A program made the position numbers and the translations under genes. Under the pieces are notes generated by a model. It was not told the DNA's origin, made no database searches, and worked only from the letters and a program-made list of their open reading frames with translations. A DNA stretch of 64,000 nucleotides. Source: Thiomicrorhabdus arctica DSM 13458 (GTDB lineage Bacteria; Pseudomonadota; Gammaproteobacteria; Thiomicrospirales; Thiomicrospiraceae). Below, in pieces: positions 1-64,000 of the stretch. How positions within the stretch are numbered: position 1 is the first letter of the stretch; the number at the start of each line of letters is the position of its first letter. The stretch covers positions 1,240,001-1,304,000 of the forward strand of contig NZ_KB905899.1 of the NCBI RefSeq assembly GCF_000381085.1, read 5' to 3'.

Positions 1-758
<758 letters not shown>

Positions 759-1088
759 ATGAAAAAATTATTAATGACTGCTGCACTGGTAGCAACTGTA
801 TCTCTTGCTGGCTGTGCTGGCAATGAAGCCAAAGCTGATTCTTATGAGGACATTGTAGCAGCAGCCACAGCAACTCATGCTGATGCCGCAAAATCAGGTT
901 ACACTTGGAAGCAAAAGAAAATGAAAAAGGGCTATGTAGACACTTACTTAGCTAAAGCTGAAGAAGCAAAAGCCAAAGGCGATGATGAAGGCGCTCTTAA
1001 AGCGGCTAAACAAGCTTTAAAAACGGCAAAAGCAGAAGTTGCTCAACGTGACTCCGCAAATGGACTAAAAGCGGGTTGGGAAAAATAA
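759..1088 (+). CDS. Small lipoprotein, SoxK-like (SoxXA-binding) helical repeat protein
   Basis: A 109-residue precursor with a textbook lipoprotein signal: charged MKK start, hydrophobic core, and lipobox LAGC with the lipidated cysteine at residue 19. The mature part is helical and rich in Ala and Lys, with the pattern W-x-K...A-K-A-x-x-A-K-A-K-G-D-x-x-x-A-x-x-A near residues 53-95. That pattern resembles the small SoxXA-binding proteins (SoxK/SAXB) of sulfur oxidisers; it is a family-level impression, not proof, because no sox genes lie nearby. An unrelated Lpp-like periplasmic protein is the main alternative. GGAGG sits about 9 bp before the ATG, and a strong terminator follows at 1112. 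Confidence 0.75.
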   Translation: MKKLLMTAALVATVSLAGCAGNEAKADSYEDIVAAATATHADAAKSGYTWKQKKMKKGYVDTYLAKAEEAKAKGDDEGALKAAKQALKTAKAEVAQRDSANGLKAGWEK

Positions 1089-1111
1089 TCCAATTTTCTT
1101 TTATTAAAAAG

Positions 1112-1133
1112 ACCGGCTTAGGCCGGTTTTTTT
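1112..1133 (+). terminator. Rho-independent terminator of the lipoprotein gene
   Basis: Stem ACCGGC / GCCGGT with a four-base TTAG loop, followed by a run of seven T. It lies 23 bp after the lipoprotein stop codon. Confidence 0.9.
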
Positions 1134-1188
1134 ATGTCTTTAAATCAAGTGCTGATATGACATTCAACTTTCATTGGAGCTCGACTTA

Positions 1189-1857
1189 CTAACGCTTTTT
1201 AATCTCAGTTTGATCTTGAAAACTACTCACCCATTGCGGTTTCAGCAAAATCACGACCAGCATAACCAGACTATTCAAAACCCCTTCAGGCACGGCGATT
1301 AATGGAATAAATGGCAGATAACTTTGTTTTAATACTTCCAAGCTATACGCCTCTGATATCCATAATACCCAAGCCCCGACCAAAAGCGAAGTCACTACCC
1401 CAATTGCAGCGGCTAAAAATGTATTAAATAACAGATAGACAAAAAAGTTTTTTTCTAAAAATCGGTTTGAAATTTCTAGCATCAGCGCAGTAATCATAAT
1501 CGGCAACACCCCCATCACTACGCCATTTAACCCGAATGAGAGCCACCCTAAATCCTCTCTAAAAGTGATCCCTACTAATATCAAGGACATCCCAAGCATG
1601 GCAAATTGCGGTGAAAACATTAATGTGAAAATGGTCATTAATAAGAAATGAAATGTCAGACCACCCCCCAAGCTGGCTGAAACCTGCCAGACGAAAAAGA
1701 TTATGGCTGCCACAGCCAATAAGACATGTTGCGCACTTTTATCCGTCTCAATTTTATGCCATGGTGCTGTCTTAAACGCCCAAAAAAGGCAGAACAAAAA
1801 CAACAACCAGCCGGCCACAATAAAAGACAGTGTAAGGGTATCTGCGAACAAATTCAT
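1189..1857 (-). CDS. CbiM-like / ECF-type integral membrane protein
   Basis: A 222-residue protein made almost entirely of hydrophobic segments, with about six to seven membrane spans. The segment around residues 65-125 (GGLTFHFLLM..., then SFGLNGVVMGVLPI) and the late EGVLNSLV motif resemble the CbiM-like energy-coupling-factor permease family (COG3235), whose better-known members take up cobalt or nickel. The family resemblance is recognised from motif and topology; substrate is unknown. No ATPase or T-component gene is adjacent, so it may use a shared energising module or act alone. ATG at 1855-1857; transcribed leftward, converging on the lipoprotein gene. Confidence 0.7.
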   Translation of the reverse strand: MNLFADTLTLSFIVAGWLLFLFCLFWAFKTAPWHKIETDKSAQHVLLAVAAIIFFVWQVSASLGGGLTFHFLLMTIFTLMFSPQFAMLGMSLILVGITFREDLGWLSFGLNGVVMGVLPIMITALMLEISNRFLEKNFFVYLLFNTFLAAAIGVVTSLLVGAWVLWISEAYSLEVLKQSYLPFIPLIAVPEGVLNSLVMLVVILLKPQWVSSFQDQTEIKKR

Positions 1858-1984
1858 TCTTCACCTTCTGTTTAAGTACACTCTTAATCACTTACTCGCA
1901 GATAACAATTCATCAAGTTCCACAAGGGAGCGTGTACAATACTTTCTTAACCAATTCACTAATTAATTATAAGCTCAAGACCTC

Positions 1985-2380
1985 ATGAATGGATTAAAAA
2001 TAATTTTTGCTTTTTTTTATGATTTGCTATTATTGTGCGCACTCTGGTTTGTTGCCACGATCCCCTTCCTAATATGGCAAGGCGAACGTTTTGCACAAAA
2101 TCCCTTAATGCTTTTGGCGTTTCAAATATATTTGATTGCCATCACCTACATATACCTAACCTATTTTTGGATGCAAAATGGCCAGACACCGGGCTTACGC
2201 ACTTGGAAACTTCAACTTCAACGCGAAGATGGCTTTTTATTAACCCGACACAATAGCAACCTTAGGTTTACCTTAGCAACTTTGCTATTCCCCATCGGTT
2301 GGATTGGTTTATTTACGCCCAAAAAACAACTTTTGCAGGATATTCTAGCAAAGACTAAAATAGTTCCCATTCAACCTTAG
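1985..2380 (+). CDS. RDD family inner-membrane protein
   Basis: A 131-residue protein with the RDD-domain layout: an amphipathic N-terminus with an Asp in the first membrane helix (FFYDLLLLCALWF), a second span near residues 43-60, the conserved G-x-T-x-G-like turn (GQTPGLRTWKLQL, about residues 66-78), and a third span near 95-110. The family is widespread in bacterial membranes, with no single established role (some members are Na+/H+ antiporters). The gene sits 45 bp before serB and may be cotranscribed with it. Confidence 0.8.
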   Translation: MNGLKIIFAFFYDLLLLCALWFVATIPFLIWQGERFAQNPLMLLAFQIYLIAITYIYLTYFWMQNGQTPGLRTWKLQLQREDGFLLTRHNSNLRFTLATLLFPIGWIGLFTPKKQLLQDILAKTKIVPIQP

Positions 2381-2425
2381 TGCATTTAAAACACTTTTAA
2401 ATGACCCATTTTTACAGGAATTTCC

Positions 2426-3256
2426 ATGACAACGATCCTTATTCATAGCAACGTACTGAATTTTGAACAGAGTAAAGTCATTGAGCGTACTTTTGGCAAA
2501 CCCTTCAAAATTGATAACCACTATCGAATTCATGTGAAAAACAGACCTTCTAATGAAACGATCAGCCAACTAGCTGAAAGCATCCAAGCTGACGTGAATG
2601 TCTTACCTGAAGACTTTAACGCCAAAGAAATTAAGTTGGTCATAAGTGATATGGACTCTACTCTTATTTCAATTGAATGTGTCGATGAAATTGCCGATTT
2701 TATTAATGTAAAACCTGAAGTCTCGGCAATCACTGAAGCAGCGATGCGTGGCGAATTGGATTTTGAAGCTTCGCTTGTTAAACGTGTCGCCCTCTTGACT
2801 GGACTGGATACGAGTGCATTGCAACAGGTGTTTGATGAGCGCTTAACCTTGAACCCAGGAGCCAAAACGTGGATTAAAGGGCTGCATAAATCGGGTATTA
2901 AGTTCGCATTGGTCTCAGGCGGTTTCACCTTCTTTACCGAACGGTTACATACGCAGCTAAAACTGGATTTCAGTCGCGCTAATTTATTAGGCGAAGCACA
3001 GGGTAAATTAACAGGCGAAGTGATTGGTGGCATTATTGGCGCCCAGGCCAAAGCCGATTTTTTACACGAGTTGTGTGAACAATTGGAGATACAACCAAAC
3101 CAAGTCATTGCAGTCGGTGATGGTGCCAATGACTTACTCATGATGCATGCGGCCGGTTTAAGTGTTGCTTACCACGCCAAACCTGCAGTACAACAACAAG
3201 CGATGACATGCCTTAATCATCGCGGACTCGATGCGATACTGGATTTTATCGCTTAA
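2426..3256 (+). CDS. serB: Phosphoserine phosphatase
   Basis: SerB removes phosphate from O-phosphoserine, the last step of serine synthesis. The 276-residue protein is a HAD-superfamily enzyme: DMDST (residues 75-79) supplies the phospho-aspartate nucleophile, SGG (164-166) binds phosphate, and GDGAND (231-236) binds magnesium. About 70 residues precede the catalytic domain, as in gammaproteobacterial SerB with its short ACT-like N-terminal region. The ATG follows a GGAA element. A palindromic ACCAGGCCTGGT element and a strong terminator follow the stop. Confidence 0.97.
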   Translation: MTTILIHSNVLNFEQSKVIERTFGKPFKIDNHYRIHVKNRPSNETISQLAESIQADVNVLPEDFNAKEIKLVISDMDSTLISIECVDEIADFINVKPEVSAITEAAMRGELDFEASLVKRVALLTGLDTSALQQVFDERLTLNPGAKTWIKGLHKSGIKFALVSGGFTFFTERLHTQLKLDFSRANLLGEAQGKLTGEVIGGIIGAQAKADFLHELCEQLEIQPNQVIAVGDGANDLLMMHAAGLSVAYHAKPAVQQQAMTCLNHRGLDAILDFIA

Positions 3257-3275
3257 GCACCAAAAAAAGCACGCT

Positions 3276-3287
3276 ACCAGGCCTGGT
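3276..3287. repeat. Palindromic element ACCAGGCCTGGT, copy 1
   Basis: Exact 12-bp palindrome 20 bp after the serB stop and 23 bp before the shared terminator. Immediate flanks (CGCT / CATT) are not complementary, so the palindrome is limited to 12 bp here. Confidence 0.9.
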
Positions 3288-3310
3288 CATTTTTAAAACC
3301 TCAATAAAAA

Positions 3311-3344
3311 AGCCGAGAGAATTGAGATTCTCTCGGCTTTTTTA
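3311..3344. terminator. Bidirectional terminator between serB and the metallo-hydrolase gene
   Basis: A 12-bp perfect stem (AGCCGAGAGAAT / ATTCTCTCGGCT) with a TGAG loop. It has an A-run on the left and a T-run on the right, so it can stop convergent transcription from both sides. Confidence 0.95.
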
Positions 3345-3370
3345 TTGAAAACTGTTTTGCTTAGGTCACA

Positions 3371-4366
3371 TTAAAACAGATTGCTTTCTACTTCAGCTGC
3401 AGCAATTCCAATATAGTTACCAATGGTCGAATCATACCCTGGCCAATTACTCGCGACCTCCTTCATAAATGGATTTGCTAAAATCTTTGGCTTCATTTCA
3501 AAATCAGATAGGCCCTCATCATAGTACTTAGCCGCATCACCATAGATGATTTCACAGAAGGTCTGCATATCATTACAAATGGCCGCATCATCGTGCGGAC
3601 CATGCCCTAACAGATAATGATCACACCCCAAGGCTTTGACTTCTTTCATGGTATGGATAGTGCCGGCAAAAGAACCATCAGCCATGTTAGCGACCCGACG
3701 CATCGCCGTATCGCCTATGTAAGCCAATTTGTCTTCCACCACCTGAACAATCAAATCAGACTCGGTATGCGCTTTACCAAACTGGTGAATCTTAATCGTT
3801 GTATCGCCAAGCGTAAATGTCTCACCACCGACAAAGGTTTTAGTCGGTAACGTCACAATCGTACCTGAAATTGCGTTATCAGAGTTACGCTGCATAAAGT
3901 TATACCAGAAGGCACCATTATCTTTTTTAATATTCGCAATACACGTTGGATGCGCATAGATTTCAACATCAGGATAAGCCTCAACAAAAGCATGATTACC
4001 CAAGAAGTGATCCCCGTGATAATGGGTATTAATGACTTTCACAACAGGCTTATCCGTTATTTTTTTGATTTGGCGGAGCACCATTTCACCGATTTGCACC
4101 GAACTGCCGGTATCAACCACAATGACCCCTTCGCTGGTAACAATGAACCCAGGGTTGTTAAAGAAAGCATGGTTTTCCGGGCTTGGTCCAGCATCCTTAG
4201 CCAAAATATAGTAAGAACGGTCCGTCACTTTAGTGGGTGTAACATCATACATCGGCTCAGCACGAACCATTAGGTCATCACTGGCGTATAATGGTTTGAT
4301 GGCTGACATTCCCACCAGACCGACTGAAAAACTTAAAGCTGACTTTAACAAATCACGACGTTTCAT
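3371..4366 (-). CDS. Tat-exported metallo-beta-lactamase-fold hydrolase (SoxH-like)
   Basis: A 331-residue protein with a Tat-type signal (KRRDLLK at residues 2-8, then a hydrophobic stretch ending near ...LYASD), so it is probably exported folded. The metal-binding motif HYHGDH is at residues 115-120, preceded by the VVDTG strand motif typical of the fold; later metal ligands appear as GKAHTESD and LLGHGPHDD. This arrangement matches periplasmic SoxH-like and quinoprotein-associated hydrolases found in sulfur oxidisers. The substrate is not established. It is transcribed leftward alone, converging on serB across a shared terminator. Confidence 0.85.
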   Translation of the reverse strand: MKRRDLLKSALSFSVGLVGMSAIKPLYASDDLMVRAEPMYDVTPTKVTDRSYYILAKDAGPSPENHAFFNNPGFIVTSEGVIVVDTGSSVQIGEMVLRQIKKITDKPVVKVINTHYHGDHFLGNHAFVEAYPDVEIYAHPTCIANIKKDNGAFWYNFMQRNSDNAISGTIVTLPTKTFVGGETFTLGDTTIKIHQFGKAHTESDLIVQVVEDKLAYIGDTAMRRVANMADGSFAGTIHTMKEVKALGCDHYLLGHGPHDDAAICNDMQTFCEIIYGDAAKYYDEGLSDFEMKPKILANPFMKEVASNWPGYDSTIGNYIGIAAAEVESNLF

Positions 4367-4646
4367 TGACTCTTCCTATCGATAATTAACATTTAATTGA
4401 AATTCTTTAGATTTTATCACCTTTGACGATTCACGAACACTCCTACTTTTACGAAGAAACTGTCTCACACCATGACAATAACATTCCATTAAACCCATGG
4501 TTTTAACATGCCTTTTCTCACTGAGAATCATAAAAAGACAGTATTCAGTCATACATTTCATTATAAAACGCTGATAAAAAGATTAAAATATTCAGCCAGA
4601 CAGTCCCTGTAAAATTCGCACCTCGACACTCAAATGGATAAACAGA

Positions 4647-5099
4647 ATGGAATTTTTAAAAGCCTATCTTGATCTCGGCATATTTGGTCTTTTAGGCCTA
4701 ATGGGCTTTATTGCCTTATGGATTACTATTGAAAGAGTCCTTTTCTTTCGCGCTTTGAAAATTAAAGAATTTGAACATGGCGCTTACCTGCATATTGAGA
4801 TGACGAGACATCTGACGACCCTCTCAAGTATCGGTGCGAATGCCCCTTATGTTGGTTTGCTCGGAACAGTCGGTGGCATTTTAATTACTTTTTACGACCT
4901 AGGCCAGCAACAGAGCATTGATACGGGTTCAATTATGCTCGGTTTAGCTTTAGCCCTTAAAGCGACTGCGGCGGGCATCGCCCTTGCCATCCCGTGCATT
5001 ATGGCTTACAACGGTTTGATGCGAAAAGTCGATGTTTTCAATGCGCTCTACCGAGCACAACACCCCTCAAGCACTCTAAATAAACCCGCTGTAAATTGA
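4647..5099 (+). CDS. exbB: ExbB-type proton channel subunit of a TonB system
   Basis: A short (150-residue) MotA/TolQ/ExbB-family protein. It has an N-terminal membrane span (residues 10-32) and the conserved NAPYVGLLGTVGGI segment (about 64-77), followed by the ALKATAAGIALAIP segment (about 101-116) that forms the third span. With ExbD it forms the proton channel that drives TonB. The small size is typical of the short ExbB class rather than the roughly 240-residue enterobacterial protein. First gene of the exbB-exbD-tonB operon; the next gene starts 7 bp downstream. Confidence 0.93.
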   Translation: MEFLKAYLDLGIFGLLGLMGFIALWITIERVLFFRALKIKEFEHGAYLHIEMTRHLTTLSSIGANAPYVGLLGTVGGILITFYDLGQQQSIDTGSIMLGLALALKATAAGIALAIPCIMAYNGLMRKVDVFNALYRAQHPSSTLNKPAVN

Positions 5100-5106
5100 G
5101 ACCTTT

Positions 5107-5517
5107 ATGAATCATCGAGAAATGCCCCGTTTTGATGCCATTAATGTCATCCCATTAATCGATGTTATCTTGGTTCTATTGGCCATCGTGTTAACCACGG
5201 CCAGTTTTATTGTGAAAGATAATTTAAAAATTGAACTGCCTCAAACGACCAGCACACAAAGTTATGTGCCGTCTGAAGATCAAACCCCCATCCATTTTGA
5301 TATTGATAAAGACAATCAGCTCTTTTTGGATGAACAACTGCAAACTCTGCAATTTACAGAACAATTCCTAACAACCTTAACCAAAGAGCAAACCATCATC
5401 ATCCAAGTAGACAAAAAAGCAGAATTCGGGACCTTTGTTGGTCTCATTGATGCCTTAAAAGCGCACCAACTCAATAACTTGACTATTCTGACTCAATCCA
5501 AGCCCGTAAAAAAATAG
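5107..5517 (+). CDS. exbD: ExbD/TolR-family biopolymer transport protein
   Basis: A 136-residue single-span protein. The N-terminal DAINVIPLIDVILVLLAIVL region (about residues 10-29) contains the conserved membrane aspartate (IPLIDV) that carries protons in ExbD and TolR. The rest is a periplasmic domain ending in the typical strand-rich fold with QVDKKAEFGTFVGLIDALK. It works with the preceding exbB product and is followed 10 bp later by tonB, so all three are almost certainly cotranscribed. Confidence 0.93.
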   Translation: MNHREMPRFDAINVIPLIDVILVLLAIVLTTASFIVKDNLKIELPQTTSTQSYVPSEDQTPIHFDIDKDNQLFLDEQLQTLQFTEQFLTTLTKEQTIIIQVDKKAEFGTFVGLIDALKAHQLNNLTILTQSKPVKK

Positions 5518-5527
5518 AATATGCAGT

Positions 5528-6379
5528 ATGAAATCGACTACTAACGTCTCATTTATTATGACTGTATTTATATATGCTTCTGTTCTGTTAGTGGGTTATT
5601 GGCTGTTCTCTTTAGACATAAAAGAACCCAACCCACAGCCTGTAAAACCGAGTACGCTTCCGCTTACCTTAAACATGTTCCAATCTGCGAAGCCGACTAT
5701 TCAAACGATCGTTATGCCACCCGCCGTTGAAACCGAGGTCATTGAGAAGCCTGTTGTGAAACCCAGCATACAGCCAATCACTGAATCTAAACCTGTATCG
5801 AAACCCAAGCCTATCACGGCAAAACCAGTTTTGAAAAAAACGGCTCCGTCAGCTGAACCAGTCACCCCAAAACCTAATGTTAGTCATACCAAAGTCATCA
5901 AGCTAAAATCGCCGAAGCCGTCAAAGTCGAAGGTAACGCCCGCTAAAGAACTCGTTACCAAGCCGAGACCAACCTTAGCGGCCAAACCCAACTCAGCAGC
6001 GACTCAAACAACCAATACTGAGGCAAAAGTTGTTGAACCACACGTAAATAACGAGGTGAACAGGCAACAACAAGCGAATGCCGAACAAACGTATCTAAAC
6101 GCACTGAGGAGTGAAATCTTATTGCATGCGCAAGACACCTACCCAAGACGCGCCAAACGCCGTCGCTGGGAAGGCGTTGTCACCGTTTCATTCACCTTGC
6201 TTCCATCTGGCAAAATCCTGGGGGTAAGTATTCAAAAATCATCCGGTAGATCCATATTAGATGATGCAGCTACCAGTATTTTTCAAAGCAAAATGCACAA
6301 TCAATTTCACTCCTTTCCAGCGGAAATTACCCGCAAAGAGTGGCGTATAACCATTCCCGTTAGCTACCACCTCAGATAA
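5528..6379 (+). CDS. tonB: TonB energy-transducing protein
   Basis: A 283-residue protein with the three-part TonB layout: a single N-terminal membrane anchor (about residues 7-27), a long Pro/Lys-rich periplasmic spacer (about 35-175), and a C-terminal domain starting at YPRRAKRRRWEG with the conserved V-x-V-x-F...G-x-i pattern and an SSGRSILDDAA helix. TonB transmits the proton-motive energy gathered by ExbBD to outer-membrane receptors for iron chelates or vitamins. No TonB-dependent receptor gene is in the window, and I could not recognise a convincing Fur box upstream of the operon. Confidence 0.93.
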   Translation: MKSTTNVSFIMTVFIYASVLLVGYWLFSLDIKEPNPQPVKPSTLPLTLNMFQSAKPTIQTIVMPPAVETEVIEKPVVKPSIQPITESKPVSKPKPITAKPVLKKTAPSAEPVTPKPNVSHTKVIKLKSPKPSKSKVTPAKELVTKPRPTLAAKPNSAATQTTNTEAKVVEPHVNNEVNRQQQANAEQTYLNALRSEILLHAQDTYPRRAKRRRWEGVVTVSFTLLPSGKILGVSIQKSSGRSILDDAATSIFQSKMHNQFHSFPAEITRKEWRITIPVSYHLR

Positions 6380-6487
6380 AATCACACGACAGTAAATCCC
6401 CCTATTTTTATAAGATTTTAATTTACCTACGTTTTGGTACACTGTACGCATTAAAAAATATTAAAAATAAACTAATAGGAACGTTTT

Positions 6488-6922
6488 GTGGACTACACCC
6501 TGCCAACCAAAACCATAGATGAAACCAAAGCGGATTTAGTCAAACGTTTCACCCATTTTGCCAACCCTAAAGATCGGTACAAATACCTCATTGATATGGG
6601 TAAGCAGCTGCAAATGCTCGATGAAGATTTTCAGACGGAAGAAAATCGTATTCACGGCTGCCAGTCTCAGGTATGGATTCATATTGAAGAGAAAGATGGA
6701 CATCTGTTTATGCAAGCCAAAAGTGATGCGGCAATCGTGTCGGGGCTGATTGCATTATTGCTGAGAATTTATCATGGTCGCACCCCACAGGAAGTCGCTA
6801 CGACGCCGTTAGAATTTTTAGGTGAAATTGGTTTATTACAGCAGTTATCACCTAACCGCTCTACCGGTTTATATCATATGATTAAACGCATTCAGGCAGA
6901 AGGTCAACGTCGTTTTGTTTAA
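6488..6922 (+). CDS. SufE-family cysteine desulfurase sulfur acceptor
   Basis: A 144-residue protein of the SufE/CsdE family. It accepts persulfide sulfur from a cysteine desulfurase for iron-sulfur cluster or cofactor assembly. The acceptor cysteine is at residue 58 in the conserved IHGCQSQVW motif, and the later RIYHGRTP helix is also typical. No sufS or other suf gene is adjacent, so whether it is SufE or CsdE is open. Translation starts at GTG, placed by an AGGA site about 8 bp upstream. Confidence 0.92.
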   Translation: MDYTLPTKTIDETKADLVKRFTHFANPKDRYKYLIDMGKQLQMLDEDFQTEENRIHGCQSQVWIHIEEKDGHLFMQAKSDAAIVSGLIALLLRIYHGRTPQEVATTPLEFLGEIGLLQQLSPNRSTGLYHMIKRIQAEGQRRFV

Positions 6923-7032
6923 CCACTATCCAAGCTTTAACCCTATTTTATTGACTCTACATTTAAATATATTAAAAAAATACTAAAAAAATTTATACTA
7001 AATTTGCTTGAAAATAATACTAGGAAGACTTT

Positions 7033-8901
7033 ATGTTTTGTACAAAATACATTAATAAAATATCTAAAATTACACATGAAAAGCAACAATCTGATGCGAT
7101 TGTAGACGCCATAAACCGCTCTATGGCAACCATTGAGTTTGATAAAACTGGAAAAATCATTACCGCGAATGATCTATTTCTTCAGACCATTGGATATAAA
7201 CTGTCTGAAATACAAGGTCAACACCACCAGATGTTTGTGACAGCAAAAGATGTCAATACCCCTGAATACCGAGAGTTTTGGCAGGCATTGGCTCGAGGTG
7301 AGTTTCAGCAAGGCTTGTATCTACGAAACTCTAAACAAGGTGACCATATTTGGTTACAAGCTTCCTACAACCCTATTTTAGATGAAGATGGCCAAGTCGT
7401 TAAGGTGATAAAATTCGCAACCGATCTCACCATACCAACCAAACGAAACATCGACTTAGAGAACCAGTTTGTTGCCATAAATCGTGCATTAGCAGTGATT
7501 GAATTTGACATGCAAGGCATTATTCTGAGCGCCAATGACAACTTCACAAACACGGTTAGTTACAGCGCATCCGAAATTATCGGGCAACCTCATAGTACTT
7601 TCGTGAGTGAAGAGGTTAAAAACAGTTCAGAATATAAAAACTTTTGGAATAAATTACGCCAAGGTGAATATATCAACGGGACCTTCAAGCGTCTTGATAA
7701 AAATGGCAACGTGATTTGGTTAGAAGCGGCCTATAATGCCATTTTAGATGGTGAAGGCAATCCGTATAAAGTCGTCAAGTATGCGATGGACGTGAGCAAC
7801 AATGATCTAACAAAATCCCTTGCGACTGCAATCGATGAGTGTGCTGATGTATTGAGCGCAATCTCTGAAGGGGATTTAACTCGACGTGTGGAAGGTGAAT
7901 ACGAAGGAAATTTGGTCAACCTAAAATCCACCATCAATGACACGATCACCCAACTTTCGAGCTTAATCAGTAACATTAAAGAGGTCGCCAATACGGTTTA
8001 TAGTGAGGTCCAACAGGTTGAACAAGGGTCATTGGATTTAAATGAACGCGTACAAAGACAAGCCGCAGCACTTGAAGAAACTTCAGCTACCATGGAAGAG
8101 ATAAACGCTTCTGTGCAAAATAATAATAAAAATGCCCAAGATGTCACACAACTGTCTAAAAAAGTACAGGAACAAGCCACCGAAGGCAGTTCCGTCATGC
8201 AAGACACCATTGCAGCCATGAGCACTATTGAAGAATCAAGCCAACGTATCCATGACATTGTGAGCTTAATCGATTCAATCGCCTTTCAGACAAACCTACT
8301 CGCCTTGAATGCAGCTGTTGAAGCCGCAAGAGCAGGTGAGCATGGTCGAGGTTTTGCAGTCGTTGCCGGAGAAGTTCGCTCCCTTGCACAGAAAGCAGCG
8401 GATGCTGCCAAAGACATCAAAGTTCTGATTGAAGAAAGTACGCAACGCGTCCAGAAAGGCTCTGAACTTGCTAGCCATTCAGGACAAACGCTCCAAGAAA
8501 TAACCACATCAATCCAGCAAGTTCATCAAATGATGATACAGATAGGAAAAGCCTCTCAAGAACAAGAAGAAGGGGTCAGTCAGGTTAATACGTCTATAGG
8601 CGACCTTGACTCAACCACACAGCAAAATGCGGCAATGGTTGAAGAGACAGCGGCATCCGCAGAAGCCATGAAACATCAATCTGAGCAATTATTAAACATT
8701 GTCAGCAAATTCCGTATGAGCCAGGAAAACATTCCAAGCTTCAATTCAGAGACAGTGCCAAACGTCTTACCACGCCCTAAATTGAATCAAACCACCCCAC
8801 CAATTCAATCACCCAAGCTTGAAAAAACCAGACCTACCCAAGCGATTGAAAAAAAATCAGTACCGGTCGCGGCTGAAACTGCAGAGTGGTCTGACTTCTA
8901 A
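7033..8901 (+). CDS. Soluble methyl-accepting chemotaxis protein with two PAS domains
   Basis: A 622-residue receptor with two tandem PAS domains (about residues 20-130 and 145-255), a HAMP-like stretch near 260-315 ([17 protein letters not shown]), and a long signalling coiled coil. The CheA/CheW-binding hairpin tip is near 417-450 ([19 protein letters not shown]). There is no membrane span, so this is a cytoplasmic, Aer/BdlA-like sensor; the PAS domains suggest redox, oxygen or flavin sensing, though the ligand cannot be read from sequence. The C-terminal 70 residues are Pro-rich and probably disordered. It ends in a terminator and has no che genes beside it. Confidence 0.95.
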
Positions 8902-8912
8902 TCCCCTCCTAA

Positions 8913-8942
8913 AAAAGGCGCACTTTCTTTGCGCCTTTTCTT
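8913..8942 (+). terminator. Terminator of the chemoreceptor gene
   Basis: Perfect 10-bp stem AAAAGGCGCA / TGCGCCTTTT with a 7-base loop and a T-rich tail, 12 bp after the stop codon. Confidence 0.9.
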
Positions 8943-9216
8943 TCTATCACGCCTAAAACAGTTATCTTTTGTTCAATAAGCTTTCGCACTCACGCGCATC
9001 CATTAATCACACCACAAACCATCTCAGCCACACCATTTAACCAGGCCTGGTCAAATCTGAAAGCGCTATAGCCATAGCAATGAAAACAACTGAGTTCACG
9101 TAGAAACCTCCCCTTTTGTAAGCCATCGTCAGTTCACTTAAATAAAATGAACGGTCTATAAATATTAAAAAGGCTTCTCAATGTAAAATTTAAAACAGTA
9201 TATATTCTATTAAAAA
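8943..9216. other. AT-rich gap holding palindrome copy 2
   Basis: Between the chemoreceptor terminator and the interrupted AT-rich gene. Apart from the palindromic element at 9040 I see no ORF, RNA gene or clear terminator for the leftward gene. Confidence 0.5.
9040..9051. repeat. Palindromic element ACCAGGCCTGGT, copy 2
   Basis: Exact 12-bp core. With its flanks ATTTA / CAAAT it forms a 22-bp imperfect palindrome (9035-9056) in which only the base pair next to the core (A opposite C) fails to match. Confidence 0.9.
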
Positions 9217-9906
9217 TTAACTTCTATCGCTGTTAAGCACCGATTCTCTTGTTTCTCCAAAAGTTTCACAAACTTTTTTTGCCGCCTCAATAGTAACCTT
9301 GTGAATTCTATCTTTGATTGAATGCCTTCCACCGTATGAATCATATATAACCACTTTAATACGAGCTATATTGTTTGTTGTTTTTGGGTACATACTTCCC
9401 CATGATTCATCTTGTTCGAAATATACTATTCCGTTGCAACCTTGCCCCTCACGTAAATAAGTATCAACACTATTATTAGTCAACTGATTTCGCTACATCA
9501 AAAAAGGGTAGACTTTAAAGTCTTCTCCTAAAGGCGTTACAAAATCGGACTTTGAAATAATTAAATGCTTTAACCAAAACCACCTAAAGGGATTTTTATA
9601 AGCCTTAGATTTATAACCAACATGAATACCTTCTATACTCGTTGGTGCTGAACCAATATTTTTAACCGACAAATACAAAGATATTGCAGTCCTATGGGTA
9701 CCAACATCATTAAACTGTCTATGAGTATCATATGATGCACAAAATGTTGGTCCCTTTAATATTTCAATTTTTAGTTTCGGCTTTCTTATTAATGCTCTAA
9801 AAACACCACTAATCCAACCAACTATAATAGTTATAATAAAAATTAACAGTCCCAAAAAACCTGAGTTTGTATTTGTCCAAACAATCACATTATTAATAAT
9901 ATCCAT
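9217..9906 (-). pseudogene. AT-rich hypothetical gene interrupted by one in-frame amber codon
   Basis: Two open stretches lie in the same minus-strand frame: 9493-9906 (137 residues, one N-terminal membrane span near residues 17-38, then a domain with LYLSVKNIGSAPTSIEGIHVGYK) and 9217-9483. They are separated only by a TAG at 9493-9495 and three sense codons. Joined, they read ...VYPFLM-stop-RNQLTNN..., giving a membrane-anchored protein of about 229 residues whose second half (TYLREGQG, GIVYFEQ, IKVVIYDSYGG) looks like the natural continuation. A CAG-to-TAG change would explain the break. Base composition is clearly more AT-rich than the neighbours, suggesting acquisition. Function unknown; it could also be two separate products or a readthrough gene. 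Confidence 0.7.
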
Positions 9907-9960
9907 AAAACATTGACCTTAAATAACTTGCTTTAATAGTAACGTAAAAGCACTTACAAA

Positions 9961-9993
9961 AAAGCCCCGCTTAGTGAAACCAAGCGGGGCTTT
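9961..9993. terminator. Bidirectional terminator between htpX and the interrupted gene
   Basis: Stem AAAGCCCCGCTT / AAGCGGGGCTTT with a 9-base loop. A-runs on the left and T-runs on the right allow termination on both strands; for the leftward htpX transcript it lies 28 bp after the stop codon. Confidence 0.93.
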
Positions 9994-10020
9994 TTATTAA
10001 GAGCTTTAGGACGTCATTAA

Positions 10021-10917
10021 TTACGCCACTTTCAACGCCGTTTGCGGTGTTGCTTCTAATGCGGCAATACGCTCTTCAAGCGGTGGATGCGACATAAACA
10101 ACTTACCGAACTTACTCCCCCCAGAAGAGATACCAAAGGCAGCAAGCTGATCAGGCAGTTCACCGGGTTGCATAGTCTGTAGACGACGTAATGCGGCAAT
10201 CATATTCTCTTTACCGGCTAGGTACGCACCGCCGTTATCGGCATGGAACTCACGCTTACGTGAGAACCACATAGCGATTGTGCTGGCCAAGATACCGAAG
10301 AAAATTTGTGCCACGATATCAACAATAATGAATGTCCAGCTATGGCCAGACTCTTCATTTTTAAGCACAACACGATCCACAACATAAGCGACAATCTTGG
10401 CGAAGAAGATAACGAACGTGTTTAATACACCTTGTAACAACGCCATAGTCACCATGTCGCCATTGGCAATGTGAGCGACTTCATGTCCTAGTACTGCGTC
10501 TACTTCGTTCTGACGCATACTGCGCATCAGACCGGTAGAAACTGCAACCAGGGATTTGTTCTTAGTCATACCGGTTGCAAAAGCGTTTGGTTGCGGGGAA
10601 TCATAGATAGCCACTTCAGGGGTTTTAATGCCCGCTTTAGCCGCATGACGGGCAACGGTATCTAATAACCACTGCTCGTCTGAATTGCGTGCAACCTCAA
10701 TGACTTTAGCACCCGTCGACATTTTCGCAATAAACTTAGACATCGCTAAAGAGATGAATGAGCCTGCAAAACCGAAGATCAAAGCGAACATGAATAAGTT
10801 ATTTAGGTTAAGACTGGTGCCTTCCATGTAGTTGCCTACACCTAAAATATTCATCGCCAACATAGCCACCGCGATGACCGCGATGTTTGTCAGTAAAAAT
10901 AAACCAATACGTTTCAT
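10021..10917 (-). CDS. htpX: Membrane zinc metalloprotease HtpX
   Basis: HtpX is an inner-membrane M48 protease that degrades misfolded membrane proteins under envelope stress. The 298-residue protein has two N-terminal spans (residues 5-25 and 40-62) and the zinc motif HEVAH at 145-149. A third zinc ligand lies in the KREFHADNGGAYL segment, and two more hydrophobic segments fall between them. Length and motif order match E. coli HtpX closely. It is transcribed leftward as a single gene, with palindrome copy 3 in its upstream region and a strong terminator downstream. Confidence 0.97.
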   Translation of the reverse strand: MKRIGLFLLTNIAVIAVAMLAMNILGVGNYMEGTSLNLNNLFMFALIFGFAGSFISLAMSKFIAKMSTGAKVIEVARNSDEQWLLDTVARHAAKAGIKTPEVAIYDSPQPNAFATGMTKNKSLVAVSTGLMRSMRQNEVDAVLGHEVAHIANGDMVTMALLQGVLNTFVIFFAKIVAYVVDRVVLKNEESGHSWTFIIVDIVAQIFFGILASTIAMWFSRKREFHADNGGAYLAGKENMIAALRRLQTMQPGELPDQLAAFGISSGGSKFGKLFMSHPPLEERIAALEATPQTALKVA

Positions 10918-11076
10918 TGAAGACTCCTTATCCAGCGTTCAAAATTCAGTTTTTAAATTTAAAAGTTTCATTACTTGAGTTAGAAGTAATTTATATGACC
11001 AATATAAGGTTTTTTTATAACCTTTCAAGTCTTATTTATGACATTTTTTACTATTTTTAGATGAAAAACAGAACTG

Positions 11077-11088
11077 ACCAGGCCTGGT
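11077..11088. repeat. Palindromic element ACCAGGCCTGGT, copy 3
   Basis: Exact core between htpX and gatB. Flanks AACTG / TAGTT extend it to a 22-bp imperfect palindrome (11072-11093) with a single G-T mismatch next to the core. Confidence 0.9.
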
Positions 11089-11130
11089 TAGTTTTATTTT
11101 TGTTTAAAAACAGTTTGTTAAACAATCCAA

Positions 11131-11161
11131 TAGGCTTATACATAGATGAGCAGTAAGCCTA
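11131..11161 (-). terminator. Possible weak hairpin downstream of gatB
   Basis: Inverted repeat TAGGCTTA / TAAGCCTA with a 15-base loop, 15 bp beyond the gatB stop codon. No T-run follows on the minus strand, so it may be an mRNA 3'-end structure rather than a true intrinsic terminator. Confidence 0.4.
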
Positions 11162-11175
11162 CGTCGGACTCTAGA

Positions 11176-12612
11176 TCAAGCCTTTAACTTGGCCGTCAAT
11201 AACTTATTCACCTGTCCAGGGTTGGCTTGACCGCCTGACGCTTTCATGATCTGGCCGACAAAATAGCCCATCATCTTCTCTTGTCCACCTTTGTAGGCTT
11301 CGACTTGATCTGGATTATTGGCCAATACGTCATCAACCAAAGCTTCAATCGCGCCAGTATCGGTAATCTGTTTCAGACCTTTGCTTTCGATAATCTCGTC
11401 CGCAGAGCCTTCGCCTTGCCACATGGCATCAAACACTTGCTTGGCGATTTTACCGGAAATGCTGTTATCGATAATACGACTGATCATACCGGCTAACATG
11501 TCAGCAGAGACTGGCGCGTTTTCAATCGATAATCCATCGCGATTCAATGCCGCTGAGAAACCAGAGGTTGCCCAGTTGGCACACATTTTAGGATCTTTTG
11601 CATCGGTCAAAGCCACCACTTTTTCAAAAAACTCGGCCATCGCGCGCGAGCCTGTCAAAACAGCTGCATCATAATCACTTAAATTAAAATCAGAAACAAA
11701 ACGGGCACGTTTGGCATCAGGCAATTCTGGCATTACGACTCTTACCGCTTCAACGTCCGCTTCGGTGATGATCACCGGCAGTAGATCAGGGCATGGAAAA
11801 TATCGATAGTCGTTGGCTTCTTCTTTGGTACGCATTGACCGGGTAATGTCTTTTTCAGAGTCGTATAAACGAGTTTCTTGAACGACTTTTCCGCCACTTT
11901 CAATTACTTCAATCTGACGTTCAATCTCTATTTCGATCGCTTTTTCAATGAACTTGAAAGAGTTAATATTCTTTAACTCGGCACGTGTGCCTAAAGGCTC
12001 GCCTGGGCGTCGAACTGAAACATTGGAATCAACACGGAAAGAACCTTCTTGCATATTGCCGTCACAAATTCCTAAATACTGGACTAACTCATGCATTTTC
12101 TTGGCATACGCTACCGCTTCTTTCGCGGAAGACATATCCGGATCTGAAACGATTTCGAGTAATGCGGTGCCTGAACGGTTCAAATCGATTCCGGTTTGAC
12201 CTGGGACAATACCATGCACGGATTTACCGGCATCTTCTTCCAAATGCGCTCGTGTAACACCAATGACTTTTTTAGTGCCATCTTCCAGTTCAATCTCTAA
12301 TTTACCTTGACCCACGATAGGAAAATCCATTTGCGTGGTTTGATAGCCCTTAGGCGAGTCCGGATAAAAATAGTTTTTACGGTCAAAGACAGAACGCATT
12401 CCTAGTTCAGCGTCTAACGCCAAGCCGAGCATAATCGACTTGCCTAATACCGCATGATTTAACACCGGCAGCATACCTGGCATACCCGCATCAATTGGGC
12501 AGGCCTGGCTGTTAGGAGCGGCACCATATTCGGTGGAAGCCCCTGAAAATATTTTTGATTTGGTGGTTAACTGAGCGTGAATCTCTAAACCAATGACTAC
12601 TTCCCAACTCAT
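11176..12612 (-). CDS. gatB: Asp-tRNA(Asn)/Glu-tRNA(Gln) amidotransferase subunit B
   Basis: GatB binds mischarged tRNA and activates its acyl group in the GatCAB complex, converting Glu-tRNA(Gln) and/or Asp-tRNA(Asn) to the correct aminoacyl-tRNA. The 478-residue protein starts [13 protein letters not shown], has the conserved [11 protein letters not shown] motif and the acidic magnesium-site region, and ends in the YqeY-like tail ([17 protein letters not shown]). Last gene of gatC-gatA-gatB, 18 bp after gatA. Confidence 0.98.
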
Positions 12613-12630
12613 GATTGGACTCCTACTGAA

Positions 12631-14085
12631 TTATTGATACTGTGCTGGCATGTGTTTATGCCAATCAGTGACTTGTTGAAACTGATGACCAATATTCAGC
12701 AATTTAGCTTCACTGAAATAGGGCCCCACAATATGCAATCCTACTGGGCGATTATTTGCAAAACCGGCCGGTACGGATAAAGCAGGCAGTCCTGCTAAGT
12801 TGACAGGTATGGTATACAAATCAGCTAAATACATACTGACTTGATCGTCTGACTTCTCACCAATATTAAAAGCGGACGTTGGCGCGACAGGCCCCATAAT
12901 GACGTCACAGCTTTCAAAGGCTTTCGTAAAGTCATCACGCACCATACGGCGTAATTTTTGCGCCTTCAGATAGTAAGCATCGTAATAACCGGCTGACAAG
13001 GCGTAAGCTCCCACCATAATTCTACGCTTAACTTCTTCACCAAATCCTTCTGAACGCGAACGTTTATAAAGGTCTTCTAAACCTGTAGGCTGATCGCAAC
13101 GATAACCAAAACGGACACCGTCATAGCGAGATAAGTTCGCCGATGCTTCTGCTGGTGCTAAGACATAATAGGCTGGCACGGCTAAATCTTTATTCGGTAA
13201 GTGCACTTCTACCACTTCTCCGCCGAGCTTTTCGACTTCCGAGATTGCCGTTTTAATAACCACTTCCACTTCAGGATCTAAGCCTGCCCCAAAATACTCA
13301 GCAGGCACACCAACTTTTAGGCCCTTAAGGGATTGACCTAATTCGGCCGTATAGTCGGTTTTTTCACGATTAAGACTGGTCGAGTCACGTTCATCGAATC
13401 CTGCCATTGCGTTGAGCATCCAGGCTGAATCTTCCGCTGAACGAGTCATTGGACCAGCTTGATCAAAACTAGAAGCATAGGCGATAATTCCAAAACGAGA
13501 AACGGCACCGTACGTTGGTTTAATGCCCGTTATGCCACAAAAAGACGCCGGCTGACGAACCGAACCACCCGTATCCGTTCCAGTCGCTAAAGGGGCAAGC
13601 CCTGCAGCAATCACAGCGGCTGACCCTCCTGAAGAACCGCCGGGAACGGCTTTATGATCCCAAGGATTTTTGGTTGGGCCATAATAACTACTCTCTGAAG
13701 AAGAGCCCATCGCGAACTCATCCATATTGGTTTTACCCAAGATAGGCATGCCTATTTTATTCATTAAGGTCACTACGTGTGCATCATAGGGTGCGATAAA
13801 ATTATCCAACATCTTAGAACCGCAAGATGTTTTAACGCCATCGGTACAGAAGATATCTTTATGTGCCACCGGAATACCGGTGAGTAATTCAGCATCCCCC
13901 GCGGCAAGTTTCTGATCCGCGGCTTCTGCCATAGAGATTGCTAGCTCGGGGGTCACGGTGACAAACGCGTTTAAATCAGCATCATATTGTGAGATGCGAT
14001 CAAGGTAGTGTTGCGTTAACTGCACGCTGGTAATCTCACCAGAGTGTAACTTTTCGCTCATTTGTTTAATGGTTAAATTGTGCAT
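12631..14085 (-). CDS. gatA: Asp-tRNA(Asn)/Glu-tRNA(Gln) amidotransferase subunit A
   Basis: The glutaminase subunit of GatCAB, which releases ammonia from glutamine and passes it to GatB. It belongs to the amidase-signature family: the Ser-cis-Ser-Lys triad is visible as K76 (AHKDIF), S151 (GGSSGGS, 149-155) and S175 (TDTGGSVR). I place the start at the ATG 14083-14085 (MHNLTIKQ, 484 residues), because extending upstream would need a TTG that overlaps the gatC stop, and GatA proteins normally begin close to this point. A GGA element lies about 9 bp upstream. Confidence 0.97.
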
Positions 14086-14098
14086 AATCTGATTCCAA

Positions 14099-14386
14099 TC
14101 ACTCAATAACTTGTGGGACTAAATAATGTGCTTGTGCAGCAGAAGGGGCAATCGCTTGCAACTTTTCGTGTTGGTCCACCTCTGTCACAACATCCGCTCT
14201 AAATCGCTGCACCGCATCTAGCGGATGTGCCATTGGCTCGATACCTTGTGTATCAGCGGCCTCCATTTGCGTGAACAAATCTAAAATATTGGACAATTTA
14301 GCTGCGACACCATCCACATCGTCTTCTCGCACTTCAATCTGCGCTAAACGAGAGATATATTCGACTTCAGTTTTTCCTAAAGACAC
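14099..14386 (-). CDS. gatC: Asp-tRNA(Asn)/Glu-tRNA(Gln) amidotransferase subunit C
   Basis: GatC is the small subunit that wraps GatA and GatB together. The 95-residue protein has the usual pattern: an N-terminal helix with [12 protein letters not shown], the [16 protein letters not shown] helix, and the MAHPLD[10 protein letters not shown] motif, ending in PQVIE. It starts with GTG (14384-14386) after a strong AGGAG site. First gene of gatCAB. The whole complex next to mreB suggests the organism uses indirect routes to Gln- and/or Asn-tRNA. Confidence 0.95.
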
Positions 14387-14732
14387 ACTTTTCTCCTAAT
14401 CGGAATCGGTAATATCGTTCTATCTAAAGAGGCTTTTAATGAGCTTCTTCAAGCCTAAATAAGGCTCAAAACGAGGGAATTTATTTAACCGCATAAAATA
14501 CCATATTTACAGTCTTTATATTAGACTATTCTAAAACTGTTCTCAGCTGAAAAGTGTCTAAGTCGGTGTAACTTTATCAAAAAACAACGATAAACCATCT
14601 TAAAACCTCACCTACCCCAACATTCAATTCAATTAATGAGCTTCGTGACAAGATAACACTTCTCCCAACTCATTAATTAAGTTAAAATGCCATGAATATT
14701 TTTCAGCCTACACACTCAAGGATAAGCCATCA
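14387..14732. other. Divergent intergenic region gatC / mreB
   Basis: A 346-bp region carrying promoters for the gatCAB and mre operons. It contains a small hairpin, AGCCT-AAATA-AGGCT, at 14452-14466, and a long inverted repeat (listed separately). A clear AAGGAT ribosome-binding site precedes mreB. No open reading frame of interest was seen. Confidence 0.5.
14631..14678. promoter_or_regulatory. 10-bp inverted repeat upstream of mreB
   Basis: AATTAATGAG (14631-14640) is repeated in inverted orientation as CTCATTAATT (14669-14678), perfect over 10 bp with 28 bp between the arms. It lies 55 bp before the mreB start. It could be a two-site operator for a dimeric regulator or an mRNA leader hairpin. 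I know of no characterised regulator with this site at mreB. Confidence 0.45.
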
Positions 14733-15779
14733 ATGTTTCGTAAAATCATGGGACTTTTCTCCAACGACCTTTCAATCGATTTAGGTACTGCTAACACACT
14801 AATTTATGTACGCGGCAAAGGAATGGTTCTTAATGAACCATCGGTCGTTTCTATTCGAACCAATAAACGTGGCGGTAACAACCGTACTATCGTGGCCGTG
14901 GGTGAAAATGCCAAACTGATGTTAGGTAAAGAAAACCAAGACATTCAGACCATTCGCCCTCTTAAAGATGGGGTTATTGCAGATTTTGAAGTCACTGAAA
15001 AAATGCTTCAAGCCTTTATTCGTAAAGTTCATGAGGCTAAGTTCTTTCAACCAAGTCCTCGAGTCCTAGTTTGTGTCCCGTGCGGGTCAACTCAAGTAGA
15101 ACGTCGAGCGATTCGTGAAGCGGCGGCAGGTGCAGGTGCACGTGAGGTTTACTTAATTGAAGAGCCAATGGCGGCTGCGATTGGTGCTGGTATGCCGGTA
15201 AGTGAACCGACGGGTTCAATGGTCGTAGATATCGGCGGCGGCACAACCGAAGTCGCCACACTTTCACTGAATGGCATCGTATGGGCAGATTCAGTCAAAG
15301 TAGGTGGAGATCGTTTTGATGACGCTATTATTAAATATGTACGCCGTAATTACGGCATGATTATTGGCGAAACCACCGCTGAAAAAATCAAAAAAACCAT
15401 CGGTACAGCTTATCATGATGTGATTCCTGACACGATGGAAGTACACGGTAGTAATATCGCAGAAGCGGTTCCTCGTCGTTTTACGTTAAACAGCAATGAA
15501 GTGCTTGAAGCGTTGCAAGAACCCCTTTCAGCCATTGTAAGTGCCGTTAGAACCGCTTTAGAGAATACTCCGCCAGAATTAGGTGCCGACATTGCAGAAC
15601 ACGGTATCGTTTTAACAGGAGGGGGGGCTCTATTGCGTAACTTGAGCACTCTACTGTCAGAAGAGACCGGTATTCCTGTCATTATTGCAGATGACCCTCT
15701 AACGTGCGTAGCGCGTGGCGGCGGACGTGCACTTGAGATGATGGATGAAAAAGGTATTGATCTTTTCTCTTTTGAATAA
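14733..15779 (+). CDS. mreB: Rod-shape determining actin homologue MreB
   Basis: MreB forms membrane-bound filaments that direct the elongation-mode wall synthesis machinery. The 348-residue protein has all actin-fold nucleotide motifs: [10 protein letters not shown] (about 16-25), the [11 protein letters not shown] phosphate-2 loop (about 166-176) and the LTGGGALL adenosine motif (about 290). Length and sequence are typical of proteobacterial MreB. It heads an elongasome cluster mreB-mreC-mreD-mrdA-rodA-dacA. AAGGAT lies 8 bp upstream of the ATG. Confidence 0.99.
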
Positions 15780-15821
15780 TCCATTTACTTAAAATAATAC
15801 CTGTTTTTAACGTTAAGCAGT

Positions 15822-15844
15822 AACGCCCGATTAAGGGCGTTTCT
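15822..15844 (+). terminator. Weak terminator or attenuator between mreB and mreC
   Basis: Stem AACGCCC / GGGCGTT with a 6-base loop, followed by a poor T-tract. It is likely to reduce rather than stop read-through, giving more MreB than MreC and MreD. Confidence 0.55.
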
Positions 15845-15972
15845 ATGATTAAATTATTGCTATCTATTTTAAACGTGATTATTTAATTCCATTTTTAAAT
15901 GAACACCCAGTATTCAAGACGGTTTAGAACATCCCCACCTCTCTGACCCGTATTTTTTCTAGGAGCTATCCA

Positions 15973-16830
15973 ATTAGCCTGCATACCACCTCGCCACAGC
16001 AAGAAGGCATGCATTTCGTGATTGCATTCATTGCCGCTATTGCGCTGATGTCTGCAGATCATTATGGTCATTTAATGGGCAATTTTCGCAACGCCCTACT
16101 GACCACAATCACCCCCCTTGAACAAATTGCTAGCTTACCGAAACAAATTTACCAATGGACCACAACAGACTTCACATCGATTGATGCTCTGAAAATTAAA
16201 AACCAGAAGCTAGAAACTGAAATTCTGTTATTAAAAGCCAAACAACAACAATTTACCAATCTGGAATTAGAAGTTGACCGGCTTGAATCTTTATTAGGCA
16301 CCACAGGAAAAATAACCAATCAGTCGGTACAGATCGCCACCATTACCTATTACAGCAGTAACCCTCTCTCACAGTTTTTAACCATTAACAGAGGATATCT
16401 AAACGGTATTTCTGAACAACAAACTGTGATCGATTCGGAAGGCATTATGGGGCAAATTACGGCCACCACTCCCACTTCCTCTCGCGTATTACTTATTACC
16501 GACCCTGACCATCAAATTCCTGTACGAATTCAACGCACAGGGCAACGTGGCATCTTACGCGGCACTGGACAAGATACAACTAAGCTCGATTTTATTCCTA
16601 AAAATAGCGTTGTCAGAAAAGGCGACATATTGGAAAGTTCCGGGCTAGGGGGGCTGTTTCCGGCTGGCTATCCCGTAGCCACGGTGACCCAAGTGGATGA
16701 GTTGGGCGACAACCCTTATTTAGACGTGACTGCACGACCGATTGCACAGTTGCATCGATCTCGTAAAGTGCTGATCATTTCCAAAGAGCCCCTCCCAACC
16801 AAACCTAAAGAGGTTGAAAATGGCCAATAA
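15973..16830 (+). CDS. mreC: Rod-shape determining protein MreC, probable AUU start
   Basis: MreC is a single-span periplasmic scaffold that links MreB to the wall synthases. After the membrane span (IAFIAAIALMSADHY) come a coiled coil (KIKNQKLETEILLLKAKQQQ...) and a beta-domain with the conserved GIMGQI, LLITDPDHQIPV and GLGGLFPAGYPVA motifs. The first in-frame ATG (16009) has no properly spaced ribosome-binding site and would cut into the membrane-span region. AGGAG at 15961-15965 sits exactly 7 bp before an in-frame ATT at 15973, and no ATG, GTG or TTG lies between there and the upstream stop. I therefore choose the ATT (285 residues). CTG at 15979 is the alternative. Confidence 0.9.
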   Translation: MSLHTTSPQQEGMHFVIAFIAAIALMSADHYGHLMGNFRNALLTTITPLEQIASLPKQIYQWTTTDFTSIDALKIKNQKLETEILLLKAKQQQFTNLELEVDRLESLLGTTGKITNQSVQIATITYYSSNPLSQFLTINRGYLNGISEQQTVIDSEGIMGQITATTPTSSRVLLITDPDHQIPVRIQRTGQRGILRGTGQDTTKLDFIPKNSVVRKGDILESSGLGGLFPAGYPVATVTQVDELGDNPYLDVTARPIAQLHRSRKVLIISKEPLPTKPKEVENGQ

Positions 16831-17323
16831 GTTTATGAAAAGCGGGAGTTCTCAAGCACGTTGGTTGATCCTCTTTTCCTACATCATTGCCTTAGCGTTT
16901 GATATTATGGCTCTACTCGAAAATGCTACGGTCATTATTCCGCCTATTAGCCTTATGGTATTACTCTATTGGTGTGCGCATTTTTTAGATAAAACTCACC
17001 TACTTTCGGCGTTTATTTTAGGACTACTGGCGGATACTCTTTACCAAACAACATTAGGTGCACATGCACTCGTCTTTAGTGTATTGGCATTTTTAATGTT
17101 GCGTCACCGCTTACGTTTTAAAGCCTACCCGGTCTGGCGCCAGGCTTTCTCAATTGGGGTTTATATGATGTTGTATCAAATACTCAATTACATCTTTTTT
17201 AGCCCCGTTCTGGATAGTAATGATGCCATTCAATTCTGGAGCATGCCCGCCATTGCAATCATCATCTGGCCACTGCTCTCACTCATCTTTAGACGAATAA
17301 CAACAAATGTCGTAAAAGGATAA
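16820..17323 (+). CDS. mreD: Rod-shape determining protein MreD
   Basis: A 167-residue polytopic inner-membrane protein with about five spans, of the MreD family that joins MreC to PBP2-RodA. Typical features are the loop GLLADTLYQTTLGAHAL (about residues 71-87) and a C-terminus ending in a hydrophobic segment. The ATG at 16820 overlaps the mreC stop by 11 bp and has GAGG 6 bp upstream, so it is translationally coupled. A TTG two codons earlier is also in frame but less likely. Confidence 0.93.
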   Translation: MANKFMKSGSSQARWLILFSYIIALAFDIMALLENATVIIPPISLMVLLYWCAHFLDKTHLLSAFILGLLADTLYQTTLGAHALVFSVLAFLMLRHRLRFKAYPVWRQAFSIGVYMMLYQILNYIFFSPVLDSNDAIQFWSMPAIAIIIWPLLSLIFRRITTNVVKG

Positions 17324-17326
17324 AGC

Positions 17327-17380
17327 ATGTGCCAATCTTTAAAACACCAGAATACCTTACTTATTACTGACTATGACTGA
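17327..17380 (+). CDS. 17-codon leader ORF overlapping the mrdA start
   Basis: A short frame, MCQSLKHQNTLLITDYD, starts at an ATG with a strong AAGGA site 6 bp upstream and stops at 17380, overlapping the mrdA ATG (17373) by 8 bp. The mrdA start itself has no recognisable ribosome-binding site. The arrangement suggests mrdA is translated by coupling to this leader. The peptide itself shows no recognisable motif and may have no function beyond delivery of ribosomes. Confidence 0.5.
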   Translation: MCQSLKHQNTLLITDYD

Positions 17381-19205
17381 GCACTTAGAATTCAACAGTG
17401 ATTCAGAAACCTTTCAAAAGAAAAGACAGTTTCGTTTTCGCCTGTATATCGCCCTGCTTTTTGTATTACTGCTCTTTAGTTTTTTGGTCAGTCGTATGGT
17501 TCAACTCCAATGGATTGAATATGACCGTTACCAAGGGCTCGCCGAAGGCAATCGAATTTCGATTGAAACGCTCTCGCCTACTCGCGGCAAAATCTATGAT
17601 CGCAATCACCACCTATTGGCGGATAACCAACCGGTTTATACTTTGCAATTCATCCGTGAAAAAATGGATAATATTGGATCGATGCAAAAAACTGTTATAA
17701 AGATCCTGAACGATGTTTCTCCTGAAAAAATTCACAATTTTTTCACCGAGTTCAAGCTCAAAAACCGCTCCAAAAGTTATACCTTACCGTTTTCTTTATC
17801 AGAAGAACAAGCGGCACAATTCTCTGTCGTTAGCCATAAATATCCTGGCGCAACGCTGACCGCTAGGCTTAAAAGAACCTACCCTTACGGCTCAACAGGG
17901 GTTCATGCTTTAGGCTATGTTGGTAGAATTAATGCTAAAGACCTGTCAAAACTTGATGAAAAAGCCTATCGGGGCACCGACATTATAGGAAAATCAGGCA
18001 TTGAGCGATTCTACGAATCCACTTTACATGGTACACCTGGCATCCAACAAATTGAAACCAATGCACGTGGTCGAGTGCTACGTAATCTAGAAACATTGCC
18101 TGCCAAAGCAGGACAAGATATTCAGTTGACACTTGACATAGAATTGCAGGAATTTGCTGAATCGCTCCTTGAGAATAAACGCGGAGGGATTGTCGCAATC
18201 GATCCGCGAAATGGTGAAATTCTTGCTTTTGTCAGCATGCCCACATTTGACCCGAATTTATTTGTGGACGGTATTGATCAAAGCTCATACAACCGTTTAC
18301 TCAACAATCCAGATCGGCCATTAATCAATCGAGTGATTAATGGTCAATACCCTCCTGGTTCAACCATTAAACCATTTGTGGCATTAGGAGCAATTGAAAA
18401 CGACTTCATCACGCCGACCAAAAAAATATATGATCCAGGCTACTTACTCTATAAAAAGCACCGTTATCGAGATTGGAAACGCAGTGGGCATGGATGGATG
18501 GATATGAATGATGCCATTGAGCAATCCTGCGACACTTACTTTTATAAACTCAGCTTAGATATGGGAATTGATGCCATTCACGATGCTATGGCGCCTTTTG
18601 GCTTTGGTCAGAAAACGGGAGTCGATATCCATGGTGAATCCTCAGGGATACTGCCCTCTCAGGCATGGAAAATGGCCAACAAAGGCAAGCCCTGGTATCG
18701 CGGAGAAACCATAATCGCTTCGATTGGCCAAGGTTACAACCTGGCAACACCACTGCAATTAGCGAAAGCCACGGCTATATTAGCAAACCGTGGACAGATC
18801 ATTACACCGCACCTTTTGAGAAGTTCACACCCAGAAAATTTGCAACAGATAGAAATTAAAAACATAAAGAACTGGGAAAAGGTTATTTTAGGCATGAAGA
18901 ATGTTATGCACGGCAGCAGAGGAACAGCCCGCCGCTATGCCGCCAAACTGCCCTTTAAGATGGCTGGGAAAACAGGCACTGCACAGGTCTATAGCTTAAA
19001 TTCTGGCAGCTATGATGCCGACAGTATTCGCGAAAAACTACGAGATCACTCTCTATTTATTGGATTCGCACCCGTTGATAACCCTAAAATAGCCGTTGCC
19101 ATCATTGTTGAAAACGTAGGAAGTGGAAGTGAAACAGCTGCGCCATTAGCGGTGAGATTAATTAGTAAATATTTGGAAACACAACTTCAGAACACTGAAA
19201 AATAG
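17373..19205 (+). CDS. mrdA: Penicillin-binding protein 2 (elongation transpeptidase)
   Basis: PBP2 is the class B transpeptidase that crosslinks peptidoglycan during elongation, paired with the RodA glycosyltransferase. The 610-residue protein has one N-terminal span (about residues 24-43), a pedestal domain with LSPTRGKIYDRN, and a transpeptidase domain with the active-site serine S330 (GSTIK), SCD at 385-387 and KTG at 533-535. Length is normal for the family. No ribosome-binding site precedes its ATG; see the overlapping leader ORF. rodA follows 35 bp downstream. Confidence 0.98.
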   Translation: MTEHLEFNSDSETFQKKRQFRFRLYIALLFVLLLFSFLVSRMVQLQWIEYDRYQGLAEGNRISIETLSPTRGKIYDRNHHLLADNQPVYTLQFIREKMDNIGSMQKTVIKILNDVSPEKIHNFFTEFKLKNRSKSYTLPFSLSEEQAAQFSVVSHKYPGATLTARLKRTYPYGSTGVHALGYVGRINAKDLSKLDEKAYRGTDIIGKSGIERFYESTLHGTPGIQQIETNARGRVLRNLETLPAKAGQDIQLTLDIELQEFAESLLENKRGGIVAIDPRNGEILAFVSMPTFDPNLFVDGIDQSSYNRLLNNPDRPLINRVINGQYPPGSTIKPFVALGAIENDFITPTKKIYDPGYLLYKKHRYRDWKRSGHGWMDMNDAIEQSCDTYFYKLSLDMGIDAIHDAMAPFGFGQKTGVDIHGESSGILPSQAWKMANKGKPWYRGETIIASIGQGYNLATPLQLAKATAILANRGQIITPHLLRSSHPENLQQIEIKNIKNWEKVILGMKNVMHGSRGTARRYAAKLPFKMAGKTGTAQVYSLNSGSYDADSIREKLRDHSLFIGFAPVDNPKIAVAIIVENVGSGSETAAPLAVRLISKYLETQLQNTEK

Positions 19206-19240
19206 TCGCTCTATTTAATGTAAACCACAAAAGTAAACAG

Positions 19241-20368
19241 ATGAAAATTAATATCTCTCAACCCCAACATGTGTACCGCACCAATAAAGGTCTTTTGCAA
19301 ATTTTGCATATTGATGGCTGGTTATTGCTTGGCATTTTAATTTTACTCGCGACCAGTGTGGCCATCGTCTACAGCGCCTCTGGTGGTGATGAAGCCGTTA
19401 CCATTCGTCAACTCATCCGTATTGCTTTTGCATTTGCGCTCATGTTGGTTTTTGCCCAAATTCCACCGCACATTATCTACATGTTCACCCCCTGGTTGTT
19501 TTTGATCGGTATCCTCATGCTACTGGGTGTTTTGCTCTTTGGAGAAGTTGGCAAAGGGGCTCAGCGTTGGTTAGACATAGGGCCTGTTAAATTTCAGCCC
19601 TCAGAGTTAATGAAATTGGTTTTGCCCATTACGGTGGCCTGGCTATTTGCCCACAGCCGCTTCCCTCCGAGCATGCGACGTCTTATCGTCGGTGCATCGC
19701 TGATTGGTTTTACCGCAAGTTTGATTGTGGTTCAACCGGATTTAGGCACTTCGCTTCTGATTGCGATGAGTGGATTATTTGTTCTGTTTTTTGCCGGGTT
19801 GCCTTGGAAAATCATTTTGGCATCCATCACCGCAACGGTGTTGAGTGCACCTGTTGCATGGCACTTTATGCACGGTTACCAAAAACAACGCGTCATGACG
19901 TTCTTGAACCCAGAATCAGACCCTCTTGGAAGTGGTTACCACATTATCCAATCAAAAATAGCCATTGGTTCAGGGGGCTTAGATGGCAAGGGATTTATGG
20001 GGAGTACGCAAGCTCACCTTGATTTTCTACCGGAAAGCACTACCGACTTCATCTTCTCTGTCTTCTCTGAAGAATTTGGTTTGATGGGTGTATTACTGCT
20101 ACTGACCCTTTACAGCCTAGTCATAGCCCGTGGACTTTATATTGCATCGCAAGCCCAGGACAACTTCACTCGCTTAATGGCCGCCAGTTTAACCATGACT
20201 CTTTTTGTCTATATTTTCGTCAATATCGGCATGGTCAGTGGACTCTTACCCGTGGTTGGCCTGCCTCTGCCTCTCATTAGTTATGGTGGTAGTTCGTTAG
20301 TGACACTCATGATTAGTTTTGGTATCCTCATGTCTATCCACACCCATAAAAAATTACTGACAGACTAA
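19241..20368 (+). CDS. rodA: RodA SEDS-family peptidoglycan glycosyltransferase
   Basis: RodA polymerises lipid II into glycan strands during rod elongation. The 375-residue protein has about ten membrane spans. Conserved SEDS features include KGAQRWLDIGPVKFQPSELMK (about residues 107-127), the VVQPDLGTSLL motif with the catalytic-region aspartate, LPESTTDFIFSV, and the terminal LPLISYGGSS. It follows mrdA closely, as in many gammaproteobacteria, so both partners are made together. Confidence 0.98.
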   Translation: MKINISQPQHVYRTNKGLLQILHIDGWLLLGILILLATSVAIVYSASGGDEAVTIRQLIRIAFAFALMLVFAQIPPHIIYMFTPWLFLIGILMLLGVLLFGEVGKGAQRWLDIGPVKFQPSELMKLVLPITVAWLFAHSRFPPSMRRLIVGASLIGFTASLIVVQPDLGTSLLIAMSGLFVLFFAGLPWKIILASITATVLSAPVAWHFMHGYQKQRVMTFLNPESDPLGSGYHIIQSKIAIGSGGLDGKGFMGSTQAHLDFLPESTTDFIFSVFSEEFGLMGVLLLLTLYSLVIARGLYIASQAQDNFTRLMAASLTMTLFVYIFVNIGMVSGLLPVVGLPLPLISYGGSSLVTLMISFGILMSIHTHKKLLTD

Positions 20369-20529
20369 CCAAACACCCCCCACTCTTCGACCTTTAAACC
20401 TCACTACTTATGACAGCTTTTAAGCGTGAGGGAATGTTTAGGTTTCTGAAAAAATATGGTACATTATCGGTCATATTTTATGACTCAGTTTTTTGTATTT
20501 TTGATTTACTCCTGGAGAATCTGTCCCAC

Positions 20530-21726
20530 ATGCTTACGATAAAAAACACTTTCGGAATTTTGGCACTTTTGTGCGTTAGTATCTCCCAGGTTGCTTCCGC
20601 AGAAGCAATGCCGACGCCAAAGGTGGCAACCCCACACGTTGTACCCTCTGCGCCGTCTATCGCAAGTGAAGCCTATCTGCTAATTGATTTTGACAGTGGC
20701 TATATGCTTGCCAATAAAAATGCTGACCGACGTATTGAGCCTGCTAGTTTGACTAAAATAATGACCGGTTATGTTGTGATCAATGAACTCCACAATGGCA
20801 ATATGAGCATGGATGAAGAAGTCACCATCAGCGAAAAGGCATGGAAGATGCCGGGATCTAAGATGTTTATTGAGGTCGGCAAAAAAGTTAAAGTGCGCGA
20901 TTTGATTAAAGGCATGGTCATCCAATCGGGGAATGATGCCAGTGTTGCATTGGCAGAGATGATTGCGGGGAGTGAAGAAGTCTTTGCGCAGTTGATGAAT
21001 AAATACGCCAAATCCTTAGGCATGAATCACACTCATTTCGTCAATGCGACGGGTTTACCAAATCCTGACCACTACACTACAGCACATGACTTGGCCATTT
21101 TAACGAAAAGCCTCATTACCAAGTTCCCTGAAGAGTACAAATGGTATTCACAGAAAAAGTTCACTTTTAATGGCATTACCCAATACAACCGTAATAAGCT
21201 TCTGTGGCAAGATCCTACTGTGGATGGTTTGAAAACGGGGCATACCAAAAGTGCCGGATACTGTTTAGTGGCTTCGGCTAAACGTGAAGATATGCGTTTA
21301 ATCAGCGTGGTTCTAGATACTGCCAGCTCTAAGATGCGTGTTCAAGAAAGCCAAAAACTCCTTAATTACGGTTTCAGATTTTTTGAAACCCATAAATTGT
21401 ACAGCTCACAACAGCGCCTGAATGATGCTGTCGTTTGGGAAGGTAACCGTGATTTAATTGGTCTTGGCACACAACAAGACCTTTACATCACCATTCCACG
21501 TGGACAATATAAAAACATTACTATTGAGAGCTCAGTGCAACCTGACATTGTCGCACCTATTACCAAAGGACAAGTATTAGGCAATCTCCATATCACATTA
21601 GACGGAAAAGTGATCGCAGAACGTCCCTTAATTGCATTAGCTGACGTTGAAGAAGGTTCTTTCTTTAAAAAGTTAATGGATCAAATCAGACGTTTTTTTA
21701 ACCGTTTTTTTAGCTTTTTAGACTAA
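20530..21726 (+). CDS. dacA: D-alanyl-D-alanine carboxypeptidase (PBP5/6 type)
   Basis: DacA trims the terminal D-Ala from peptidoglycan stem peptides in the periplasm. From the ATG at 20530 the 398-residue precursor has a normal signal peptide (cleavage near ASA-EAM) and the serine-peptidase motifs SLTK (S73), SGN (S133) and KTG (K235), followed by the PBP5 C-terminal beta domain. The last 20 residues form an amphipathic anchor (DQIRRFFNRFFSFLD). The frame opens 40 codons earlier, but that extension would bury the signal peptide, so the internal ATG is preferred. Confidence 0.96.
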   Translation: MLTIKNTFGILALLCVSISQVASAEAMPTPKVATPHVVPSAPSIASEAYLLIDFDSGYMLANKNADRRIEPASLTKIMTGYVVINELHNGNMSMDEEVTISEKAWKMPGSKMFIEVGKKVKVRDLIKGMVIQSGNDASVALAEMIAGSEEVFAQLMNKYAKSLGMNHTHFVNATGLPNPDHYTTAHDLAILTKSLITKFPEEYKWYSQKKFTFNGITQYNRNKLLWQDPTVDGLKTGHTKSAGYCLVASAKREDMRLISVVLDTASSKMRVQESQKLLNYGFRFFETHKLYSSQQRLNDAVVWEGNRDLIGLGTQQDLYITIPRGQYKNITIESSVQPDIVAPITKGQVLGNLHITLDGKVIAERPLIALADVEEGSFFKKLMDQIRRFFNRFFSFLD

Positions 21727-21751
21727 ACCGATGACAGGGATAAACACAAAC

Positions 21752-22639
21752 ATGAATACCAACCCTATCACCGAACAAATTGTCTATTTGAATGGTCAAT
21801 ATATGCCTATGCTGGAGTCGAAAATTTCGACGCAAGATCGAGGGTTTTTGTTTGGTGATGGTGTCTATGAGGTCATACCTGTTTATGATCGTAAATTGTT
21901 TGCTTTTCCTGAACATCTACAACGCCTTAAAAACAGTCTACACGCGACAAGCATTCAAAATCCGTTAACAGATGCTGAATGGTTAGAGTTGCTTAGTACC
22001 TTAATTGAAAAACACCCTTGGTCAGATCAATATATTTACTTACAGATAACCCGTGGCATCCAAATACAACGTGATCATCTGCCAGAAGATGGCTTGATAC
22101 CGACTATATATGCCTATAGCAACCCATTAAAAGCTGTGAGTGATGACATTATTGAAAACGGTATTAGTGCAATCACACTTGAGGATATCCGCTGGTTAAA
22201 TTGTGATATTAAAGCCATTACATTGTTACCTAATATTATGATGAAACTGACGGCTAAAGCACGTCATGCCGATGACGCCATTTTAGTGTCAAGAGAGGGA
22301 TTCATTACGGAAGGCACGTCCAGTAATTGCTTTATCGTCAAAAACGGTACTTTAATCACGCCTCCAAATGGGCATAGTTTATTGCCGGGAGTCACGCGTA
22401 TGGTGATCGAACGAGTTGCAATTGCGCATAATATTCCAATGTTAGAACAACAAATCACCTTGACTGATTTAGAATCCGCTGACGAAATTTGGCTCTCGAG
22501 TTCAACGAAAGACGCCCTACCAGTGACACGACTAAATGACTCAGCCGTAGGCACTGGTAAACCAGGAGCGGTCTGGCAGAAAATGCGCGGCTTTTACCAG
22601 GAGCACAAATTAGCATTTATAGATGAACAGGCAGAATAA
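21752..22639 (+). CDS. dat: Class IV PLP aminotransferase, D-amino acid transaminase type
   Basis: A fold-type IV pyridoxal-phosphate enzyme (295 residues) closest in character to D-alanine transaminase, which makes D-Glu and D-Ala for the wall; branched-chain aminotransferase and 4-amino-4-deoxychorismate lyase share the fold. Visible are the N-terminal STQDRGFLFGDGVYE motif (about 26-40), the PLP lysine K154 in CDIKAITLLPN, and the EGTSSN phosphate-binding loop. It lies between dacA and ybeD, the usual gammaproteobacterial position for this gene. An alternative ATG lies 7 codons upstream. Confidence 0.9.
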   Translation: MNTNPITEQIVYLNGQYMPMLESKISTQDRGFLFGDGVYEVIPVYDRKLFAFPEHLQRLKNSLHATSIQNPLTDAEWLELLSTLIEKHPWSDQYIYLQITRGIQIQRDHLPEDGLIPTIYAYSNPLKAVSDDIIENGISAITLEDIRWLNCDIKAITLLPNIMMKLTAKARHADDAILVSREGFITEGTSSNCFIVKNGTLITPPNGHSLLPGVTRMVIERVAIAHNIPMLEQQITLTDLESADEIWLSSSTKDALPVTRLNDSAVGTGKPGAVWQKMRGFYQEHKLAFIDEQAE

Positions 22640-22679
22640 CCTTAACAATTGATGACGTTTTACTAATTGGGAGAAGCTG

Positions 22680-22964
22680 ATGACGACTGATTTACACACC
22701 CCTGACAACGAAAGCCTGATTGAATTCCCGTGTGACTTTAAATTAAAAGCCATGGGTAAAAACTGTGAAAGTTTTGTGGAACTGGTTTACCAGGTAACCA
22801 TTAAACATGCGCCTGAAACGCCTCGTGAAAACATCGAAATTACAGATTCTAAAGGCCAAAAATTTGTCTCCGTCAATATCACTTTTTATGCGACCTCTAT
22901 CCAACAGGTCCACGGTATTTATGGCGACTTAAAAAAGCACCCTGAAGTCTTAATGACTCTTTAA
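22680..22964 (+). CDS. ybeD: YbeD/DUF493 family small protein
   Basis: A 94-residue cytosolic protein of the DUF493 family, with an ACT-like alpha/beta fold. The conserved start [13 protein letters not shown] and the later [19 protein letters not shown] strand-helix are visible. The family is nearly always found just upstream of lipB, as here, but its biochemical role is not established; an allosteric or accessory role in lipoate metabolism is inference from position. GGGAG precedes the ATG, and lipB begins 10 bp after its stop. Confidence 0.93.
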
Positions 22965-22974
22965 GTTTTCTTTC

Positions 22975-23610
22975 ATGCCGATTATCATTAAAACCCTTGG
23001 TTTACAGCCTTATGAATCCACTTGGCAAGCCATGCGGAATTTGACCGAACAGCGCCAAGAAGACACTCCTGATGAGTTATGGATTGTTGAACACCCTTCC
23101 GTGTTCACCCAAGGACTCAATGGCAACCCTGAACACCTTCTACTCGGTTTGAACGACATACCACTTGTCCAAACCGATCGTGGCGGGCAAATCACCTACC
23201 ATGGTCCTGGTCAGCTAGTGATCTATATCTTATTTGATTTAAAAAGGGCCAAACTGGGTGTACGCGCTTTAGTCACACTAATTGAAGCATCTATTATTGA
23301 GTATCTGCATCAGCTCGATATTGTTGCGATCGCCCGTGCAGATGCCCCAGGTGTCTATGTGAACAAGCAAAAAATCGCCTCATTGGGACTTAAAATTCGC
23401 AAACAACGAAGTTATCATGGCTTGGCTTTAAATGTCGATATGGATTTATCCCCATACAAACGGATTAACCCTTGTGGTTTGCATGGAATGCAAATGACTC
23501 AACTCTCTGATTTATTGCTTGAATCAAACAGCCAAAGTTTGCAGCAATCGGGTGAAAGGCTTGCTAAAATTTTAAAAAATCGTCTGACAGCCTTCCACTC
23601 TAAAACCTGA
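22975..23610 (+). CDS. lipB: Octanoyl-ACP:protein octanoyltransferase
   Basis: LipB transfers octanoate from acyl carrier protein to lipoyl domains, the first step of lipoate biosynthesis. The 211-residue enzyme shows the [12 protein letters not shown] motif (69-80), the catalytic lysine K140 in ASLGLKIR and the catalytic cysteine C167 in INPCGLHGM. Length matches the family. It is followed 71 bp later by lipA, which inserts the sulfur atoms. Confidence 0.98.
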
Positions 23611-23681
23611 AATAGAAAGACTTATCCTTTATACTACAAGCAATTAAAATCCCTAAACACAGCAGTCTGCGACCCCAAACT

Positions 23682-24683
23682 ATGTCAAACACTCCACAAA
23701 TTCAAGAAATCAGCTTAGATTCAATCGGTAATTTAAAAGCCCGTAATGAAGCGATGCCTAAAGGCCAGTATAAAACCAAGTCCTTAAAACATCGTCCTGA
23801 CCCAACCGCCGACAAGCTTAAAAAGCCAAGTTGGATTAAAGCCAAACTCCCGAAAGCGAAAGACATTCATCGCGTAAAAGAGTTGAAAAATATCTTACGT
23901 GAGCAGGGTTTGCACAGTGTATGCGAAGAGGCTTCATGCCCTAATTTAGGGGAGTGTTTTGGCCACGGCACAGCAACTTTTATGATCATGGGTGATATCT
24001 GCACACGTAAGTGCCCTTTTTGTGATGTGACCCATGGTCGTCCAAAAGCCTTAAACCAAGAAGAGCCAGAACACCTGGCGAAAACGGTTAAGGCAATGAA
24101 ACTAAATTATGTGGTGATTACTTCTGTTGACCGTGATGATTTACGTGATGGGGGGGCTGAACATTTTGTAAATTGTATTACTGCGATTCGTATAGAAGCG
24201 CCTGACACCAAAATTGAAACCTTGGTACCGGACTTTAGAGGCCGTTTAACGGTTGCACTAGAAACCTTATGCCAAGCGATTCCAGATGTGCTAAACCATA
24301 ACTTGGAAACGGTTCCTCGCTTGTATGAAGAAGCACGTCCCGGGGCAGATTATCAAGCTTCACTCGATTTATTGAAACGTTTTAAAGCCATGAACCCAAG
24401 TTCAACCACCAAGTCAGGACTGATGGTAGGTTTGGGAGAGACCATGCCAGAGTTGCTTGAAGTCATGCGGGATTTACGTGACCATAATGTTGAAATGTTG
24501 ACGGTCGGTCAATACTTACAACCAAGTGACTTTCATTTAAGCGTCAAAAAATACTGGACGCCAGATGAGTTTAAACACATCGAAGATGCGGGTTATGAGA
24601 TGGGATTTACCAATGTAGCGTCTGGTCCTATGGTGCGTTCGTCATACCATGCAGACTTACAAGCACAAGCTAATAACCCGTAA
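23682..24683 (+). CDS. lipA: Lipoyl synthase (radical SAM)
   Basis: LipA inserts two sulfur atoms into the octanoyl chain on lipoyl domains by radical-SAM chemistry. The 333-residue protein carries both [4Fe-4S] sites: the auxiliary cluster cysteines C81, C86 and C92, and the radical-SAM motif C107-x3-C111-x2-C114. The auxiliary-cluster serine is in the C-terminal RSSYHAD segment. About 30 extra residues at the N-terminus are usual for proteobacterial LipA. Acts downstream of the neighbouring LipB. Confidence 0.98.
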
Positions 24684-24736
24684 TATTAAGTCGTAATCAA
24701 CCGCCTTTTGCCCATCCCCTATTTGTGGAAACAAAG

Positions 24737-25597
24737 ATGACCAATAATTCAATTCAACGTTTTTTATTTAAAGAACTTAATATCCGTGGCCAAGTCATTC
24801 AATTGAATGAAGCTTGGGAACTGATGTTAAAAGATCGCCATTATCCTGAAGCTATTCGCCATTTACTCGGCAAGTTAACGGCTTTTTCGGTCATTATGGC
24901 CAATGGCATGAAACACACCGGAAAAATCACGTTGCAAGTTCAAGGCAGTGGCCCTATTACGCTATTAGTCGTTGAAGTCACCCATGACCTTAACATCCGT
25001 GGTGTCGCCAAAACCAATGAAACCATCCCAGAACAAGCAACTCTAGATGAATTGCTGGGCGATGGTCAAATATTGGTAACCTTAGAAAACACCCAAACCC
25101 AACATCATTTTCAATCCTATGTTGATCGCACCGGCGATAGCATCGAAGAGACATTTGAAAACTTCTTGAGCCAGTCAGAACAACTACCTTCTAAAATCTG
25201 GTTAGCCGCAACCGATAAGGCCTTAGGTGGCGTACTGATTCAAAAAATGCCCGAATCCGATGATCTTGATGCCGATGGTTGGGACCGTATCCATAGCCTC
25301 ACAACGACGGTGACTGATGAAGAGTTGACTCAACTCGATACTGAAACTCTATTACACCGTCTATTCCATGAAGAGACTGTCGAACTATTTGAGTCTCAGA
25401 GCATAAAATATGAATGCCCTGAAGATAAAGAGCGTGTTCTCAATATGCTGAAATCACTCGGTGAGGAAGAAGTCCGTAAAATATTAGAAGAGCAAGGTGA
25501 AATTGTTATCCATAACGAAATGTGTAACTTTCATATGCGTTTTCATCAAAAAGACGTTGACGCCTTGTTTGCTGAAGAGAAGCCGACCCTTCAATAG
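24737..25597 (+). CDS. hslO: Hsp33-family chaperone with a reduced cysteine set
   Basis: Hsp33 is a cytosolic holdase activated by oxidative unfolding. The 286-residue protein (E. coli 292) aligns in character along its length, including FLFKELNIRGQVIQL, GKLTAFSVIMANGMKHTGKITLQ and a glycine-rich GSGPI. The C-terminal zinc domain normally has C-x-C and C-x-x-C pairs. Here only the first and last cysteines remain (C227 in YECPED, C263 in HNEMCNF), at the same 36-residue spacing as E. coli C232 and C268. Redox switching must therefore differ or be lost. Start chosen at the ATG with GGAA 6 bp upstream; a GTG four codons earlier is possible. Confidence 0.93.
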   Translation: MTNNSIQRFLFKELNIRGQVIQLNEAWELMLKDRHYPEAIRHLLGKLTAFSVIMANGMKHTGKITLQVQGSGPITLLVVEVTHDLNIRGVAKTNETIPEQATLDELLGDGQILVTLENTQTQHHFQSYVDRTGDSIEETFENFLSQSEQLPSKIWLAATDKALGGVLIQKMPESDDLDADGWDRIHSLTTTVTDEELTQLDTETLLHRLFHEETVELFESQSIKYECPEDKERVLNMLKSLGEEEVRKILEEQGEIVIHNEMCNFHMRFHQKDVDALFAEEKPTLQ

Positions 25598-25632
25598 AAC
25601 ATCAAAATGGCAAAAAAGTATTTTCTAACTTC

Positions 25633-25644
25633 ACCAGGCCTGGC
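25633..25644. repeat. Palindromic element, copy 4 (one mismatch)
   Basis: ACCAGGCCTGGC, differing from the core at the last base. It lies between the convergent hslO and DyP peroxidase genes, 36 bp after the hslO stop. No other terminator-like hairpin is obvious in this gap. Confidence 0.8.
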
Positions 25645-25745
25645 CCATTTAATTTAATTCTATTTACCCTTAAGTCTGATGATTCTTTAAGCATTAATAA
25701 TAATTTAGATTTTTTAGGCGTTTACCATGGCTAACTTATCGCTAT

Positions 25746-26651
25746 TTAGCGTAGCATCTCCTGCAAATCATCAATCGCTGGCGCGAACCAATAGGAGCCA
25801 GAAACCGCTTTTGAATAGTTAATTAACTGGTCGATCTTTTTGTCCTCCGTTAAACCATACATGCTCTCTAATTGACTCGTAAAGCGTTTTAATTCACATG
25901 CAAATGCTAGAAATAGCAGCCCCTTTTCTTGCACCGTGCCAAAAGGCGCAGAGCGTCGATACATTTTCATTGCTACGCCATCCATGTCTAAATCGGTACG
26001 ACTTATATGCGAATCATCGGGCATGGCATTACCCTCTAATTCAAGATTTTCATCTTTGGTTCGACCAATAATGCCTTCTTGGCAACGCACTGGAACAGCA
26101 TTCCATTTAGCGAGATCATGCACCCATTTTTGGCTTAAAACTAAACTCCCACCTTCGCCCACTTGGCCTTTTGGAATCACCGCCGCCTCTCGTTTTAACG
26201 CTTCCGTTTCCGGATTGGCTGTCCCATCTTCAAACCCCGTCAAGTCCATACTATGATGATAATCAAAACCTTGCTGCTCGAGTGTCAGTTCAGCAACCAC
26301 CTGCATGTTATTATGTATCTGCATAGCCTGATCAAAAACCACCCCCATATTAATGCCTTGTATCCAAAAGAACACGTCGGCTTGGGTAGAGGGTGCAATA
26401 TGACTCTGCTGACCATAAAGTGTCATAAAATCTTCTAGAGATGCAGGAGTCCAATCCGGCTGTAACCGGTGCCAGGCCTGTTTACCAAAACTCACGACTA
26501 ATGAAATATCGTCGGGGTTGATATTAGCCATCGCACCGACAATCGAGTGCTTTATCTCTTTTAGGTTTAAACGGTTAAGTCGGTATTCTAGAAAATGCAT
26601 ATGTTGTTCATTTTCTCTAAAAATTCCTATTTGAGGAAATTTCATCGGCAT
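25746..26651 (-). CDS. Dye-decolorising (DyP-type) heme peroxidase
   Basis: A 301-residue DyP-type peroxidase. The family hallmark GFEDG is at residues 139-143, with the catalytic aspartate D142. The proximal heme ligand is probably H215 in PDDSHISRTD, and the distal arginine is in YRRSAPFGT (about 231-239). There is no signal peptide, so it is cytosolic or loaded into an encapsulin shell; no encapsulin gene is nearby. Such enzymes use hydrogen peroxide to oxidise bulky or porphyrin-like substrates. Just upstream of its start lies palindrome copy 5, then yaaA, a second peroxide-linked gene. Confidence 0.94.
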   Translation of the reverse strand: MPMKFPQIGIFRENEQHMHFLEYRLNRLNLKEIKHSIVGAMANINPDDISLVVSFGKQAWHRLQPDWTPASLEDFMTLYGQQSHIAPSTQADVFFWIQGINMGVVFDQAMQIHNNMQVVAELTLEQQGFDYHHSMDLTGFEDGTANPETEALKREAAVIPKGQVGEGGSLVLSQKWVHDLAKWNAVPVRCQEGIIGRTKDENLELEGNAMPDDSHISRTDLDMDGVAMKMYRRSAPFGTVQEKGLLFLAFACELKRFTSQLESMYGLTEDKKIDQLINYSKAVSGSYWFAPAIDDLQEMLR

Positions 26652-26685
26652 AAACTTTCTTTAACCCGTTTATATATACAAACGG

Positions 26686-26697
26686 AACAGGCCTGGT
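26686..26697. repeat. Palindromic element, copy 5 (one mismatch)
   Basis: AACAGGCCTGGT between yaaA and the DyP gene. Its flanks AACGG / TCGTT keep the same architecture as copies 2, 3, 6 and 9: outer AACG / CGTT arms pair, with G-T next to the core (26681-26702). Confidence 0.8.
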
Positions 26698-26728
26698 TCG
26701 TTTTGAAATTAAAATGCATTATTCAACT

Positions 26729-27505
26729 CTATCCTTCGATTTTACGCGTGAATATCCAATCGGTTTCACTAGAAGATTCAGCATCAAAGCCATAACCATC
26801 CACATCAAATAACTTTAACTCTTCAGCATTTTCAAGCAGATTATCTGCGGCATAACGCGCCATCAGCCCACGGGCACGTTTGGCATAAAAACTGATAATT
26901 TTGTATTTGCCGTTTTTCCAGTCTTTAAAAATTGGCGTGATAATCCTGGCATTTAACAGCTTAGGTTTAACGACTTTAAAGTACTCCACTGAAGCCAAAT
27001 TCACCAAGGTTTTACTATTTTGTTGGGCCAGTTCTGCATTCAGTAATTCCGTGATTTTCGCCCCCCAAAAAGAGTAGAGATCTTTGCCTTTTTGATTCGC
27101 AAACTGAGTACCCATCTCTAAACGGTATGGCAACATGTCATCACACGGTTTAAGCAGACCATAGAGACCTGATAAGATACGCAAATGACTTTGAAGGTAA
27201 TCAATTTTCTGTTCAGAAAGGCTATAAGCGTCCAACCCTTGATAGACATCTCCCTTAAATAGCCATGCCGCTTGCTTGGCTAGTTCTGGCGGAAAGGGTA
27301 GCTGCCAATCCTGAAAACGCTGATAGTTCAATTCTGAGAGTTTCTCACTGATGTGCATCAACTGACCAATCTCTTCTGGGCCAATGAGTTGCAATGCCTC
27401 AATCAATTGAGCCGCTTCTTTAAGCAATACCGCCTGAGTATGCAAGGGTGTTTGTACAGGTGTGCTTTCATCCAATGACTTGGCTGGCGAAACAAGCATT
27501 AACAT
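26729..27505 (-). CDS. yaaA: Peroxide stress protein YaaA (DUF328)
   Basis: YaaA limits free iron and DNA damage during hydrogen peroxide stress in E. coli. The 258-residue protein starts [13 protein letters not shown] and has the conserved [21 protein letters not shown] segment (about 114-134) and the [13 protein letters not shown] motif near the C-terminus. The start is fixed by AGGAT 5 bp before the ATG at 27503-27505; the frame is open 18 codons further upstream but without a ribosome-binding site. Its position beside the DyP peroxidase gene suggests a joint oxidative-stress role. Confidence 0.95.
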
Positions 27506-27665
27506 ATTAAGATCCTTGTGATTTTCAGCTATTTTATGGCCGTTTAATTTGTGAGTCATTATAGACGATTACCTGAAGTTCGGGTCTAGAAAACGGGGCT
27601 TTGAAGCAAATTCCAAAATCCACCAAGCCTGATTTAATTCACACGGGCAATTAGTTTTATGAGAG

Positions 27666-28193
27666 TTATCCCGACGCAGACCAAAGCGGCTCTCCGCTTA
27701 TATCTAAATAGGTCAGGTAAGCCCTTAGGTCAAATTCCAATTGATAATAATCAGGCTCCATATGCAAACACATTTGGTAGAAGGCCTTGTTATGATCGTG
27801 CTCTCTTATATGGGCCAGTTCGTGTACCACAATCATCCGCAAAAACGCCAGAGGCATCTCTTTAAACACTGAGGCGACGTGCATCTCTTTCTTTGCTTTA
27901 AATTTTGAACCATGTTGGGTGGATTTACGGGTATGAGTGCCTAATGCGTTATGCGTCAGATGCAACTTACGATCAAATACTACTTTATTGAATTGTGGTG
28001 CCTTACGCAGATAGCTATTTTTGAGCTCCATGACGTAATCATAAAGCGCTTTATCAGTACGGATTGAGTGTGCTACAGGATATTTTTTAAGCAGCATACC
28101 TCCAAAACGACCTTGATTGATCATGTCATGAATCTGATCCGTTAGGCAGGAAGAATAACCGGCAATATAATTTGGTGATGGTTTGGGTTGCAT
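27666..28193 (-). CDS. YgjP-like zinc metalloprotein (DUF45/M48-like)
   Basis: A 175-residue protein with the gluzincin motif HELAH (about residues 124-128) followed by the REHDHNKAFYQMCLHMEPDY segment, typical of the YgjP/DUF45 family. The earlier LYDYVMELKNSYLRKAP segment is also characteristic. It is cytosolic with no signal peptide. The metal site is clear; whether it acts as a peptidase is not, and no substrate can be inferred. Single gene, transcribed leftward and reading toward yaaA. Confidence 0.85.
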   Translation of the reverse strand: MQPKPSPNYIAGYSSCLTDQIHDMINQGRFGGMLLKKYPVAHSIRTDKALYDYVMELKNSYLRKAPQFNKVVFDRKLHLTHNALGTHTRKSTQHGSKFKAKKEMHVASVFKEMPLAFLRMIVVHELAHIREHDHNKAFYQMCLHMEPDYYQLEFDLRAYLTYLDISGEPLWSASG

Positions 28194-28372
28194 AGACAGC
28201 GACTAAGTTTTGAAGTTGAATTTTTAGGACGCTATTTTACAACGAACTAGGTCTGACGAATTTAGAAATTGATACAAAAATTATCTGAGCATAGATTCAA
28301 ATCTTTGAGTTGTTTTATAACTCAAATCCCCTACAATCCTTTTCAACACTCTAACTTAAATGGAATTAAAAC

Positions 28373-29233
28373 ATGTCACCTGACCTACTCACCAAAGTCA
28401 TCCTCCCTGCCTCACTCTTTCTAATCATGTTCGGCATGGGATTATCACTGCTCTTAAATGACTTTAAAGCTGTTTTAAAAGCCCCTAAAGCCATGGCCAT
28501 AGGGTTGATTGGTCAAATGCTCATACTGCCTTTAATTGCTTTTGCTATTGCCGTACTATTAAACCTCTCCCCTGAAATTGCCGTGGGGTTAATCATTATT
28601 GCACTCGCCCCTGGTGGCGCAACCTCGAACTTGTTTACCTACCTGTACAAAGGGGATGTTTCGCTTTCGATCAGTTTAACGGCCGTTGTCAGCCTGATTG
28701 CCCCTTTTACCATTCCATTGGTGGCGGCGTTAAGCATGACTTATTTCATGGGTTCAGCACATGAATTTAATTTGCCTATCCTTAAAACCATACTGCAATT
28801 ATTAGTGATTACCTTAATTCCAGTGGCATTAGGCATGTTTGTTTTATCTCGCTGGCCAAATGCCGCTAAAAGCATTGAAAACAAACTAAAGTGGTTCTCT
28901 CTGTTTTTCTTAATCCTTATTATCGTTTTGATTGTGCTCAAAAACGCCGACAATGTTTTCGGCTTTTTTGCCCAGGCAGGCCTGGCGACGTTCATTTTGA
29001 ATGTCGTGGTTTTGGGGGTAGGTTATCAAATGGCTAAACTGGCAAAACTATCGCATCCACAAGCGGTTTCGATTGGGTTTGAAGTAGGTATTCAAAATGG
29101 CACTTTAGCGCTGGTGGTCGCCGGGTCTTTGATTGGCAATGACGTGATGATGATTCCTGCAGTCACTTACTCTTTGATTATGTTTTTTACGGGCGCAGCA
29201 TTTGGTTGGTGGGTCAACAGAAAGTCGGCCTAA
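28373..29233 (+). CDS. Bile acid:sodium symporter (BASS) family transporter
   Basis: A 286-residue polytopic protein with about nine to ten membrane spans. BASS-family features include the glycine-rich APGGATSNLFTYLYKGD segment (about residues 80-96), where sodium and substrate are bound at a broken helix, and the EVGIQNGTLALVVA crossover near 236-249. Bacterial members import organic anions such as pyruvate, pantoate or bile acids. The substrate here is unknown. Single gene with its own terminator; GGAA precedes the ATG. Confidence 0.92.
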   Translation: MSPDLLTKVILPASLFLIMFGMGLSLLLNDFKAVLKAPKAMAIGLIGQMLILPLIAFAIAVLLNLSPEIAVGLIIIALAPGGATSNLFTYLYKGDVSLSISLTAVVSLIAPFTIPLVAALSMTYFMGSAHEFNLPILKTILQLLVITLIPVALGMFVLSRWPNAAKSIENKLKWFSLFFLILIIVLIVLKNADNVFGFFAQAGLATFILNVVVLGVGYQMAKLAKLSHPQAVSIGFEVGIQNGTLALVVAGSLIGNDVMMIPAVTYSLIMFFTGAAFGWWVNRKSA

Positions 29234-29260
29234 CACCTTACTGATAGACGTAAAGAGCAA

Positions 29261-29296
29261 CCACAAAAAAGGCCCGAAGGTCGGGCTTTTTTGTGG
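29261..29296. terminator. Bidirectional terminator, BASS transporter / HicA-like gene
   Basis: A long hairpin with arms CCACAAAAAAGGCCCGA and TCGGGCTTTTTTGTGG (one bulged G) and a 3-base loop. It serves the two convergent genes on either side. Confidence 0.92.
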
Positions 29297-29308
29297 CATT
29301 AAAAATAA

Positions 29309-29575
29309 TTAAATCGTTTCTGGCGTCAACTCAACAGACTCTAAGAAATGTCTTAGTTTAGTGATTTCATCCTTATCAGCTAATTCATGTCCGTGATGCG
29401 GCAACCCTAAAACAATTTCTTGCTCGCGAAGTATCACTTTGGCTTTATTCGTAGTTGAAATATCGATTTCAGCGCCAAAATGTTCTAATGCATGTTGCAA
29501 CTTTTTCCAATCAATATTCGTTGCAATTGGGTGGGCAAAAATCTTTTCAAGAATCACTTTATGCTTATGGCTCAT
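29309..29575 (-). CDS. Stand-alone HicA-like (YcfA fold) small protein
   Basis: An 88-residue protein that begins SHKHKVILEKIFAHPIATNI and contains W-x-x-L (DWKKLQHALEHFGAEID) and GLPHHGHELADKDEITKLRHFLE. This layout matches small single-domain proteins annotated as HicA-family (dsRNA-binding fold) toxins. No HicB antitoxin frame is adjacent on either side, so an active toxin-antitoxin pair is doubtful and a housekeeping role is possible. The ATG at 29573-29575 has AGGAAAA upstream. Moderately confident in family, not in function. Confidence 0.65.
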   Translation of the reverse strand: MSHKHKVILEKIFAHPIATNIDWKKLQHALEHFGAEIDISTTNKAKVILREQEIVLGLPHHGHELADKDEITKLRHFLESVELTPETI

Positions 29576-29714
29576 GGTTTTCCTTTTCCGTTTTTAAGTT
29601 ACTTAGTTATTTACTTCTGTTAATTCATTGTAAATAATTCAAACGAATACAGGAAAAAAATTAGATAGATATCGGATGGATAATTACCTCAAATCAATAA
29701 TTAAACATGCAACC

Positions 29715-30425
29715 TTACTTCTCAAAAGGACAAGCAACAGCTTCCGTCTCTTTGAGACGCTCAAAAGTCCCTACATCAGACCAAAAACCCTCAAACACAC
29801 CGCCAATCACGTGCTGCTGTAGCATCGCATGTCTAAGCAGTGGTGCCAACTTAATGAAACCCACTTCTAAACCTATGAATAATTTTGGATGCAAGACACT
29901 CATTCCTGAAAACGTGTAACAGCCCTGTTCTGTCACTTGCCGACTATCCAGCAAGCCAAAATCGCCTTGAGTATTGTGCTCCGGGCTAGGAACTAACATT
30001 AAAAAAGCCTCAATCTCCGGTGCTGAACGCATCGTGGTCGCTTGCTGTATTAAAGTGTCATAGTTAAAGTCAGAATAGACATCGCCATTAATGACTAAGA
30101 ATGGTGCTTCTCCTAATAATGGTAAGGCTTGAATAATACCTCCCGCTGTTTCTAACCCACCTGCGGGTTCAGCCGAGTAGTGAATGTTCACCCCCCAACG
30201 TTTTCCATTGCCTAAAGCCGCTTCAATCTTATGACCTAACCATGCATGATTAATAATAATATCATTCACACCTGACTGAGCGAGTTTTTCAATATGATAT
30301 TCAATCAAGGGTTTACCGCAAACCTCAATTAAGGGTTTTGGAATAGTATCCGTTAATGGACGAAAGCGATTGCCGCGACCTGCAGCCAGAATCATCGCTT
30401 TGATTGGCACTGTTTTCTCATTCAT
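29715..30425 (-). CDS. murU: N-acetylmuramate-1-phosphate uridylyltransferase
   Basis: MurU converts MurNAc-1-phosphate to UDP-MurNAc in the recycling route that bypasses de novo synthesis and fosfomycin. The 236-residue protein is a sugar-nucleotidyltransferase: the GxGxRxxPLT-x-x-x-PK signature appears as AAGRGNRFRPLTDTIPKPL near the N-terminus, and FLVINGDVYSDF supplies the metal-binding aspartate. It directly follows amgK, the kinase that makes its substrate; the pair is the AmgK-MurU pathway known from Pseudomonas. Start at the ATG 30423-30425; ATGs about 7 codons upstream are alternatives. Confidence 0.92.
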   Translation of the reverse strand: MNEKTVPIKAMILAAGRGNRFRPLTDTIPKPLIEVCGKPLIEYHIEKLAQSGVNDIIINHAWLGHKIEAALGNGKRWGVNIHYSAEPAGGLETAGGIIQALPLLGEAPFLVINGDVYSDFNYDTLIQQATTMRSAPEIEAFLMLVPSPEHNTQGDFGLLDSRQVTEQGCYTFSGMSVLHPKLFIGLEVGFIKLAPLLRHAMLQQHVIGGVFEGFWSDVGTFERLKETEAVACPFEK

Positions 30426-30465
30426 TACACTATCCACTGTCATCATTGAATTTAACCATTCACTA

Positions 30466-31515
30466 TTATTGATTACTGAACCCTGCAAGTTTCGGTAAGA
30501 TTTTGTTTTCTAGTAAGCGTACCAAGTCGATCATTTCCGGGTACAAAGAGCCCACCTGTACCAAATAATCTAACGTTAAAGGAATATCGTTTAGATAACT
30601 ATCCTTACCATCGCGATGTGCCAGTCGACAAAAAATACCTGAGGCTTTTAAATGGCGCTGTATTCCCATCCAATCCATGGACTTTTGAAAGGCTTGCCAC
30701 TCATCTTTGCTGACCAATTTGGCTTCACATAACTGTAAAAAATAACTTCTTTGCCATTCGCTGACTTGCTCTTGCGGCCACGAGATATAACAATCCCGTA
30801 ACAGGGAGACCGCATCATAAGTCAGTGCCCCATGCACCGCATCTTGAAAATCTAAAATGCCTGGATTATCTTTCGAGGTGACCATCAGATTACGGCTATG
30901 GTAGTCACGATGCACATAGGTTAAAGGCTGCGCCAATGCAGACCTTTGCAGTAATTGCTGAACGTTTTGCCAATCATGCTTTTCGACTCTGTCTAAAGAC
31001 ACATTTAGGTGGGTACCGATTAGCCACTCAGGAAATAAATTCATCTCTGTCTCTAAAAGTGTCTGATTGTAAGCGGGCAATTTCTGAGCCGCACTTTGAC
31101 CCTTTTTCTGCAGACGCACTAAAGCCGATAAAGCATCCTGATAAAGTCGGTCTGCCTCAACTTCGTTAGCACCCTCTAATGCGGACAAATACGTCGTGGT
31201 TCCCAAATCGGTCAGCAGTAAATATCCCTGCACTAAATTTTGCGCCAACACCTTAGGCACTTGCAAGCCCATCTTATTTAACTGATCTGAAACAGCAATA
31301 AATGGGCGGCAGTCTTCGTGCTCAACCGGAGCATCCATAACAATAAAGGAGGTCTCACCGGTTTCTTCTGAGTTGGCAAAAACCCTAAAGTAACGCCTAA
31401 AGCTTGCATCGCTCGAAGCAGGAACGGGATGTGACATATCACACCCTGCTAATAATGGCTGTTTTTTCAGCCAATCTAACATCATTTCAAATCTTTCGTC
31501 CACAATGGGTTCCAT
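30466..31515 (-). CDS. amgK: N-acetylmuramate / N-acetylglucosamine kinase
   Basis: AmgK phosphorylates the anomeric hydroxyl of MurNAc or GlcNAc recovered from peptidoglycan turnover. The 349-residue protein has the aminoglycoside-phosphotransferase fold, with the catalytic loop HRDYHSRNLM and the following metal motif LDFQDAVHG. The hinge region has GYLLLTDLGTTTYL. It precedes murU by 40 bp. The pair is divergent from lptD, the same gene neighbourhood as in Pseudomonas, which supports orthology. Confidence 0.92.
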   Translation of the reverse strand: MEPIVDERFEMMLDWLKKQPLLAGCDMSHPVPASSDASFRRYFRVFANSEETGETSFIVMDAPVEHEDCRPFIAVSDQLNKMGLQVPKVLAQNLVQGYLLLTDLGTTTYLSALEGANEVEADRLYQDALSALVRLQKKGQSAAQKLPAYNQTLLETEMNLFPEWLIGTHLNVSLDRVEKHDWQNVQQLLQRSALAQPLTYVHRDYHSRNLMVTSKDNPGILDFQDAVHGALTYDAVSLLRDCYISWPQEQVSEWQRSYFLQLCEAKLVSKDEWQAFQKSMDWMGIQRHLKASGIFCRLAHRDGKDSYLNDIPLTLDYLVQVGSLYPEMIDLVRLLENKILPKLAGFSNQ

Positions 31516-31674
31516 AAGGCTAATACTCGGTTAAAATAAACTTTTTACGCATAGTTAATGATTATCCGCTTGATGTCAAATTCTCAATTAAATTTTTTTG
31601 GATCATTTATTCATTTTTCCCACATTAAAGTCGGGAGAGGAACACCTGTTTCCGTTGCAAAAAGGCTTCTGAAA

Positions 31675-33945
31675 ATGCGCCTAACGGTCGCCTTCCTCAT
31701 TTTTACTGGCCTCGCAATGATTCTTCTTAGCACACAAAGTTTCGCTGAAAGTCTCAGTGATAATTCCGCCAGTCGCTGCCTGCCAGAGTTGATCACACCC
31801 TTGCAGAAGATTCCAGCTCAGCCTTCTGGATCCATCGCAGCACAAGACACGCCCGCCCCACAAAACCTAGAAGCGGACGAACTCACACAACCCAGCACAA
31901 ACACTTATCAACTAACTGGTGCAGCTACCTTTAAACAACCAGGCCTGGTCGTTTTAAGCGATAAGATGCTCTATAACAAGACTGAGAAAACAGCAGATTT
32001 CTTTGGCAACGTTGAACTCCACCAACCACAAATACTGATTACCGCGGAACAAGCTCAACTTGATGAAAACTCACAGACTGCTACCTTAAAACAGACCGAG
32101 TACCAGATTTTGCCAAGCCGTGTTTATGGTCAATCTAAACAAATCGTTATTAATCAAACAAATGAAAATGCTCAACTGGACCGCGCCAGCTTAACCGCTT
32201 GTAGGCGACAGGCAGATAAGAGTGTTCCATGGGATTTAAAGTTTGGTGAACTGCATATTAATAACCAAACACGGCGCATGGTGGGTAAGAACACGACCTT
32301 ATATTTTAAAGATGTGCCTATTTTCTACACGCCCTACTTTGACTACCCTTTGGATGATCGTGCCAGCGGTTTGCTTTTTCCAGAATTTGGCAGCTATAAG
32401 TCATTGACTCAAGACAAGACCATGAGCTACCTTAAATTGCCCTATTTTTTCAATATCGCTCCCAATATAGATGACACCCTCACCGTTATGCCAATGACTC
32501 AACGTGGCTTGGCACTGGATAATGAGTTTCGTTACCTAGGTAAACATGGCAATGCCACACATAATGTCGTATTGGATGTCACGGCTTTACAGGATCAACT
32601 TGTCGTCGAAGACCGTTTAAAAAATCGGTGGCGCACAAGCCTTAATGCCAGTCAAAACTGGGGTAAAGGCTTAACCAGTGATGTGCTTTGGCATGAAGTT
32701 TCTGATGAAAACTTTTTTGCAGACATTCCCGTTAACCCGGCCTTAAACACCGTGACACAGACCGAACGTCATATTCAACTTGACTACCGTCAAGGTAATT
32801 TACACAGCTATGCACAAATCTTAAACCATTTAAGACTACGTGATGCAGTGCCTAACTATGAAAAAATGCCAGAAATCGGAATAGATTACAGCCGCCAAGT
32901 AGACCACTTTAGGATGGATATGCAAGCAAATGCGACCGAGTTCGCGATGTCGAATATTCAACACTCCAATCCAGAAGCTTTGCGAGTTCACTTACAACCT
33001 GCACTTGAATACCAGCTACGTAAACCGTTTGGTAGTCTTAAAAGCACCATAGTCGCCAATCAGACACAGTATCAGATGCATGAAAATGGTTTTAATAACA
33101 CAGGGGAATCATCTATTAATCGATTTGTCCCGCAATTTGCGCTCAAAGGTGCATTGATGTTTGAACGTCAACTTGAACTATTTGGCAAACACTATACGCA
33201 AACCTTAGAACCACAAGTTCAATACCTCTATGTTCCTTATGAAAATCAGTCAAATTTACCTTTGTTTGACACGGCAACTCGTAGCTTAGCATTCAGCAAT
33301 CTTTTTACTCTGAATCGCTTTACGGGTTCTGACCGTATTGGCGATGCTAATCAGGTAGCCAGTGCGCTGACATCTAAATTGCTCAATGATAACGGGCGTC
33401 AAATTGCCGATATCGGAATTGGTCAAATTGTCTATTTTTCAGATCGCCAAGTCATGCTTACCGGCAATATACCCGACAGATCTGCCGTTTCTGATATTTT
33501 TGTCAAGTTAGGGCTAAATCTCCCAAAACTCTATTTTTCATCCACCATTCAACTCACTCCAGATGACTACCGTTTGACCAACAGTAACAGTCGCTTAAAG
33601 TGGCAACCTAACCAAAACAATACGGTTTTGCTGAATCACCTAGCACAAAACCAGGGCACCAATAGTGAAACTGAAGTCATTAGTCTAGGTGGCTTCACGC
33701 GCATTAATCATGAGTGGGAAGTGGGCATTTATGCAAACTATGACCTACAGAATGACCAACTTTTTGCGTCTAATATGGGCTTAAGATACGATAGTTGCTG
33801 CTGGGCCGCAGAAATCGTTGCAGAACATACACAACTTATAAATGGCTTGTATAATGATAGCATCCAAATTCAGTTTGAATTGAAAGGTATCGGCACGGCG
33901 AACCAGAGTTTCAAAAACGATTTCGCTCGGAAACTGAACTTTTAG
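31675..33945 (+). CDS. lptD: LPS-assembly outer-membrane protein LptD
   Basis: LptD is the outer-membrane barrel that inserts lipopolysaccharide into the outer leaflet. From the ATG at 31675 the 756-residue precursor has a signal peptide (MRLTVAFLIFTGLAMILL..., cleavage near SFA-ES), a periplasmic beta-jellyroll with TKTADFFGNV-type repeats, and a C-terminal barrel starting near YFKDVPIFYTPYFDYPLDDRA. A Cys-Cys pair near the C-terminus (SCCWAAEI) fits the family's interdomain disulfide. The frame opens 39 codons earlier, but that part is not signal-like. Palindrome copy 9 lies inside the coding region. First gene of lptD-surA-pdxA-rsmA-apaH. Confidence 0.97.
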   Translation: MRLTVAFLIFTGLAMILLSTQSFAESLSDNSASRCLPELITPLQKIPAQPSGSIAAQDTPAPQNLEADELTQPSTNTYQLTGAATFKQPGLVVLSDKMLYNKTEKTADFFGNVELHQPQILITAEQAQLDENSQTATLKQTEYQILPSRVYGQSKQIVINQTNENAQLDRASLTACRRQADKSVPWDLKFGELHINNQTRRMVGKNTTLYFKDVPIFYTPYFDYPLDDRASGLLFPEFGSYKSLTQDKTMSYLKLPYFFNIAPNIDDTLTVMPMTQRGLALDNEFRYLGKHGNATHNVVLDVTALQDQLVVEDRLKNRWRTSLNASQNWGKGLTSDVLWHEVSDENFFADIPVNPALNTVTQTERHIQLDYRQGNLHSYAQILNHLRLRDAVPNYEKMPEIGIDYSRQVDHFRMDMQANATEFAMSNIQHSNPEALRVHLQPALEYQLRKPFGSLKSTIVANQTQYQMHENGFNNTGESSINRFVPQFALKGALMFERQLELFGKHYTQTLEPQVQYLYVPYENQSNLPLFDTATRSLAFSNLFTLNRFTGSDRIGDANQVASALTSKLLNDNGRQIADIGIGQIVYFSDRQVMLTGNIPDRSAVSDIFVKLGLNLPKLYFSSTIQLTPDDYRLTNSNSRLKWQPNQNNTVLLNHLAQNQGTNSETEVISLGGFTRINHEWEVGIYANYDLQNDQLFASNMGLRYDSCCWAAEIVAEHTQLINGLYNDSIQIQFELKGIGTANQSFKNDFARKLNF
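31938..31949. repeat. Palindromic element ACCAGGCCTGGT, copy 9, inside lptD
   Basis: Exact core within the coding sequence, read as part of QPGLVV. Flanks AAACA / CGTTT extend it to a 22-bp imperfect palindrome (31933-31954) with a single A-C mismatch beside the core, the same design as the intergenic copies. Confidence 0.85.
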
Positions 33946-34013
33946 TAAGATGTTCAACGTAATTTGAATGGTTTACTTTTACACTTTTATAGAACCTAAA
34001 AAACGGCAATTGC

Positions 34014-35336
34014 ATGAAAAAAAATAAAACCTCATTTTTTCCTAGTTCGCTTTCTTTGAAGTCACTGTTTTTGAGTGCTTTCACAAGTTTGGCGATTTTA
34101 TCTTCGATGCCCACGCTCGCCACCGAAACCTTAATTGACCGGATAGTTGCCGTTGTTAATGATCGTATTATTCTAAAAAGTGAACTGGATACCCAGGTAT
34201 TTACCAAGGCTCAGGAACTGGCTGCACAAAATATCCCCGTTGAAGATACCAGTGCCCTACAAGCCAAAGTATTGGACAGCATGATTTTAGAAACGTTACA
34301 ACTTGAACGTGCTGAAAAACTCGGCTTACAAGTAGAGGATGAAGAAGTTAACCAACAATTGCAAAAAATTGCAGCGCAAAACAAACTGACATTAATGGAT
34401 CTAAGAAATCAGCTGAACATTGAAATGCCTGATGGCTTTCAAAAAGTCCGTGAAAAAATTAAAAACAGAATACTCATTCAAAAACTTCGTGAGGCAGAGG
34501 TCATCAGCCGCGCCCATGTCACAGAGAGTGAAATCGAACATTACCTACAGCGTGAAAATTTAGAGACCAGCAATATTGAAATCCGTTTAGGACATATTCT
34601 GGTTGAACTGCCAGATTCTGCAACACCTGACCAACGTAATGACGCGCTGGCAAAAGCACAAGATTTGCTTAAGCGCATCCACAGCGGTGAAGATTTTTCA
34701 CAACTGGCTGTACGCTACTCTAATGGTAGCAAAGCTTTAAATGGTGGCGATTTAGGCTGGTTGAAACAGACTGAAATTCCGACCTTCTTTGCTGAGGCTA
34801 TTTCAGGTTTAAAAACAGGGCAAGTCAGTAAAATCATCCAAAGCCCAAGTGGTTTTCACATAATCAAAGTCATTGACCAAAAAGATAATGCCTTGAAATT
34901 GGTTAAAGAGTACCATCTACACCGATTCATTATTCTTAGTGACAATGCAGATCAACAAAACATACCCACGCATATTATTCAGCTGACCAGCGCACTAAAA
35001 AGTCTGAAAGACTTTAATGCTTTAAGCACTGAGTTCCCTGATATTCCGAGAGAAGTGAATGCCGCCAGTGACTTGGGTTGGAAAACCGTAGAAACCTTGC
35101 CTAGTCCGATCCGTAATGCCGTCACAAACCTTGAAAAAAACCGAGCCTTGCCCCCAATTGCAACAGAAAAGGGTTGGATGATTTTATTCCTAGAAGACAC
35201 GCGTATTATCGATCAGAAAGCAGTGGATAAAACTCAACAAGCCATTCAGGCCATCCGTGTACGTAAGGCCAATGAGATGTTTGACTTATGGTTGCGTCGA
35301 CTTAAGGATGAAGCCTTTATTAAAATTCATTTATAG
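34014..35336 (+). CDS. surA: Periplasmic chaperone and prolyl isomerase SurA
   Basis: SurA escorts unfolded outer-membrane proteins, including LptD, across the periplasm. The 440-residue precursor has a signal peptide ending near LATET, then the SurA N-terminal chaperone domain starting LIDRIVAVVNDRIILKSELD. Two parvulin domains follow, the first with EIRLGHILVELP...GGDLGWL (about residues 184-285) and the second with YHLHRFII...SDLGWK (about 300-400). Its place right after lptD, and before pdxA, is conserved in gammaproteobacteria. Confidence 0.97.
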   Translation: MKKNKTSFFPSSLSLKSLFLSAFTSLAILSSMPTLATETLIDRIVAVVNDRIILKSELDTQVFTKAQELAAQNIPVEDTSALQAKVLDSMILETLQLERAEKLGLQVEDEEVNQQLQKIAAQNKLTLMDLRNQLNIEMPDGFQKVREKIKNRILIQKLREAEVISRAHVTESEIEHYLQRENLETSNIEIRLGHILVELPDSATPDQRNDALAKAQDLLKRIHSGEDFSQLAVRYSNGSKALNGGDLGWLKQTEIPTFFAEAISGLKTGQVSKIIQSPSGFHIIKVIDQKDNALKLVKEYHLHRFIILSDNADQQNIPTHIIQLTSALKSLKDFNALSTEFPDIPREVNAASDLGWKTVETLPSPIRNAVTNLEKNRALPPIATEKGWMILFLEDTRIIDQKAVDKTQQAIQAIRVRKANEMFDLWLRRLKDEAFIKIHL

Positions 35337-35476
35337 GATGACTTTACGATGAGTCATTCGTTATGCTGAATGACATCTCTAAACCCTTTTTCACTTTCAA
35401 CGCCAACTCAGAATATTATAGGAGCTGGCGCTCATGTTTCATTCAACTCATTTGCTCAAGATACATAGGAATTCAC

Positions 35477-36460
35477 ATGACTAAAAGACTGGTCATTACT
35501 TCAGGTGAACCAGCGGGTATTGGTCCTGACTTGGTTTTGCAACTTGCACAAACCAATTGGCCAATAGAACTGGTGGTGCTCGCAGATCAAACGATGCTTG
35601 AACAACGTGCCGTGGCTTTGCATCTTGATGTCAGTTTTAAGACCTATGATGCCACTCAACCAGCACAGCCAAGCCGTGCCAATCAGCTCACGATTGAACA
35701 CTTACCGACGGCTTCACCTGTCGAAATGGGAATTCTTAATCCAGATAATGCCCTGTATGTGATTCACATGTTGAAACGTGCCATTCAGGGATGTCTATCT
35801 AATGAATTCGCAGGCATGGTAACCGGGCCAGTTCACAAGGGGGTTATCAATGAAGCTGGCCACCCTTTTACAGGCCATACCGAGTTATTAGCAGAAGACA
35901 GTAACACTGACCAGGTCGTCATGATGCTGGCAACGCCAGGCCTAAGAGTGGCGTTAGTCACCACTCACCTACCCCTTAAGGAGGTTCCTGAAGCCATTAC
36001 ACAGCCATTACTCACCAAGGTCTTACAAATTACGCATAACGCTTTAAAAAACCAGTTTGGTATTCCAAACCCGTCTATTTTAGTGGCTGGACTTAATCCG
36101 CATGCCGGTGAAGACGGTCATATGGGGCGCGAAGAAATTGATGTTATTAATCCCGTTTTAAACGCCTTAAGTGACAAGATGAATCTCAGCGGCCCTCTTC
36201 CAGCTGACACGCTGTTTACGCCTAAATATCTAGAGAAGGCAGATGCTGTGTTAGCCATGTATCATGACCAAGGCTTACCCGTTTTGAAACATGTCGGTTT
36301 TGGGAATGCCGTTAATATCACCCTAGGCCTGCCCTTTATCCGCACCTCGGTCGATCATGGCACTGCATTGGATTTAGCAGGGACAGGCATGGCCGATACA
36401 GGCAGTTTTAAATATGCCATCGAAGTTGCCTTACAGATGATTCAAAGCCGCCCTGTATAA
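35477..36460 (+). CDS. pdxA: 4-hydroxythreonine-4-phosphate dehydrogenase
   Basis: PdxA oxidises 4-phosphohydroxy-L-threonine with NAD+ in the pyridoxal 5'-phosphate pathway. The 327-residue enzyme starts [19 protein letters not shown] and contains [23 protein letters not shown] and the metal-site [11 protein letters not shown], with [16 protein letters not shown] near the C-terminus. A TAGGA site lies 7 bp before the ATG at 35477. The frame is open 38 codons further upstream, but that part has no PdxA character. Confidence 0.98.
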
Positions 36461-36553
36461 GCGGTCCATTATGTTTAATCATGTGAATTAAGTCATGCTC
36501 AGCATCTGAATAATCACTGTAGAACTAACCAAACAAACAATAGAGCGAATATT

Positions 36554-37378
36554 ATGGCAAAACCAAAATCAGGGCGTCCTACGACCCATAAGCATAAGAA
36601 GCAGTTTGGGCAAAATTTCTTGAACAATGGGCGTATTATTGACCAAATTGTTGCCGCTATCCGTCCTTTGCCAGAGGACCATATGGTAGAGATTGGCCCG
36701 GGAGAAGCGGCCTTAACAACCCCACTTATTGACCGCGTTAAGAAATTAGATATCATTGAGATCGACAATGACTTAATTGGCCCACTTAAAATTAAATTTG
36801 CCATAAAACCCGCCTTTAATCTTCACCATACAGATGCACTTAAATTTGATTATTCGACCCTACTTTCAGAGTCTGAAAATTCCATTCGAATCGTCGGTAA
36901 CCTTCCTTACAATATCTCAAGCCCGTTAATGTTTCATCTACTCAAGTATGCAGATAAGATTAGTGACATGCATTTTATGCTCCAAAAAGAAGTCGTCAAT
37001 CGCATCACTGCCAACCCCGGTGGTAAAACCTTTGGTCGCTTAAGTGTGATGATTCAATACGCTTGCGAAACCGAATATCTATTTACCGTTGGCCCTGAAA
37101 ACTTTACACCTCCACCAAAAGTAGAATCAGCAATTATTCGTTTAATCCCGCATAAGATCAAACCGTTTATAGCCGACGATGAGAAAACCTTTGCAGATGT
37201 GGTTCGTCAATCTTTCAGTCTAAAACGTAAAACCTTACGTAACAACTTAAAAGGATGGTTGGACGCTGACCAAATAGAGTCTCTCGGTATTGACCCAGGG
37301 GTTCGAGCGGAAACACTTCCTCTGGAAAGATTTGTGCAGATGGCCAATTTATATTACAAACTCAAAACCCAAGCATAA
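36554..37378 (+). CDS. rsmA: 16S rRNA dimethyladenosine transferase
   Basis: RsmA (KsgA) dimethylates the two adjacent adenines in the 3'-end hairpin of 16S rRNA, a late check on small-subunit assembly. The 274-residue protein has KKQFGQNFLNN, the SAM-binding EIGPGEAALTTPL and the target-adenine motif IVGNLPYNISSPL. Length is normal. It sits between pdxA and apaH, as in E. coli, except that apaG is missing between them. Confidence 0.98.
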   Translation: MAKPKSGRPTTHKHKKQFGQNFLNNGRIIDQIVAAIRPLPEDHMVEIGPGEAALTTPLIDRVKKLDIIEIDNDLIGPLKIKFAIKPAFNLHHTDALKFDYSTLLSESENSIRIVGNLPYNISSPLMFHLLKYADKISDMHFMLQKEVVNRITANPGGKTFGRLSVMIQYACETEYLFTVGPENFTPPPKVESAIIRLIPHKIKPFIADDEKTFADVVRQSFSLKRKTLRNNLKGWLDADQIESLGIDPGVRAETLPLERFVQMANLYYKLKTQA

Positions 37379-37404
37379 AGGGTCGCTACCAAGGTTTACA
37401 CACT

Positions 37405-38271
37405 ATGGCAACTTACGTAATTGGAGATCTACAGGGTTGCTTTGATGAGTTGCAAAACTTATTGAAGCACATTGACTATCAACCCAAAACAGATGTTTTG
37501 TGGTTTGTCGGTGACCTAGTGAATCGTGGCCCTAAATCTTTAGAATGTTTGCGTTTTGTTAAAAAACTTCAAGAGAAAGGTCGTGCCTTCACTGTTTTAG
37601 GCAACCATGACTTTCACCTTCTTTCGGTCTATGCTGGTTTTACAAAATATCTTTCTAAATCAGATACGCTCAATGGTATTCTGAACGCTAAAGATGTTAA
37701 AGAGTTAATGGATTGGTTAAGACAACAGCCCTTAATGGTGACCCACCCAAGTTATAATTCAGTGATGGTTCACGCGGGCATTCCACCTCAATGGACGATA
37801 TCCCAAGCTCAAAGCTATGCGAAAGAGGTTGAGTTACATCTTCAAGGGAAGAATTGGCGACGCTTTTTAACGGAAAATTTATTTGGTAGCCAACCGGACG
37901 AGTGGCAAGAGACTTTAAGGGATTGGGATCGAATTCGTTATATTGTGAATGCCTTTGCGCGAATGCGCTATTGTGATGCCAATGGAAAATTAGAGTTTAA
38001 GCTTAAATTGGCGCCTTCAAATAAACCCCGCGACAATAATGCATCTCACTCCACTGAATTTGAACCTTGGTTTGTCTTTCCCAACCGAAAAAACAAAGAT
38101 TATGAAATTTTCTTTGGTCATTGGTCTACGCTTGGTGCAATTGATGCTTATCATGTACATGCAACCGACACAGGTTGCTTGTGGGGAGGCTCTCTGACGG
38201 CCTATTCCATAGAAGAAAAGCGACGTTACACGGTCGATTGCCGACAGCAATGTAAGCCCAAAAAAAAGTAA
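37405..38271 (+). CDS. apaH: Bis(5'-nucleosyl)-tetraphosphatase, symmetrical
   Basis: ApaH hydrolyses diadenosine tetraphosphate and removes Np4 caps from RNA. The 288-residue metallophosphatase shows the metal motifs GDLQGCFDEL (7-16), GDLVNRGPKSLE and GNHDFHLL in order, plus VMVHAGIPP and FGHWSTLGA. Last gene of the lptD operon-like cluster, 26 bp after rsmA. Confidence 0.98.
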   Translation: MATYVIGDLQGCFDELQNLLKHIDYQPKTDVLWFVGDLVNRGPKSLECLRFVKKLQEKGRAFTVLGNHDFHLLSVYAGFTKYLSKSDTLNGILNAKDVKELMDWLRQQPLMVTHPSYNSVMVHAGIPPQWTISQAQSYAKEVELHLQGKNWRRFLTENLFGSQPDEWQETLRDWDRIRYIVNAFARMRYCDANGKLEFKLKLAPSNKPRDNNASHSTEFEPWFVFPNRKNKDYEIFFGHWSTLGAIDAYHVHATDTGCLWGGSLTAYSIEEKRRYTVDCRQQCKPKKK

Positions 38272-38319
38272 ACGCACAAAAATTGACGATTAAGTCAGGT
38301 ATAAAGGCCACTAAGCATT

Positions 38320-38883
38320 ATGGACACTCAATTTGAGACTGAGCAAACTCAACCTATTCCTTCGCCGCAAGAGATGCTCTCACGACTGAATCAAGTCAAC
38401 CCCAAATACTTTGACGTTAAAGCGATAGAAGATCAGTTAAAAGGCAATAAAATTTGGATTTATGTCCTGACATTACCGGTTAGTGCCGTTTTATTAGCTG
38501 TATTTACGCTGTTGGGGACCTTTATGTTTAATCAACCCATTATCAGTTTTCTTATTACTGCTGCGTTACTTTTTTGGATTGGTAAAATGTTTGATAATCA
38601 ACAGCATCGATATAAATATGCCGCTCGACAAGAAGTCATTAACCGTATTGCAGAAATTGAACAAAATTTTGGATTAATTCCGCATTTTAAAAACTTTCTA
38701 CCCAGTAAATATCGTCATATGTGGCAATCTGTTCGTAAAGGTAACTACACTTACATTGAACAATATGTGCAAGCATTAGTACTCTTGCAGCATAAGTTAG
38801 AACCAGAGAAATTTATCCGCATCTGGCATCTCACCTATCCTGACATAGATTCAGAAAATGAGGAACAAGCGGAATACTTATAA
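38320..38883 (+). CDS. Small two-span membrane protein, unknown
   Basis: I do not recognise this 187-residue protein. Residues 1-45 are polar; two hydrophobic segments at about 46-66 and 70-90 form a tight hairpin in the membrane (WIYVLTLPVSAVLL and FLITAALLFWIG). The remaining 95 residues are charged and probably cytosolic, with a Lys/Arg-rich stretch. It starts 48 bp after apaH and may be cotranscribed with it. Frame openness and codon use match real neighbours. Confidence 0.7.
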   Translation: MDTQFETEQTQPIPSPQEMLSRLNQVNPKYFDVKAIEDQLKGNKIWIYVLTLPVSAVLLAVFTLLGTFMFNQPIISFLITAALLFWIGKMFDNQQHRYKYAARQEVINRIAEIEQNFGLIPHFKNFLPSKYRHMWQSVRKGNYTYIEQYVQALVLLQHKLEPEKFIRIWHLTYPDIDSENEEQAEYL

Positions 38884-38918
38884 ACTAAGTCTAATATAGA
38901 CCGGCTGAACCTTCTAGT

Positions 38919-39215
38919 TTAAGGATGGCTAGCACATTTTGGAGAAGCAGGTACCGTTGCTCGTATAGTCCACTCTTCAGGAGAGTATGTGTGTAATGCT
39001 AACGCATGAAACTGTGGCATTAAATCAGACAATACACGATATACGGCTTGCTGTCGTTTAACCTTACCGATGCCGTTAAAGCCTTCAGAAACCAGCGTCA
39101 TTTTAAAATGGGATTCGGGCGCTGGTCCAGAATGCATATGGCTCTCATTCAATAATTCAAAAAACACAATCTGAAAATTTTCGTTTATAGCTAGTTCAAT
39201 TTGTTGCTGTAGCAT
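38919..39215 (-). CDS. bolA: BolA family protein
   Basis: A 98-residue BolA-family protein. Residues 25-54 carry the family pattern SHMHSGPAPESHFKMTLVSEGFNG, followed by KVKRQQAVYRVLSDLM and FHALALHTYSPEEW with the conserved late histidine. BolA proteins pair with monothiol glutaredoxins in [2Fe-2S] trafficking and can act on envelope and growth-phase genes. Single gene, convergent with the preceding membrane protein gene. Whether it is BolA proper or IbaG-type is not certain; the extended C-terminal tail favours BolA. Confidence 0.88.
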   Translation of the reverse strand: MLQQQIELAINENFQIVFFELLNESHMHSGPAPESHFKMTLVSEGFNGIGKVKRQQAVYRVLSDLMPQFHALALHTYSPEEWTIRATVPASPKCASHP

Positions 39216-39403
39216 CTATGTCTATCCTGCTTTAAGGGTTTATGAGCTATTTTTAGTGCTCACGATGGCATCATTATAAACCCAACTTAATCCACATTGA
39301 TATCACTCGTACTGCGATGGGTTATAATACTAAGCATTCGTCATTAAAGTATTGACACAAAATCATTAACATTCATCTCATTTTTAATCAGTAGGTACCT
39401 ATT

Positions 39404-39919
39404 ATGTCCCTTTTAAAATCAACAATCATCCTGGGTTTATTTTTATTCAGCACATCACTCTACGCAGCGTCTACAAACGTTAATACACCTGAATTTAAAC
39501 TTAAACAAATGCCTGAGTTACAAGATCCTGTCACGGACCGCTTTCCAGGTGATCCTGCAGAGCATAAAGCGGTGTATATGTTCAATAAATCAGATGCGGG
39601 CTATCAGCACAGTATCCTGAACTCGATTCAATCAATGATTAAAAAATATGGCAGTAATGTCGATATTGCCGTTGTTGCAATCGGTCCTGGCTTGCATGTA
39701 CTCGCTAAGAAACCACAACGTAAAGTGGATCCTTTAACTTATGAACGGGTTGCAAGTTTTGCAAAAGATTACAATGTCCGTTGGATTGCATGCGGAAGCA
39801 CAATGCGAACGATTCATTGGACAGATGCAGATATGCGTCCATTTGCAGAGTATTCTGAAGTAGGTGCAGCCGCATTGATGGAACTGCAAGAAGAAGGTTA
39901 CAAATTATTAGTTTGGTAA
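39404..39919 (+). CDS. Exported DsrE-family protein
   Basis: A 171-residue precursor with a clear signal peptide (cleavage near LYA-AST). The mature domain has the DsrE/DsrF alpha/beta pattern: a first strand AVYMFNKSDAGYQHSILNSI, a second VDIAVVAIGPGLHVLAKK and a third VRWIACGSTMRTIHW, with one cysteine (ACGSTM). Periplasmic single-domain DsrE proteins are common in sulfur oxidisers, with no established substrate. A TATAAT-like hexamer lies about 75 bp upstream. Single gene. Confidence 0.75.
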   Translation: MSLLKSTIILGLFLFSTSLYAASTNVNTPEFKLKQMPELQDPVTDRFPGDPAEHKAVYMFNKSDAGYQHSILNSIQSMIKKYGSNVDIAVVAIGPGLHVLAKKPQRKVDPLTYERVASFAKDYNVRWIACGSTMRTIHWTDADMRPFAEYSEVGAAALMELQEEGYKLLVW

Positions 39920-40010
39920 AAAACCCAGGCCGACTATCTTCTTAACCCAAGGAGACTGTTAATCCAATACTAACAGCGCTTTTTGGTACCTTGATACAGA
40001 TACTGGTAAT

Positions 40011-40032
40011 AAATGACCAGGCCTGGTCATTT
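40011..40032. repeat. Palindromic element, copy 6, perfect over 22 bp
   Basis: The best copy in the window: the ACCAGGCCTGGT core (40016-40027) with flanks AAATG / CATTT gives a perfect 22-bp palindrome. It lies between the convergent DsrE-family gene and the channel gene, 7 bp from the end of the latter. Confidence 0.95.
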
Positions 40033-40038
40033 CTTTAT

Positions 40039-40884
40039 TCAGGGTTTATTGAGCGGCTGTTGCGCTAATAAAATATCGAGTTTTTGGTGTAAGGCCGATA
40101 TTTCTGATTCGATACGAATTTCATAACACTCTTTCGCACTCTTCTCATCAGCAAGCGAGTCCGCTATATTTTCGGCTTCCATTTTCTTATGCTCTTCATC
40201 GAGCACTTCAACCACGATACCAATCATCATGTTCAAGAAGACAAATGCTGAGAAAAAGATAAACGTAATGAAATAAATCCAACTAAAACGGTATAAGGTC
40301 ATGGCCTCGTACATCACATCTGTCCAATCTTCAAAGGTGGCCACACGGAATAATGTTAAAAGAGAGACCCCTAGATCGCCCCATAAAACCGGATTTAGAT
40401 GTCCAAACAGTAAATTTCCGATCACTGCATACAAATAGAAAATAATAAACATGAGTAACGCGACATACCCCATTCTCGGCATCGCTGAAATTAAGGCGTT
40501 GACTAAAACGCGCAATTCGGGAATAAAGGAAATTAATCGCATGACACGGAAAAGACGTAACATTCGTGCAACCAAAGCATATTGTGAATCGTCTAATGGA
40601 ATTAGGCTGACCACGACAATGATAAAGTCAAAGATGTTCCAACCCTTTTTGAAAAAATCTGTAAAGCGTTGTTCTGCAGCCATACGAATAGTAAGCTCAA
40701 TGACAAAAAATAGAGTCACAGCATAGTCTAAAAATCGCAGTCCACCATCCAATAAAGGATGCAGTTCGTAGGTTCGAACTCCAATCACCAAAGATGAAAA
40801 AACAATCACACCGATGACAAATAACTCGAATACTTTGTTATCACGAATTTCTTGAAAACGTGCTTGGAACAATTCCCAACTCAT
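40039..40884 (-). CDS. Voltage-gated cation channel (NaChBac family) with calcium-like filter
   Basis: A 281-residue six-span channel monomer; four make a pore. The S4 sensor has arginines every third residue (R107, R110, R113, R116), and S5-S6 flank a pore loop with the filter TFEDWTD at residues 183-189. A C-terminal coiled coil (from about 225) is usual in this family. In NavAb the matching filter is TLESWSM; the two extra aspartates here match those introduced in the calcium-selective CavAb mutant (TLDDWSD), so calcium or mixed conduction is likely. Start chosen at the ATG 6 bp after GGAG. Confidence 0.92.
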   Translation of the reverse strand: MSWELFQARFQEIRDNKVFELFVIGVIVFSSLVIGVRTYELHPLLDGGLRFLDYAVTLFFVIELTIRMAAEQRFTDFFKKGWNIFDFIIVVVSLIPLDDSQYALVARMLRLFRVMRLISFIPELRVLVNALISAMPRMGYVALLMFIIFYLYAVIGNLLFGHLNPVLWGDLGVSLLTLFRVATFEDWTDVMYEAMTLYRFSWIYFITFIFFSAFVFLNMMIGIVVEVLDEEHKKMEAENIADSLADEKSAKECYEIRIESEISALHQKLDILLAQQPLNKP

Positions 40885-41063
40885 TTTTAACTCCACCCTT
40901 ATTTATAATGAATTATGGTCAAGAGATGAACTCTAAACAATAATGAAACCTTTCTAAAATTTTGGCTATTTTACTGTATTCGCATTTTAAAATAGTTGTT
41001 AAAATAGCTTTTTAAAATTGAATGACCATTCGAAACAATTCAACGAAATAATAGGAGTATACG

Positions 41064-41315
41064 ATGGCTAAAATCACGGTAGTGGGACAAGGAGACTGCG
41101 AGTTTGATGGAGAATTTTCAATGTTAGAGGCATTGGATGAAGGTGGTTTTGATATGCCTTATAGTTGTCGTGGAGGTAATTGCGGTGCCTGTAGCGTTCG
41201 TCTAATTTCTGGTGAGGTGGTTGAGATTCAAACCCCTGTCTATGATTCCGGTGAAGGCGAAATTCTAACCTGTAGCTGCATTCCGGTTAGTGATGTCGTT
41301 ATTGAACTGATTTAA
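41064..41315 (+). CDS. Plant-type [2Fe-2S] ferredoxin
   Basis: An 83-residue soluble ferredoxin. The cluster ligands C35, C40, C43 and C70 (or C72) follow the plant/mitochondrial-type pattern CRGGNCGAC...C. It is shorter than most isolated plant-type ferredoxins and close in style to the ferredoxin domains attached to reductases, with a one-residue-longer C-S-C ending. Redox partners are unknown: no oxygenase or reductase gene is adjacent. AGGAG precedes the ATG, and a strong terminator follows. Confidence 0.92.
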   Translation: MAKITVVGQGDCEFDGEFSMLEALDEGGFDMPYSCRGGNCGACSVRLISGEVVEIQTPVYDSGEGEILTCSCIPVSDVVIELI

Positions 41316-41397
41316 GCCTCACACATTACAAGTGAGAGTCGATTCAAATAGCCTCACTCGACCTAGCTAATTTGATCCTGCTTAAATTTTCAGACAT

Positions 41398-41427
41398 AAA
41401 AAAGCCCCAAATAAATGGGGCTTTTTT
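41398..41427. terminator. Bidirectional terminator between ferredoxin gene and pstS
   Basis: Perfect 11-bp stem AAAAAAGCCCC / GGGGCTTTTTT with an 8-base loop, between convergent genes. Confidence 0.95.
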
Positions 41428-41463
41428 AGTTTTACAGTCAAATCGAATCAAATAGTTTAAATC

Positions 41464-42432
41464 TTATTTGATTTTGTTTAACTCTTTTTGTGCAACAGCT
41501 ACTGGTAATGGGATATAACCATCTTTAGCAACATCTTGCTGACCTTTTTCAGAAAGAACCAACTTAAGGAACTCTTTAACAACAGGCTCTAGAGGCTTGT
41601 TAGGTGCTTTGTTTACATAAACATAAAGCAGACGAGCTAATGGGTAAGTACCATCAACTGCGTTCGCTGGATTAGCTTCGATAAAAGCGCCACCGTCTTT
41701 CTTCGTCAGAGGGACAGCCTTAACACCAGCCGTTCTATAACCGATACCTGAATAACCAATACCGTTTAATGAAGCTGAAACAGACTGTACAACAGAAGCT
41801 GAACCAGGTTGCTCATTTACAGAAGACTTATAATCTCCTTTACAAAGCGCTTTTTTCTTGAAGTAACCATAAGTTCCTGACACGGAATTACGACCGTAAA
41901 TTTGGATACTCTTATTTCCTAAATTACCCTTAACGCCAGCTTCACCCCAAGTTGTGATGTCAGCTTTAGTACCACATTTACGTGTTGAAGAGAAAATTGC
42001 ATCGACTTGAGGAAGAGATAGACCCTTAATTGGGTTATCTTTATGAACGTAAACCGCTAAAGCATCGATTGCAACGGCAACTTTTGTTGGCTTATAACCG
42101 TGCTTATGCTCAAACATTGCAATTTCTTTAGACTTCATCTGACGACTCATCGGACCGATGTTAGATGTACTTTCAGTCAATGCTGGTGGTGCAGTAGAAG
42201 AACCCGCGGCCTGAATTTGGATATTCACATTAGGGTAAGTACGTTTGAACTCTTCAGCCCATAATGTCATTAAGTTAGCCAATGTATCTGACCCTACAGA
42301 AGAAAGGTTCCCTGAAACACCTGATACTTTTTGGTAAGGTGCTAATGCTGTTTCACTTGCATAAGAAACTAACGGTGCCGCTAAAGTTGCTACAGAAAGG
42401 CCTAATGCCATAACGATTTGAGATTTTTTCAT
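41464..42432 (-). CDS. pstS: Phosphate-binding protein PstS
   Basis: The periplasmic phosphate-binding protein of the Pst transporter. The 322-residue precursor has a signal peptide ending near YASE. The family's phosphate-contact motifs [22 protein letters not shown] and [18 protein letters not shown] (about residues 152-169) are present. The start is set by GGAG 7 bp upstream of the ATG; the frame opens 12 codons earlier but without a signal-like start. It stands apart from pstCAB, separated by a Pit-type transporter, and has three Pho-box repeats upstream. Confidence 0.95.
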
Positions 42433-42510
42433 CTTGTTGCTCCAGAAGATTTGTAAACACAATTTCATTTAATTCGAGGGCTATTCTAGAGTAGCTTCAT
42501 AAAACTACGT

Positions 42511-42538
42511 TGACAGAAATATGACAAGTATGTGACAT
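42511..42538 (-). promoter_or_regulatory. Three tandem PhoB half-sites upstream of pstS
   Basis: On the minus strand, TGTCA occurs three times at exact 11-bp spacing (forward-strand TGACA at 42511, 42522 and 42533): the tandem repeat read by PhoB dimers. The full sequence is ATGTCACATAC-TTGTCATATTT-CTGTCAA. It lies about 80 bp before the pstS ATG. Two overlapping Pho boxes are likely, giving strong phosphate-starvation induction. Confidence 0.88.
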
Positions 42539-42697
42539 CCAATTCCATAACAATTCCGATAATAAATACACCCTTTCTTATTTAAAAGCAACAGGCAGTT
42601 GGTAATTGTCAAAAAAGTATAATATTCCTTTTGAAGGGCTTTATTTTTATATACAATTCACGGATCAAATTTAATCAAATAATCGAGTCTAAATTTT

Positions 42698-44269
42698 ATG
42701 GAACTTCGAAATATCAATGACCTTGAAAAAGCGACCTTAAGTGGCCGTAAAGAGATGCTCCGTTTCGGGATTGCTCTATTCTTCATTATTGGAATCATTC
42801 TCTTCACCTCAGGCATGCAAAATGGTACAGGGGTCATGAGCGTAGAACTGATCGTTGCAGCCATGATTGGTGGCTATATGGCACTTAATATCGGTGCTAA
42901 CGATGTTGCAAATAATGTTGGACCTGCGGTTGGCTCTAAAGCATTAACCTTAACCGGTGCTATTATATTAGCGGCGATCTTTGAATCTGCAGGTGCCTTA
43001 ATCGCTGGTGGAGATGTTATCAGCACCATTAAAAAAGGCATTATAGACCCTGGATTGATCAATGATCCACAGACCTTTATCTGGTTAATGATGGCAGCTC
43101 TATTGGCTGCCGCTTTATGGTTAAACATTGCGACGGCATTAGGTGCACCAGTATCAACCACACACTCGATTGTGGGTGGTGTTTTAGGTGGCGGCATCGC
43201 CGCCGCCGGTTGGGACATTGCGAACTGGAACCAGGTAGGGGCCATTGCCGCTAGCTGGATTATCTCTCCCTTGTTAGGAGGTTTGATTGCCGCTGGGTTC
43301 CTAATGTGGATCAAACGTAGCATTACCTATAAAGATGATATGGTAAACGCTGCCAAGAGAACCTTACCGTTGTTGATTGCGATAATGGCTTGGGCTTTCT
43401 CAACCTACTTGGTGATGAAAGGTCTGAAAAAGATCTGGAAGGTTGATTTTGAAATTGCCCTATTAATCGGTTTTGGGATTGCTGTTGCAGTTTACCTAAC
43501 TGTTCGACCACTGATAACGCGTCAAGCAAACTACTTGCAAAACAGCAAACGCAGTGTCAACACATTGTTTACTATCCCGTTAATTTTTGCAGCGGCTTTA
43601 TTAAGTTTTGCACATGGCGCGAACGATGTCGCCAATGCGGTTGGACCGCTGGCGGCGATTAACGATGCCATTAACTCTCAAGGCATCCATGCTAAGGCTG
43701 AGATTCCTTTATGGATTATGGTGATTGGTGCGATTGGTATCAGCTTAGGTTTACTACTATTTGGCCCTAAATTGATTCGCACCGTTGGCTCTGAAATCAC
43801 TGAACTTGACCAAATGCGCGCTTATTCAGTTGCTATGGCAGCCTCGATTACAGTGATTATTGCGTCACAGCTTGGCCTCCCTGTCAGCTCAACCCACATT
43901 GCAGTGGGGGGCATTTTCGGAGTAGGTTTTTTACGTGAATACTTAAAGCGTAGTTATGCTAAAGCCATTCAAGAGATAAAAGACCATCACCAAGGTGAGG
44001 ATGAGGAGGAAGTCAATGCTTACATTCGACGTTTCGCGAATGCCTCCATTGCTGAAAAGAAATACATGCTTTCGCAACTGAAACAGAAAGAAGCTGAAGT
44101 TGAGTTAAGTAAAAAAGAACGCAAGAGTTTAAATAAAGTTTACCAAACGGAACTGGTTAAACGCTCGGCATTCTTAAAAATTGTGACCGCCTGGGTCGTT
44201 ACCGTTCCGGCTTCCGCAGGAATGGCGGCACTCATTTACTTTGCGATTCGCGGCATGATGATTCCTTAA
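42698..44269 (+). CDS. Pit-family inorganic phosphate transporter
   Basis: A 523-residue secondary transporter of the PiT family, which moves metal-phosphate or phosphate with H+ or Na+. The duplicated family signature is clear: GANDVANNVGPAVGSKAL near residue 67 and GANDVANAVGPLAAINDA near 308. About ten membrane spans surround a cytosolic loop, followed by a charged tail rich in Lys and Glu (about 430-490) and a last span. It is divergent from pstS and shares the region that contains the Pho boxes, though these point toward pstS. Confidence 0.95.
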   Translation: MELRNINDLEKATLSGRKEMLRFGIALFFIIGIILFTSGMQNGTGVMSVELIVAAMIGGYMALNIGANDVANNVGPAVGSKALTLTGAIILAAIFESAGALIAGGDVISTIKKGIIDPGLINDPQTFIWLMMAALLAAALWLNIATALGAPVSTTHSIVGGVLGGGIAAAGWDIANWNQVGAIAASWIISPLLGGLIAAGFLMWIKRSITYKDDMVNAAKRTLPLLIAIMAWAFSTYLVMKGLKKIWKVDFEIALLIGFGIAVAVYLTVRPLITRQANYLQNSKRSVNTLFTIPLIFAAALLSFAHGANDVANAVGPLAAINDAINSQGIHAKAEIPLWIMVIGAIGISLGLLLFGPKLIRTVGSEITELDQMRAYSVAMAASITVIIASQLGLPVSSTHIAVGGIFGVGFLREYLKRSYAKAIQEIKDHHQGEDEEEVNAYIRRFANASIAEKKYMLSQLKQKEAEVELSKKERKSLNKVYQTELVKRSAFLKIVTAWVVTVPASAGMAALIYFAIRGMMIP

Positions 44270-44295
44270 AGCTTAGCTACCTCACCAGTAGACTA

Positions 44296-44319
44296 AAAAG
44301 GGAGCCTCGGCTCTCTTTT
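44296..44319 (+). terminator. Terminator of the Pit transporter gene
   Basis: Stem AAAAGGGAGCC / GGCTCTCTTTT (one G-U pair) with a 2-base gap between the arms; the actual RNA loop will open a pair or two. It is followed by TGTATGT rather than a long T-run, but the arm itself ends in TTTT. Confidence 0.8.
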
Positions 44320-44385
44320 GTATGTCTAGCTGTTATGCAGATGAGTGGCTAAAAGCGGACACCAAAACGTCACGCTAAGAGAATG

Positions 44386-44397
44386 GCCAGGCCTGGT
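44386..44397. repeat. Palindromic element, copy 7 (one mismatch)
   Basis: GCCAGGCCTGGT, differing from the core at the first base; flanks are not complementary. Confidence 0.8.
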
Positions 44398-44613
44398 AGA
44401 GTGAGAAATAAGACTTAAAATTCAGATTTTCTTAATCTCGATCATTCAGCGAAAGAAAGGTGACAATTTAAGCGAAGTCGACAATCCAAACAGACCATTA
44501 TTAGAATGGTCTTCTTAAACTACATACATAGAACCACAGTGGACAGACTTAACTTTCTTAAGTTTCGTAAGTTTGAGTGTTTATGGGGAACATTTATAAA
44601 AGAGTGAAACTTT

Positions 44614-45903
44614 TTATTGAACAACAATATCCAAGGGGAAATCGCATTTAAAAACACTGCCTTTGCCGATCACGCTTTCAACCTTCAAGGTTGTACCGTG
44701 CTGTTCTAGAACATGCTTAACAATTGACAAACCGAGCCCTGTACCACCTGTCACTCGTGAACGATCTTTGTCAACGCGATAAAAACGTTCAGTCAAGCGA
44801 GGAATATGTTCAGCGGCGATTCCCAACCCCTGGTCCTTCACTTCATAGTGCGCCCCCTCTTTATCCAGGTACCAGCGAATCGTGATATTGCCCCCTTCAG
44901 GAGAGTAACGAACCGCATTCGCCACCAGATTCATGAAAACACTCTTCAGCGGCTCGGTATAACCCTGTAACCTTAGGTCAGGACTTATCTCAAATACAAT
45001 ATGATGTGCATCACTTCCAAGCTGCCGAGCCTCAACACTGATATTTTGTAAAATTTCAGGAACATCGACACTCGTGGCGGCTGACGTGATCGAATCCGCT
45101 TCCATTGAGGAAAGGGTTAAGAGGTCTTCGATAATCGACTGCATCCGATTGGATTGGTTTTCCATGTGCTCTAAAGGGGTTTTCCAAAGGATCTGTTGTT
45201 CACCCGGCATATCCTGCATCAGCTCAAGATACCCTTTCAGAACCGTTAAAGGCGTTCTTAATTCATGTGAGGCATTAGCAATAAAATCACGTCTAATTTG
45301 AGCCAGCTGATAAAGTTCAGTAATGTCTCGTACCACCAACAACTTATGACTTTCAAAGTAGGGAATTATTTTGAGATCAAAAGTACGTTGCTTGCCCTGT
45401 AATGTGTTCAAAATAAGAGCTTCTTGAAAGTCGGTTATGTTCAAATACTCAATAAATTCAGGCTGACGAATAATACCTTCGACCTTACGACCTATATCCT
45501 GTCTACGTATACCCAACATTGATTCGGATGGTGTATTAAACCATTCAATATAGTTATTCTGGTCTAGTGAAACGATCGCATCCGGGATCTGCATTGAAGC
45601 GGCTTTAAATTGCTCTGATTTATACAGATGCAAATCCGCGTGTTTTTCAAGCGCACGTTGTTTTTTCGAAACCAGATAACTTAACTCACTCCAAAAACCA
45701 GAAGCGGGTGGAAAAGTTGCATAACTGCCGCCACTCATCCATCTTTCAAACTTCCGCATACTCCACAACTGTCGTCCCATATAGGAAAGCAGATATAAAA
45801 CAAAACAGACAATCCAAGCATTGGTTAACCAGGCGATAAACACCACAATCCATGCACTGGTGATGATCCAGGTGAGTTCTCGCTTAACGCCACTGGAGAG
45901 CAA
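44614..45903 (-). CDS. phoR: Phosphate regulon sensor kinase PhoR
   Basis: PhoR phosphorylates PhoB when phosphate is scarce, under control of PstSCAB and PhoU. The 429-residue protein has two closely spaced membrane segments (about residues 12-42), a charged linker, a PAS domain (about 100-195), the phospho-acceptor histidine H213 in ASHELRTPLT, and a HATPase domain with NAVRYSPEGG, DQGLGIA and GGTGLGLSIVKH. Layout equals E. coli PhoR. It follows phoB by 3 bp. Confidence 0.97.
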   Translation of the reverse strand: MLSSGVKRELTWIITSAWIVVFIAWLTNAWIVCFVLYLLSYMGRQLWSMRKFERWMSGGSYATFPPASGFWSELSYLVSKKQRALEKHADLHLYKSEQFKAASMQIPDAIVSLDQNNYIEWFNTPSESMLGIRRQDIGRKVEGIIRQPEFIEYLNITDFQEALILNTLQGKQRTFDLKIIPYFESHKLLVVRDITELYQLAQIRRDFIANASHELRTPLTVLKGYLELMQDMPGEQQILWKTPLEHMENQSNRMQSIIEDLLTLSSMEADSITSAATSVDVPEILQNISVEARQLGSDAHHIVFEISPDLRLQGYTEPLKSVFMNLVANAVRYSPEGGNITIRWYLDKEGAHYEVKDQGLGIAAEHIPRLTERFYRVDKDRSRVTGGTGLGLSIVKHVLEQHGTTLKVESVIGKGSVFKCDFPLDIVVQ

Positions 45904-45906
45904 CGT

Positions 45907-46605
45907 TTAAGCGTCCGTCACTGAAAAACGGTAACCTGAACCACGAATGGTTTGAATATAGTCTGCAACTTCCAAGGGTTCCAACAGCTTGCGTAAACGT
46001 CGAATATGCACATCTACGGTTCGATCTTCAACCACGACATTGGTGCCCCAGACTTCATCCAATAACTGACTGCGTGAGAATACACGATTAGGGTGAGTCA
46101 TAAAAAAGTGAATCAATCTAAACTCAGAAGGCCCTAAAGAGACTTCTTGTTGATCAATAAAAAAACGATGGCTGGTCAAATCCAATTGCATCTTGCCAGA
46201 TTCGATCCTGTCCGTTAGAGGTTTATCCGACAATTGACGGCGTAATAAGGCTTGTACACGAGCGACTAATGCACGAGGTGAAAAAGGCTTCACCACGTAA
46301 TCATCGGCACCAGAATCGAAGCCTTTAACCTGATCTTCTTCTTCACCACGCGCAGTCAGCATAATAATTGGCAAAGACTGTGTCTGGCTATTTTGGCGTA
46401 CTTTTTGGGCGAAAGCGACCCCTGACATACCTGGGAGCATCCAATCCAGTAAGATCAGATCAGGCTTATCCTCCAAGGCAATCTTCCAGCCTATTTCTGC
46501 ATCAGGGGCTTCGCGCACCAAGTATCCCGAAGCACTTAAAGTAAACTTTAGCATGTCACGAATAGCCGCTTCATCTTCTATAATCAGAATTATCTGTTGA
46601 CTCAC
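45907..46605 (-). CDS. phoB: Phosphate regulon response regulator PhoB
   Basis: A 232-residue OmpR/PhoB-type regulator. The receiver domain has the acidic pocket (EDE, 10-12) and the phosphorylation site D54 in LLDWMLPG, plus a switch lysine in VVKPFSP. The C-terminal winged helix includes RVFSRSQLLDEVWG and VDVHIRRLRKLLEP. It binds tandem 11-bp repeats such as those before pstS and pstC. It is cotranscribed with phoR (3 bp apart) and lies after phoU. Confidence 0.98.
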   Translation of the reverse strand: MSQQIILIIEDEAAIRDMLKFTLSASGYLVREAPDAEIGWKIALEDKPDLILLDWMLPGMSGVAFAQKVRQNSQTQSLPIIMLTARGEEEDQVKGFDSGADDYVVKPFSPRALVARVQALLRRQLSDKPLTDRIESGKMQLDLTSHRFFIDQQEVSLGPSEFRLIHFFMTHPNRVFSRSQLLDEVWGTNVVVEDRTVDVHIRRLRKLLEPLEVADYIQTIRGSGYRFSVTDA

Positions 46606-46641
46606 TTAGTATTCCTCATTGAAATTCTAGACATTTTGGCC

Positions 46642-47373
46642 TTACTCTTTAACACCATCTAAAAATTCACTTAATTTGACGGTATCCATATTTCGGATAT
46701 CTCGACCTTCAACCAAATAAACAACACTTTCCGTTAGGTTAACGACATGATCCGTTATACGTGAACAGGCTCTGACAGCATAAATCATCTCCATTAAATG
46801 CTCAGGAGAGTGTCCAGTTTTTTCAAAAGCTTCTTGAATTTCAGCCAATGCATGCTTCTGTACAAGTTCCATTCTTTCTTGATCATCCACTATATCAATG
46901 ATTTCGGATAAATCCAGACACGAAAATGCATTTAGAGATTTTTTTAGGTTCTCTACGCCGCATGACGCAATCTCAACTAACCCTTTAAACCCTGGTAAAC
47001 TCGAGCATTGAACACGTTGTTTAGCCATTCTTGAGGAAAGCTTTGAAGCAATTACGGCCTCATCACCGATACGCTCTAAATCGACAGCCATGCGAATTGA
47101 GATAATAATCAAGCGTAAATCAGATGCTCTTGGCTGCTGTCTTGCTAAGACCATTGCACAAAGACGATCAATTTCCATCTCTTCTCTATTGACGATTTTA
47201 TCCAGTTGCTTAACTTTCTTAGCAATCGATCTATCATCACAGGTTGTCGCTTCTAACAAATAATCAAGCTGCCTCTCTACCAAACCACCCATTTCGAGTA
47301 CTTGATTGAATAATGCTTCTAAGTTGCGATTAAGCTGTCCTGAAATATGTTCATTAAATTGTCCTCTCTCCAT
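46642..47373 (-). CDS. phoU: Phosphate signalling protein PhoU
   Basis: PhoU connects the Pst transporter to PhoR and restrains phosphate uptake. The 243-residue protein is two tandem three-helix bundles, each with the family's acidic metal-binding D-x-E/D-x-x-D motif (for example ERIGDEAV, about 101-108, and SRITDHVVNL in the second bundle). The start ATG (47371-47373) has GAGGAG 6 bp upstream. Lies between pstB and phoB in a pstC-pstA-pstB-phoU-phoB-phoR order. Confidence 0.97.
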   Translation of the reverse strand: MERGQFNEHISGQLNRNLEALFNQVLEMGGLVERQLDYLLEATTCDDRSIAKKVKQLDKIVNREEMEIDRLCAMVLARQQPRASDLRLIIISIRMAVDLERIGDEAVIASKLSSRMAKQRVQCSSLPGFKGLVEIASCGVENLKKSLNAFSCLDLSEIIDIVDDQERMELVQKHALAEIQEAFEKTGHSPEHLMEMIYAVRACSRITDHVVNLTESVVYLVEGRDIRNMDTVKLSEFLDGVKE

Positions 47374-47431
47374 AATTCTCTCCTCAAATTTATACAATGA
47401 CCGATTCTAGTTGTTGAAACAATCGGTTCAA

Positions 47432-48262
47432 TTAGCCATAACGACCGGTAATGTAATCCTCTGTGCGCTTGACTTTTGGATTGGTAAATAAATTGTCGGT
47501 AGAGGAATATTCGATCAACTCCCCCATATACATAAAAGCGGTGTAGTCAGAAACACGCGCCGCTTGTTGCATATTGTGGGTAACGATCAGTATAGTGAAA
47601 TCCTTCTTCAGTTCAAATATCAGTTCTTCAATCGCTAAGGTTGAAATAGGATCCAGGGCTGAAGTCGGTTCATCCAACAATAAAACATCTGGTTTGATGG
47701 CAATTGCCCGAGCAATACATAATCTTTGTTGCTGTCCACCCGACATAGCAAGCGCATTATCATCCAGACGATCCTTCGCCTCTTCCCATAGTCCAGCACT
47801 CTTTAAAGCCCACTCTACCGTCTCATCCAGTAACGCCTTGTCTTTAATACCCTGTAGCCGTAGGCCGTAACAAACATTTTCATAGATTGACTTTGGAAAT
47901 GGATTTGGCTTCTGAAAAACCATGCCTACTCGTCGGCGCAATGCTGACACATCCATCTGCTTTTCATACATATCATCACCGTGCAGAGCCATTTTACCCT
48001 CTACGCTAACGATATCAATTAAATCATTCATGCGGTTAAAACAACGCAACAATGTCGATTTTCCACAACCAGAAGGACCAATAAAAGCAGTCACTCTGTT
48101 TTCTGGCACCAGCATATTCACATTACTTAACGCTTGCTTATCACCATAATAAAGATTCCAATTTTTAACTTCTATGGCAATTTTTTCATTTTCCAATGAT
48201 AAGGCTTTATTCGATCTGTCTAATGCGATATTCATCTTTGCTTCACTCATGATTTGACTCAT
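47432..48262 (-). CDS. pstB: Phosphate ABC transporter ATP-binding protein PstB
   Basis: The ATPase of the Pst transporter. The 276-residue protein has Walker [10 protein letters not shown], the PstB-specific [14 protein letters not shown]-loop, the ABC signature MSGGQQQR, and Walker [13 protein letters not shown]. An N-terminal extension of about 25 residues precedes the core. Several in-frame ATGs occur in the first 10 codons, so the exact start is uncertain. phoU follows 58 bp downstream. Confidence 0.97.
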
Positions 48263-48359
48263 CTCTTTTTGTTCAAATCTATTCCGTTTACCAGAGGCCT
48301 AACAGAATAGTAAAAATTTTATTAATGTTCCCAAAAAACCGCTATAAGACAAGCTTTCA

Positions 48360-50003
48360 TTAATTTTCGAGCGCTTTATACTTTTCGCGCAGACGGTTAC
48401 GAATGGTAATTGCTCCTAAGTTCAATGACACAATAATAATCACTAATAACAGTGAGGTAGCATAAACCAAGGGTTGTGCCGCTTCAACATTCGGACTCTG
48501 AAAACCGACATCATAAATATGGAAGCCTAAATGCATAAATTTATTGTCTAAATGAATAAAAGGTGCCACCGAATCAATTGGTAATTCAGGTGCTAACTTG
48601 ACCACACCCACCAGCATCAACGGTGCAACCTCGCCTGCCGCACGGGCAATGGCTAAAATCAAACCCGTCATAATGGCAGGAGTTGCCATGGGTAAAACAA
48701 TCTTCCAGATCGTTTCAGACTTGGTGGCGCCTAATGCTAACCCGCCTTCGCGTAAGGACATGGGGATGCGAGACAAACCTTCCTCAGTCGAGACGATGAC
48801 GACCGGCAAGGTTAATAAAGCCATGGTTAAAGAGGCCCAAAGCAAGCCAGGTGTACCAAAAGTGGGACTTGGCAGCGCATAACCGTAGAATAACTCATCA
48901 ATTGAGCCCCCTATAATGTATACGAAGAAACCAAGGCCAAATATACCGAATACTATAGAAGGCACACCGGCTAAGTTATTAATAGAGATGCGAACTAAAC
49001 GTAGTATCAATCCATCTTTAGCATACTCACGCATATAGATGGCCGCAACAACCCCCATTGGGGTCACGAACACCGTCATTAATAAGACCATGACGATCGT
49101 ACCAATCATAGCAGGAAAAATACCGCCTTCTGTGTTTGCTTCTCGAGGATCTTCACTGATAAAATGCCCAATAGAACTGAAGAAAAACCCAAGTTTTTCA
49201 ACGTAGTTCATATTGTTAGGTTGCCAAAATTGAACCACCTTTTCAACGGGCACTCTTAATACTTGCCCGTTACTAATAGCGACAGCCACCTCACCCAATG
49301 TCTCCTTTTGGTCATATAAAACTTTCACTTCTGCTTGGTAAGCTATAAACGTTTTTTGAAACTCAGCACGTTCTGCTTTTAAACGACTCTCATCCTCCGG
49401 CGTAAAGGCCCCTTTAATGCGGAGCTTCTTCTCTTCAAAACGTAGATCTTCAATATGCTTATTGACAGCGCCCATATCGAATTTTTCAATTGAGGTTATC
49501 GCAGAATGAAGTGCCTTGCCTTTCGCAACTTGGACTTGTAATTCTGAACGAATCTGAGTTGGATCATTGGTCGTCTTGCCATTCAACGTAAAAGATGAAA
49601 AATGCCCATAAACATTCCCGTACTCATATCGCTCAATAACGACCGGATCCTTCGCTAAGGTGTCCATTTTTCCTTGAACATTTTCAGAACTGACCCATTT
49701 AAAGTCAATTCCGAAAACATCTCGGTTTCCCATTTTAATAAGGTATTGTGGAATCAGTGTTTTTAAACCGGATGCTTCCACTACGACTTTGTTTTTAGTT
49801 TCTTGTAACTCGCCTAATATCCGAGTTGTGTCACCATTCGGGCTACCAATATTAAACTCATATACTGGATGTGGCCAAAAATGCGCCAAGCCTTTATAAG
49901 AAATCATTGCCAATAGGCTCAAAACCAATACCACACTGATACTAACCGTCGAGGCACTTAGCCAGATCCAATGCTCGCCTTTGTTTAACCATTCTTTCAT
50001 CAT
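48360..50003 (-). CDS. pstA: Phosphate ABC transporter permease PstA, long form
   Basis: A permease of the Pst transporter. The 547-residue protein is much longer than E. coli PstA (296). After the first membrane span (about residues 16-37) there is an extra-membrane insertion of roughly 230 residues with a charged, coiled-coil-prone stretch, before the usual five-span permease core (from about 290), which contains the coupling loop EGLSRIPMSLREGGLALGATKSE. Such long PstA forms occur in other gammaproteobacteria. Ends 97 bp before pstB and follows pstC by 7 bp. Confidence 0.93.
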   Translation of the reverse strand: MMKEWLNKGEHWIWLSASTVSISVVLVLSLLAMISYKGLAHFWPHPVYEFNIGSPNGDTTRILGELQETKNKVVVEASGLKTLIPQYLIKMGNRDVFGIDFKWVSSENVQGKMDTLAKDPVVIERYEYGNVYGHFSSFTLNGKTTNDPTQIRSELQVQVAKGKALHSAITSIEKFDMGAVNKHIEDLRFEEKKLRIKGAFTPEDESRLKAERAEFQKTFIAYQAEVKVLYDQKETLGEVAVAISNGQVLRVPVEKVVQFWQPNNMNYVEKLGFFFSSIGHFISEDPREANTEGGIFPAMIGTIVMVLLMTVFVTPMGVVAAIYMREYAKDGLILRLVRISINNLAGVPSIVFGIFGLGFFVYIIGGSIDELFYGYALPSPTFGTPGLLWASLTMALLTLPVVIVSTEEGLSRIPMSLREGGLALGATKSETIWKIVLPMATPAIMTGLILAIARAAGEVAPLMLVGVVKLAPELPIDSVAPFIHLDNKFMHLGFHIYDVGFQSPNVEAAQPLVYATSLLLVIIIVSLNLGAITIRNRLREKYKALEN

Positions 50004-50010
50004 GACTCTC

Positions 50011-52314
50011 CTACAATGAACCGTATTTACGTCGCATACGCTGTCTAACGACTTCTGCTAACGTATTAAACACAAAGGTAAAAATAAACAGCACTAGGCC
50101 GGCTAAGAATAAAACTCGATAATGTGAACTGGCGACTGCCGCTTCTGGCATTTCAATAGCAAGGTTAGCCGCCAAAGTTCGCATCCCTTCAAATAAATTC
50201 ATTGTCATCAGAGGGGTATTACCAGACGCCATTAAGACAATCATCGTTTCACCAACGCCTCGACCAAAGCCCAGCATAACTGCTGAAAAGATCCCTGGAC
50301 TCGCGGTTGGAATCACCACACCAATCAAGGTTTGCCAACCACTGGCACCCAAAGCAAGTGAACCATTGACGAGATAAGTAGGCACATTATAGATCGCATC
50401 TTCAGTGACCGAGAAAATGGTCGGAATGAGGGCAAAACCCATTGCAAACCCGATAACCATGGCATTACGTTGATCGAAATCAATGCCAGCACTGAAGGTT
50501 AACCAATGACGCATATCGCCATTAAACCAAGCGTTTTCCATTGGAGAACTCATTTGCATAGCAAACCAGCCAAGTAAAATGACAACAGGAATCATTAAAA
50601 TGGCACGCTTCCCTAGAGGAACACTATTACGAATTGATTTAGGCAGTCGGGTCCAGCCGAAACCAAACAAAATGACACCGACGGGAATCACAATCAAAAG
50701 GGCAAAGAAACCAGGTAGATTCTCTTCCATATGCGGCGCAAGCCACAGGCCTGCCAAAAACCCTAAAATAACCGTTGGTAGAGCTTCGATCATTTCAACT
50801 GTAGGTTTCACCCATTGCCGAGTTTGCCTGTCCATAAAAAAGGCTGTAAATATTGCCGCTAAGATCGCAATCGGGACGGCAAATAGCATGGCATAAAAAG
50901 CGGCTTTAATGGTTCCGAAAGTCAAAGGCATTAGGGAAAACTTCGGTTCAAAGTCGGAACTTGCCGAAGAGGACTGCCAAGTATAAGTCGGTTCTGAATA
51001 ACCTTCGTACCAAACTTTACTCCATAAGCTTGAGAAAGAGACATCAGGATGATCATTGTCAATATCATACTGAACCAACTCACCATCTTGTGTTTCCACT
51101 AAAGCTCCATTAGAACGAGGGGCCATCACGACCAGGCCTGCAGCGCCTTGAGAAACCTGCTTAGTCGCTAGATGGCGTTCAGCGGTAGAGTTATACAGTT
51201 TAAATTCTCCAGCAGCATCCGTGACCGCAAAACCTTTGCGCCCTTTTTCAATCGCAATTGACTGAATCGGTGAGTCACTGACTTTAAATGAACGAATGTG
51301 CTGTAAAGAGAAAATATTATCATTATCACGGACTGGGAACCATTGGTGAACATTCCCTTTATCCGTACCGATCATCAAAGAGTAGTCACCTAATAAAAAG
51401 CGAATCACCGTTGGGTGCTCACTATTCTCGACTAGAGCTACATGCTGTAATAAACTCGGCGCTTCCAAGTCAGATAGATCGTAGTAATCTGCCGTACCAT
51501 TTTTAGAGATCACATAAAGGTTACGTCCACTACCATCGAGCATTAACCACTTTGGAATCATAGTCGATTCAAAATCAACCGATGAATCTTCTTCTAGGCT
51601 GACTGAGTCATTGAACATAGACTCTGTTTTAGAGAAGGATTTAATTGCAACTCGCTTAGATCCTTTTGTCTGATAAGCCACTCGGACCTCTTCATCCAAT
51701 GACTTAATCGCTAACGACTGAATAGCTGAATCACTGACTTGAAGAATATCTTTACCATATGGATAAGTGACTTCAGGTGAGACTACGCGCTGATCATTCG
51801 GGTAACTAATTTGATAACCGTATTTAGCAAACAGTATCCCGCCTTCTGAAAGGCCGAATGCAACCAGATTCTGCAATTCATTGACCACCGTAAAGCTTGT
51901 GATACTCTGACCTTGTAGTGGCAAATCTTCTGTCAGCTGAATACGACCATCCGCTAGATCAAAGCCGATTAGTTTACCTGACTCAGTCATTCTCATTGCA
52001 GAAGATTTGTATTCATCCACACCATAATAGAGCGTCTTTTCAGCATGACCGCCCGGTAGATCATAACGTTGATGTTGCTCAACACTGGCTGGAACAAATA
52101 AGGGAATAACGACGTATAGCAAAAAGAACATAATTAATAGGACTGAAAAAATAACGCCTATACCGCCAATGGAGATACCCCACTTAACGAGTTTGTCCTT
52201 GATATTTCTGCGTTTGATTCGCTTTTCAAACGCCGGCCCTGTGAGAGCAGCCTCTAAAGTCGAATGAGGTTTTTTGTCCCCTGCTGTAGTCATATGCTTT
52301 TTAACCTGTTTCAT
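50011..52314 (-). CDS. pstC: Phosphate ABC transporter permease PstC, long form
   Basis: The partner permease of PstA. At about 767 residues it is more than twice the E. coli size. After one membrane span (about residues 42-66) comes a domain of some 400 residues with repeated strand motifs (for example VISKNGTADYYDLSD, LIGFDLADGRIQL, IGTDKGNVHQW), read as a WD40-like propeller. The permease core follows, with the EAA loop (LALGASGWQTLIGVVIPTASPGI). The start is uncertain: the frame opens at a GTG (52374) that lies upstream of the predicted promoter start point, so ATG 52314 (or 52293) is preferred. Confidence 0.9.
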   Translation of the reverse strand: MKQVKKHMTTAGDKKPHSTLEAALTGPAFEKRIKRRNIKDKLVKWGISIGGIGVIFSVLLIMFFLLYVVIPLFVPASVEQHQRYDLPGGHAEKTLYYGVDEYKSSAMRMTESGKLIGFDLADGRIQLTEDLPLQGQSITSFTVVNELQNLVAFGLSEGGILFAKYGYQISYPNDQRVVSPEVTYPYGKDILQVSDSAIQSLAIKSLDEEVRVAYQTKGSKRVAIKSFSKTESMFNDSVSLEEDSSVDFESTMIPKWLMLDGSGRNLYVISKNGTADYYDLSDLEAPSLLQHVALVENSEHPTVIRFLLGDYSLMIGTDKGNVHQWFPVRDNDNIFSLQHIRSFKVSDSPIQSIAIEKGRKGFAVTDAAGEFKLYNSTAERHLATKQVSQGAAGLVVMAPRSNGALVETQDGELVQYDIDNDHPDVSFSSLWSKVWYEGYSEPTYTWQSSSASSDFEPKFSLMPLTFGTIKAAFYAMLFAVPIAILAAIFTAFFMDRQTRQWVKPTVEMIEALPTVILGFLAGLWLAPHMEENLPGFFALLIVIPVGVILFGFGWTRLPKSIRNSVPLGKRAILMIPVVILLGWFAMQMSSPMENAWFNGDMRHWLTFSAGIDFDQRNAMVIGFAMGFALIPTIFSVTEDAIYNVPTYLVNGSLALGASGWQTLIGVVIPTASPGIFSAVMLGFGRGVGETMIVLMASGNTPLMTMNLFEGMRTLAANLAIEMPEAAVASSHYRVLFLAGLVLFIFTFVFNTLAEVVRQRMRRKYGSL

Positions 52315-52362
52315 GAGTTGACAAGATCTATTCAATTTTATAATGAGTCTAAATGTTCGAAG

Positions 52363-52396
52363 ATTATAATCCACTAATATGACAGCTAAATTGCAA
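52363..52396 (-). promoter_or_regulatory. Pho-box promoter of pstC
   Basis: On the minus strand TTGCAAT-TTAG-CTGTCAT has the PhoB 7-4-7 design (second half exact). It is followed after 10 bp by a perfect TATAAT, the spacing expected for a PhoB-activated promoter that lacks a -35 box. Transcription would start near 52355, upstream of the ATGs at 52314 and 52293. Confidence 0.8.
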
Positions 52397-52418
52397 AATA
52401 CATAAAACCTAAATGCGA

Positions 52419-52440
52419 CTTGTCATAAAACGGTAACATT
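52419..52440 (+). promoter_or_regulatory. Second Pho-box-like site, facing glnA
   Basis: TTGTCATAAAACGGTAACAT matches the E. coli Pho box (CTGTCATAAATCTGTCACAT) at 16 of 20 positions and is oriented toward glnA. It may help pstC from a distance or influence glnA; orientation is unusual for a pstC activator site. Confidence 0.55.
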
Positions 52441-52628
52441 TCTATGAAAAATAACATTAAGACTGACACTACACCGCCTATATACACTTTCTTGCACCAC
52501 TAAAAAGATGCAACGCACCATTATTTTTAACTTTACCACCCTACTAGGCCCCATTTAATTACTCTTGAATTTATGCCAAATGCTTTAAATTCAATTAGTT
52601 AAACTTTTAGTAGAAATAATTGGAATTT

Positions 52629-52645
52629 TGGCACGTTTCAAGCTA
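52629..52645 (+). promoter_or_regulatory. Sigma-54 promoter of glnA
   Basis: TGGCACG-TTTC-AAGCT: the invariant GG (-24) and GC (-12) dinucleotides are separated by exactly 10 bp, and the -24 half is a full match to the consensus. The -12 half is AAGCT rather than TTGCA. It lies about 50 bp before the glnA ATG. Confidence 0.8.
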
Positions 52646-52695
52646 ACATTCCTAAAGTTCTAATTTTTAATGTATAGCCCTAAAAGGATAGCAAA

Positions 52696-54102
52696 ATGTC
52701 TCAAGAGATTTTCGACTTAATTAAAGACAATGATGTAACGTGGGCTGATCTACGTTTTACAGATACACACGGTAAAGAGCAACACGTGACCATCCCTGCA
52801 TCAGCAATTGATGAAGATTTCTTTACTGACGGTGAAACGTTTGACGGTTCTTCAATCGCGGGTTGGAAAGGCATCCACAACTCAGACATGATCTTAATGC
52901 CTCAGACAGATGGTTTTGTTTTAGATCCGTTTACCAATGATCCTACCATCATTATCCGCTGTATGGTTGTTGACCCATCAAATATGGAATCTTATGAAAA
53001 AGATCCTCGTGGCATCGCTAAAAAAGCCGAGGCTTATTTAAAATCTACAGGCGTTGCCGATTCTGCGTTCTTTGGTCCGGAACCAGAGTTTTTCATTTTT
53101 GATGATGTGCGCTGGGGCTTAGATATGTCTGGTTCTTTTGTAAAGATTGATGCAGACGAAGCCTCTTGGAACTCAGAAAAAGTATTTGCTAACGGCAACG
53201 TTGGTCACCGCCCTGGCATTAAAGGTGGCTATTTTCCAGTACCTCCAGTAGATCAGTTACATGAAGTACGTGCAGACATCTGCGCAATGTCTGAAGCAAT
53301 GGGCCTAAAAATTGAAGCACACCACCACGAAGTCGCGACAGCTGGCCAGTGTGAGCTAGCAATTGCGGGTAACACCTTAACGGCTAAAGCCGATGAAGTT
53401 CAAATCCTAAAATATGCGGTACACAACACAGTGCACGCTCTAGGAAAAACAGCGACCTTTATGCCTAAACCAATCGTTGGTGATAACGGTAACGGTATGC
53501 ACATCAATATGTCTTTATCTAAAGATGGTAAGAACATCTTTGCAGGCGACGTCTATGCTGGTCTTTCTCAGGAAGCGATTTGGTACATTGGTGGTTTAAT
53601 GAAGCATGCTCGTGCATTAAATGCATTCACTAACCCGGGTACAAACTCTTACAAGCGTTTAGTCCCAGGCTTTGAAGCACCCATTTTACTAGCCTATTCT
53701 GGTTCTAACCGTTCTGCGTCTATTCGTATTCCATATGCTCCTTCTGAGCGTTCACGTCGTGTTGAGTTACGTTTCCCAGATCCAACGGCGAACCCATACT
53801 TAGCATTCGCTGCTTCGATGATGGCGGGACTTGACGGAATCATTAACAAGATCGATCCAGGCGCGCCTTCAGAGAAGGATCTATATGACCTTACTCCAGA
53901 AGAAGAAGCCACTTATGACACTGTTTGTGCATCATTAGAAGAAGCTCTAGATGCATTAAATGCAGATCGTGACTTCTTGACGGCGAGCGGTGTATTCACG
54001 GATGTGATGCTTGACTCTTATATCGAGCTGAAAATGGAACACGTTACTCAGTTACGTGCAACAACGCACCCAATTGAATTCGAGCTTTACTACTCTGCTT
54101 AA
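52696..54102 (+). CDS. glnA: Glutamine synthetase, type I
   Basis: GlnA makes glutamine from glutamate, ammonia and ATP in a dodecamer. The 468-residue protein has the beta-grasp start, [21 protein letters not shown], the [11 protein letters not shown] strand, [13 protein letters not shown] and NRSASIRIP. The adenylylation tyrosine is Y397 in DLYDLTPEE, so it is regulated by GlnE, whose gene lies convergent just downstream. The promoter is sigma-54 dependent by sequence, and the gene ends in a strong terminator. Confidence 0.99.
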
Positions 54103-54120
54103 TTCAGAACAGTAAGACAT

Positions 54121-54149
54121 AAAAAAGCCCGCTTTATGCGGGCTTTTTT
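54121..54149. terminator. Bidirectional terminator glnA / glnE
   Basis: Perfect 12-bp stem AAAAAAGCCCGC / GCGGGCTTTTTT with a 5-base loop, 18 bp after the glnA stop, between convergent genes. Palindrome copy 8 lies 17 bp further on. Confidence 0.95.
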
Positions 54150-54165
54150 ATGTCTGGTTAAAATA

Positions 54166-54177
54166 ACCAGGCCTGGT
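54166..54177. repeat. Palindromic element ACCAGGCCTGGT, copy 8
   Basis: Exact core between the glnA terminator and the end of glnE; flanks AAATA / AAAGC do not pair. Confidence 0.9.
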
Positions 54178-54200
54178 AAAGCAGGCCGTTAAAATTAACA

Positions 54201-56972
54201 TCAACCTAACATCAACTTATTCCAAACTGACTGCACGACTTCTCGTTGCACTTGATAACAGGTACTGGCCACTAAATACTTTTCTTTTTGCAAAGCCACT
54301 CGATGGTATTTAGAGCGGTAAACTTTATAAGCTTCAAGCAAGCCATCCACCTCCTGTAGACTCAATAATTTAGCTTCGGCAATCGCTTCGAGAATCCTTA
54401 AGTTATCACTAAATACAGACAGGTTAGGATATTGATGTGCATAAGCCAACACCAAAAACTGCACCATAAACTCGATATCCACAATCCCCCCTCTGCCCTG
54501 CTTTAAATCAAACAGCTCATCATTGCTTTTATCCAATTCATTTTGCATCCTCAAGCGCATATCCACCACCTCTGTTCGCAAACTCTCAATCGAGCGCTCT
54601 TTACATAAGAACTGGGTTTTAAACACTTCAAAAGCCGCAACCGACTCAGCATCCCCGACCACGGCACGTACTCGTACAAATGCTTGAGACTCCCATGTCC
54701 AGGCTTTATTTTCTAAATAATTTTTGTACCCTTCAAAATCCACCACCATCATGCCTGAAACACCATTCGGTCGCAGACGTGTATCTACTTCATACAAAAC
54801 ACCAGAAGGCATTAAGGTCGTCATCAATGAGATAATTTTCTGCCCCATTCTGACAAAGTAAATGGCATTATCTAAACTTTTACCCTTTAAAGATACCGCC
54901 TGATCGCTAGAGTTAAGTCCTTCATAGACAAAAACGATATCCAAATCCGAACCATATCCAAGTTCAATTCCACCAACTTTACCGTATCCCAGCACCATAA
55001 ACGGGTTACGCTTATTGGCTTCAGTCATACCACCCGGTAAGCCACTGCGTTCCTGCATCATTTGCCAAGCAAATTCAACGGTTGCATTTAATACCGCTTC
55101 CGCTATCCAAGTCAGGTAGTCACTGACTTTTGTCACAGGGAGGTGTCCTGTAATGTCAGCTGCTGCAACTTTAAAGACTTGCGCATGGCGCCATTCACGA
55201 ATTTGATTCATGAAAAGCTCTTCATCTTGACCCGTGCTATCCAATAAAGCTAGCGCTTCGTGCTGAAGCGCTGACGCTTCCAAAGGAGCATATAAGGTAC
55301 GTTCATCTAATAGTTGATCCAATAAAGCGGGATACTTAACTAACATCTCTGTTAGCCAAGCACTGACATCACACAACTTAACTAAATGCGCTAAAGATTC
55401 GGGGTTTTCTTTTAACATCACCAAGTAGACACTACGCTTTGCAATGGCTTCAATCACCGATAGCACCCGTGTTAAAGACTGTTCACTGTATTCCGGTTTT
55501 AAGACTTCCTGCATCAAGAGCGGCATGGTTGCATTCAATCGTAACGCGCCTTCACGGCTTAAAATTTTAATGGTTCGACTGTCCTTAAAATCCCTTAACA
55601 CCTTTAAAAAATGCGCCGCTTTATCAACGGGCAAATTTTGATCACTTAAATCACCAACGTCTTCTAAATCAGACAACCAAAGTTCTGATAATCGATCTTG
55701 AGATTCGCAAACTTCATCCTCTGCAAACACCTCATTAAATTGCCCCTGGACAAACTCTAGATGCTTACTTAACACGACCATAAACTCAGAATACTCAGAA
55801 AAACCCATTGAGTTTGCAAGCATAAGCTGTTGATGCGGTTCGCTCGGCAGTGAATGCGTCTGCTGATCGCGCCACTCTTGCAAGCGATTCTCTGCACGCC
55901 TTAAAAACACATAAGCCGATCGTAAATCTTGATGACTCTCTTCTTCCAAAAAATTGTTATCTTCTAAGACTTGTAACGTTGTTAATAGAGAACGACTTTG
56001 CAAGGTTTTATCGCGTCCACCGTGCACCAACTGAAAAGCTTGGGCAATAAACTCAATCTCTCTAATCCCGCCTGGCCCGAGTTTGATATTATGCTTCATA
56101 CCCTTCTTTTTGACCTGCGCCGCAATCATCTGTTTTAATTCTCGCAAGGAATCCATCGCACTGAAATCCACATAACGACGATAGATAAATGGCCGCAAAA
56201 TATCAAACATATACTTCGCATCAGTAGCATCGCCCGCCATCACTCGGGCCTTAACCAAAGCATAACGCTCCCAAGCACGACCATGGAGTTCGTAATAATG
56301 TTCTAAACTGGCAAACGTGACGGCTAAAGGCCCTGCATCACCAAAAGGTCGTAGACGCATATCGACACGATAGACAAAACCATCTCCAGTTGTTTCTGTT
56401 AATGACTTATTCAGTGCCTGACCTAAACGTGTGAAAAAGAGATCATTGGTAATGGTGCGCTTGGCATTTGAATATTCATCAAGGCGGGTTTCTCCCCCTT
56501 CTGGATAAGCAAAAATAAGATCAATATCGGATGAAAAATTAAGTTCTTGCCCTCCTAATTTCCCCATACCAATCACTAGCATTTTTTGCTGCAACCCAGA
56601 TTCTCTACCGTAAGGAGTACCGTAACGCAGACATAAACGCTCATAATGCCAATCTAAGGCCGATGTCACCAAAGCATCGGCTAAATCCGACATGGTTAAC
56701 ATAACTTCTTGCAAACTTGCCAAGCCTGACAAGTCTCTAATGGCAATACGTCCCATCTGCCAGTTGCGGATTTGTCTTAACAAAGTCTTCAACTCTTCTT
56801 CGTCAACAGCATTCATAATTTGTTGATAGACTCTTTGATACAGTTCGCCTTCCGCCCACAGCTCTTGCCAATGAGCCTGCTCTAGCAATTCTGGAAAACG
56901 CTGAATTTTTTGCTCAACAAAAGGACTCCACTGCTGAACTTGTTCTAATGAATACTGCATCTTTGAAGACAT
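54201..56972 (-). CDS. glnE: Glutamine synthetase adenylyltransferase / deadenylylase
   Basis: GlnE adds AMP to, or removes it from, Tyr397 of glutamine synthetase in response to PII and glutamine. The 923-residue protein contains two nucleotidyltransferase domains. The N-terminal one has GMGKLGGQELNFSSDIDLIF and the C-terminal one GYGKVGGIELGYGSDLDIVF, each with its metal-binding D-x-D. Regulatory helical bundles lie between. Length matches E. coli (946). It sits convergent to its target gene glnA, separated by a terminator and palindrome copy 8. Confidence 0.98.
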   Translation of the reverse strand: MSSKMQYSLEQVQQWSPFVEQKIQRFPELLEQAHWQELWAEGELYQRVYQQIMNAVDEEELKTLLRQIRNWQMGRIAIRDLSGLASLQEVMLTMSDLADALVTSALDWHYERLCLRYGTPYGRESGLQQKMLVIGMGKLGGQELNFSSDIDLIFAYPEGGETRLDEYSNAKRTITNDLFFTRLGQALNKSLTETTGDGFVYRVDMRLRPFGDAGPLAVTFASLEHYYELHGRAWERYALVKARVMAGDATDAKYMFDILRPFIYRRYVDFSAMDSLRELKQMIAAQVKKKGMKHNIKLGPGGIREIEFIAQAFQLVHGGRDKTLQSRSLLTTLQVLEDNNFLEEESHQDLRSAYVFLRRAENRLQEWRDQQTHSLPSEPHQQLMLANSMGFSEYSEFMVVLSKHLEFVQGQFNEVFAEDEVCESQDRLSELWLSDLEDVGDLSDQNLPVDKAAHFLKVLRDFKDSRTIKILSREGALRLNATMPLLMQEVLKPEYSEQSLTRVLSVIEAIAKRSVYLVMLKENPESLAHLVKLCDVSAWLTEMLVKYPALLDQLLDERTLYAPLEASALQHEALALLDSTGQDEELFMNQIREWRHAQVFKVAAADITGHLPVTKVSDYLTWIAEAVLNATVEFAWQMMQERSGLPGGMTEANKRNPFMVLGYGKVGGIELGYGSDLDIVFVYEGLNSSDQAVSLKGKSLDNAIYFVRMGQKIISLMTTLMPSGVLYEVDTRLRPNGVSGMMVVDFEGYKNYLENKAWTWESQAFVRVRAVVGDAESVAAFEVFKTQFLCKERSIESLRTEVVDMRLRMQNELDKSNDELFDLKQGRGGIVDIEFMVQFLVLAYAHQYPNLSVFSDNLRILEAIAEAKLLSLQEVDGLLEAYKVYRSKYHRVALQKEKYLVASTCYQVQREVVQSVWNKLMLG

Positions 56973-57202
56973 CCCTTTACCTCGTAAAACCGTTAATTTA
57001 TTCTTTCTAATGTAGCATTTTCAGAATGGATTGCGAGATGATTTTATCTCTTTAAGACTAATGACAAAACCTTCATTGGTTTTACTCATTGTTAGCGGAT
57101 AACCACTGCATTGAATCGCTCAATGTAAGAAAACAAACAGGTCTGGCATGTCCTGCGGCTTTATACAAGCCGTGTGAGCGTAGGGTCATTATGAATCAAA
57201 TA

Positions 57203-57970
57203 TCACAAGCGATAGATATACAGGGTGGTTTGCCGACGATCCGACAACTCCCAAATCTCAGTGGGCGTTATTTCCGGAATTGCAAAACTATTGGAGATAA
57301 AAACAGAACCTGGTTGCATCTCCTCTTTAATCTTTTGCCAAAGTTTAGGCATTGGCTCTGGCGATAAAAAGGCATACACAATATCATAGTAACTTAAGTC
57401 TGTTTTCCACATATCCATAGCATAGGTACGTCCCCCGCGAAGGCGGGTATAAATCTTTGAAAACAAATAGGGGATCGGTGCCGTTTCTACGCCGTGAGAC
57501 TCACTAATATTCAACTGCCCAGCCATGAATACGACATTGCCTCCCAAGCCACAACCCAAATCTAAAAAGGTTTGATTCACCTGAGGCTTAATAAATTTTT
57601 TCAATGCCTTACGAGTTGTAGAATTTGTCAGGTAAAGCGGCACCCTCTCCGTTAAAGCATTGGAAAACACTAACCAAACCAGTGCAAATATTCCCAGAGC
57701 CCACAGTGGATTAAATTCAACTAGAAGCCCCACATACAACCCAATTGGAATAAAAAATTGAATCCAACGCCACCAACAAGGTAAACCTAAACGACAACTA
57801 ATCATGGCTGCCAACAATGCTTGAATCAAGACCAAAAGTGAATAAGAGTATGGTGGCGTGACCACTTTGGGCGCCAAAGTGACACCCAAAGTAAGAACAA
57901 GCAATACTATTAACTGAATGAACAGCGCTAAAACAATCTTCGGCAACCTTATTAATTGTTTAATCAACAT
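57203..57970 (-). CDS. Membrane-anchored SAM-dependent methyltransferase
   Basis: A 255-residue protein. The first 100 residues contain about four hydrophobic segments (from residue 11), followed by a class I methyltransferase domain with the SAM motif FLDLGCGLGGNVVFMAG (about 135-151) and later YDIVYAFLSPEPMPKLWQK and GSVFISNSFAIP. The combination resembles small membrane methyltransferases seen in many proteobacteria; substrate unknown, possibly a lipid or membrane protein. Single gene transcribed leftward, between glnE and glnK, with no evident link to nitrogen control. Confidence 0.8.
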   Translation of the reverse strand: MLIKQLIRLPKIVLALFIQLIVLLVLTLGVTLAPKVVTPPYSYSLLVLIQALLAAMISCRLGLPCWWRWIQFFIPIGLYVGLLVEFNPLWALGIFALVWLVFSNALTERVPLYLTNSTTRKALKKFIKPQVNQTFLDLGCGLGGNVVFMAGQLNISESHGVETAPIPYLFSKIYTRLRGGRTYAMDMWKTDLSYYDIVYAFLSPEPMPKLWQKIKEEMQPGSVFISNSFAIPEITPTEIWELSDRRQTTLYIYRL

Positions 57971-58131
57971 ACTTAACCATGCCCAACCCTCTTTAAAAAC
58001 ACTTCAAATGCACCAGCTTGAAACAAAGCTGGCACCATATCAATACAAACAAATTCTAAAACGTCTTAAAAACTATAAAATACACCCTAAAATACAGGTA
58101 ACTAATTGATATTTAAGAAAACAAACATACC

Positions 58132-58147
58132 TGGCATCAAATACGCT
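58132..58147 (+). promoter_or_regulatory. Sigma-54 promoter of glnK-amtB
   Basis: TGGCAtcaaatacGCT: GG and GC dinucleotides spaced by exactly 10 bp, 46 bp before the glnK ATG. The spacing and TGGCA half fit; the -12 half is partial. Confidence 0.7.
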
Positions 58148-58180
58148 ATTGTTAAGTCGCAAATAACATAAATAATTTAA

Positions 58181-58531
<351 letters not shown>

Positions 58532-58546
58532 GGAAAGGATTTAATT

Positions 58547-59800
58547 ATGGAACAAGTACTACAATTAAGTTACGCACTTGATACCTTCTACTTCCTAATG
58601 TCTGGTGCATTAGTGATGTGGATGGCAGCTGGTTTTGCCATGCTGGAAGCAGGTTTAGTGCGTTCAAAAAACACAACTGAAATCTTAGCTAAGAACGTTG
58701 GTCTTTTTGCCATCGCTTGTATTATGTATATGCTAGTCGGTTATAACATTATGTATCCTGCTGAAGCGGTAAACAGCTTCTTCCCAGGTATCAGCTTCCT
58801 AATTGGCAGTGGTGGTGACCACCTAGCGACAGCAGTGACTGCTGGCGGTGATGATGCACCTTACTATTCAGGCATGTCTGACTTCTTCTTTCAAGTCGTA
58901 TTCGTAGCAACGGCAATGTCTGTTGTTTCTGGTGCGGTTGCTGAACGCATGAAGCTTATGTCTTTCTTCGCTTTTGCAATCGTCTTCACATCAGTTATCT
59001 ACCCAATGCAAGGCTTCTGGAAATGGGGTGGTGGTTTCTTAGACGGCCTAGGCTTCCTTGATTTCGCTGGTTCTGGTGTGGTTCACATGGCGGGTGCTTC
59101 TGCTGCTCTAGCCGGTGTTTTACTACTGGGCGCTCGTAAAGGTAAATATGGACCAAATGGTGAGTCTCGTGCGATCCCTGGTGCTAACCTTCCGCTTGCA
59201 ACTCTAGGTACTTTCATCCTATGGTTAGGTTGGTTTGGTTTCAACGGTGGCTCTGAGCTTAAAATCTCTAACGTTGAAGAAGCAAACGCTGTAGCAATGA
59301 TCTTTGTAAACACGTTAATGGCGGCTGCTGGTGGTGTTATCGGTGCGTTACTCATGTCTAAGTTCAAATTCGGTAAAGCGGATTTAACAATGATGCTTAA
59401 CGGTGCGTTAGCTGGTTTAGTTGCGATTACTGCAGAACCTTTAACCCCTTCAGCTTTAGAAGCAACCTTAATCGGTCTTGTGGGTGGTATCCTAGTTGTT
59501 CTAGCCATCCTATTTATTGATTCTAAAATGAAAATTGATGATCCAGTAGGTGCTATCTCTGTTCATGGTGTGGTCGGTATCTTCGGTCTTATCGCAGTTA
59601 CTTTCACAAACCCAGATGCAACTATTGTGGCTCAGTTAACCGGTATTGCAGTCATCTTTGCTTGGGTATTTGGCACCAGTTTAATCGTATGGTCTATCAT
59701 CAAAGTCATTATGGGAATCCGTGTCACTGAAGAGGAAGAGTACGAAGGTGTTGATCAATCTGAATGTGGAATGGAAGCCTACCCTGAATTCACAAAATAA
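58547..59800 (+). CDS. amtB: Ammonium transporter AmtB
   Basis: AmtB conducts ammonium/ammonia across the inner membrane and is gated by GlnK. The 417-residue protein has about eleven spans with the Amt signature DFAGSGVVHMAGASAALAG (about 178-196), which includes one pore histidine, and a second at DPVGAISVHGVVGIFG (about 330-345). No signal peptide is obvious, but the N-terminal span may serve as one. The C-terminal tail ends near residues YEGVDQSECG, where GlnK contacts occur in the family. It ends in a strong terminator. Confidence 0.98.
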   Translation: MEQVLQLSYALDTFYFLMSGALVMWMAAGFAMLEAGLVRSKNTTEILAKNVGLFAIACIMYMLVGYNIMYPAEAVNSFFPGISFLIGSGGDHLATAVTAGGDDAPYYSGMSDFFFQVVFVATAMSVVSGAVAERMKLMSFFAFAIVFTSVIYPMQGFWKWGGGFLDGLGFLDFAGSGVVHMAGASAALAGVLLLGARKGKYGPNGESRAIPGANLPLATLGTFILWLGWFGFNGGSELKISNVEEANAVAMIFVNTLMAAAGGVIGALLMSKFKFGKADLTMMLNGALAGLVAITAEPLTPSALEATLIGLVGGILVVLAILFIDSKMKIDDPVGAISVHGVVGIFGLIAVTFTNPDATIVAQLTGIAVIFAWVFGTSLIVWSIIKVIMGIRVTEEEEYEGVDQSECGMEAYPEFTK

Positions 59801-59824
59801 AACCAACTAAGACTCCTCGGTCTT

Positions 59825-59847
59825 GCCCCGCACTGCGGGGCTTTTTT
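59825..59847 (+). terminator. Terminator of glnK-amtB
   Basis: Stem GCCCCGC / GCGGGGC with a 3-base ACT loop followed by six T, 24 bp after the amtB stop codon. Confidence 0.95.
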
Positions 59848-59946
59848 ATGCCCGCGCGCTTTTACTTCTAGAAAAGCCAATATCGCCATACAGTTTTATA
59901 TACAATGACTCAACTAATTCCACCTCTTTAAAAAGAAGTCTCTTTC

Positions 59947-60426
59947 ATGAACAGTTCCAACCCACGTGCGCTAGCAACCAAAACAATGCTTTTGATCTTA
60001 AGTCAGATAATAACGACATTTTCAGCGACCAGTTTTGCGAGCAGTGCTCCAGATAAAACCGGATACTCCACTAAATACAAACAATTTGATGCACCGTCAG
60101 AGAGGGTCCCCAAATATTTTTCGATGGAAAAAATAGTGGTTAATTTTCGCGGCGAAGGTAAAGCGAAGTTTTTGGCAATTGATTTAGAATTTATGTCTTA
60201 CTACCCACAAATCGTCGAAACAGAAATGGAACATTTGCGTCCGATTCTAAAAAATAATATCGATCGCTTATTACGCAATCAATTTTACTCACAACTACAT
60301 ACCCCTAATGGTCCAGATCGTTTACGAGAAGAAATATTACAAGTAGCCCGTAAAACTCTAGAACGTCACCAACTCTTTCCTGACTTATTAGAAGATGTTT
60401 ATTTAGAACGGTTTGTCATGCAATAG
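59947..60426 (+). CDS. FliL-like flagellar basal body protein
   Basis: A 159-residue protein with an N-terminal hydrophobic segment (about residues 12-32) and a domain with the FliL pattern: the strand YFSMEKIVVNFRGEGKAKFLAIDLEFM, then ILKNNIDRLLRNQFYSQL and LREEILQVARKTLERH. FliL wraps the stator in the basal body. The hydrophobic segment is followed by ATSFASSAP, so it could be a cleaved signal rather than an anchor, which would make it a periplasmic paralogue. It stands alone, outside any flagellar operon. Confidence 0.85.
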   Translation: MNSSNPRALATKTMLLILSQIITTFSATSFASSAPDKTGYSTKYKQFDAPSERVPKYFSMEKIVVNFRGEGKAKFLAIDLEFMSYYPQIVETEMEHLRPILKNNIDRLLRNQFYSQLHTPNGPDRLREEILQVARKTLERHQLFPDLLEDVYLERFVMQ

Positions 60427-60551
60427 AGAGAGTTCGTTGAATGAACGTGACATGGAACATAAAAAGGCCTCACCCATTTAATGACGTTTTTATGTATTTA
60501 ATGACTGGAGTTGACGAAAACTAACGGTTTAGAACAATCCGCTCTAGTCAC

Positions 60552-60980
60552 TTACAAAGTACGTAATGTATACAGCAACTTTAGAAACCACATTTTTAAA
60601 GAAGGCTTTACCACTATTGGGTGATGAAACTTTAATAACACAGATGTTTCTTCTGGATTATAGAGCGGGTGATGCTCCCAATCCATTAGATCTTCATAGT
60701 CAATACCACTGTCTAAAGCAATTAATTGCCAAGGCAAAACCGCTTGTCCTAACTTTGCTTCTGGCCCTATTGCCGTAAACACGAGAGGAATTTTTTCTGC
60801 CAGCGTGACGGTTTTAGACTGTCCAGACTCCATCCAAATTCGTACTAACTCCCCCTCTTCCAATATCGTACCGTAGGGCAAAAACTGATAAACCGCATTT
60901 AAATTGGTGACAGAATTATCCACCAAAGGCGGGCCTTCTTCGAACTTAAATTTACAGTAACCTCCTGAACAACAAGACAT
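60552..60980 (-). CDS. Unknown protein with an N-terminal cysteine cluster
   Basis: I do not recognise this 142-residue protein. It opens MSCCSGGYCKFKF with three cysteines in nine residues, a possible metal or [Fe-S] site, and has no signal peptide. The middle is strand-rich (ILEEGELVRIWMESGQSKTVTLAEK), possibly a small beta-barrel, and the C-terminus is basic and hydrophobic (KPSLKMWFLKLLYTLRTL). The ATG has AAGGAAA upstream. No neighbouring operon partner. Confidence 0.7.
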   Translation of the reverse strand: MSCCSGGYCKFKFEEGPPLVDNSVTNLNAVYQFLPYGTILEEGELVRIWMESGQSKTVTLAEKIPLVFTAIGPEAKLGQAVLPWQLIALDSGIDYEDLMDWEHHPLYNPEETSVLLKFHHPIVVKPSLKMWFLKLLYTLRTL

Positions 60981-61047
60981 TTTTCTTTCCTTAACGTTTA
61001 AAGACGCGTAAAATCAATGTATACACAAATTACATGGGGATTTTAAC

Positions 61048-61839
61048 ATGGACATCAGCGCTTATAGTACTACTAACAATCCATCCCATTCCAGCAACCT
61101 TCAGTCTATCAATGAAAGCATGGCGAGCGGTTCAAAAATAAACCACTCATCTGACAACCCTGCCGCTCAAGCAATTATTACGGCGTTGACGACACGAGTG
61201 GATACACAAGACATGGCGACGCGTAATGCAAATGATGGCATATCATTACTGCAAACAGCGGATAGCGCAAGCAACTCAATCACACAATCCTTACAGCGGA
61301 TGAATGAGCTGTCAATTCAATCTATGAATGGCACTTTAAACCCTTCGCAACGCAGCATGCTGAATCAAGAATTCCAACAAAACCTTCAGAGTATTAATCA
61401 AGTTTCGGATTCAACCAGCTTTAATGGTAATAAACTATTAAATGGTAATACAACCGGTATCGATATTGCACTCGGAGACACGACCAGCCGCTTAACGTTA
61501 CCCAACCTGAGTACCGACGCTTTGAGCATTACGGGGTTAGACATTAGCAATCCAGCAAGTGCCTCATTGGCAATGGATGGGGTTAGCTTGGCGATTGAAC
61601 AGCTTAGCAGTGCGCGCAGTCAGTTTGGTGCTCAACAAAACGGACTCACCAGTGCCGTCGATAACCAACAAAACCAAAGTTTGAACACGATGGCAACTCG
61701 AAGCCAGCTAAGCGACACCGATTTTGCACGCACCATTGCAGAACAATCCAGATTGAATATTCTAAATCAAAGCTCCATCGCAATGATGTCACAAGGCACT
61801 CAATCTAAGTCCTCTGTGTTACAGCTTCTTGGCACCTAG
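61048..61839 (+). CDS. Short divergent flagellin-like protein
   Basis: A 263-residue flagellin-family protein. The N-terminal helix pair (about residues 18-110) has the flagellin pattern ...NESMASGSKINHSSDNPAAQAIITAL and NANDGISLLQTADSASNSITQSLQRMNELSIQS, and the C-terminal helix has QLSDTDFARTIAEQSRLNILNQSSIAMMSQ. The central domain is very short, so there is almost no variable surface region. It departs from normal flagellins at the start (MDISAYSTTNN rather than a V-I-N-T-N start). It is far from any hook or filament operon. It could be a minor filament or cap-adjacent subunit; a main flagellin elsewhere is expected. Confidence 0.85.
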   Translation: MDISAYSTTNNPSHSSNLQSINESMASGSKINHSSDNPAAQAIITALTTRVDTQDMATRNANDGISLLQTADSASNSITQSLQRMNELSIQSMNGTLNPSQRSMLNQEFQQNLQSINQVSDSTSFNGNKLLNGNTTGIDIALGDTTSRLTLPNLSTDALSITGLDISNPASASLAMDGVSLAIEQLSSARSQFGAQQNGLTSAVDNQQNQSLNTMATRSQLSDTDFARTIAEQSRLNILNQSSIAMMSQGTQSKSSVLQLLGT

Positions 61840-61895
61840 ATTTAGTTAATAAAACTTAAATATTGAACATAACGCTCTATACTTCTAAAAGCATT

Positions 61896-61916
61896 CGGCA
61901 GTTTACCTGCCGTTTT
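61896..61916 (+). terminator. Terminator of the flagellin-like gene
   Basis: Stem CGGCAG / CTGCCG with a 5-base loop and TTTT, 56 bp after the stop codon. Confidence 0.8.
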
Positions 61917-62098
61917 GTTCTCCTATCTTTTAAGCCTCTACAACTCTACAAACACCCTCTCCGACTCTGTCACATAAAATGAATAGACTTTGCTTTACAT
62001 TTCATTGTTTTTATCCATGACAGTTAAAGACTTCTTCAGCTGTGATTGTTATAATCGGCGGATTATTATTTAAAATTTACGAGTTGATTACGAACCCT

Positions 62099-64000
62099 AT
62101 GGAAAAGCATTTCGATCCAAATACAATTGAAACAAAATGGTACCAAACTTGGGAGAATAAAGGTTATTTCAAGCCCAAGAATGACGATTCCACCCCCTAT
62201 TCAATTATGATTCCGCCTCCAAACGTGACTGGAAGCCTACATATGGGGCACGCTTTCCAAGACACCATTATGGACACTCTCATTCGTTATCACCGAATGA
62301 AAGGTGATGATACGCTGTGGCAACCTGGAACCGACCATGCCGGAATTGCGACCCAGATGGTTGTTGAACGTCAGCTTGCCGCTAAAGGCTTGAGCCGTCA
62401 TGACCTTGGACGTGAAAAATTCATTGAGAAAATTTGGGAATGGAAAGAAGATTCTGGTGGCACGATAACGCAACAACTACGTCGAATGGGGGCTTCACCA
62501 GACTGGACACGTGAGCGCTTTACTATGGATGATGGCCTGTCTGATGCGGTTAAAGAAGTCTTTGTTAGCCTATATGAAGAAGACCTAATCTACCGTGGTA
62601 AACGCTTAGTGAACTGGGATCCTGTCCTGCATACGGCGGTTTCTGATTTAGAGGTTATCTCTGAGGAAGAGCAAGGTAATATGTGGCACATGAGTTATCC
62701 ATTAACCGATGGCTCTGGTGCATTAGTGGTAGCAACAACACGCCCTGAAACCATGTTAGGAGATCAAGCGGTTGCCGTTCATCCTGATGATGAACGTTAT
62801 CAACATTTGATCGGTAAAACCATTACTCTACCTTTAGTCGGTCGTCAAATCCCAATTATTGCAGATGATTACGTTGATCCAGAATTCGGTACTGGTTGTG
62901 TCAAAATCACGCCTGCTCATGATTTTAACGATTACGAAATGGGCAAACGTCACGACCTACCGATGCTCAACATTCTCACCCATGATGCCTGCATTAATGA
63001 AGAAGCGCCTGAAAAATACCAAGGTTTAGATCGTTATGAAGCGCGTAAATTAATTGTTGCTGATCTAGAAGCCCTAGGTCTAATGGTCGATATCAAACCC
63101 CATACTTTAATGGTGCCTCGCGGGGATCGCTCTCACGCTGTCATCGAACCGTTTTTAACCGATCAGTGGTATGTTGCTGTTGAAGCCTTAGCGAAACCTG
63201 CCATTGATGCGGTTAAGAATGGCGACATTGAGTTTGTGCCTAAAAACTGGGAAAACACCTATTTTGAGTGGATGAATAATATTCAGGACTGGTGCATTTC
63301 TCGTCAAATATGGTGGGGACACAGAATTCCAGCCTGGTTCGATGATAACGGTAAAGTCTATGTCGGTCGTAATGAACAAGAGGTACGTGAAAAGAATGGA
63401 TTTGCCGCTGACTACAACCTCCGTCAAGATGATGATGTCTTAGATACCTGGTTCAGTTCTGCCCTTTGGACATTCTCAACTTTAGGTTGGCCCGAAAAAA
63501 CACCTGAATTGGCAAAATTTCATCCAACATCTGTATTGGTTACCGGTTTTGATATCATTTTCTTCTGGGTGGCTAGAATGATTATGATGGGGCTTAAATT
63601 CACAGGTGAAGTGCCCTTTAAACAGATTTATGTACATGGATTAGTTCGTGATGGTGAAGGCCAGAAAATGTCTAAATCGAAAGGCAACGTATTAGATCCG
63701 ATTGATCTTATTGACGGTATCGAGCTAGAAGACCTGGTTAAAAAACGTACCTACGGTATGATGCAGCCAGAAAAAGCGGCCAAAATTGAAAAATCAACTC
63801 GTAAACAGTTTGCTGATGGCATCCCTGCTTTCGGAACAGATGCGATTCGTTTTACCTTCGCTTCTTTAGCTTCGACAGGTCGCGACATCCGTTTCGACTT
63901 GCAACGCGCCGAAGGGTATCGTAATTTCTGCAACAAGCTTTGGAATGCAACGCGTTATGTCTTAATGAATACCGAAGGTTTTGACACAGGGGTGGATAAA
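62099..64000 (+). CDS. valS: Valyl-tRNA synthetase, N-terminal part (runs off the window)
   Basis: ValS charges tRNA(Val). The 634 codons visible have no stop. The class I motifs are HMGH (HIGH box, residues 48-51) and KMSKS (523-527), and the editing domain between them carries [17 protein letters not shown] and [17 protein letters not shown], which discriminate against threonine. The remaining anticodon-binding and coiled-coil parts lie beyond the edge. No strong ribosome-binding site precedes the ATG. Confidence 0.98.

Follow-up and report, generated by a model that had tools for sequence, protein, structure and literature searches.

The 12-bp palindrome ACCAGGCCTGGT recurs along the 64-kb stretch of DNA analysed here (the window), and the question is what kind of signal it represents. 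The first-pass annotation had listed nine copies, six exact and three with one mismatch, and all of its coordinates and mismatch counts were correct. The ORF list also bore out its placement of eight of the nine copies outside genes, mostly in 3'-3' or tandem gaps. The convergent gaps hold four exact copies, at 3276..3287 (past a serB-like gene), 9040..9051 (past a chemotaxis-receptor-like gene), 40016..40027 (flanked as AAATG-site-CATTT) and 54166..54177 (between glnA and glnE), and two one-mismatch copies, at 25633..25644 (past an Hsp33 gene) and 44386..44397 (past a phosphate transporter gene). The tandem gaps hold an exact copy at 11077..11088 (gatB/htpX) and a one-mismatch copy at 26686..26697 (flanked by a yaaA-like and a Dyp-peroxidase gene). 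The remaining exact copy lies at 31938..31949 within an lptD-like gene (31558-33945), which NCBIfam LptD models match with scores below their curated cut-offs. A scan of the window added three copies with two mismatches. One, at 26471..26482 within the Dyp-peroxidase gene, may be a degenerate site or have arisen by chance. That at 27622..27633 lacks the CAGGCCTG core and is probably due to chance. The third, at 51131..51142 within an ABC-transporter permease gene, is not retained in the nearest relative (L009), where it shows four mismatches. The 12 copies with at most two mismatches compare with a mean of 1.29 and a maximum of 4 in 100 shuffles. The glnA/glnE gap of L009 holds a one-mismatch copy. 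L009 also carries a one-mismatch 12-mer identical to the copy at 44386, but it is located just beyond the aligned block and an equal position is therefore not proven.

The non-randomness of the motif was confirmed by a whole-genome count, which gave 333 exact copies in 2.55 Mb and none for the reversed control. In 364 kb of the genome, 31 exact copies were found, against none for each of 40 other palindromes of the same composition. The core reaches a density of about 204 copies per Mb in this genome. The 12-mer had been regarded as the whole site, which is too narrow because the flanks are also conserved, to 12 bp from the dyad. The full site of about 24 bp is AAAnYG-ACCAGGCCTGGT-CRnTTT. It is symmetric, with flanks that vary independently of each other. 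A one-sided reading of the palindrome was rejected, since the A-tracts are independent and follow no 'at least one side' rule. Copies within genes obey the same flank rule as intergenic ones. Of 96 one-base deviations, 75 affect the outer positions, and exact copies are commoner than one-mismatch copies (31:20, 65:25, 52:27, 41:8 and 43:16).

The preference for gaps between genes also held beyond the window: of 232 exact sites, 124 fall between genes (p from 2e-8 to 3e-14 per genome) and 108 within them. Genes were called for these counts with a small purpose-written gene finder; intergenic fractions from 25-40 kb samples were judged unreliable and left out. The sites are densest in convergent gaps (2.27 per kb of gap), followed by tandem (0.84) and divergent gaps (0.26), and in five genomes the median distance of the intergenic copies from the preceding stop codon is 28-61 bp. 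The scarcity in divergent gaps suggests tolerance rather than placement. A dimeric regulator site, one of the roles offered by the first-pass annotation, is unlikely because the divergent promoter gaps hold the fewest sites.

Along the chromosomes, an even spread of the 10-mer CCAGGCCTGG was not rejected in five genomes (chi-square p 0.47-0.92), the test in the window's genome (G000) covering contig C1 and the window. The proposed check for a bias towards origin or terminus revealed no detectable one-cycle trend in four genomes (p 0.23-0.94); the spread tests used 10 to 16 stretches per genome. Many of the locations are conserved in relatives, with sites keeping their position between diverged species. 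In one 20-kb syntenic pair (G009/G015) a counterpart was found for 6 of 7 core sites in either genome, and in another (G022/G042) for all 4 of G022 and for 4 of the 6 of G042, at a DNA identity of about 73-80% across the compared pairs. Such kept positions could also reflect selection on single sites, an observation that tells against an uptake signal. A plasmid-like contig in G019 has 2 exact copies where 13 were expected (P = 2e-4; 40 of 96.8 kb). The depletion in foreign DNA expected of the neisserial DUS and the Pasteurellaceae USS is seen in part of this one plasmid-like contig.

The window comes from a relative of Thiomicrorhabdus, and the carriers belong to a single order, which we take to be Thiomicrospirales. 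Among 62 genomes of this order, the CAGGCCTG core has 236-1173 copies in 32 and 0-74 in the remaining 30, and the 12-mer does not exceed 5 copies in 365 genomes of the class outside the order. Core density reaches about 550 copies per Mb in the densest genomes (G072), and all nine genomes of genus g21 carry the motif. Some genomes use other spellings. ACCGGCCGGT has 1025 copies in G024 (control 1) versus 12 of CAGGCCTG, and the non-palindromic AACAGGCCGGGT has 482 copies in G021 (control 1) and 275 in G004 (control 0). Their neighbours in the GlnE tree, G040, G005 and G018, have 653-900 copies of CAGGCCTG. The spelling of entire genomes has been replaced between related species. Most of the dialects seen are palindromic; those of G021 and G053, the latter known from a sample only, are asymmetric with an A-tract on a single side. 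The sequence common to the dialects is small, namely GGCC in most and AGGC in the G053 form. Close inverted pairs of sites occur in G021, G004 and G053, with 2 exact pairs among 22 G021 sites, 1 among 10 G053 sites and at least 6 pairs in G004 at a spacing of 22-25 bp. T-runs follow some of these pairs. In 26 of the 62 genomes, 13 of them sampled (15-140 kb), neither the core nor another spelling was counted or found. Samples of 100 kb from G003, 140 kb from G011 and 80 kb from G020 revealed no dialect, nor did smaller ones from G014, G013, G041, G044, G046, G012, G017, G054, G059 and G050; G063, G043, G047, G060, G062 and G065 were left out of the sampling. ACCGGCCGGT has 15 copies each in G013 and G041. 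The word AAGGCCGC was rejected as a G011 dialect, being conspicuous in 46 kb and absent from the top words of 140 kb.

The palindrome is best explained as the form taken here by a signal that resembles DNA uptake sequences and is common to many Thiomicrospirales, a reading in which uptake is inferred and to which we assign a probability of roughly 0.55. The first-pass annotation had seen no match to known uptake sequences, and we agree; a new uptake sequence, which it did not consider, now fits best. A putative DNA receptor on the cell surface, belonging to the natural-transformation machinery, would favour DNA bearing the 24-bp site, reading the central GGCC, the (A)CCA/TGG arms, a pyrimidine 8 bp from the dyad and the A-tract 10-12 bp from it. 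DNA of the same kind would be taken up and then recombined in, so that copies would pile up where they do little harm, often past stop codons. If the preference of the receptor shifted, the copies would drift to the new spelling and dialects would arise. The reader of the site would accordingly be an uptake receptor, uptake would be biased, and biased recombination would maintain the sites. If an uptake signal accumulates passively, rewriting hundreds of its sites should pose little difficulty, which would hardly be so for an essential network of protein-bound sites. The asymmetric dialects, the even spread, the placement between genes, the flank rule in genic copies and the site-poor plasmid-like contig also favour this reading. 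The chances are about even that this is a third, independently evolved uptake sequence system, palindromic with symmetric A-tracts, with a receptor binding pairwise or from either side, repeated spelling switches and at least two one-sided dialects (G021/G004 and G053). ComEC, the sole competence gene searched, was found in 56 of the 62 genomes and did not separate those with a dialect (34 of 36) from those without (22 of 26; Fisher p 0.23). ComP_DUS (PF16732) gave no match over the cut-off in the 62 genomes and one below it (G020), in a search where 14 control genomes also had no match and which hence had no positive control.

The DUS of Neisseriaceae is reported to occur in hundreds to thousands of copies. 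Its dialects differ between species around a conserved inner core, inverted pairs are described at terminators near gene ends and, in one species, overlapping pairs have dyad symmetry. The present motif resembles the DUS in its strong over-representation and its dialects sharing an inner core, and close inverted pairs occur in its asymmetric dialects. It differs in that palindromic dialects with symmetric A-tracts predominate, the copy number is lower, exact copies outnumber one-off copies and no ComP_DUS passed the cut-off. The palindromic nature of most dialects, which sets them apart from the USS and most DUS, and the excess of exact copies, the reverse of the DUS, both speak against the uptake reading. 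In the USS of Pasteurellaceae, an A/T-rich tract adjoins the core. Its receptor is described as not proven, PpdA/ComN having been predicted in 2025. A short core with an adjacent A/T tract and a genome-wide spread are shared with the USS, which is non-palindromic and unrelated in sequence. The literature searched made no mention of ACCAGGCCTGGT; AGGCCTGG together with palindrome retrieved seemingly unrelated work only, and nothing was found on an uptake sequence in Thiomicrospira or on the motif in Thiomicrospirales. A term search of one Hydrogenovibrio study gave nothing relevant to it.

It is possible, albeit rather unlikely, that a dimeric cytoplasmic protein binds the sites and organises or maintains the chromosome in the manner of Noc, SlmA or a nucleoid protein. 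A symmetric footprint of about 24 bp with independent half-sites equally suits such an ordinary DNA-binding protein, a point against the uptake reading, and the kept positions and the site-poor plasmid-like contig agree with it. The sites of MatP (matS), Noc and SlmA are dimeric palindromes scattered over the chromosome; their consensus sequences are, to our knowledge, unrelated to the motif, which differs from them in its even spread and hundreds of copies. The organising role proposed by the first-pass annotation is disfavoured for a MatP-type regional organiser, since the sites are not confined to a single chromosomal region and no one-cycle trend was detectable, and a nucleoid-type site is less likely, although some nucleoid proteins bind evenly too. 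The 26 genomes in which no spelling was counted or found, the genome-wide spelling changes with asymmetric dialects and the apparent tolerance indicated by the site-poor divergent gaps also argue against such a protein.

A methyltransferase site multiplied through methylation-dependent repair bias, as for HIP1, is improbable. Cyanobacterial HIP1 is described as a GC-rich, highly iterated palindrome whose place is taken in some genomes by other palindromes, and HIPs have 500-2500 copies per Mb and are tied to methyltransferases. The GC-rich core with alternates in some genomes, the deviations at outer positions resembling those of HIP1 and alternate HIPs, and the density of G072, at the low end of the HIP range, are all in line with these descriptions, and calling the motif a highly iterated palindrome was fair. 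However, HIPs are mostly denser, the window's genome having the above 204 core copies per Mb, and the motif differs from them in its roughly half intergenic copies, its flanks conserved to 12 bp from the dyad and its two asymmetric dialects. The suggested methylation context does not hold for either of the two methylase families searched, neither of which is common to the carriers. The m5C family (PF00145) was found in 24 of 62 genomes and is missing from G000 and all nine g21 carriers; the N4/N6 family (PF01555) was found in 24 (21 over the cut-off) and is missing from G000 and many carriers. Both are absent from G000, G015, G052 and others. An intrinsic terminator or stem-loop family is very improbable: the distance past stop codons, the dense convergent gaps and the inverted pairs with T-runs would suit it, but nearly half of the palindromic copies are genic with the same flank rule, and arm pairing beyond the 12-mer exceeds chance at most positions and is rarely significant. 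That the repeats are left over from a mobile or phage element, as the high and patchy copy number might suggest, is scarcely credible and largely refuted by the flank comparison, in which no conserved sequence past about 24 bp, and hence no REP- or MITE-type unit longer than a protein-binding site, was found, and the 39 viral stretches with GACCAGGCCTGGTC carry a single copy each.

If the uptake reading is true, it would be a third case of an uptake sequence, in sulfur-oxidising bacteria far from Neisseriaceae and Pasteurellaceae, and would direct attention to a new receptor. With palindromic and one-sided dialects side by side in a single group, comparisons could then test how uptake specificity arises, switches and is lost. 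If a chromosome-binding system is responsible instead, a network of hundreds of sites with a species-specific spelling would be equally unexpected. In simple terms, the palindrome most resembles a label that might allow these bacteria to single out DNA of their own kind, with a spelling that varies like a dialect.

The nine copies of the 12-bp palindrome that the first-pass annotation had described in the window were all recovered on recount. Eight of them are intergenic as proposed, and six of these lie in convergent gaps. A genome-wide count, also suggested there, gave 333 exact 12-mers in the window's own genome (G000) against 0 copies of the reversed control word. A 364-kb sample of G000, made up of the window and 15 further stretches, contains 31 exact, 20 one-mismatch and 18 two-mismatch 12-mers, and 40 permuted palindromes of equal composition averaged 0, 0.5 and 8.3, respectively. 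The GlnE of the window is 85% identical to its closest named record, a Thiomicrorhabdus metagenome assembly. At the thresholds applied, neither NCBIfam nor Pfam gave a match for a 137-aa ORF at 9493-9906 of the window. Across 62 genomes of the order, the exact 12-mer ranges from 0 to 718 copies per genome. Its core, CAGGCCTG, is present in 236-1173 copies in 32 genomes and in 0-74 copies in the remaining 30, and the reversed control of the core in 0-36 copies across all 62. The core-rich genomes belong to the genera g1 (15/32), g18 (7/11), g21 (9/9) and g22 (1/1). Outside the order, none of 365 genomes (369 were drawn from the class) holds more than 5 exact 12-mers. No description of the motif was found in the open-licence papers searched.

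The conserved site exceeds 12 bp. Flank counts on both strands of the 31 exact G000 sites gave G as the commonest base at 7 bp from the dyad (53%), C or T in 95% and A in none at 8 bp, and A in 55-73% at 10-12 bp. A similar plan appeared with variations in four further motif-rich genomes: the A-rich pair lies at 9-10 bp in G071, the tract is mostly T in G052, T is commonest at 7 bp in G042, and the C/T preference at 8 bp is 76% in G071 and at least 92% in the other three. C or T at 8 bp and an A-rich stretch at 10-12 bp recur in five genomes that spell the site differently (8-22 sites per genome). Genic copies keep the flank rule, with A at -8 in 0/22 half-sites of G000 and in 3-15% in the other four genomes, which argues, as judged from sequence, that the flanks are an element of DNA recognition and not of RNA hairpins. 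One-base deviations fall mostly (75/96 in five genomes) at the two outer arm positions.

Several genomes spell the site in a dialect of their own. Among carriers with few exact 12-mers, G040 and G005 lean to AACAGGCCTGTT-like words, G018 to GGCAGGCCTGCC-like and G008 to AGCAGGCCTGCT-like words (3-6 copies in samples of 25-40 kb), with mixed arm letters in all four. Genome-wide, ACCGGCCGGT has 1025 copies in G024 and at most 15 in every other genome. AACAGGCCGGGT has 482 copies in G021 and 275 in its sister G004, equally on both strands (242/240 and 137/138), 8 in G048 and 0-3 in the other 59; the G021 consensus is AAAcTcAACAGGCCGGGT, with a one-sided A-tract. The dialect of G053 is AAAATCTGCCAGGCTGGG, its exact 13-mer CTGCCAGGCTGGG occurring 10 times in 140 kb sampled. 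A GlnE tree covering 29 genomes places G021/G004 with G005/G040/G018 (support 97/93) and intersperses low-count groups among motif-rich ones, so that loss or replacement of the motif is likely; its deepest branches are weakly supported.

The eight G021-dialect copies in G048, a member of another genus, lie on contigs C23, C69, C111, C141 and C157, those on C69 paired in inverted orientation at a distance of 26 bp, and may reflect transfer or assembly contamination. Other repeats were also noticed. About 98 CTCGCTGCCGCC-type words in 40 kb of G020 (stretches L147 and L167) are a large repeat array; ACCACAGCGGA (34 copies) and AGCCGGCT (18 copies) in 20 kb of G054 (L150) perhaps come from a repetitive protein gene; and G017 (L163, L107) has many poly-C tracts, CCCCCCCC occurring 40 times against 1.1 expected in 26 kb, overlapping words counted.

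In five genomes, 40-67% of exact sites are intergenic (6 sites at stretch ends entered as such) versus 9-17% of bases. Pooled density per kb was 2.27 in convergent, 0.84 in tandem and 0.26 in divergent gaps. Site counts per stretch are compatible with an even spread, and no one-cycle trend around the chromosome was found in the four genomes tested. In the 40 kb read of a second, plasmid-like contig of G019, which encodes a Rep3-type initiator and a match to F-type TraN, 2 exact sites were counted against 13 expected. On this contig (L270:1917-5451), two adjacent genes each carry several repeats of DUF285, a family named after Mycoplasma.

Conservation of location in relatives, a further check named in the annotation, holds for many sites, and some turn over. 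This was concluded from two syntenic 20-kb pairs (about 73-80% identity) and the closest pair. Core sites with a counterpart in the partner numbered 6/7 in G009 and 6/7 in G015, 4/4 in G022 and 4/6 in G042. In two gaps the counterpart is present though the neighbouring sequence is past alignment; opposite the four sites with none, the sequence has 4 to 7 mismatches. In L009, the stretch of the nearest relative (85-86% identity to the window), glnA is still followed by the site with one mismatch, the genic core-bearing copies that the window has at 50744 and 51131 are not preserved, and an exact copy at 12931 (reverse strand) has no counterpart in the window.

We favour, at slightly better than even odds (about 0.55), a candidate signal resembling the DNA uptake sequences (DUS) of Neisseriaceae, since the spelling changes wholesale between relatives, one-sided dialects form close inverted pairs, and placement, after genes and rarely in divergent gaps, looks driven by tolerance. 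These three features mark sequences that build up through preferential uptake of the DNA that carries them, an account given for DUS. For the palindromic form there is a partial precedent in Neisseriaceae: in one species, overlapping pairs of DUS that have dyad symmetry are reported, and the authors considered this a possible sign of dimeric recognition. However, a symmetric site fits any dimeric protein, many positions are conserved, exact copies outnumber near copies (the opposite of DUS), and ComEC is kept in 22 of the 26 genomes where no dialect was found. These counterpoints hold the uptake reading near even and leave some room, at clearly lower odds, for sites bound by a chromosome-binding protein. 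ComEC does not discriminate genomes with from those without a dialect (p 0.23), and no recognisable ComP, the Neisseria-type receptor, was found in genomes of the order. ComEC is nevertheless almost universal in the order (56/62), so uptake is plausible there; the sequences would then pile up because DNA bearing the site would be taken up preferentially.
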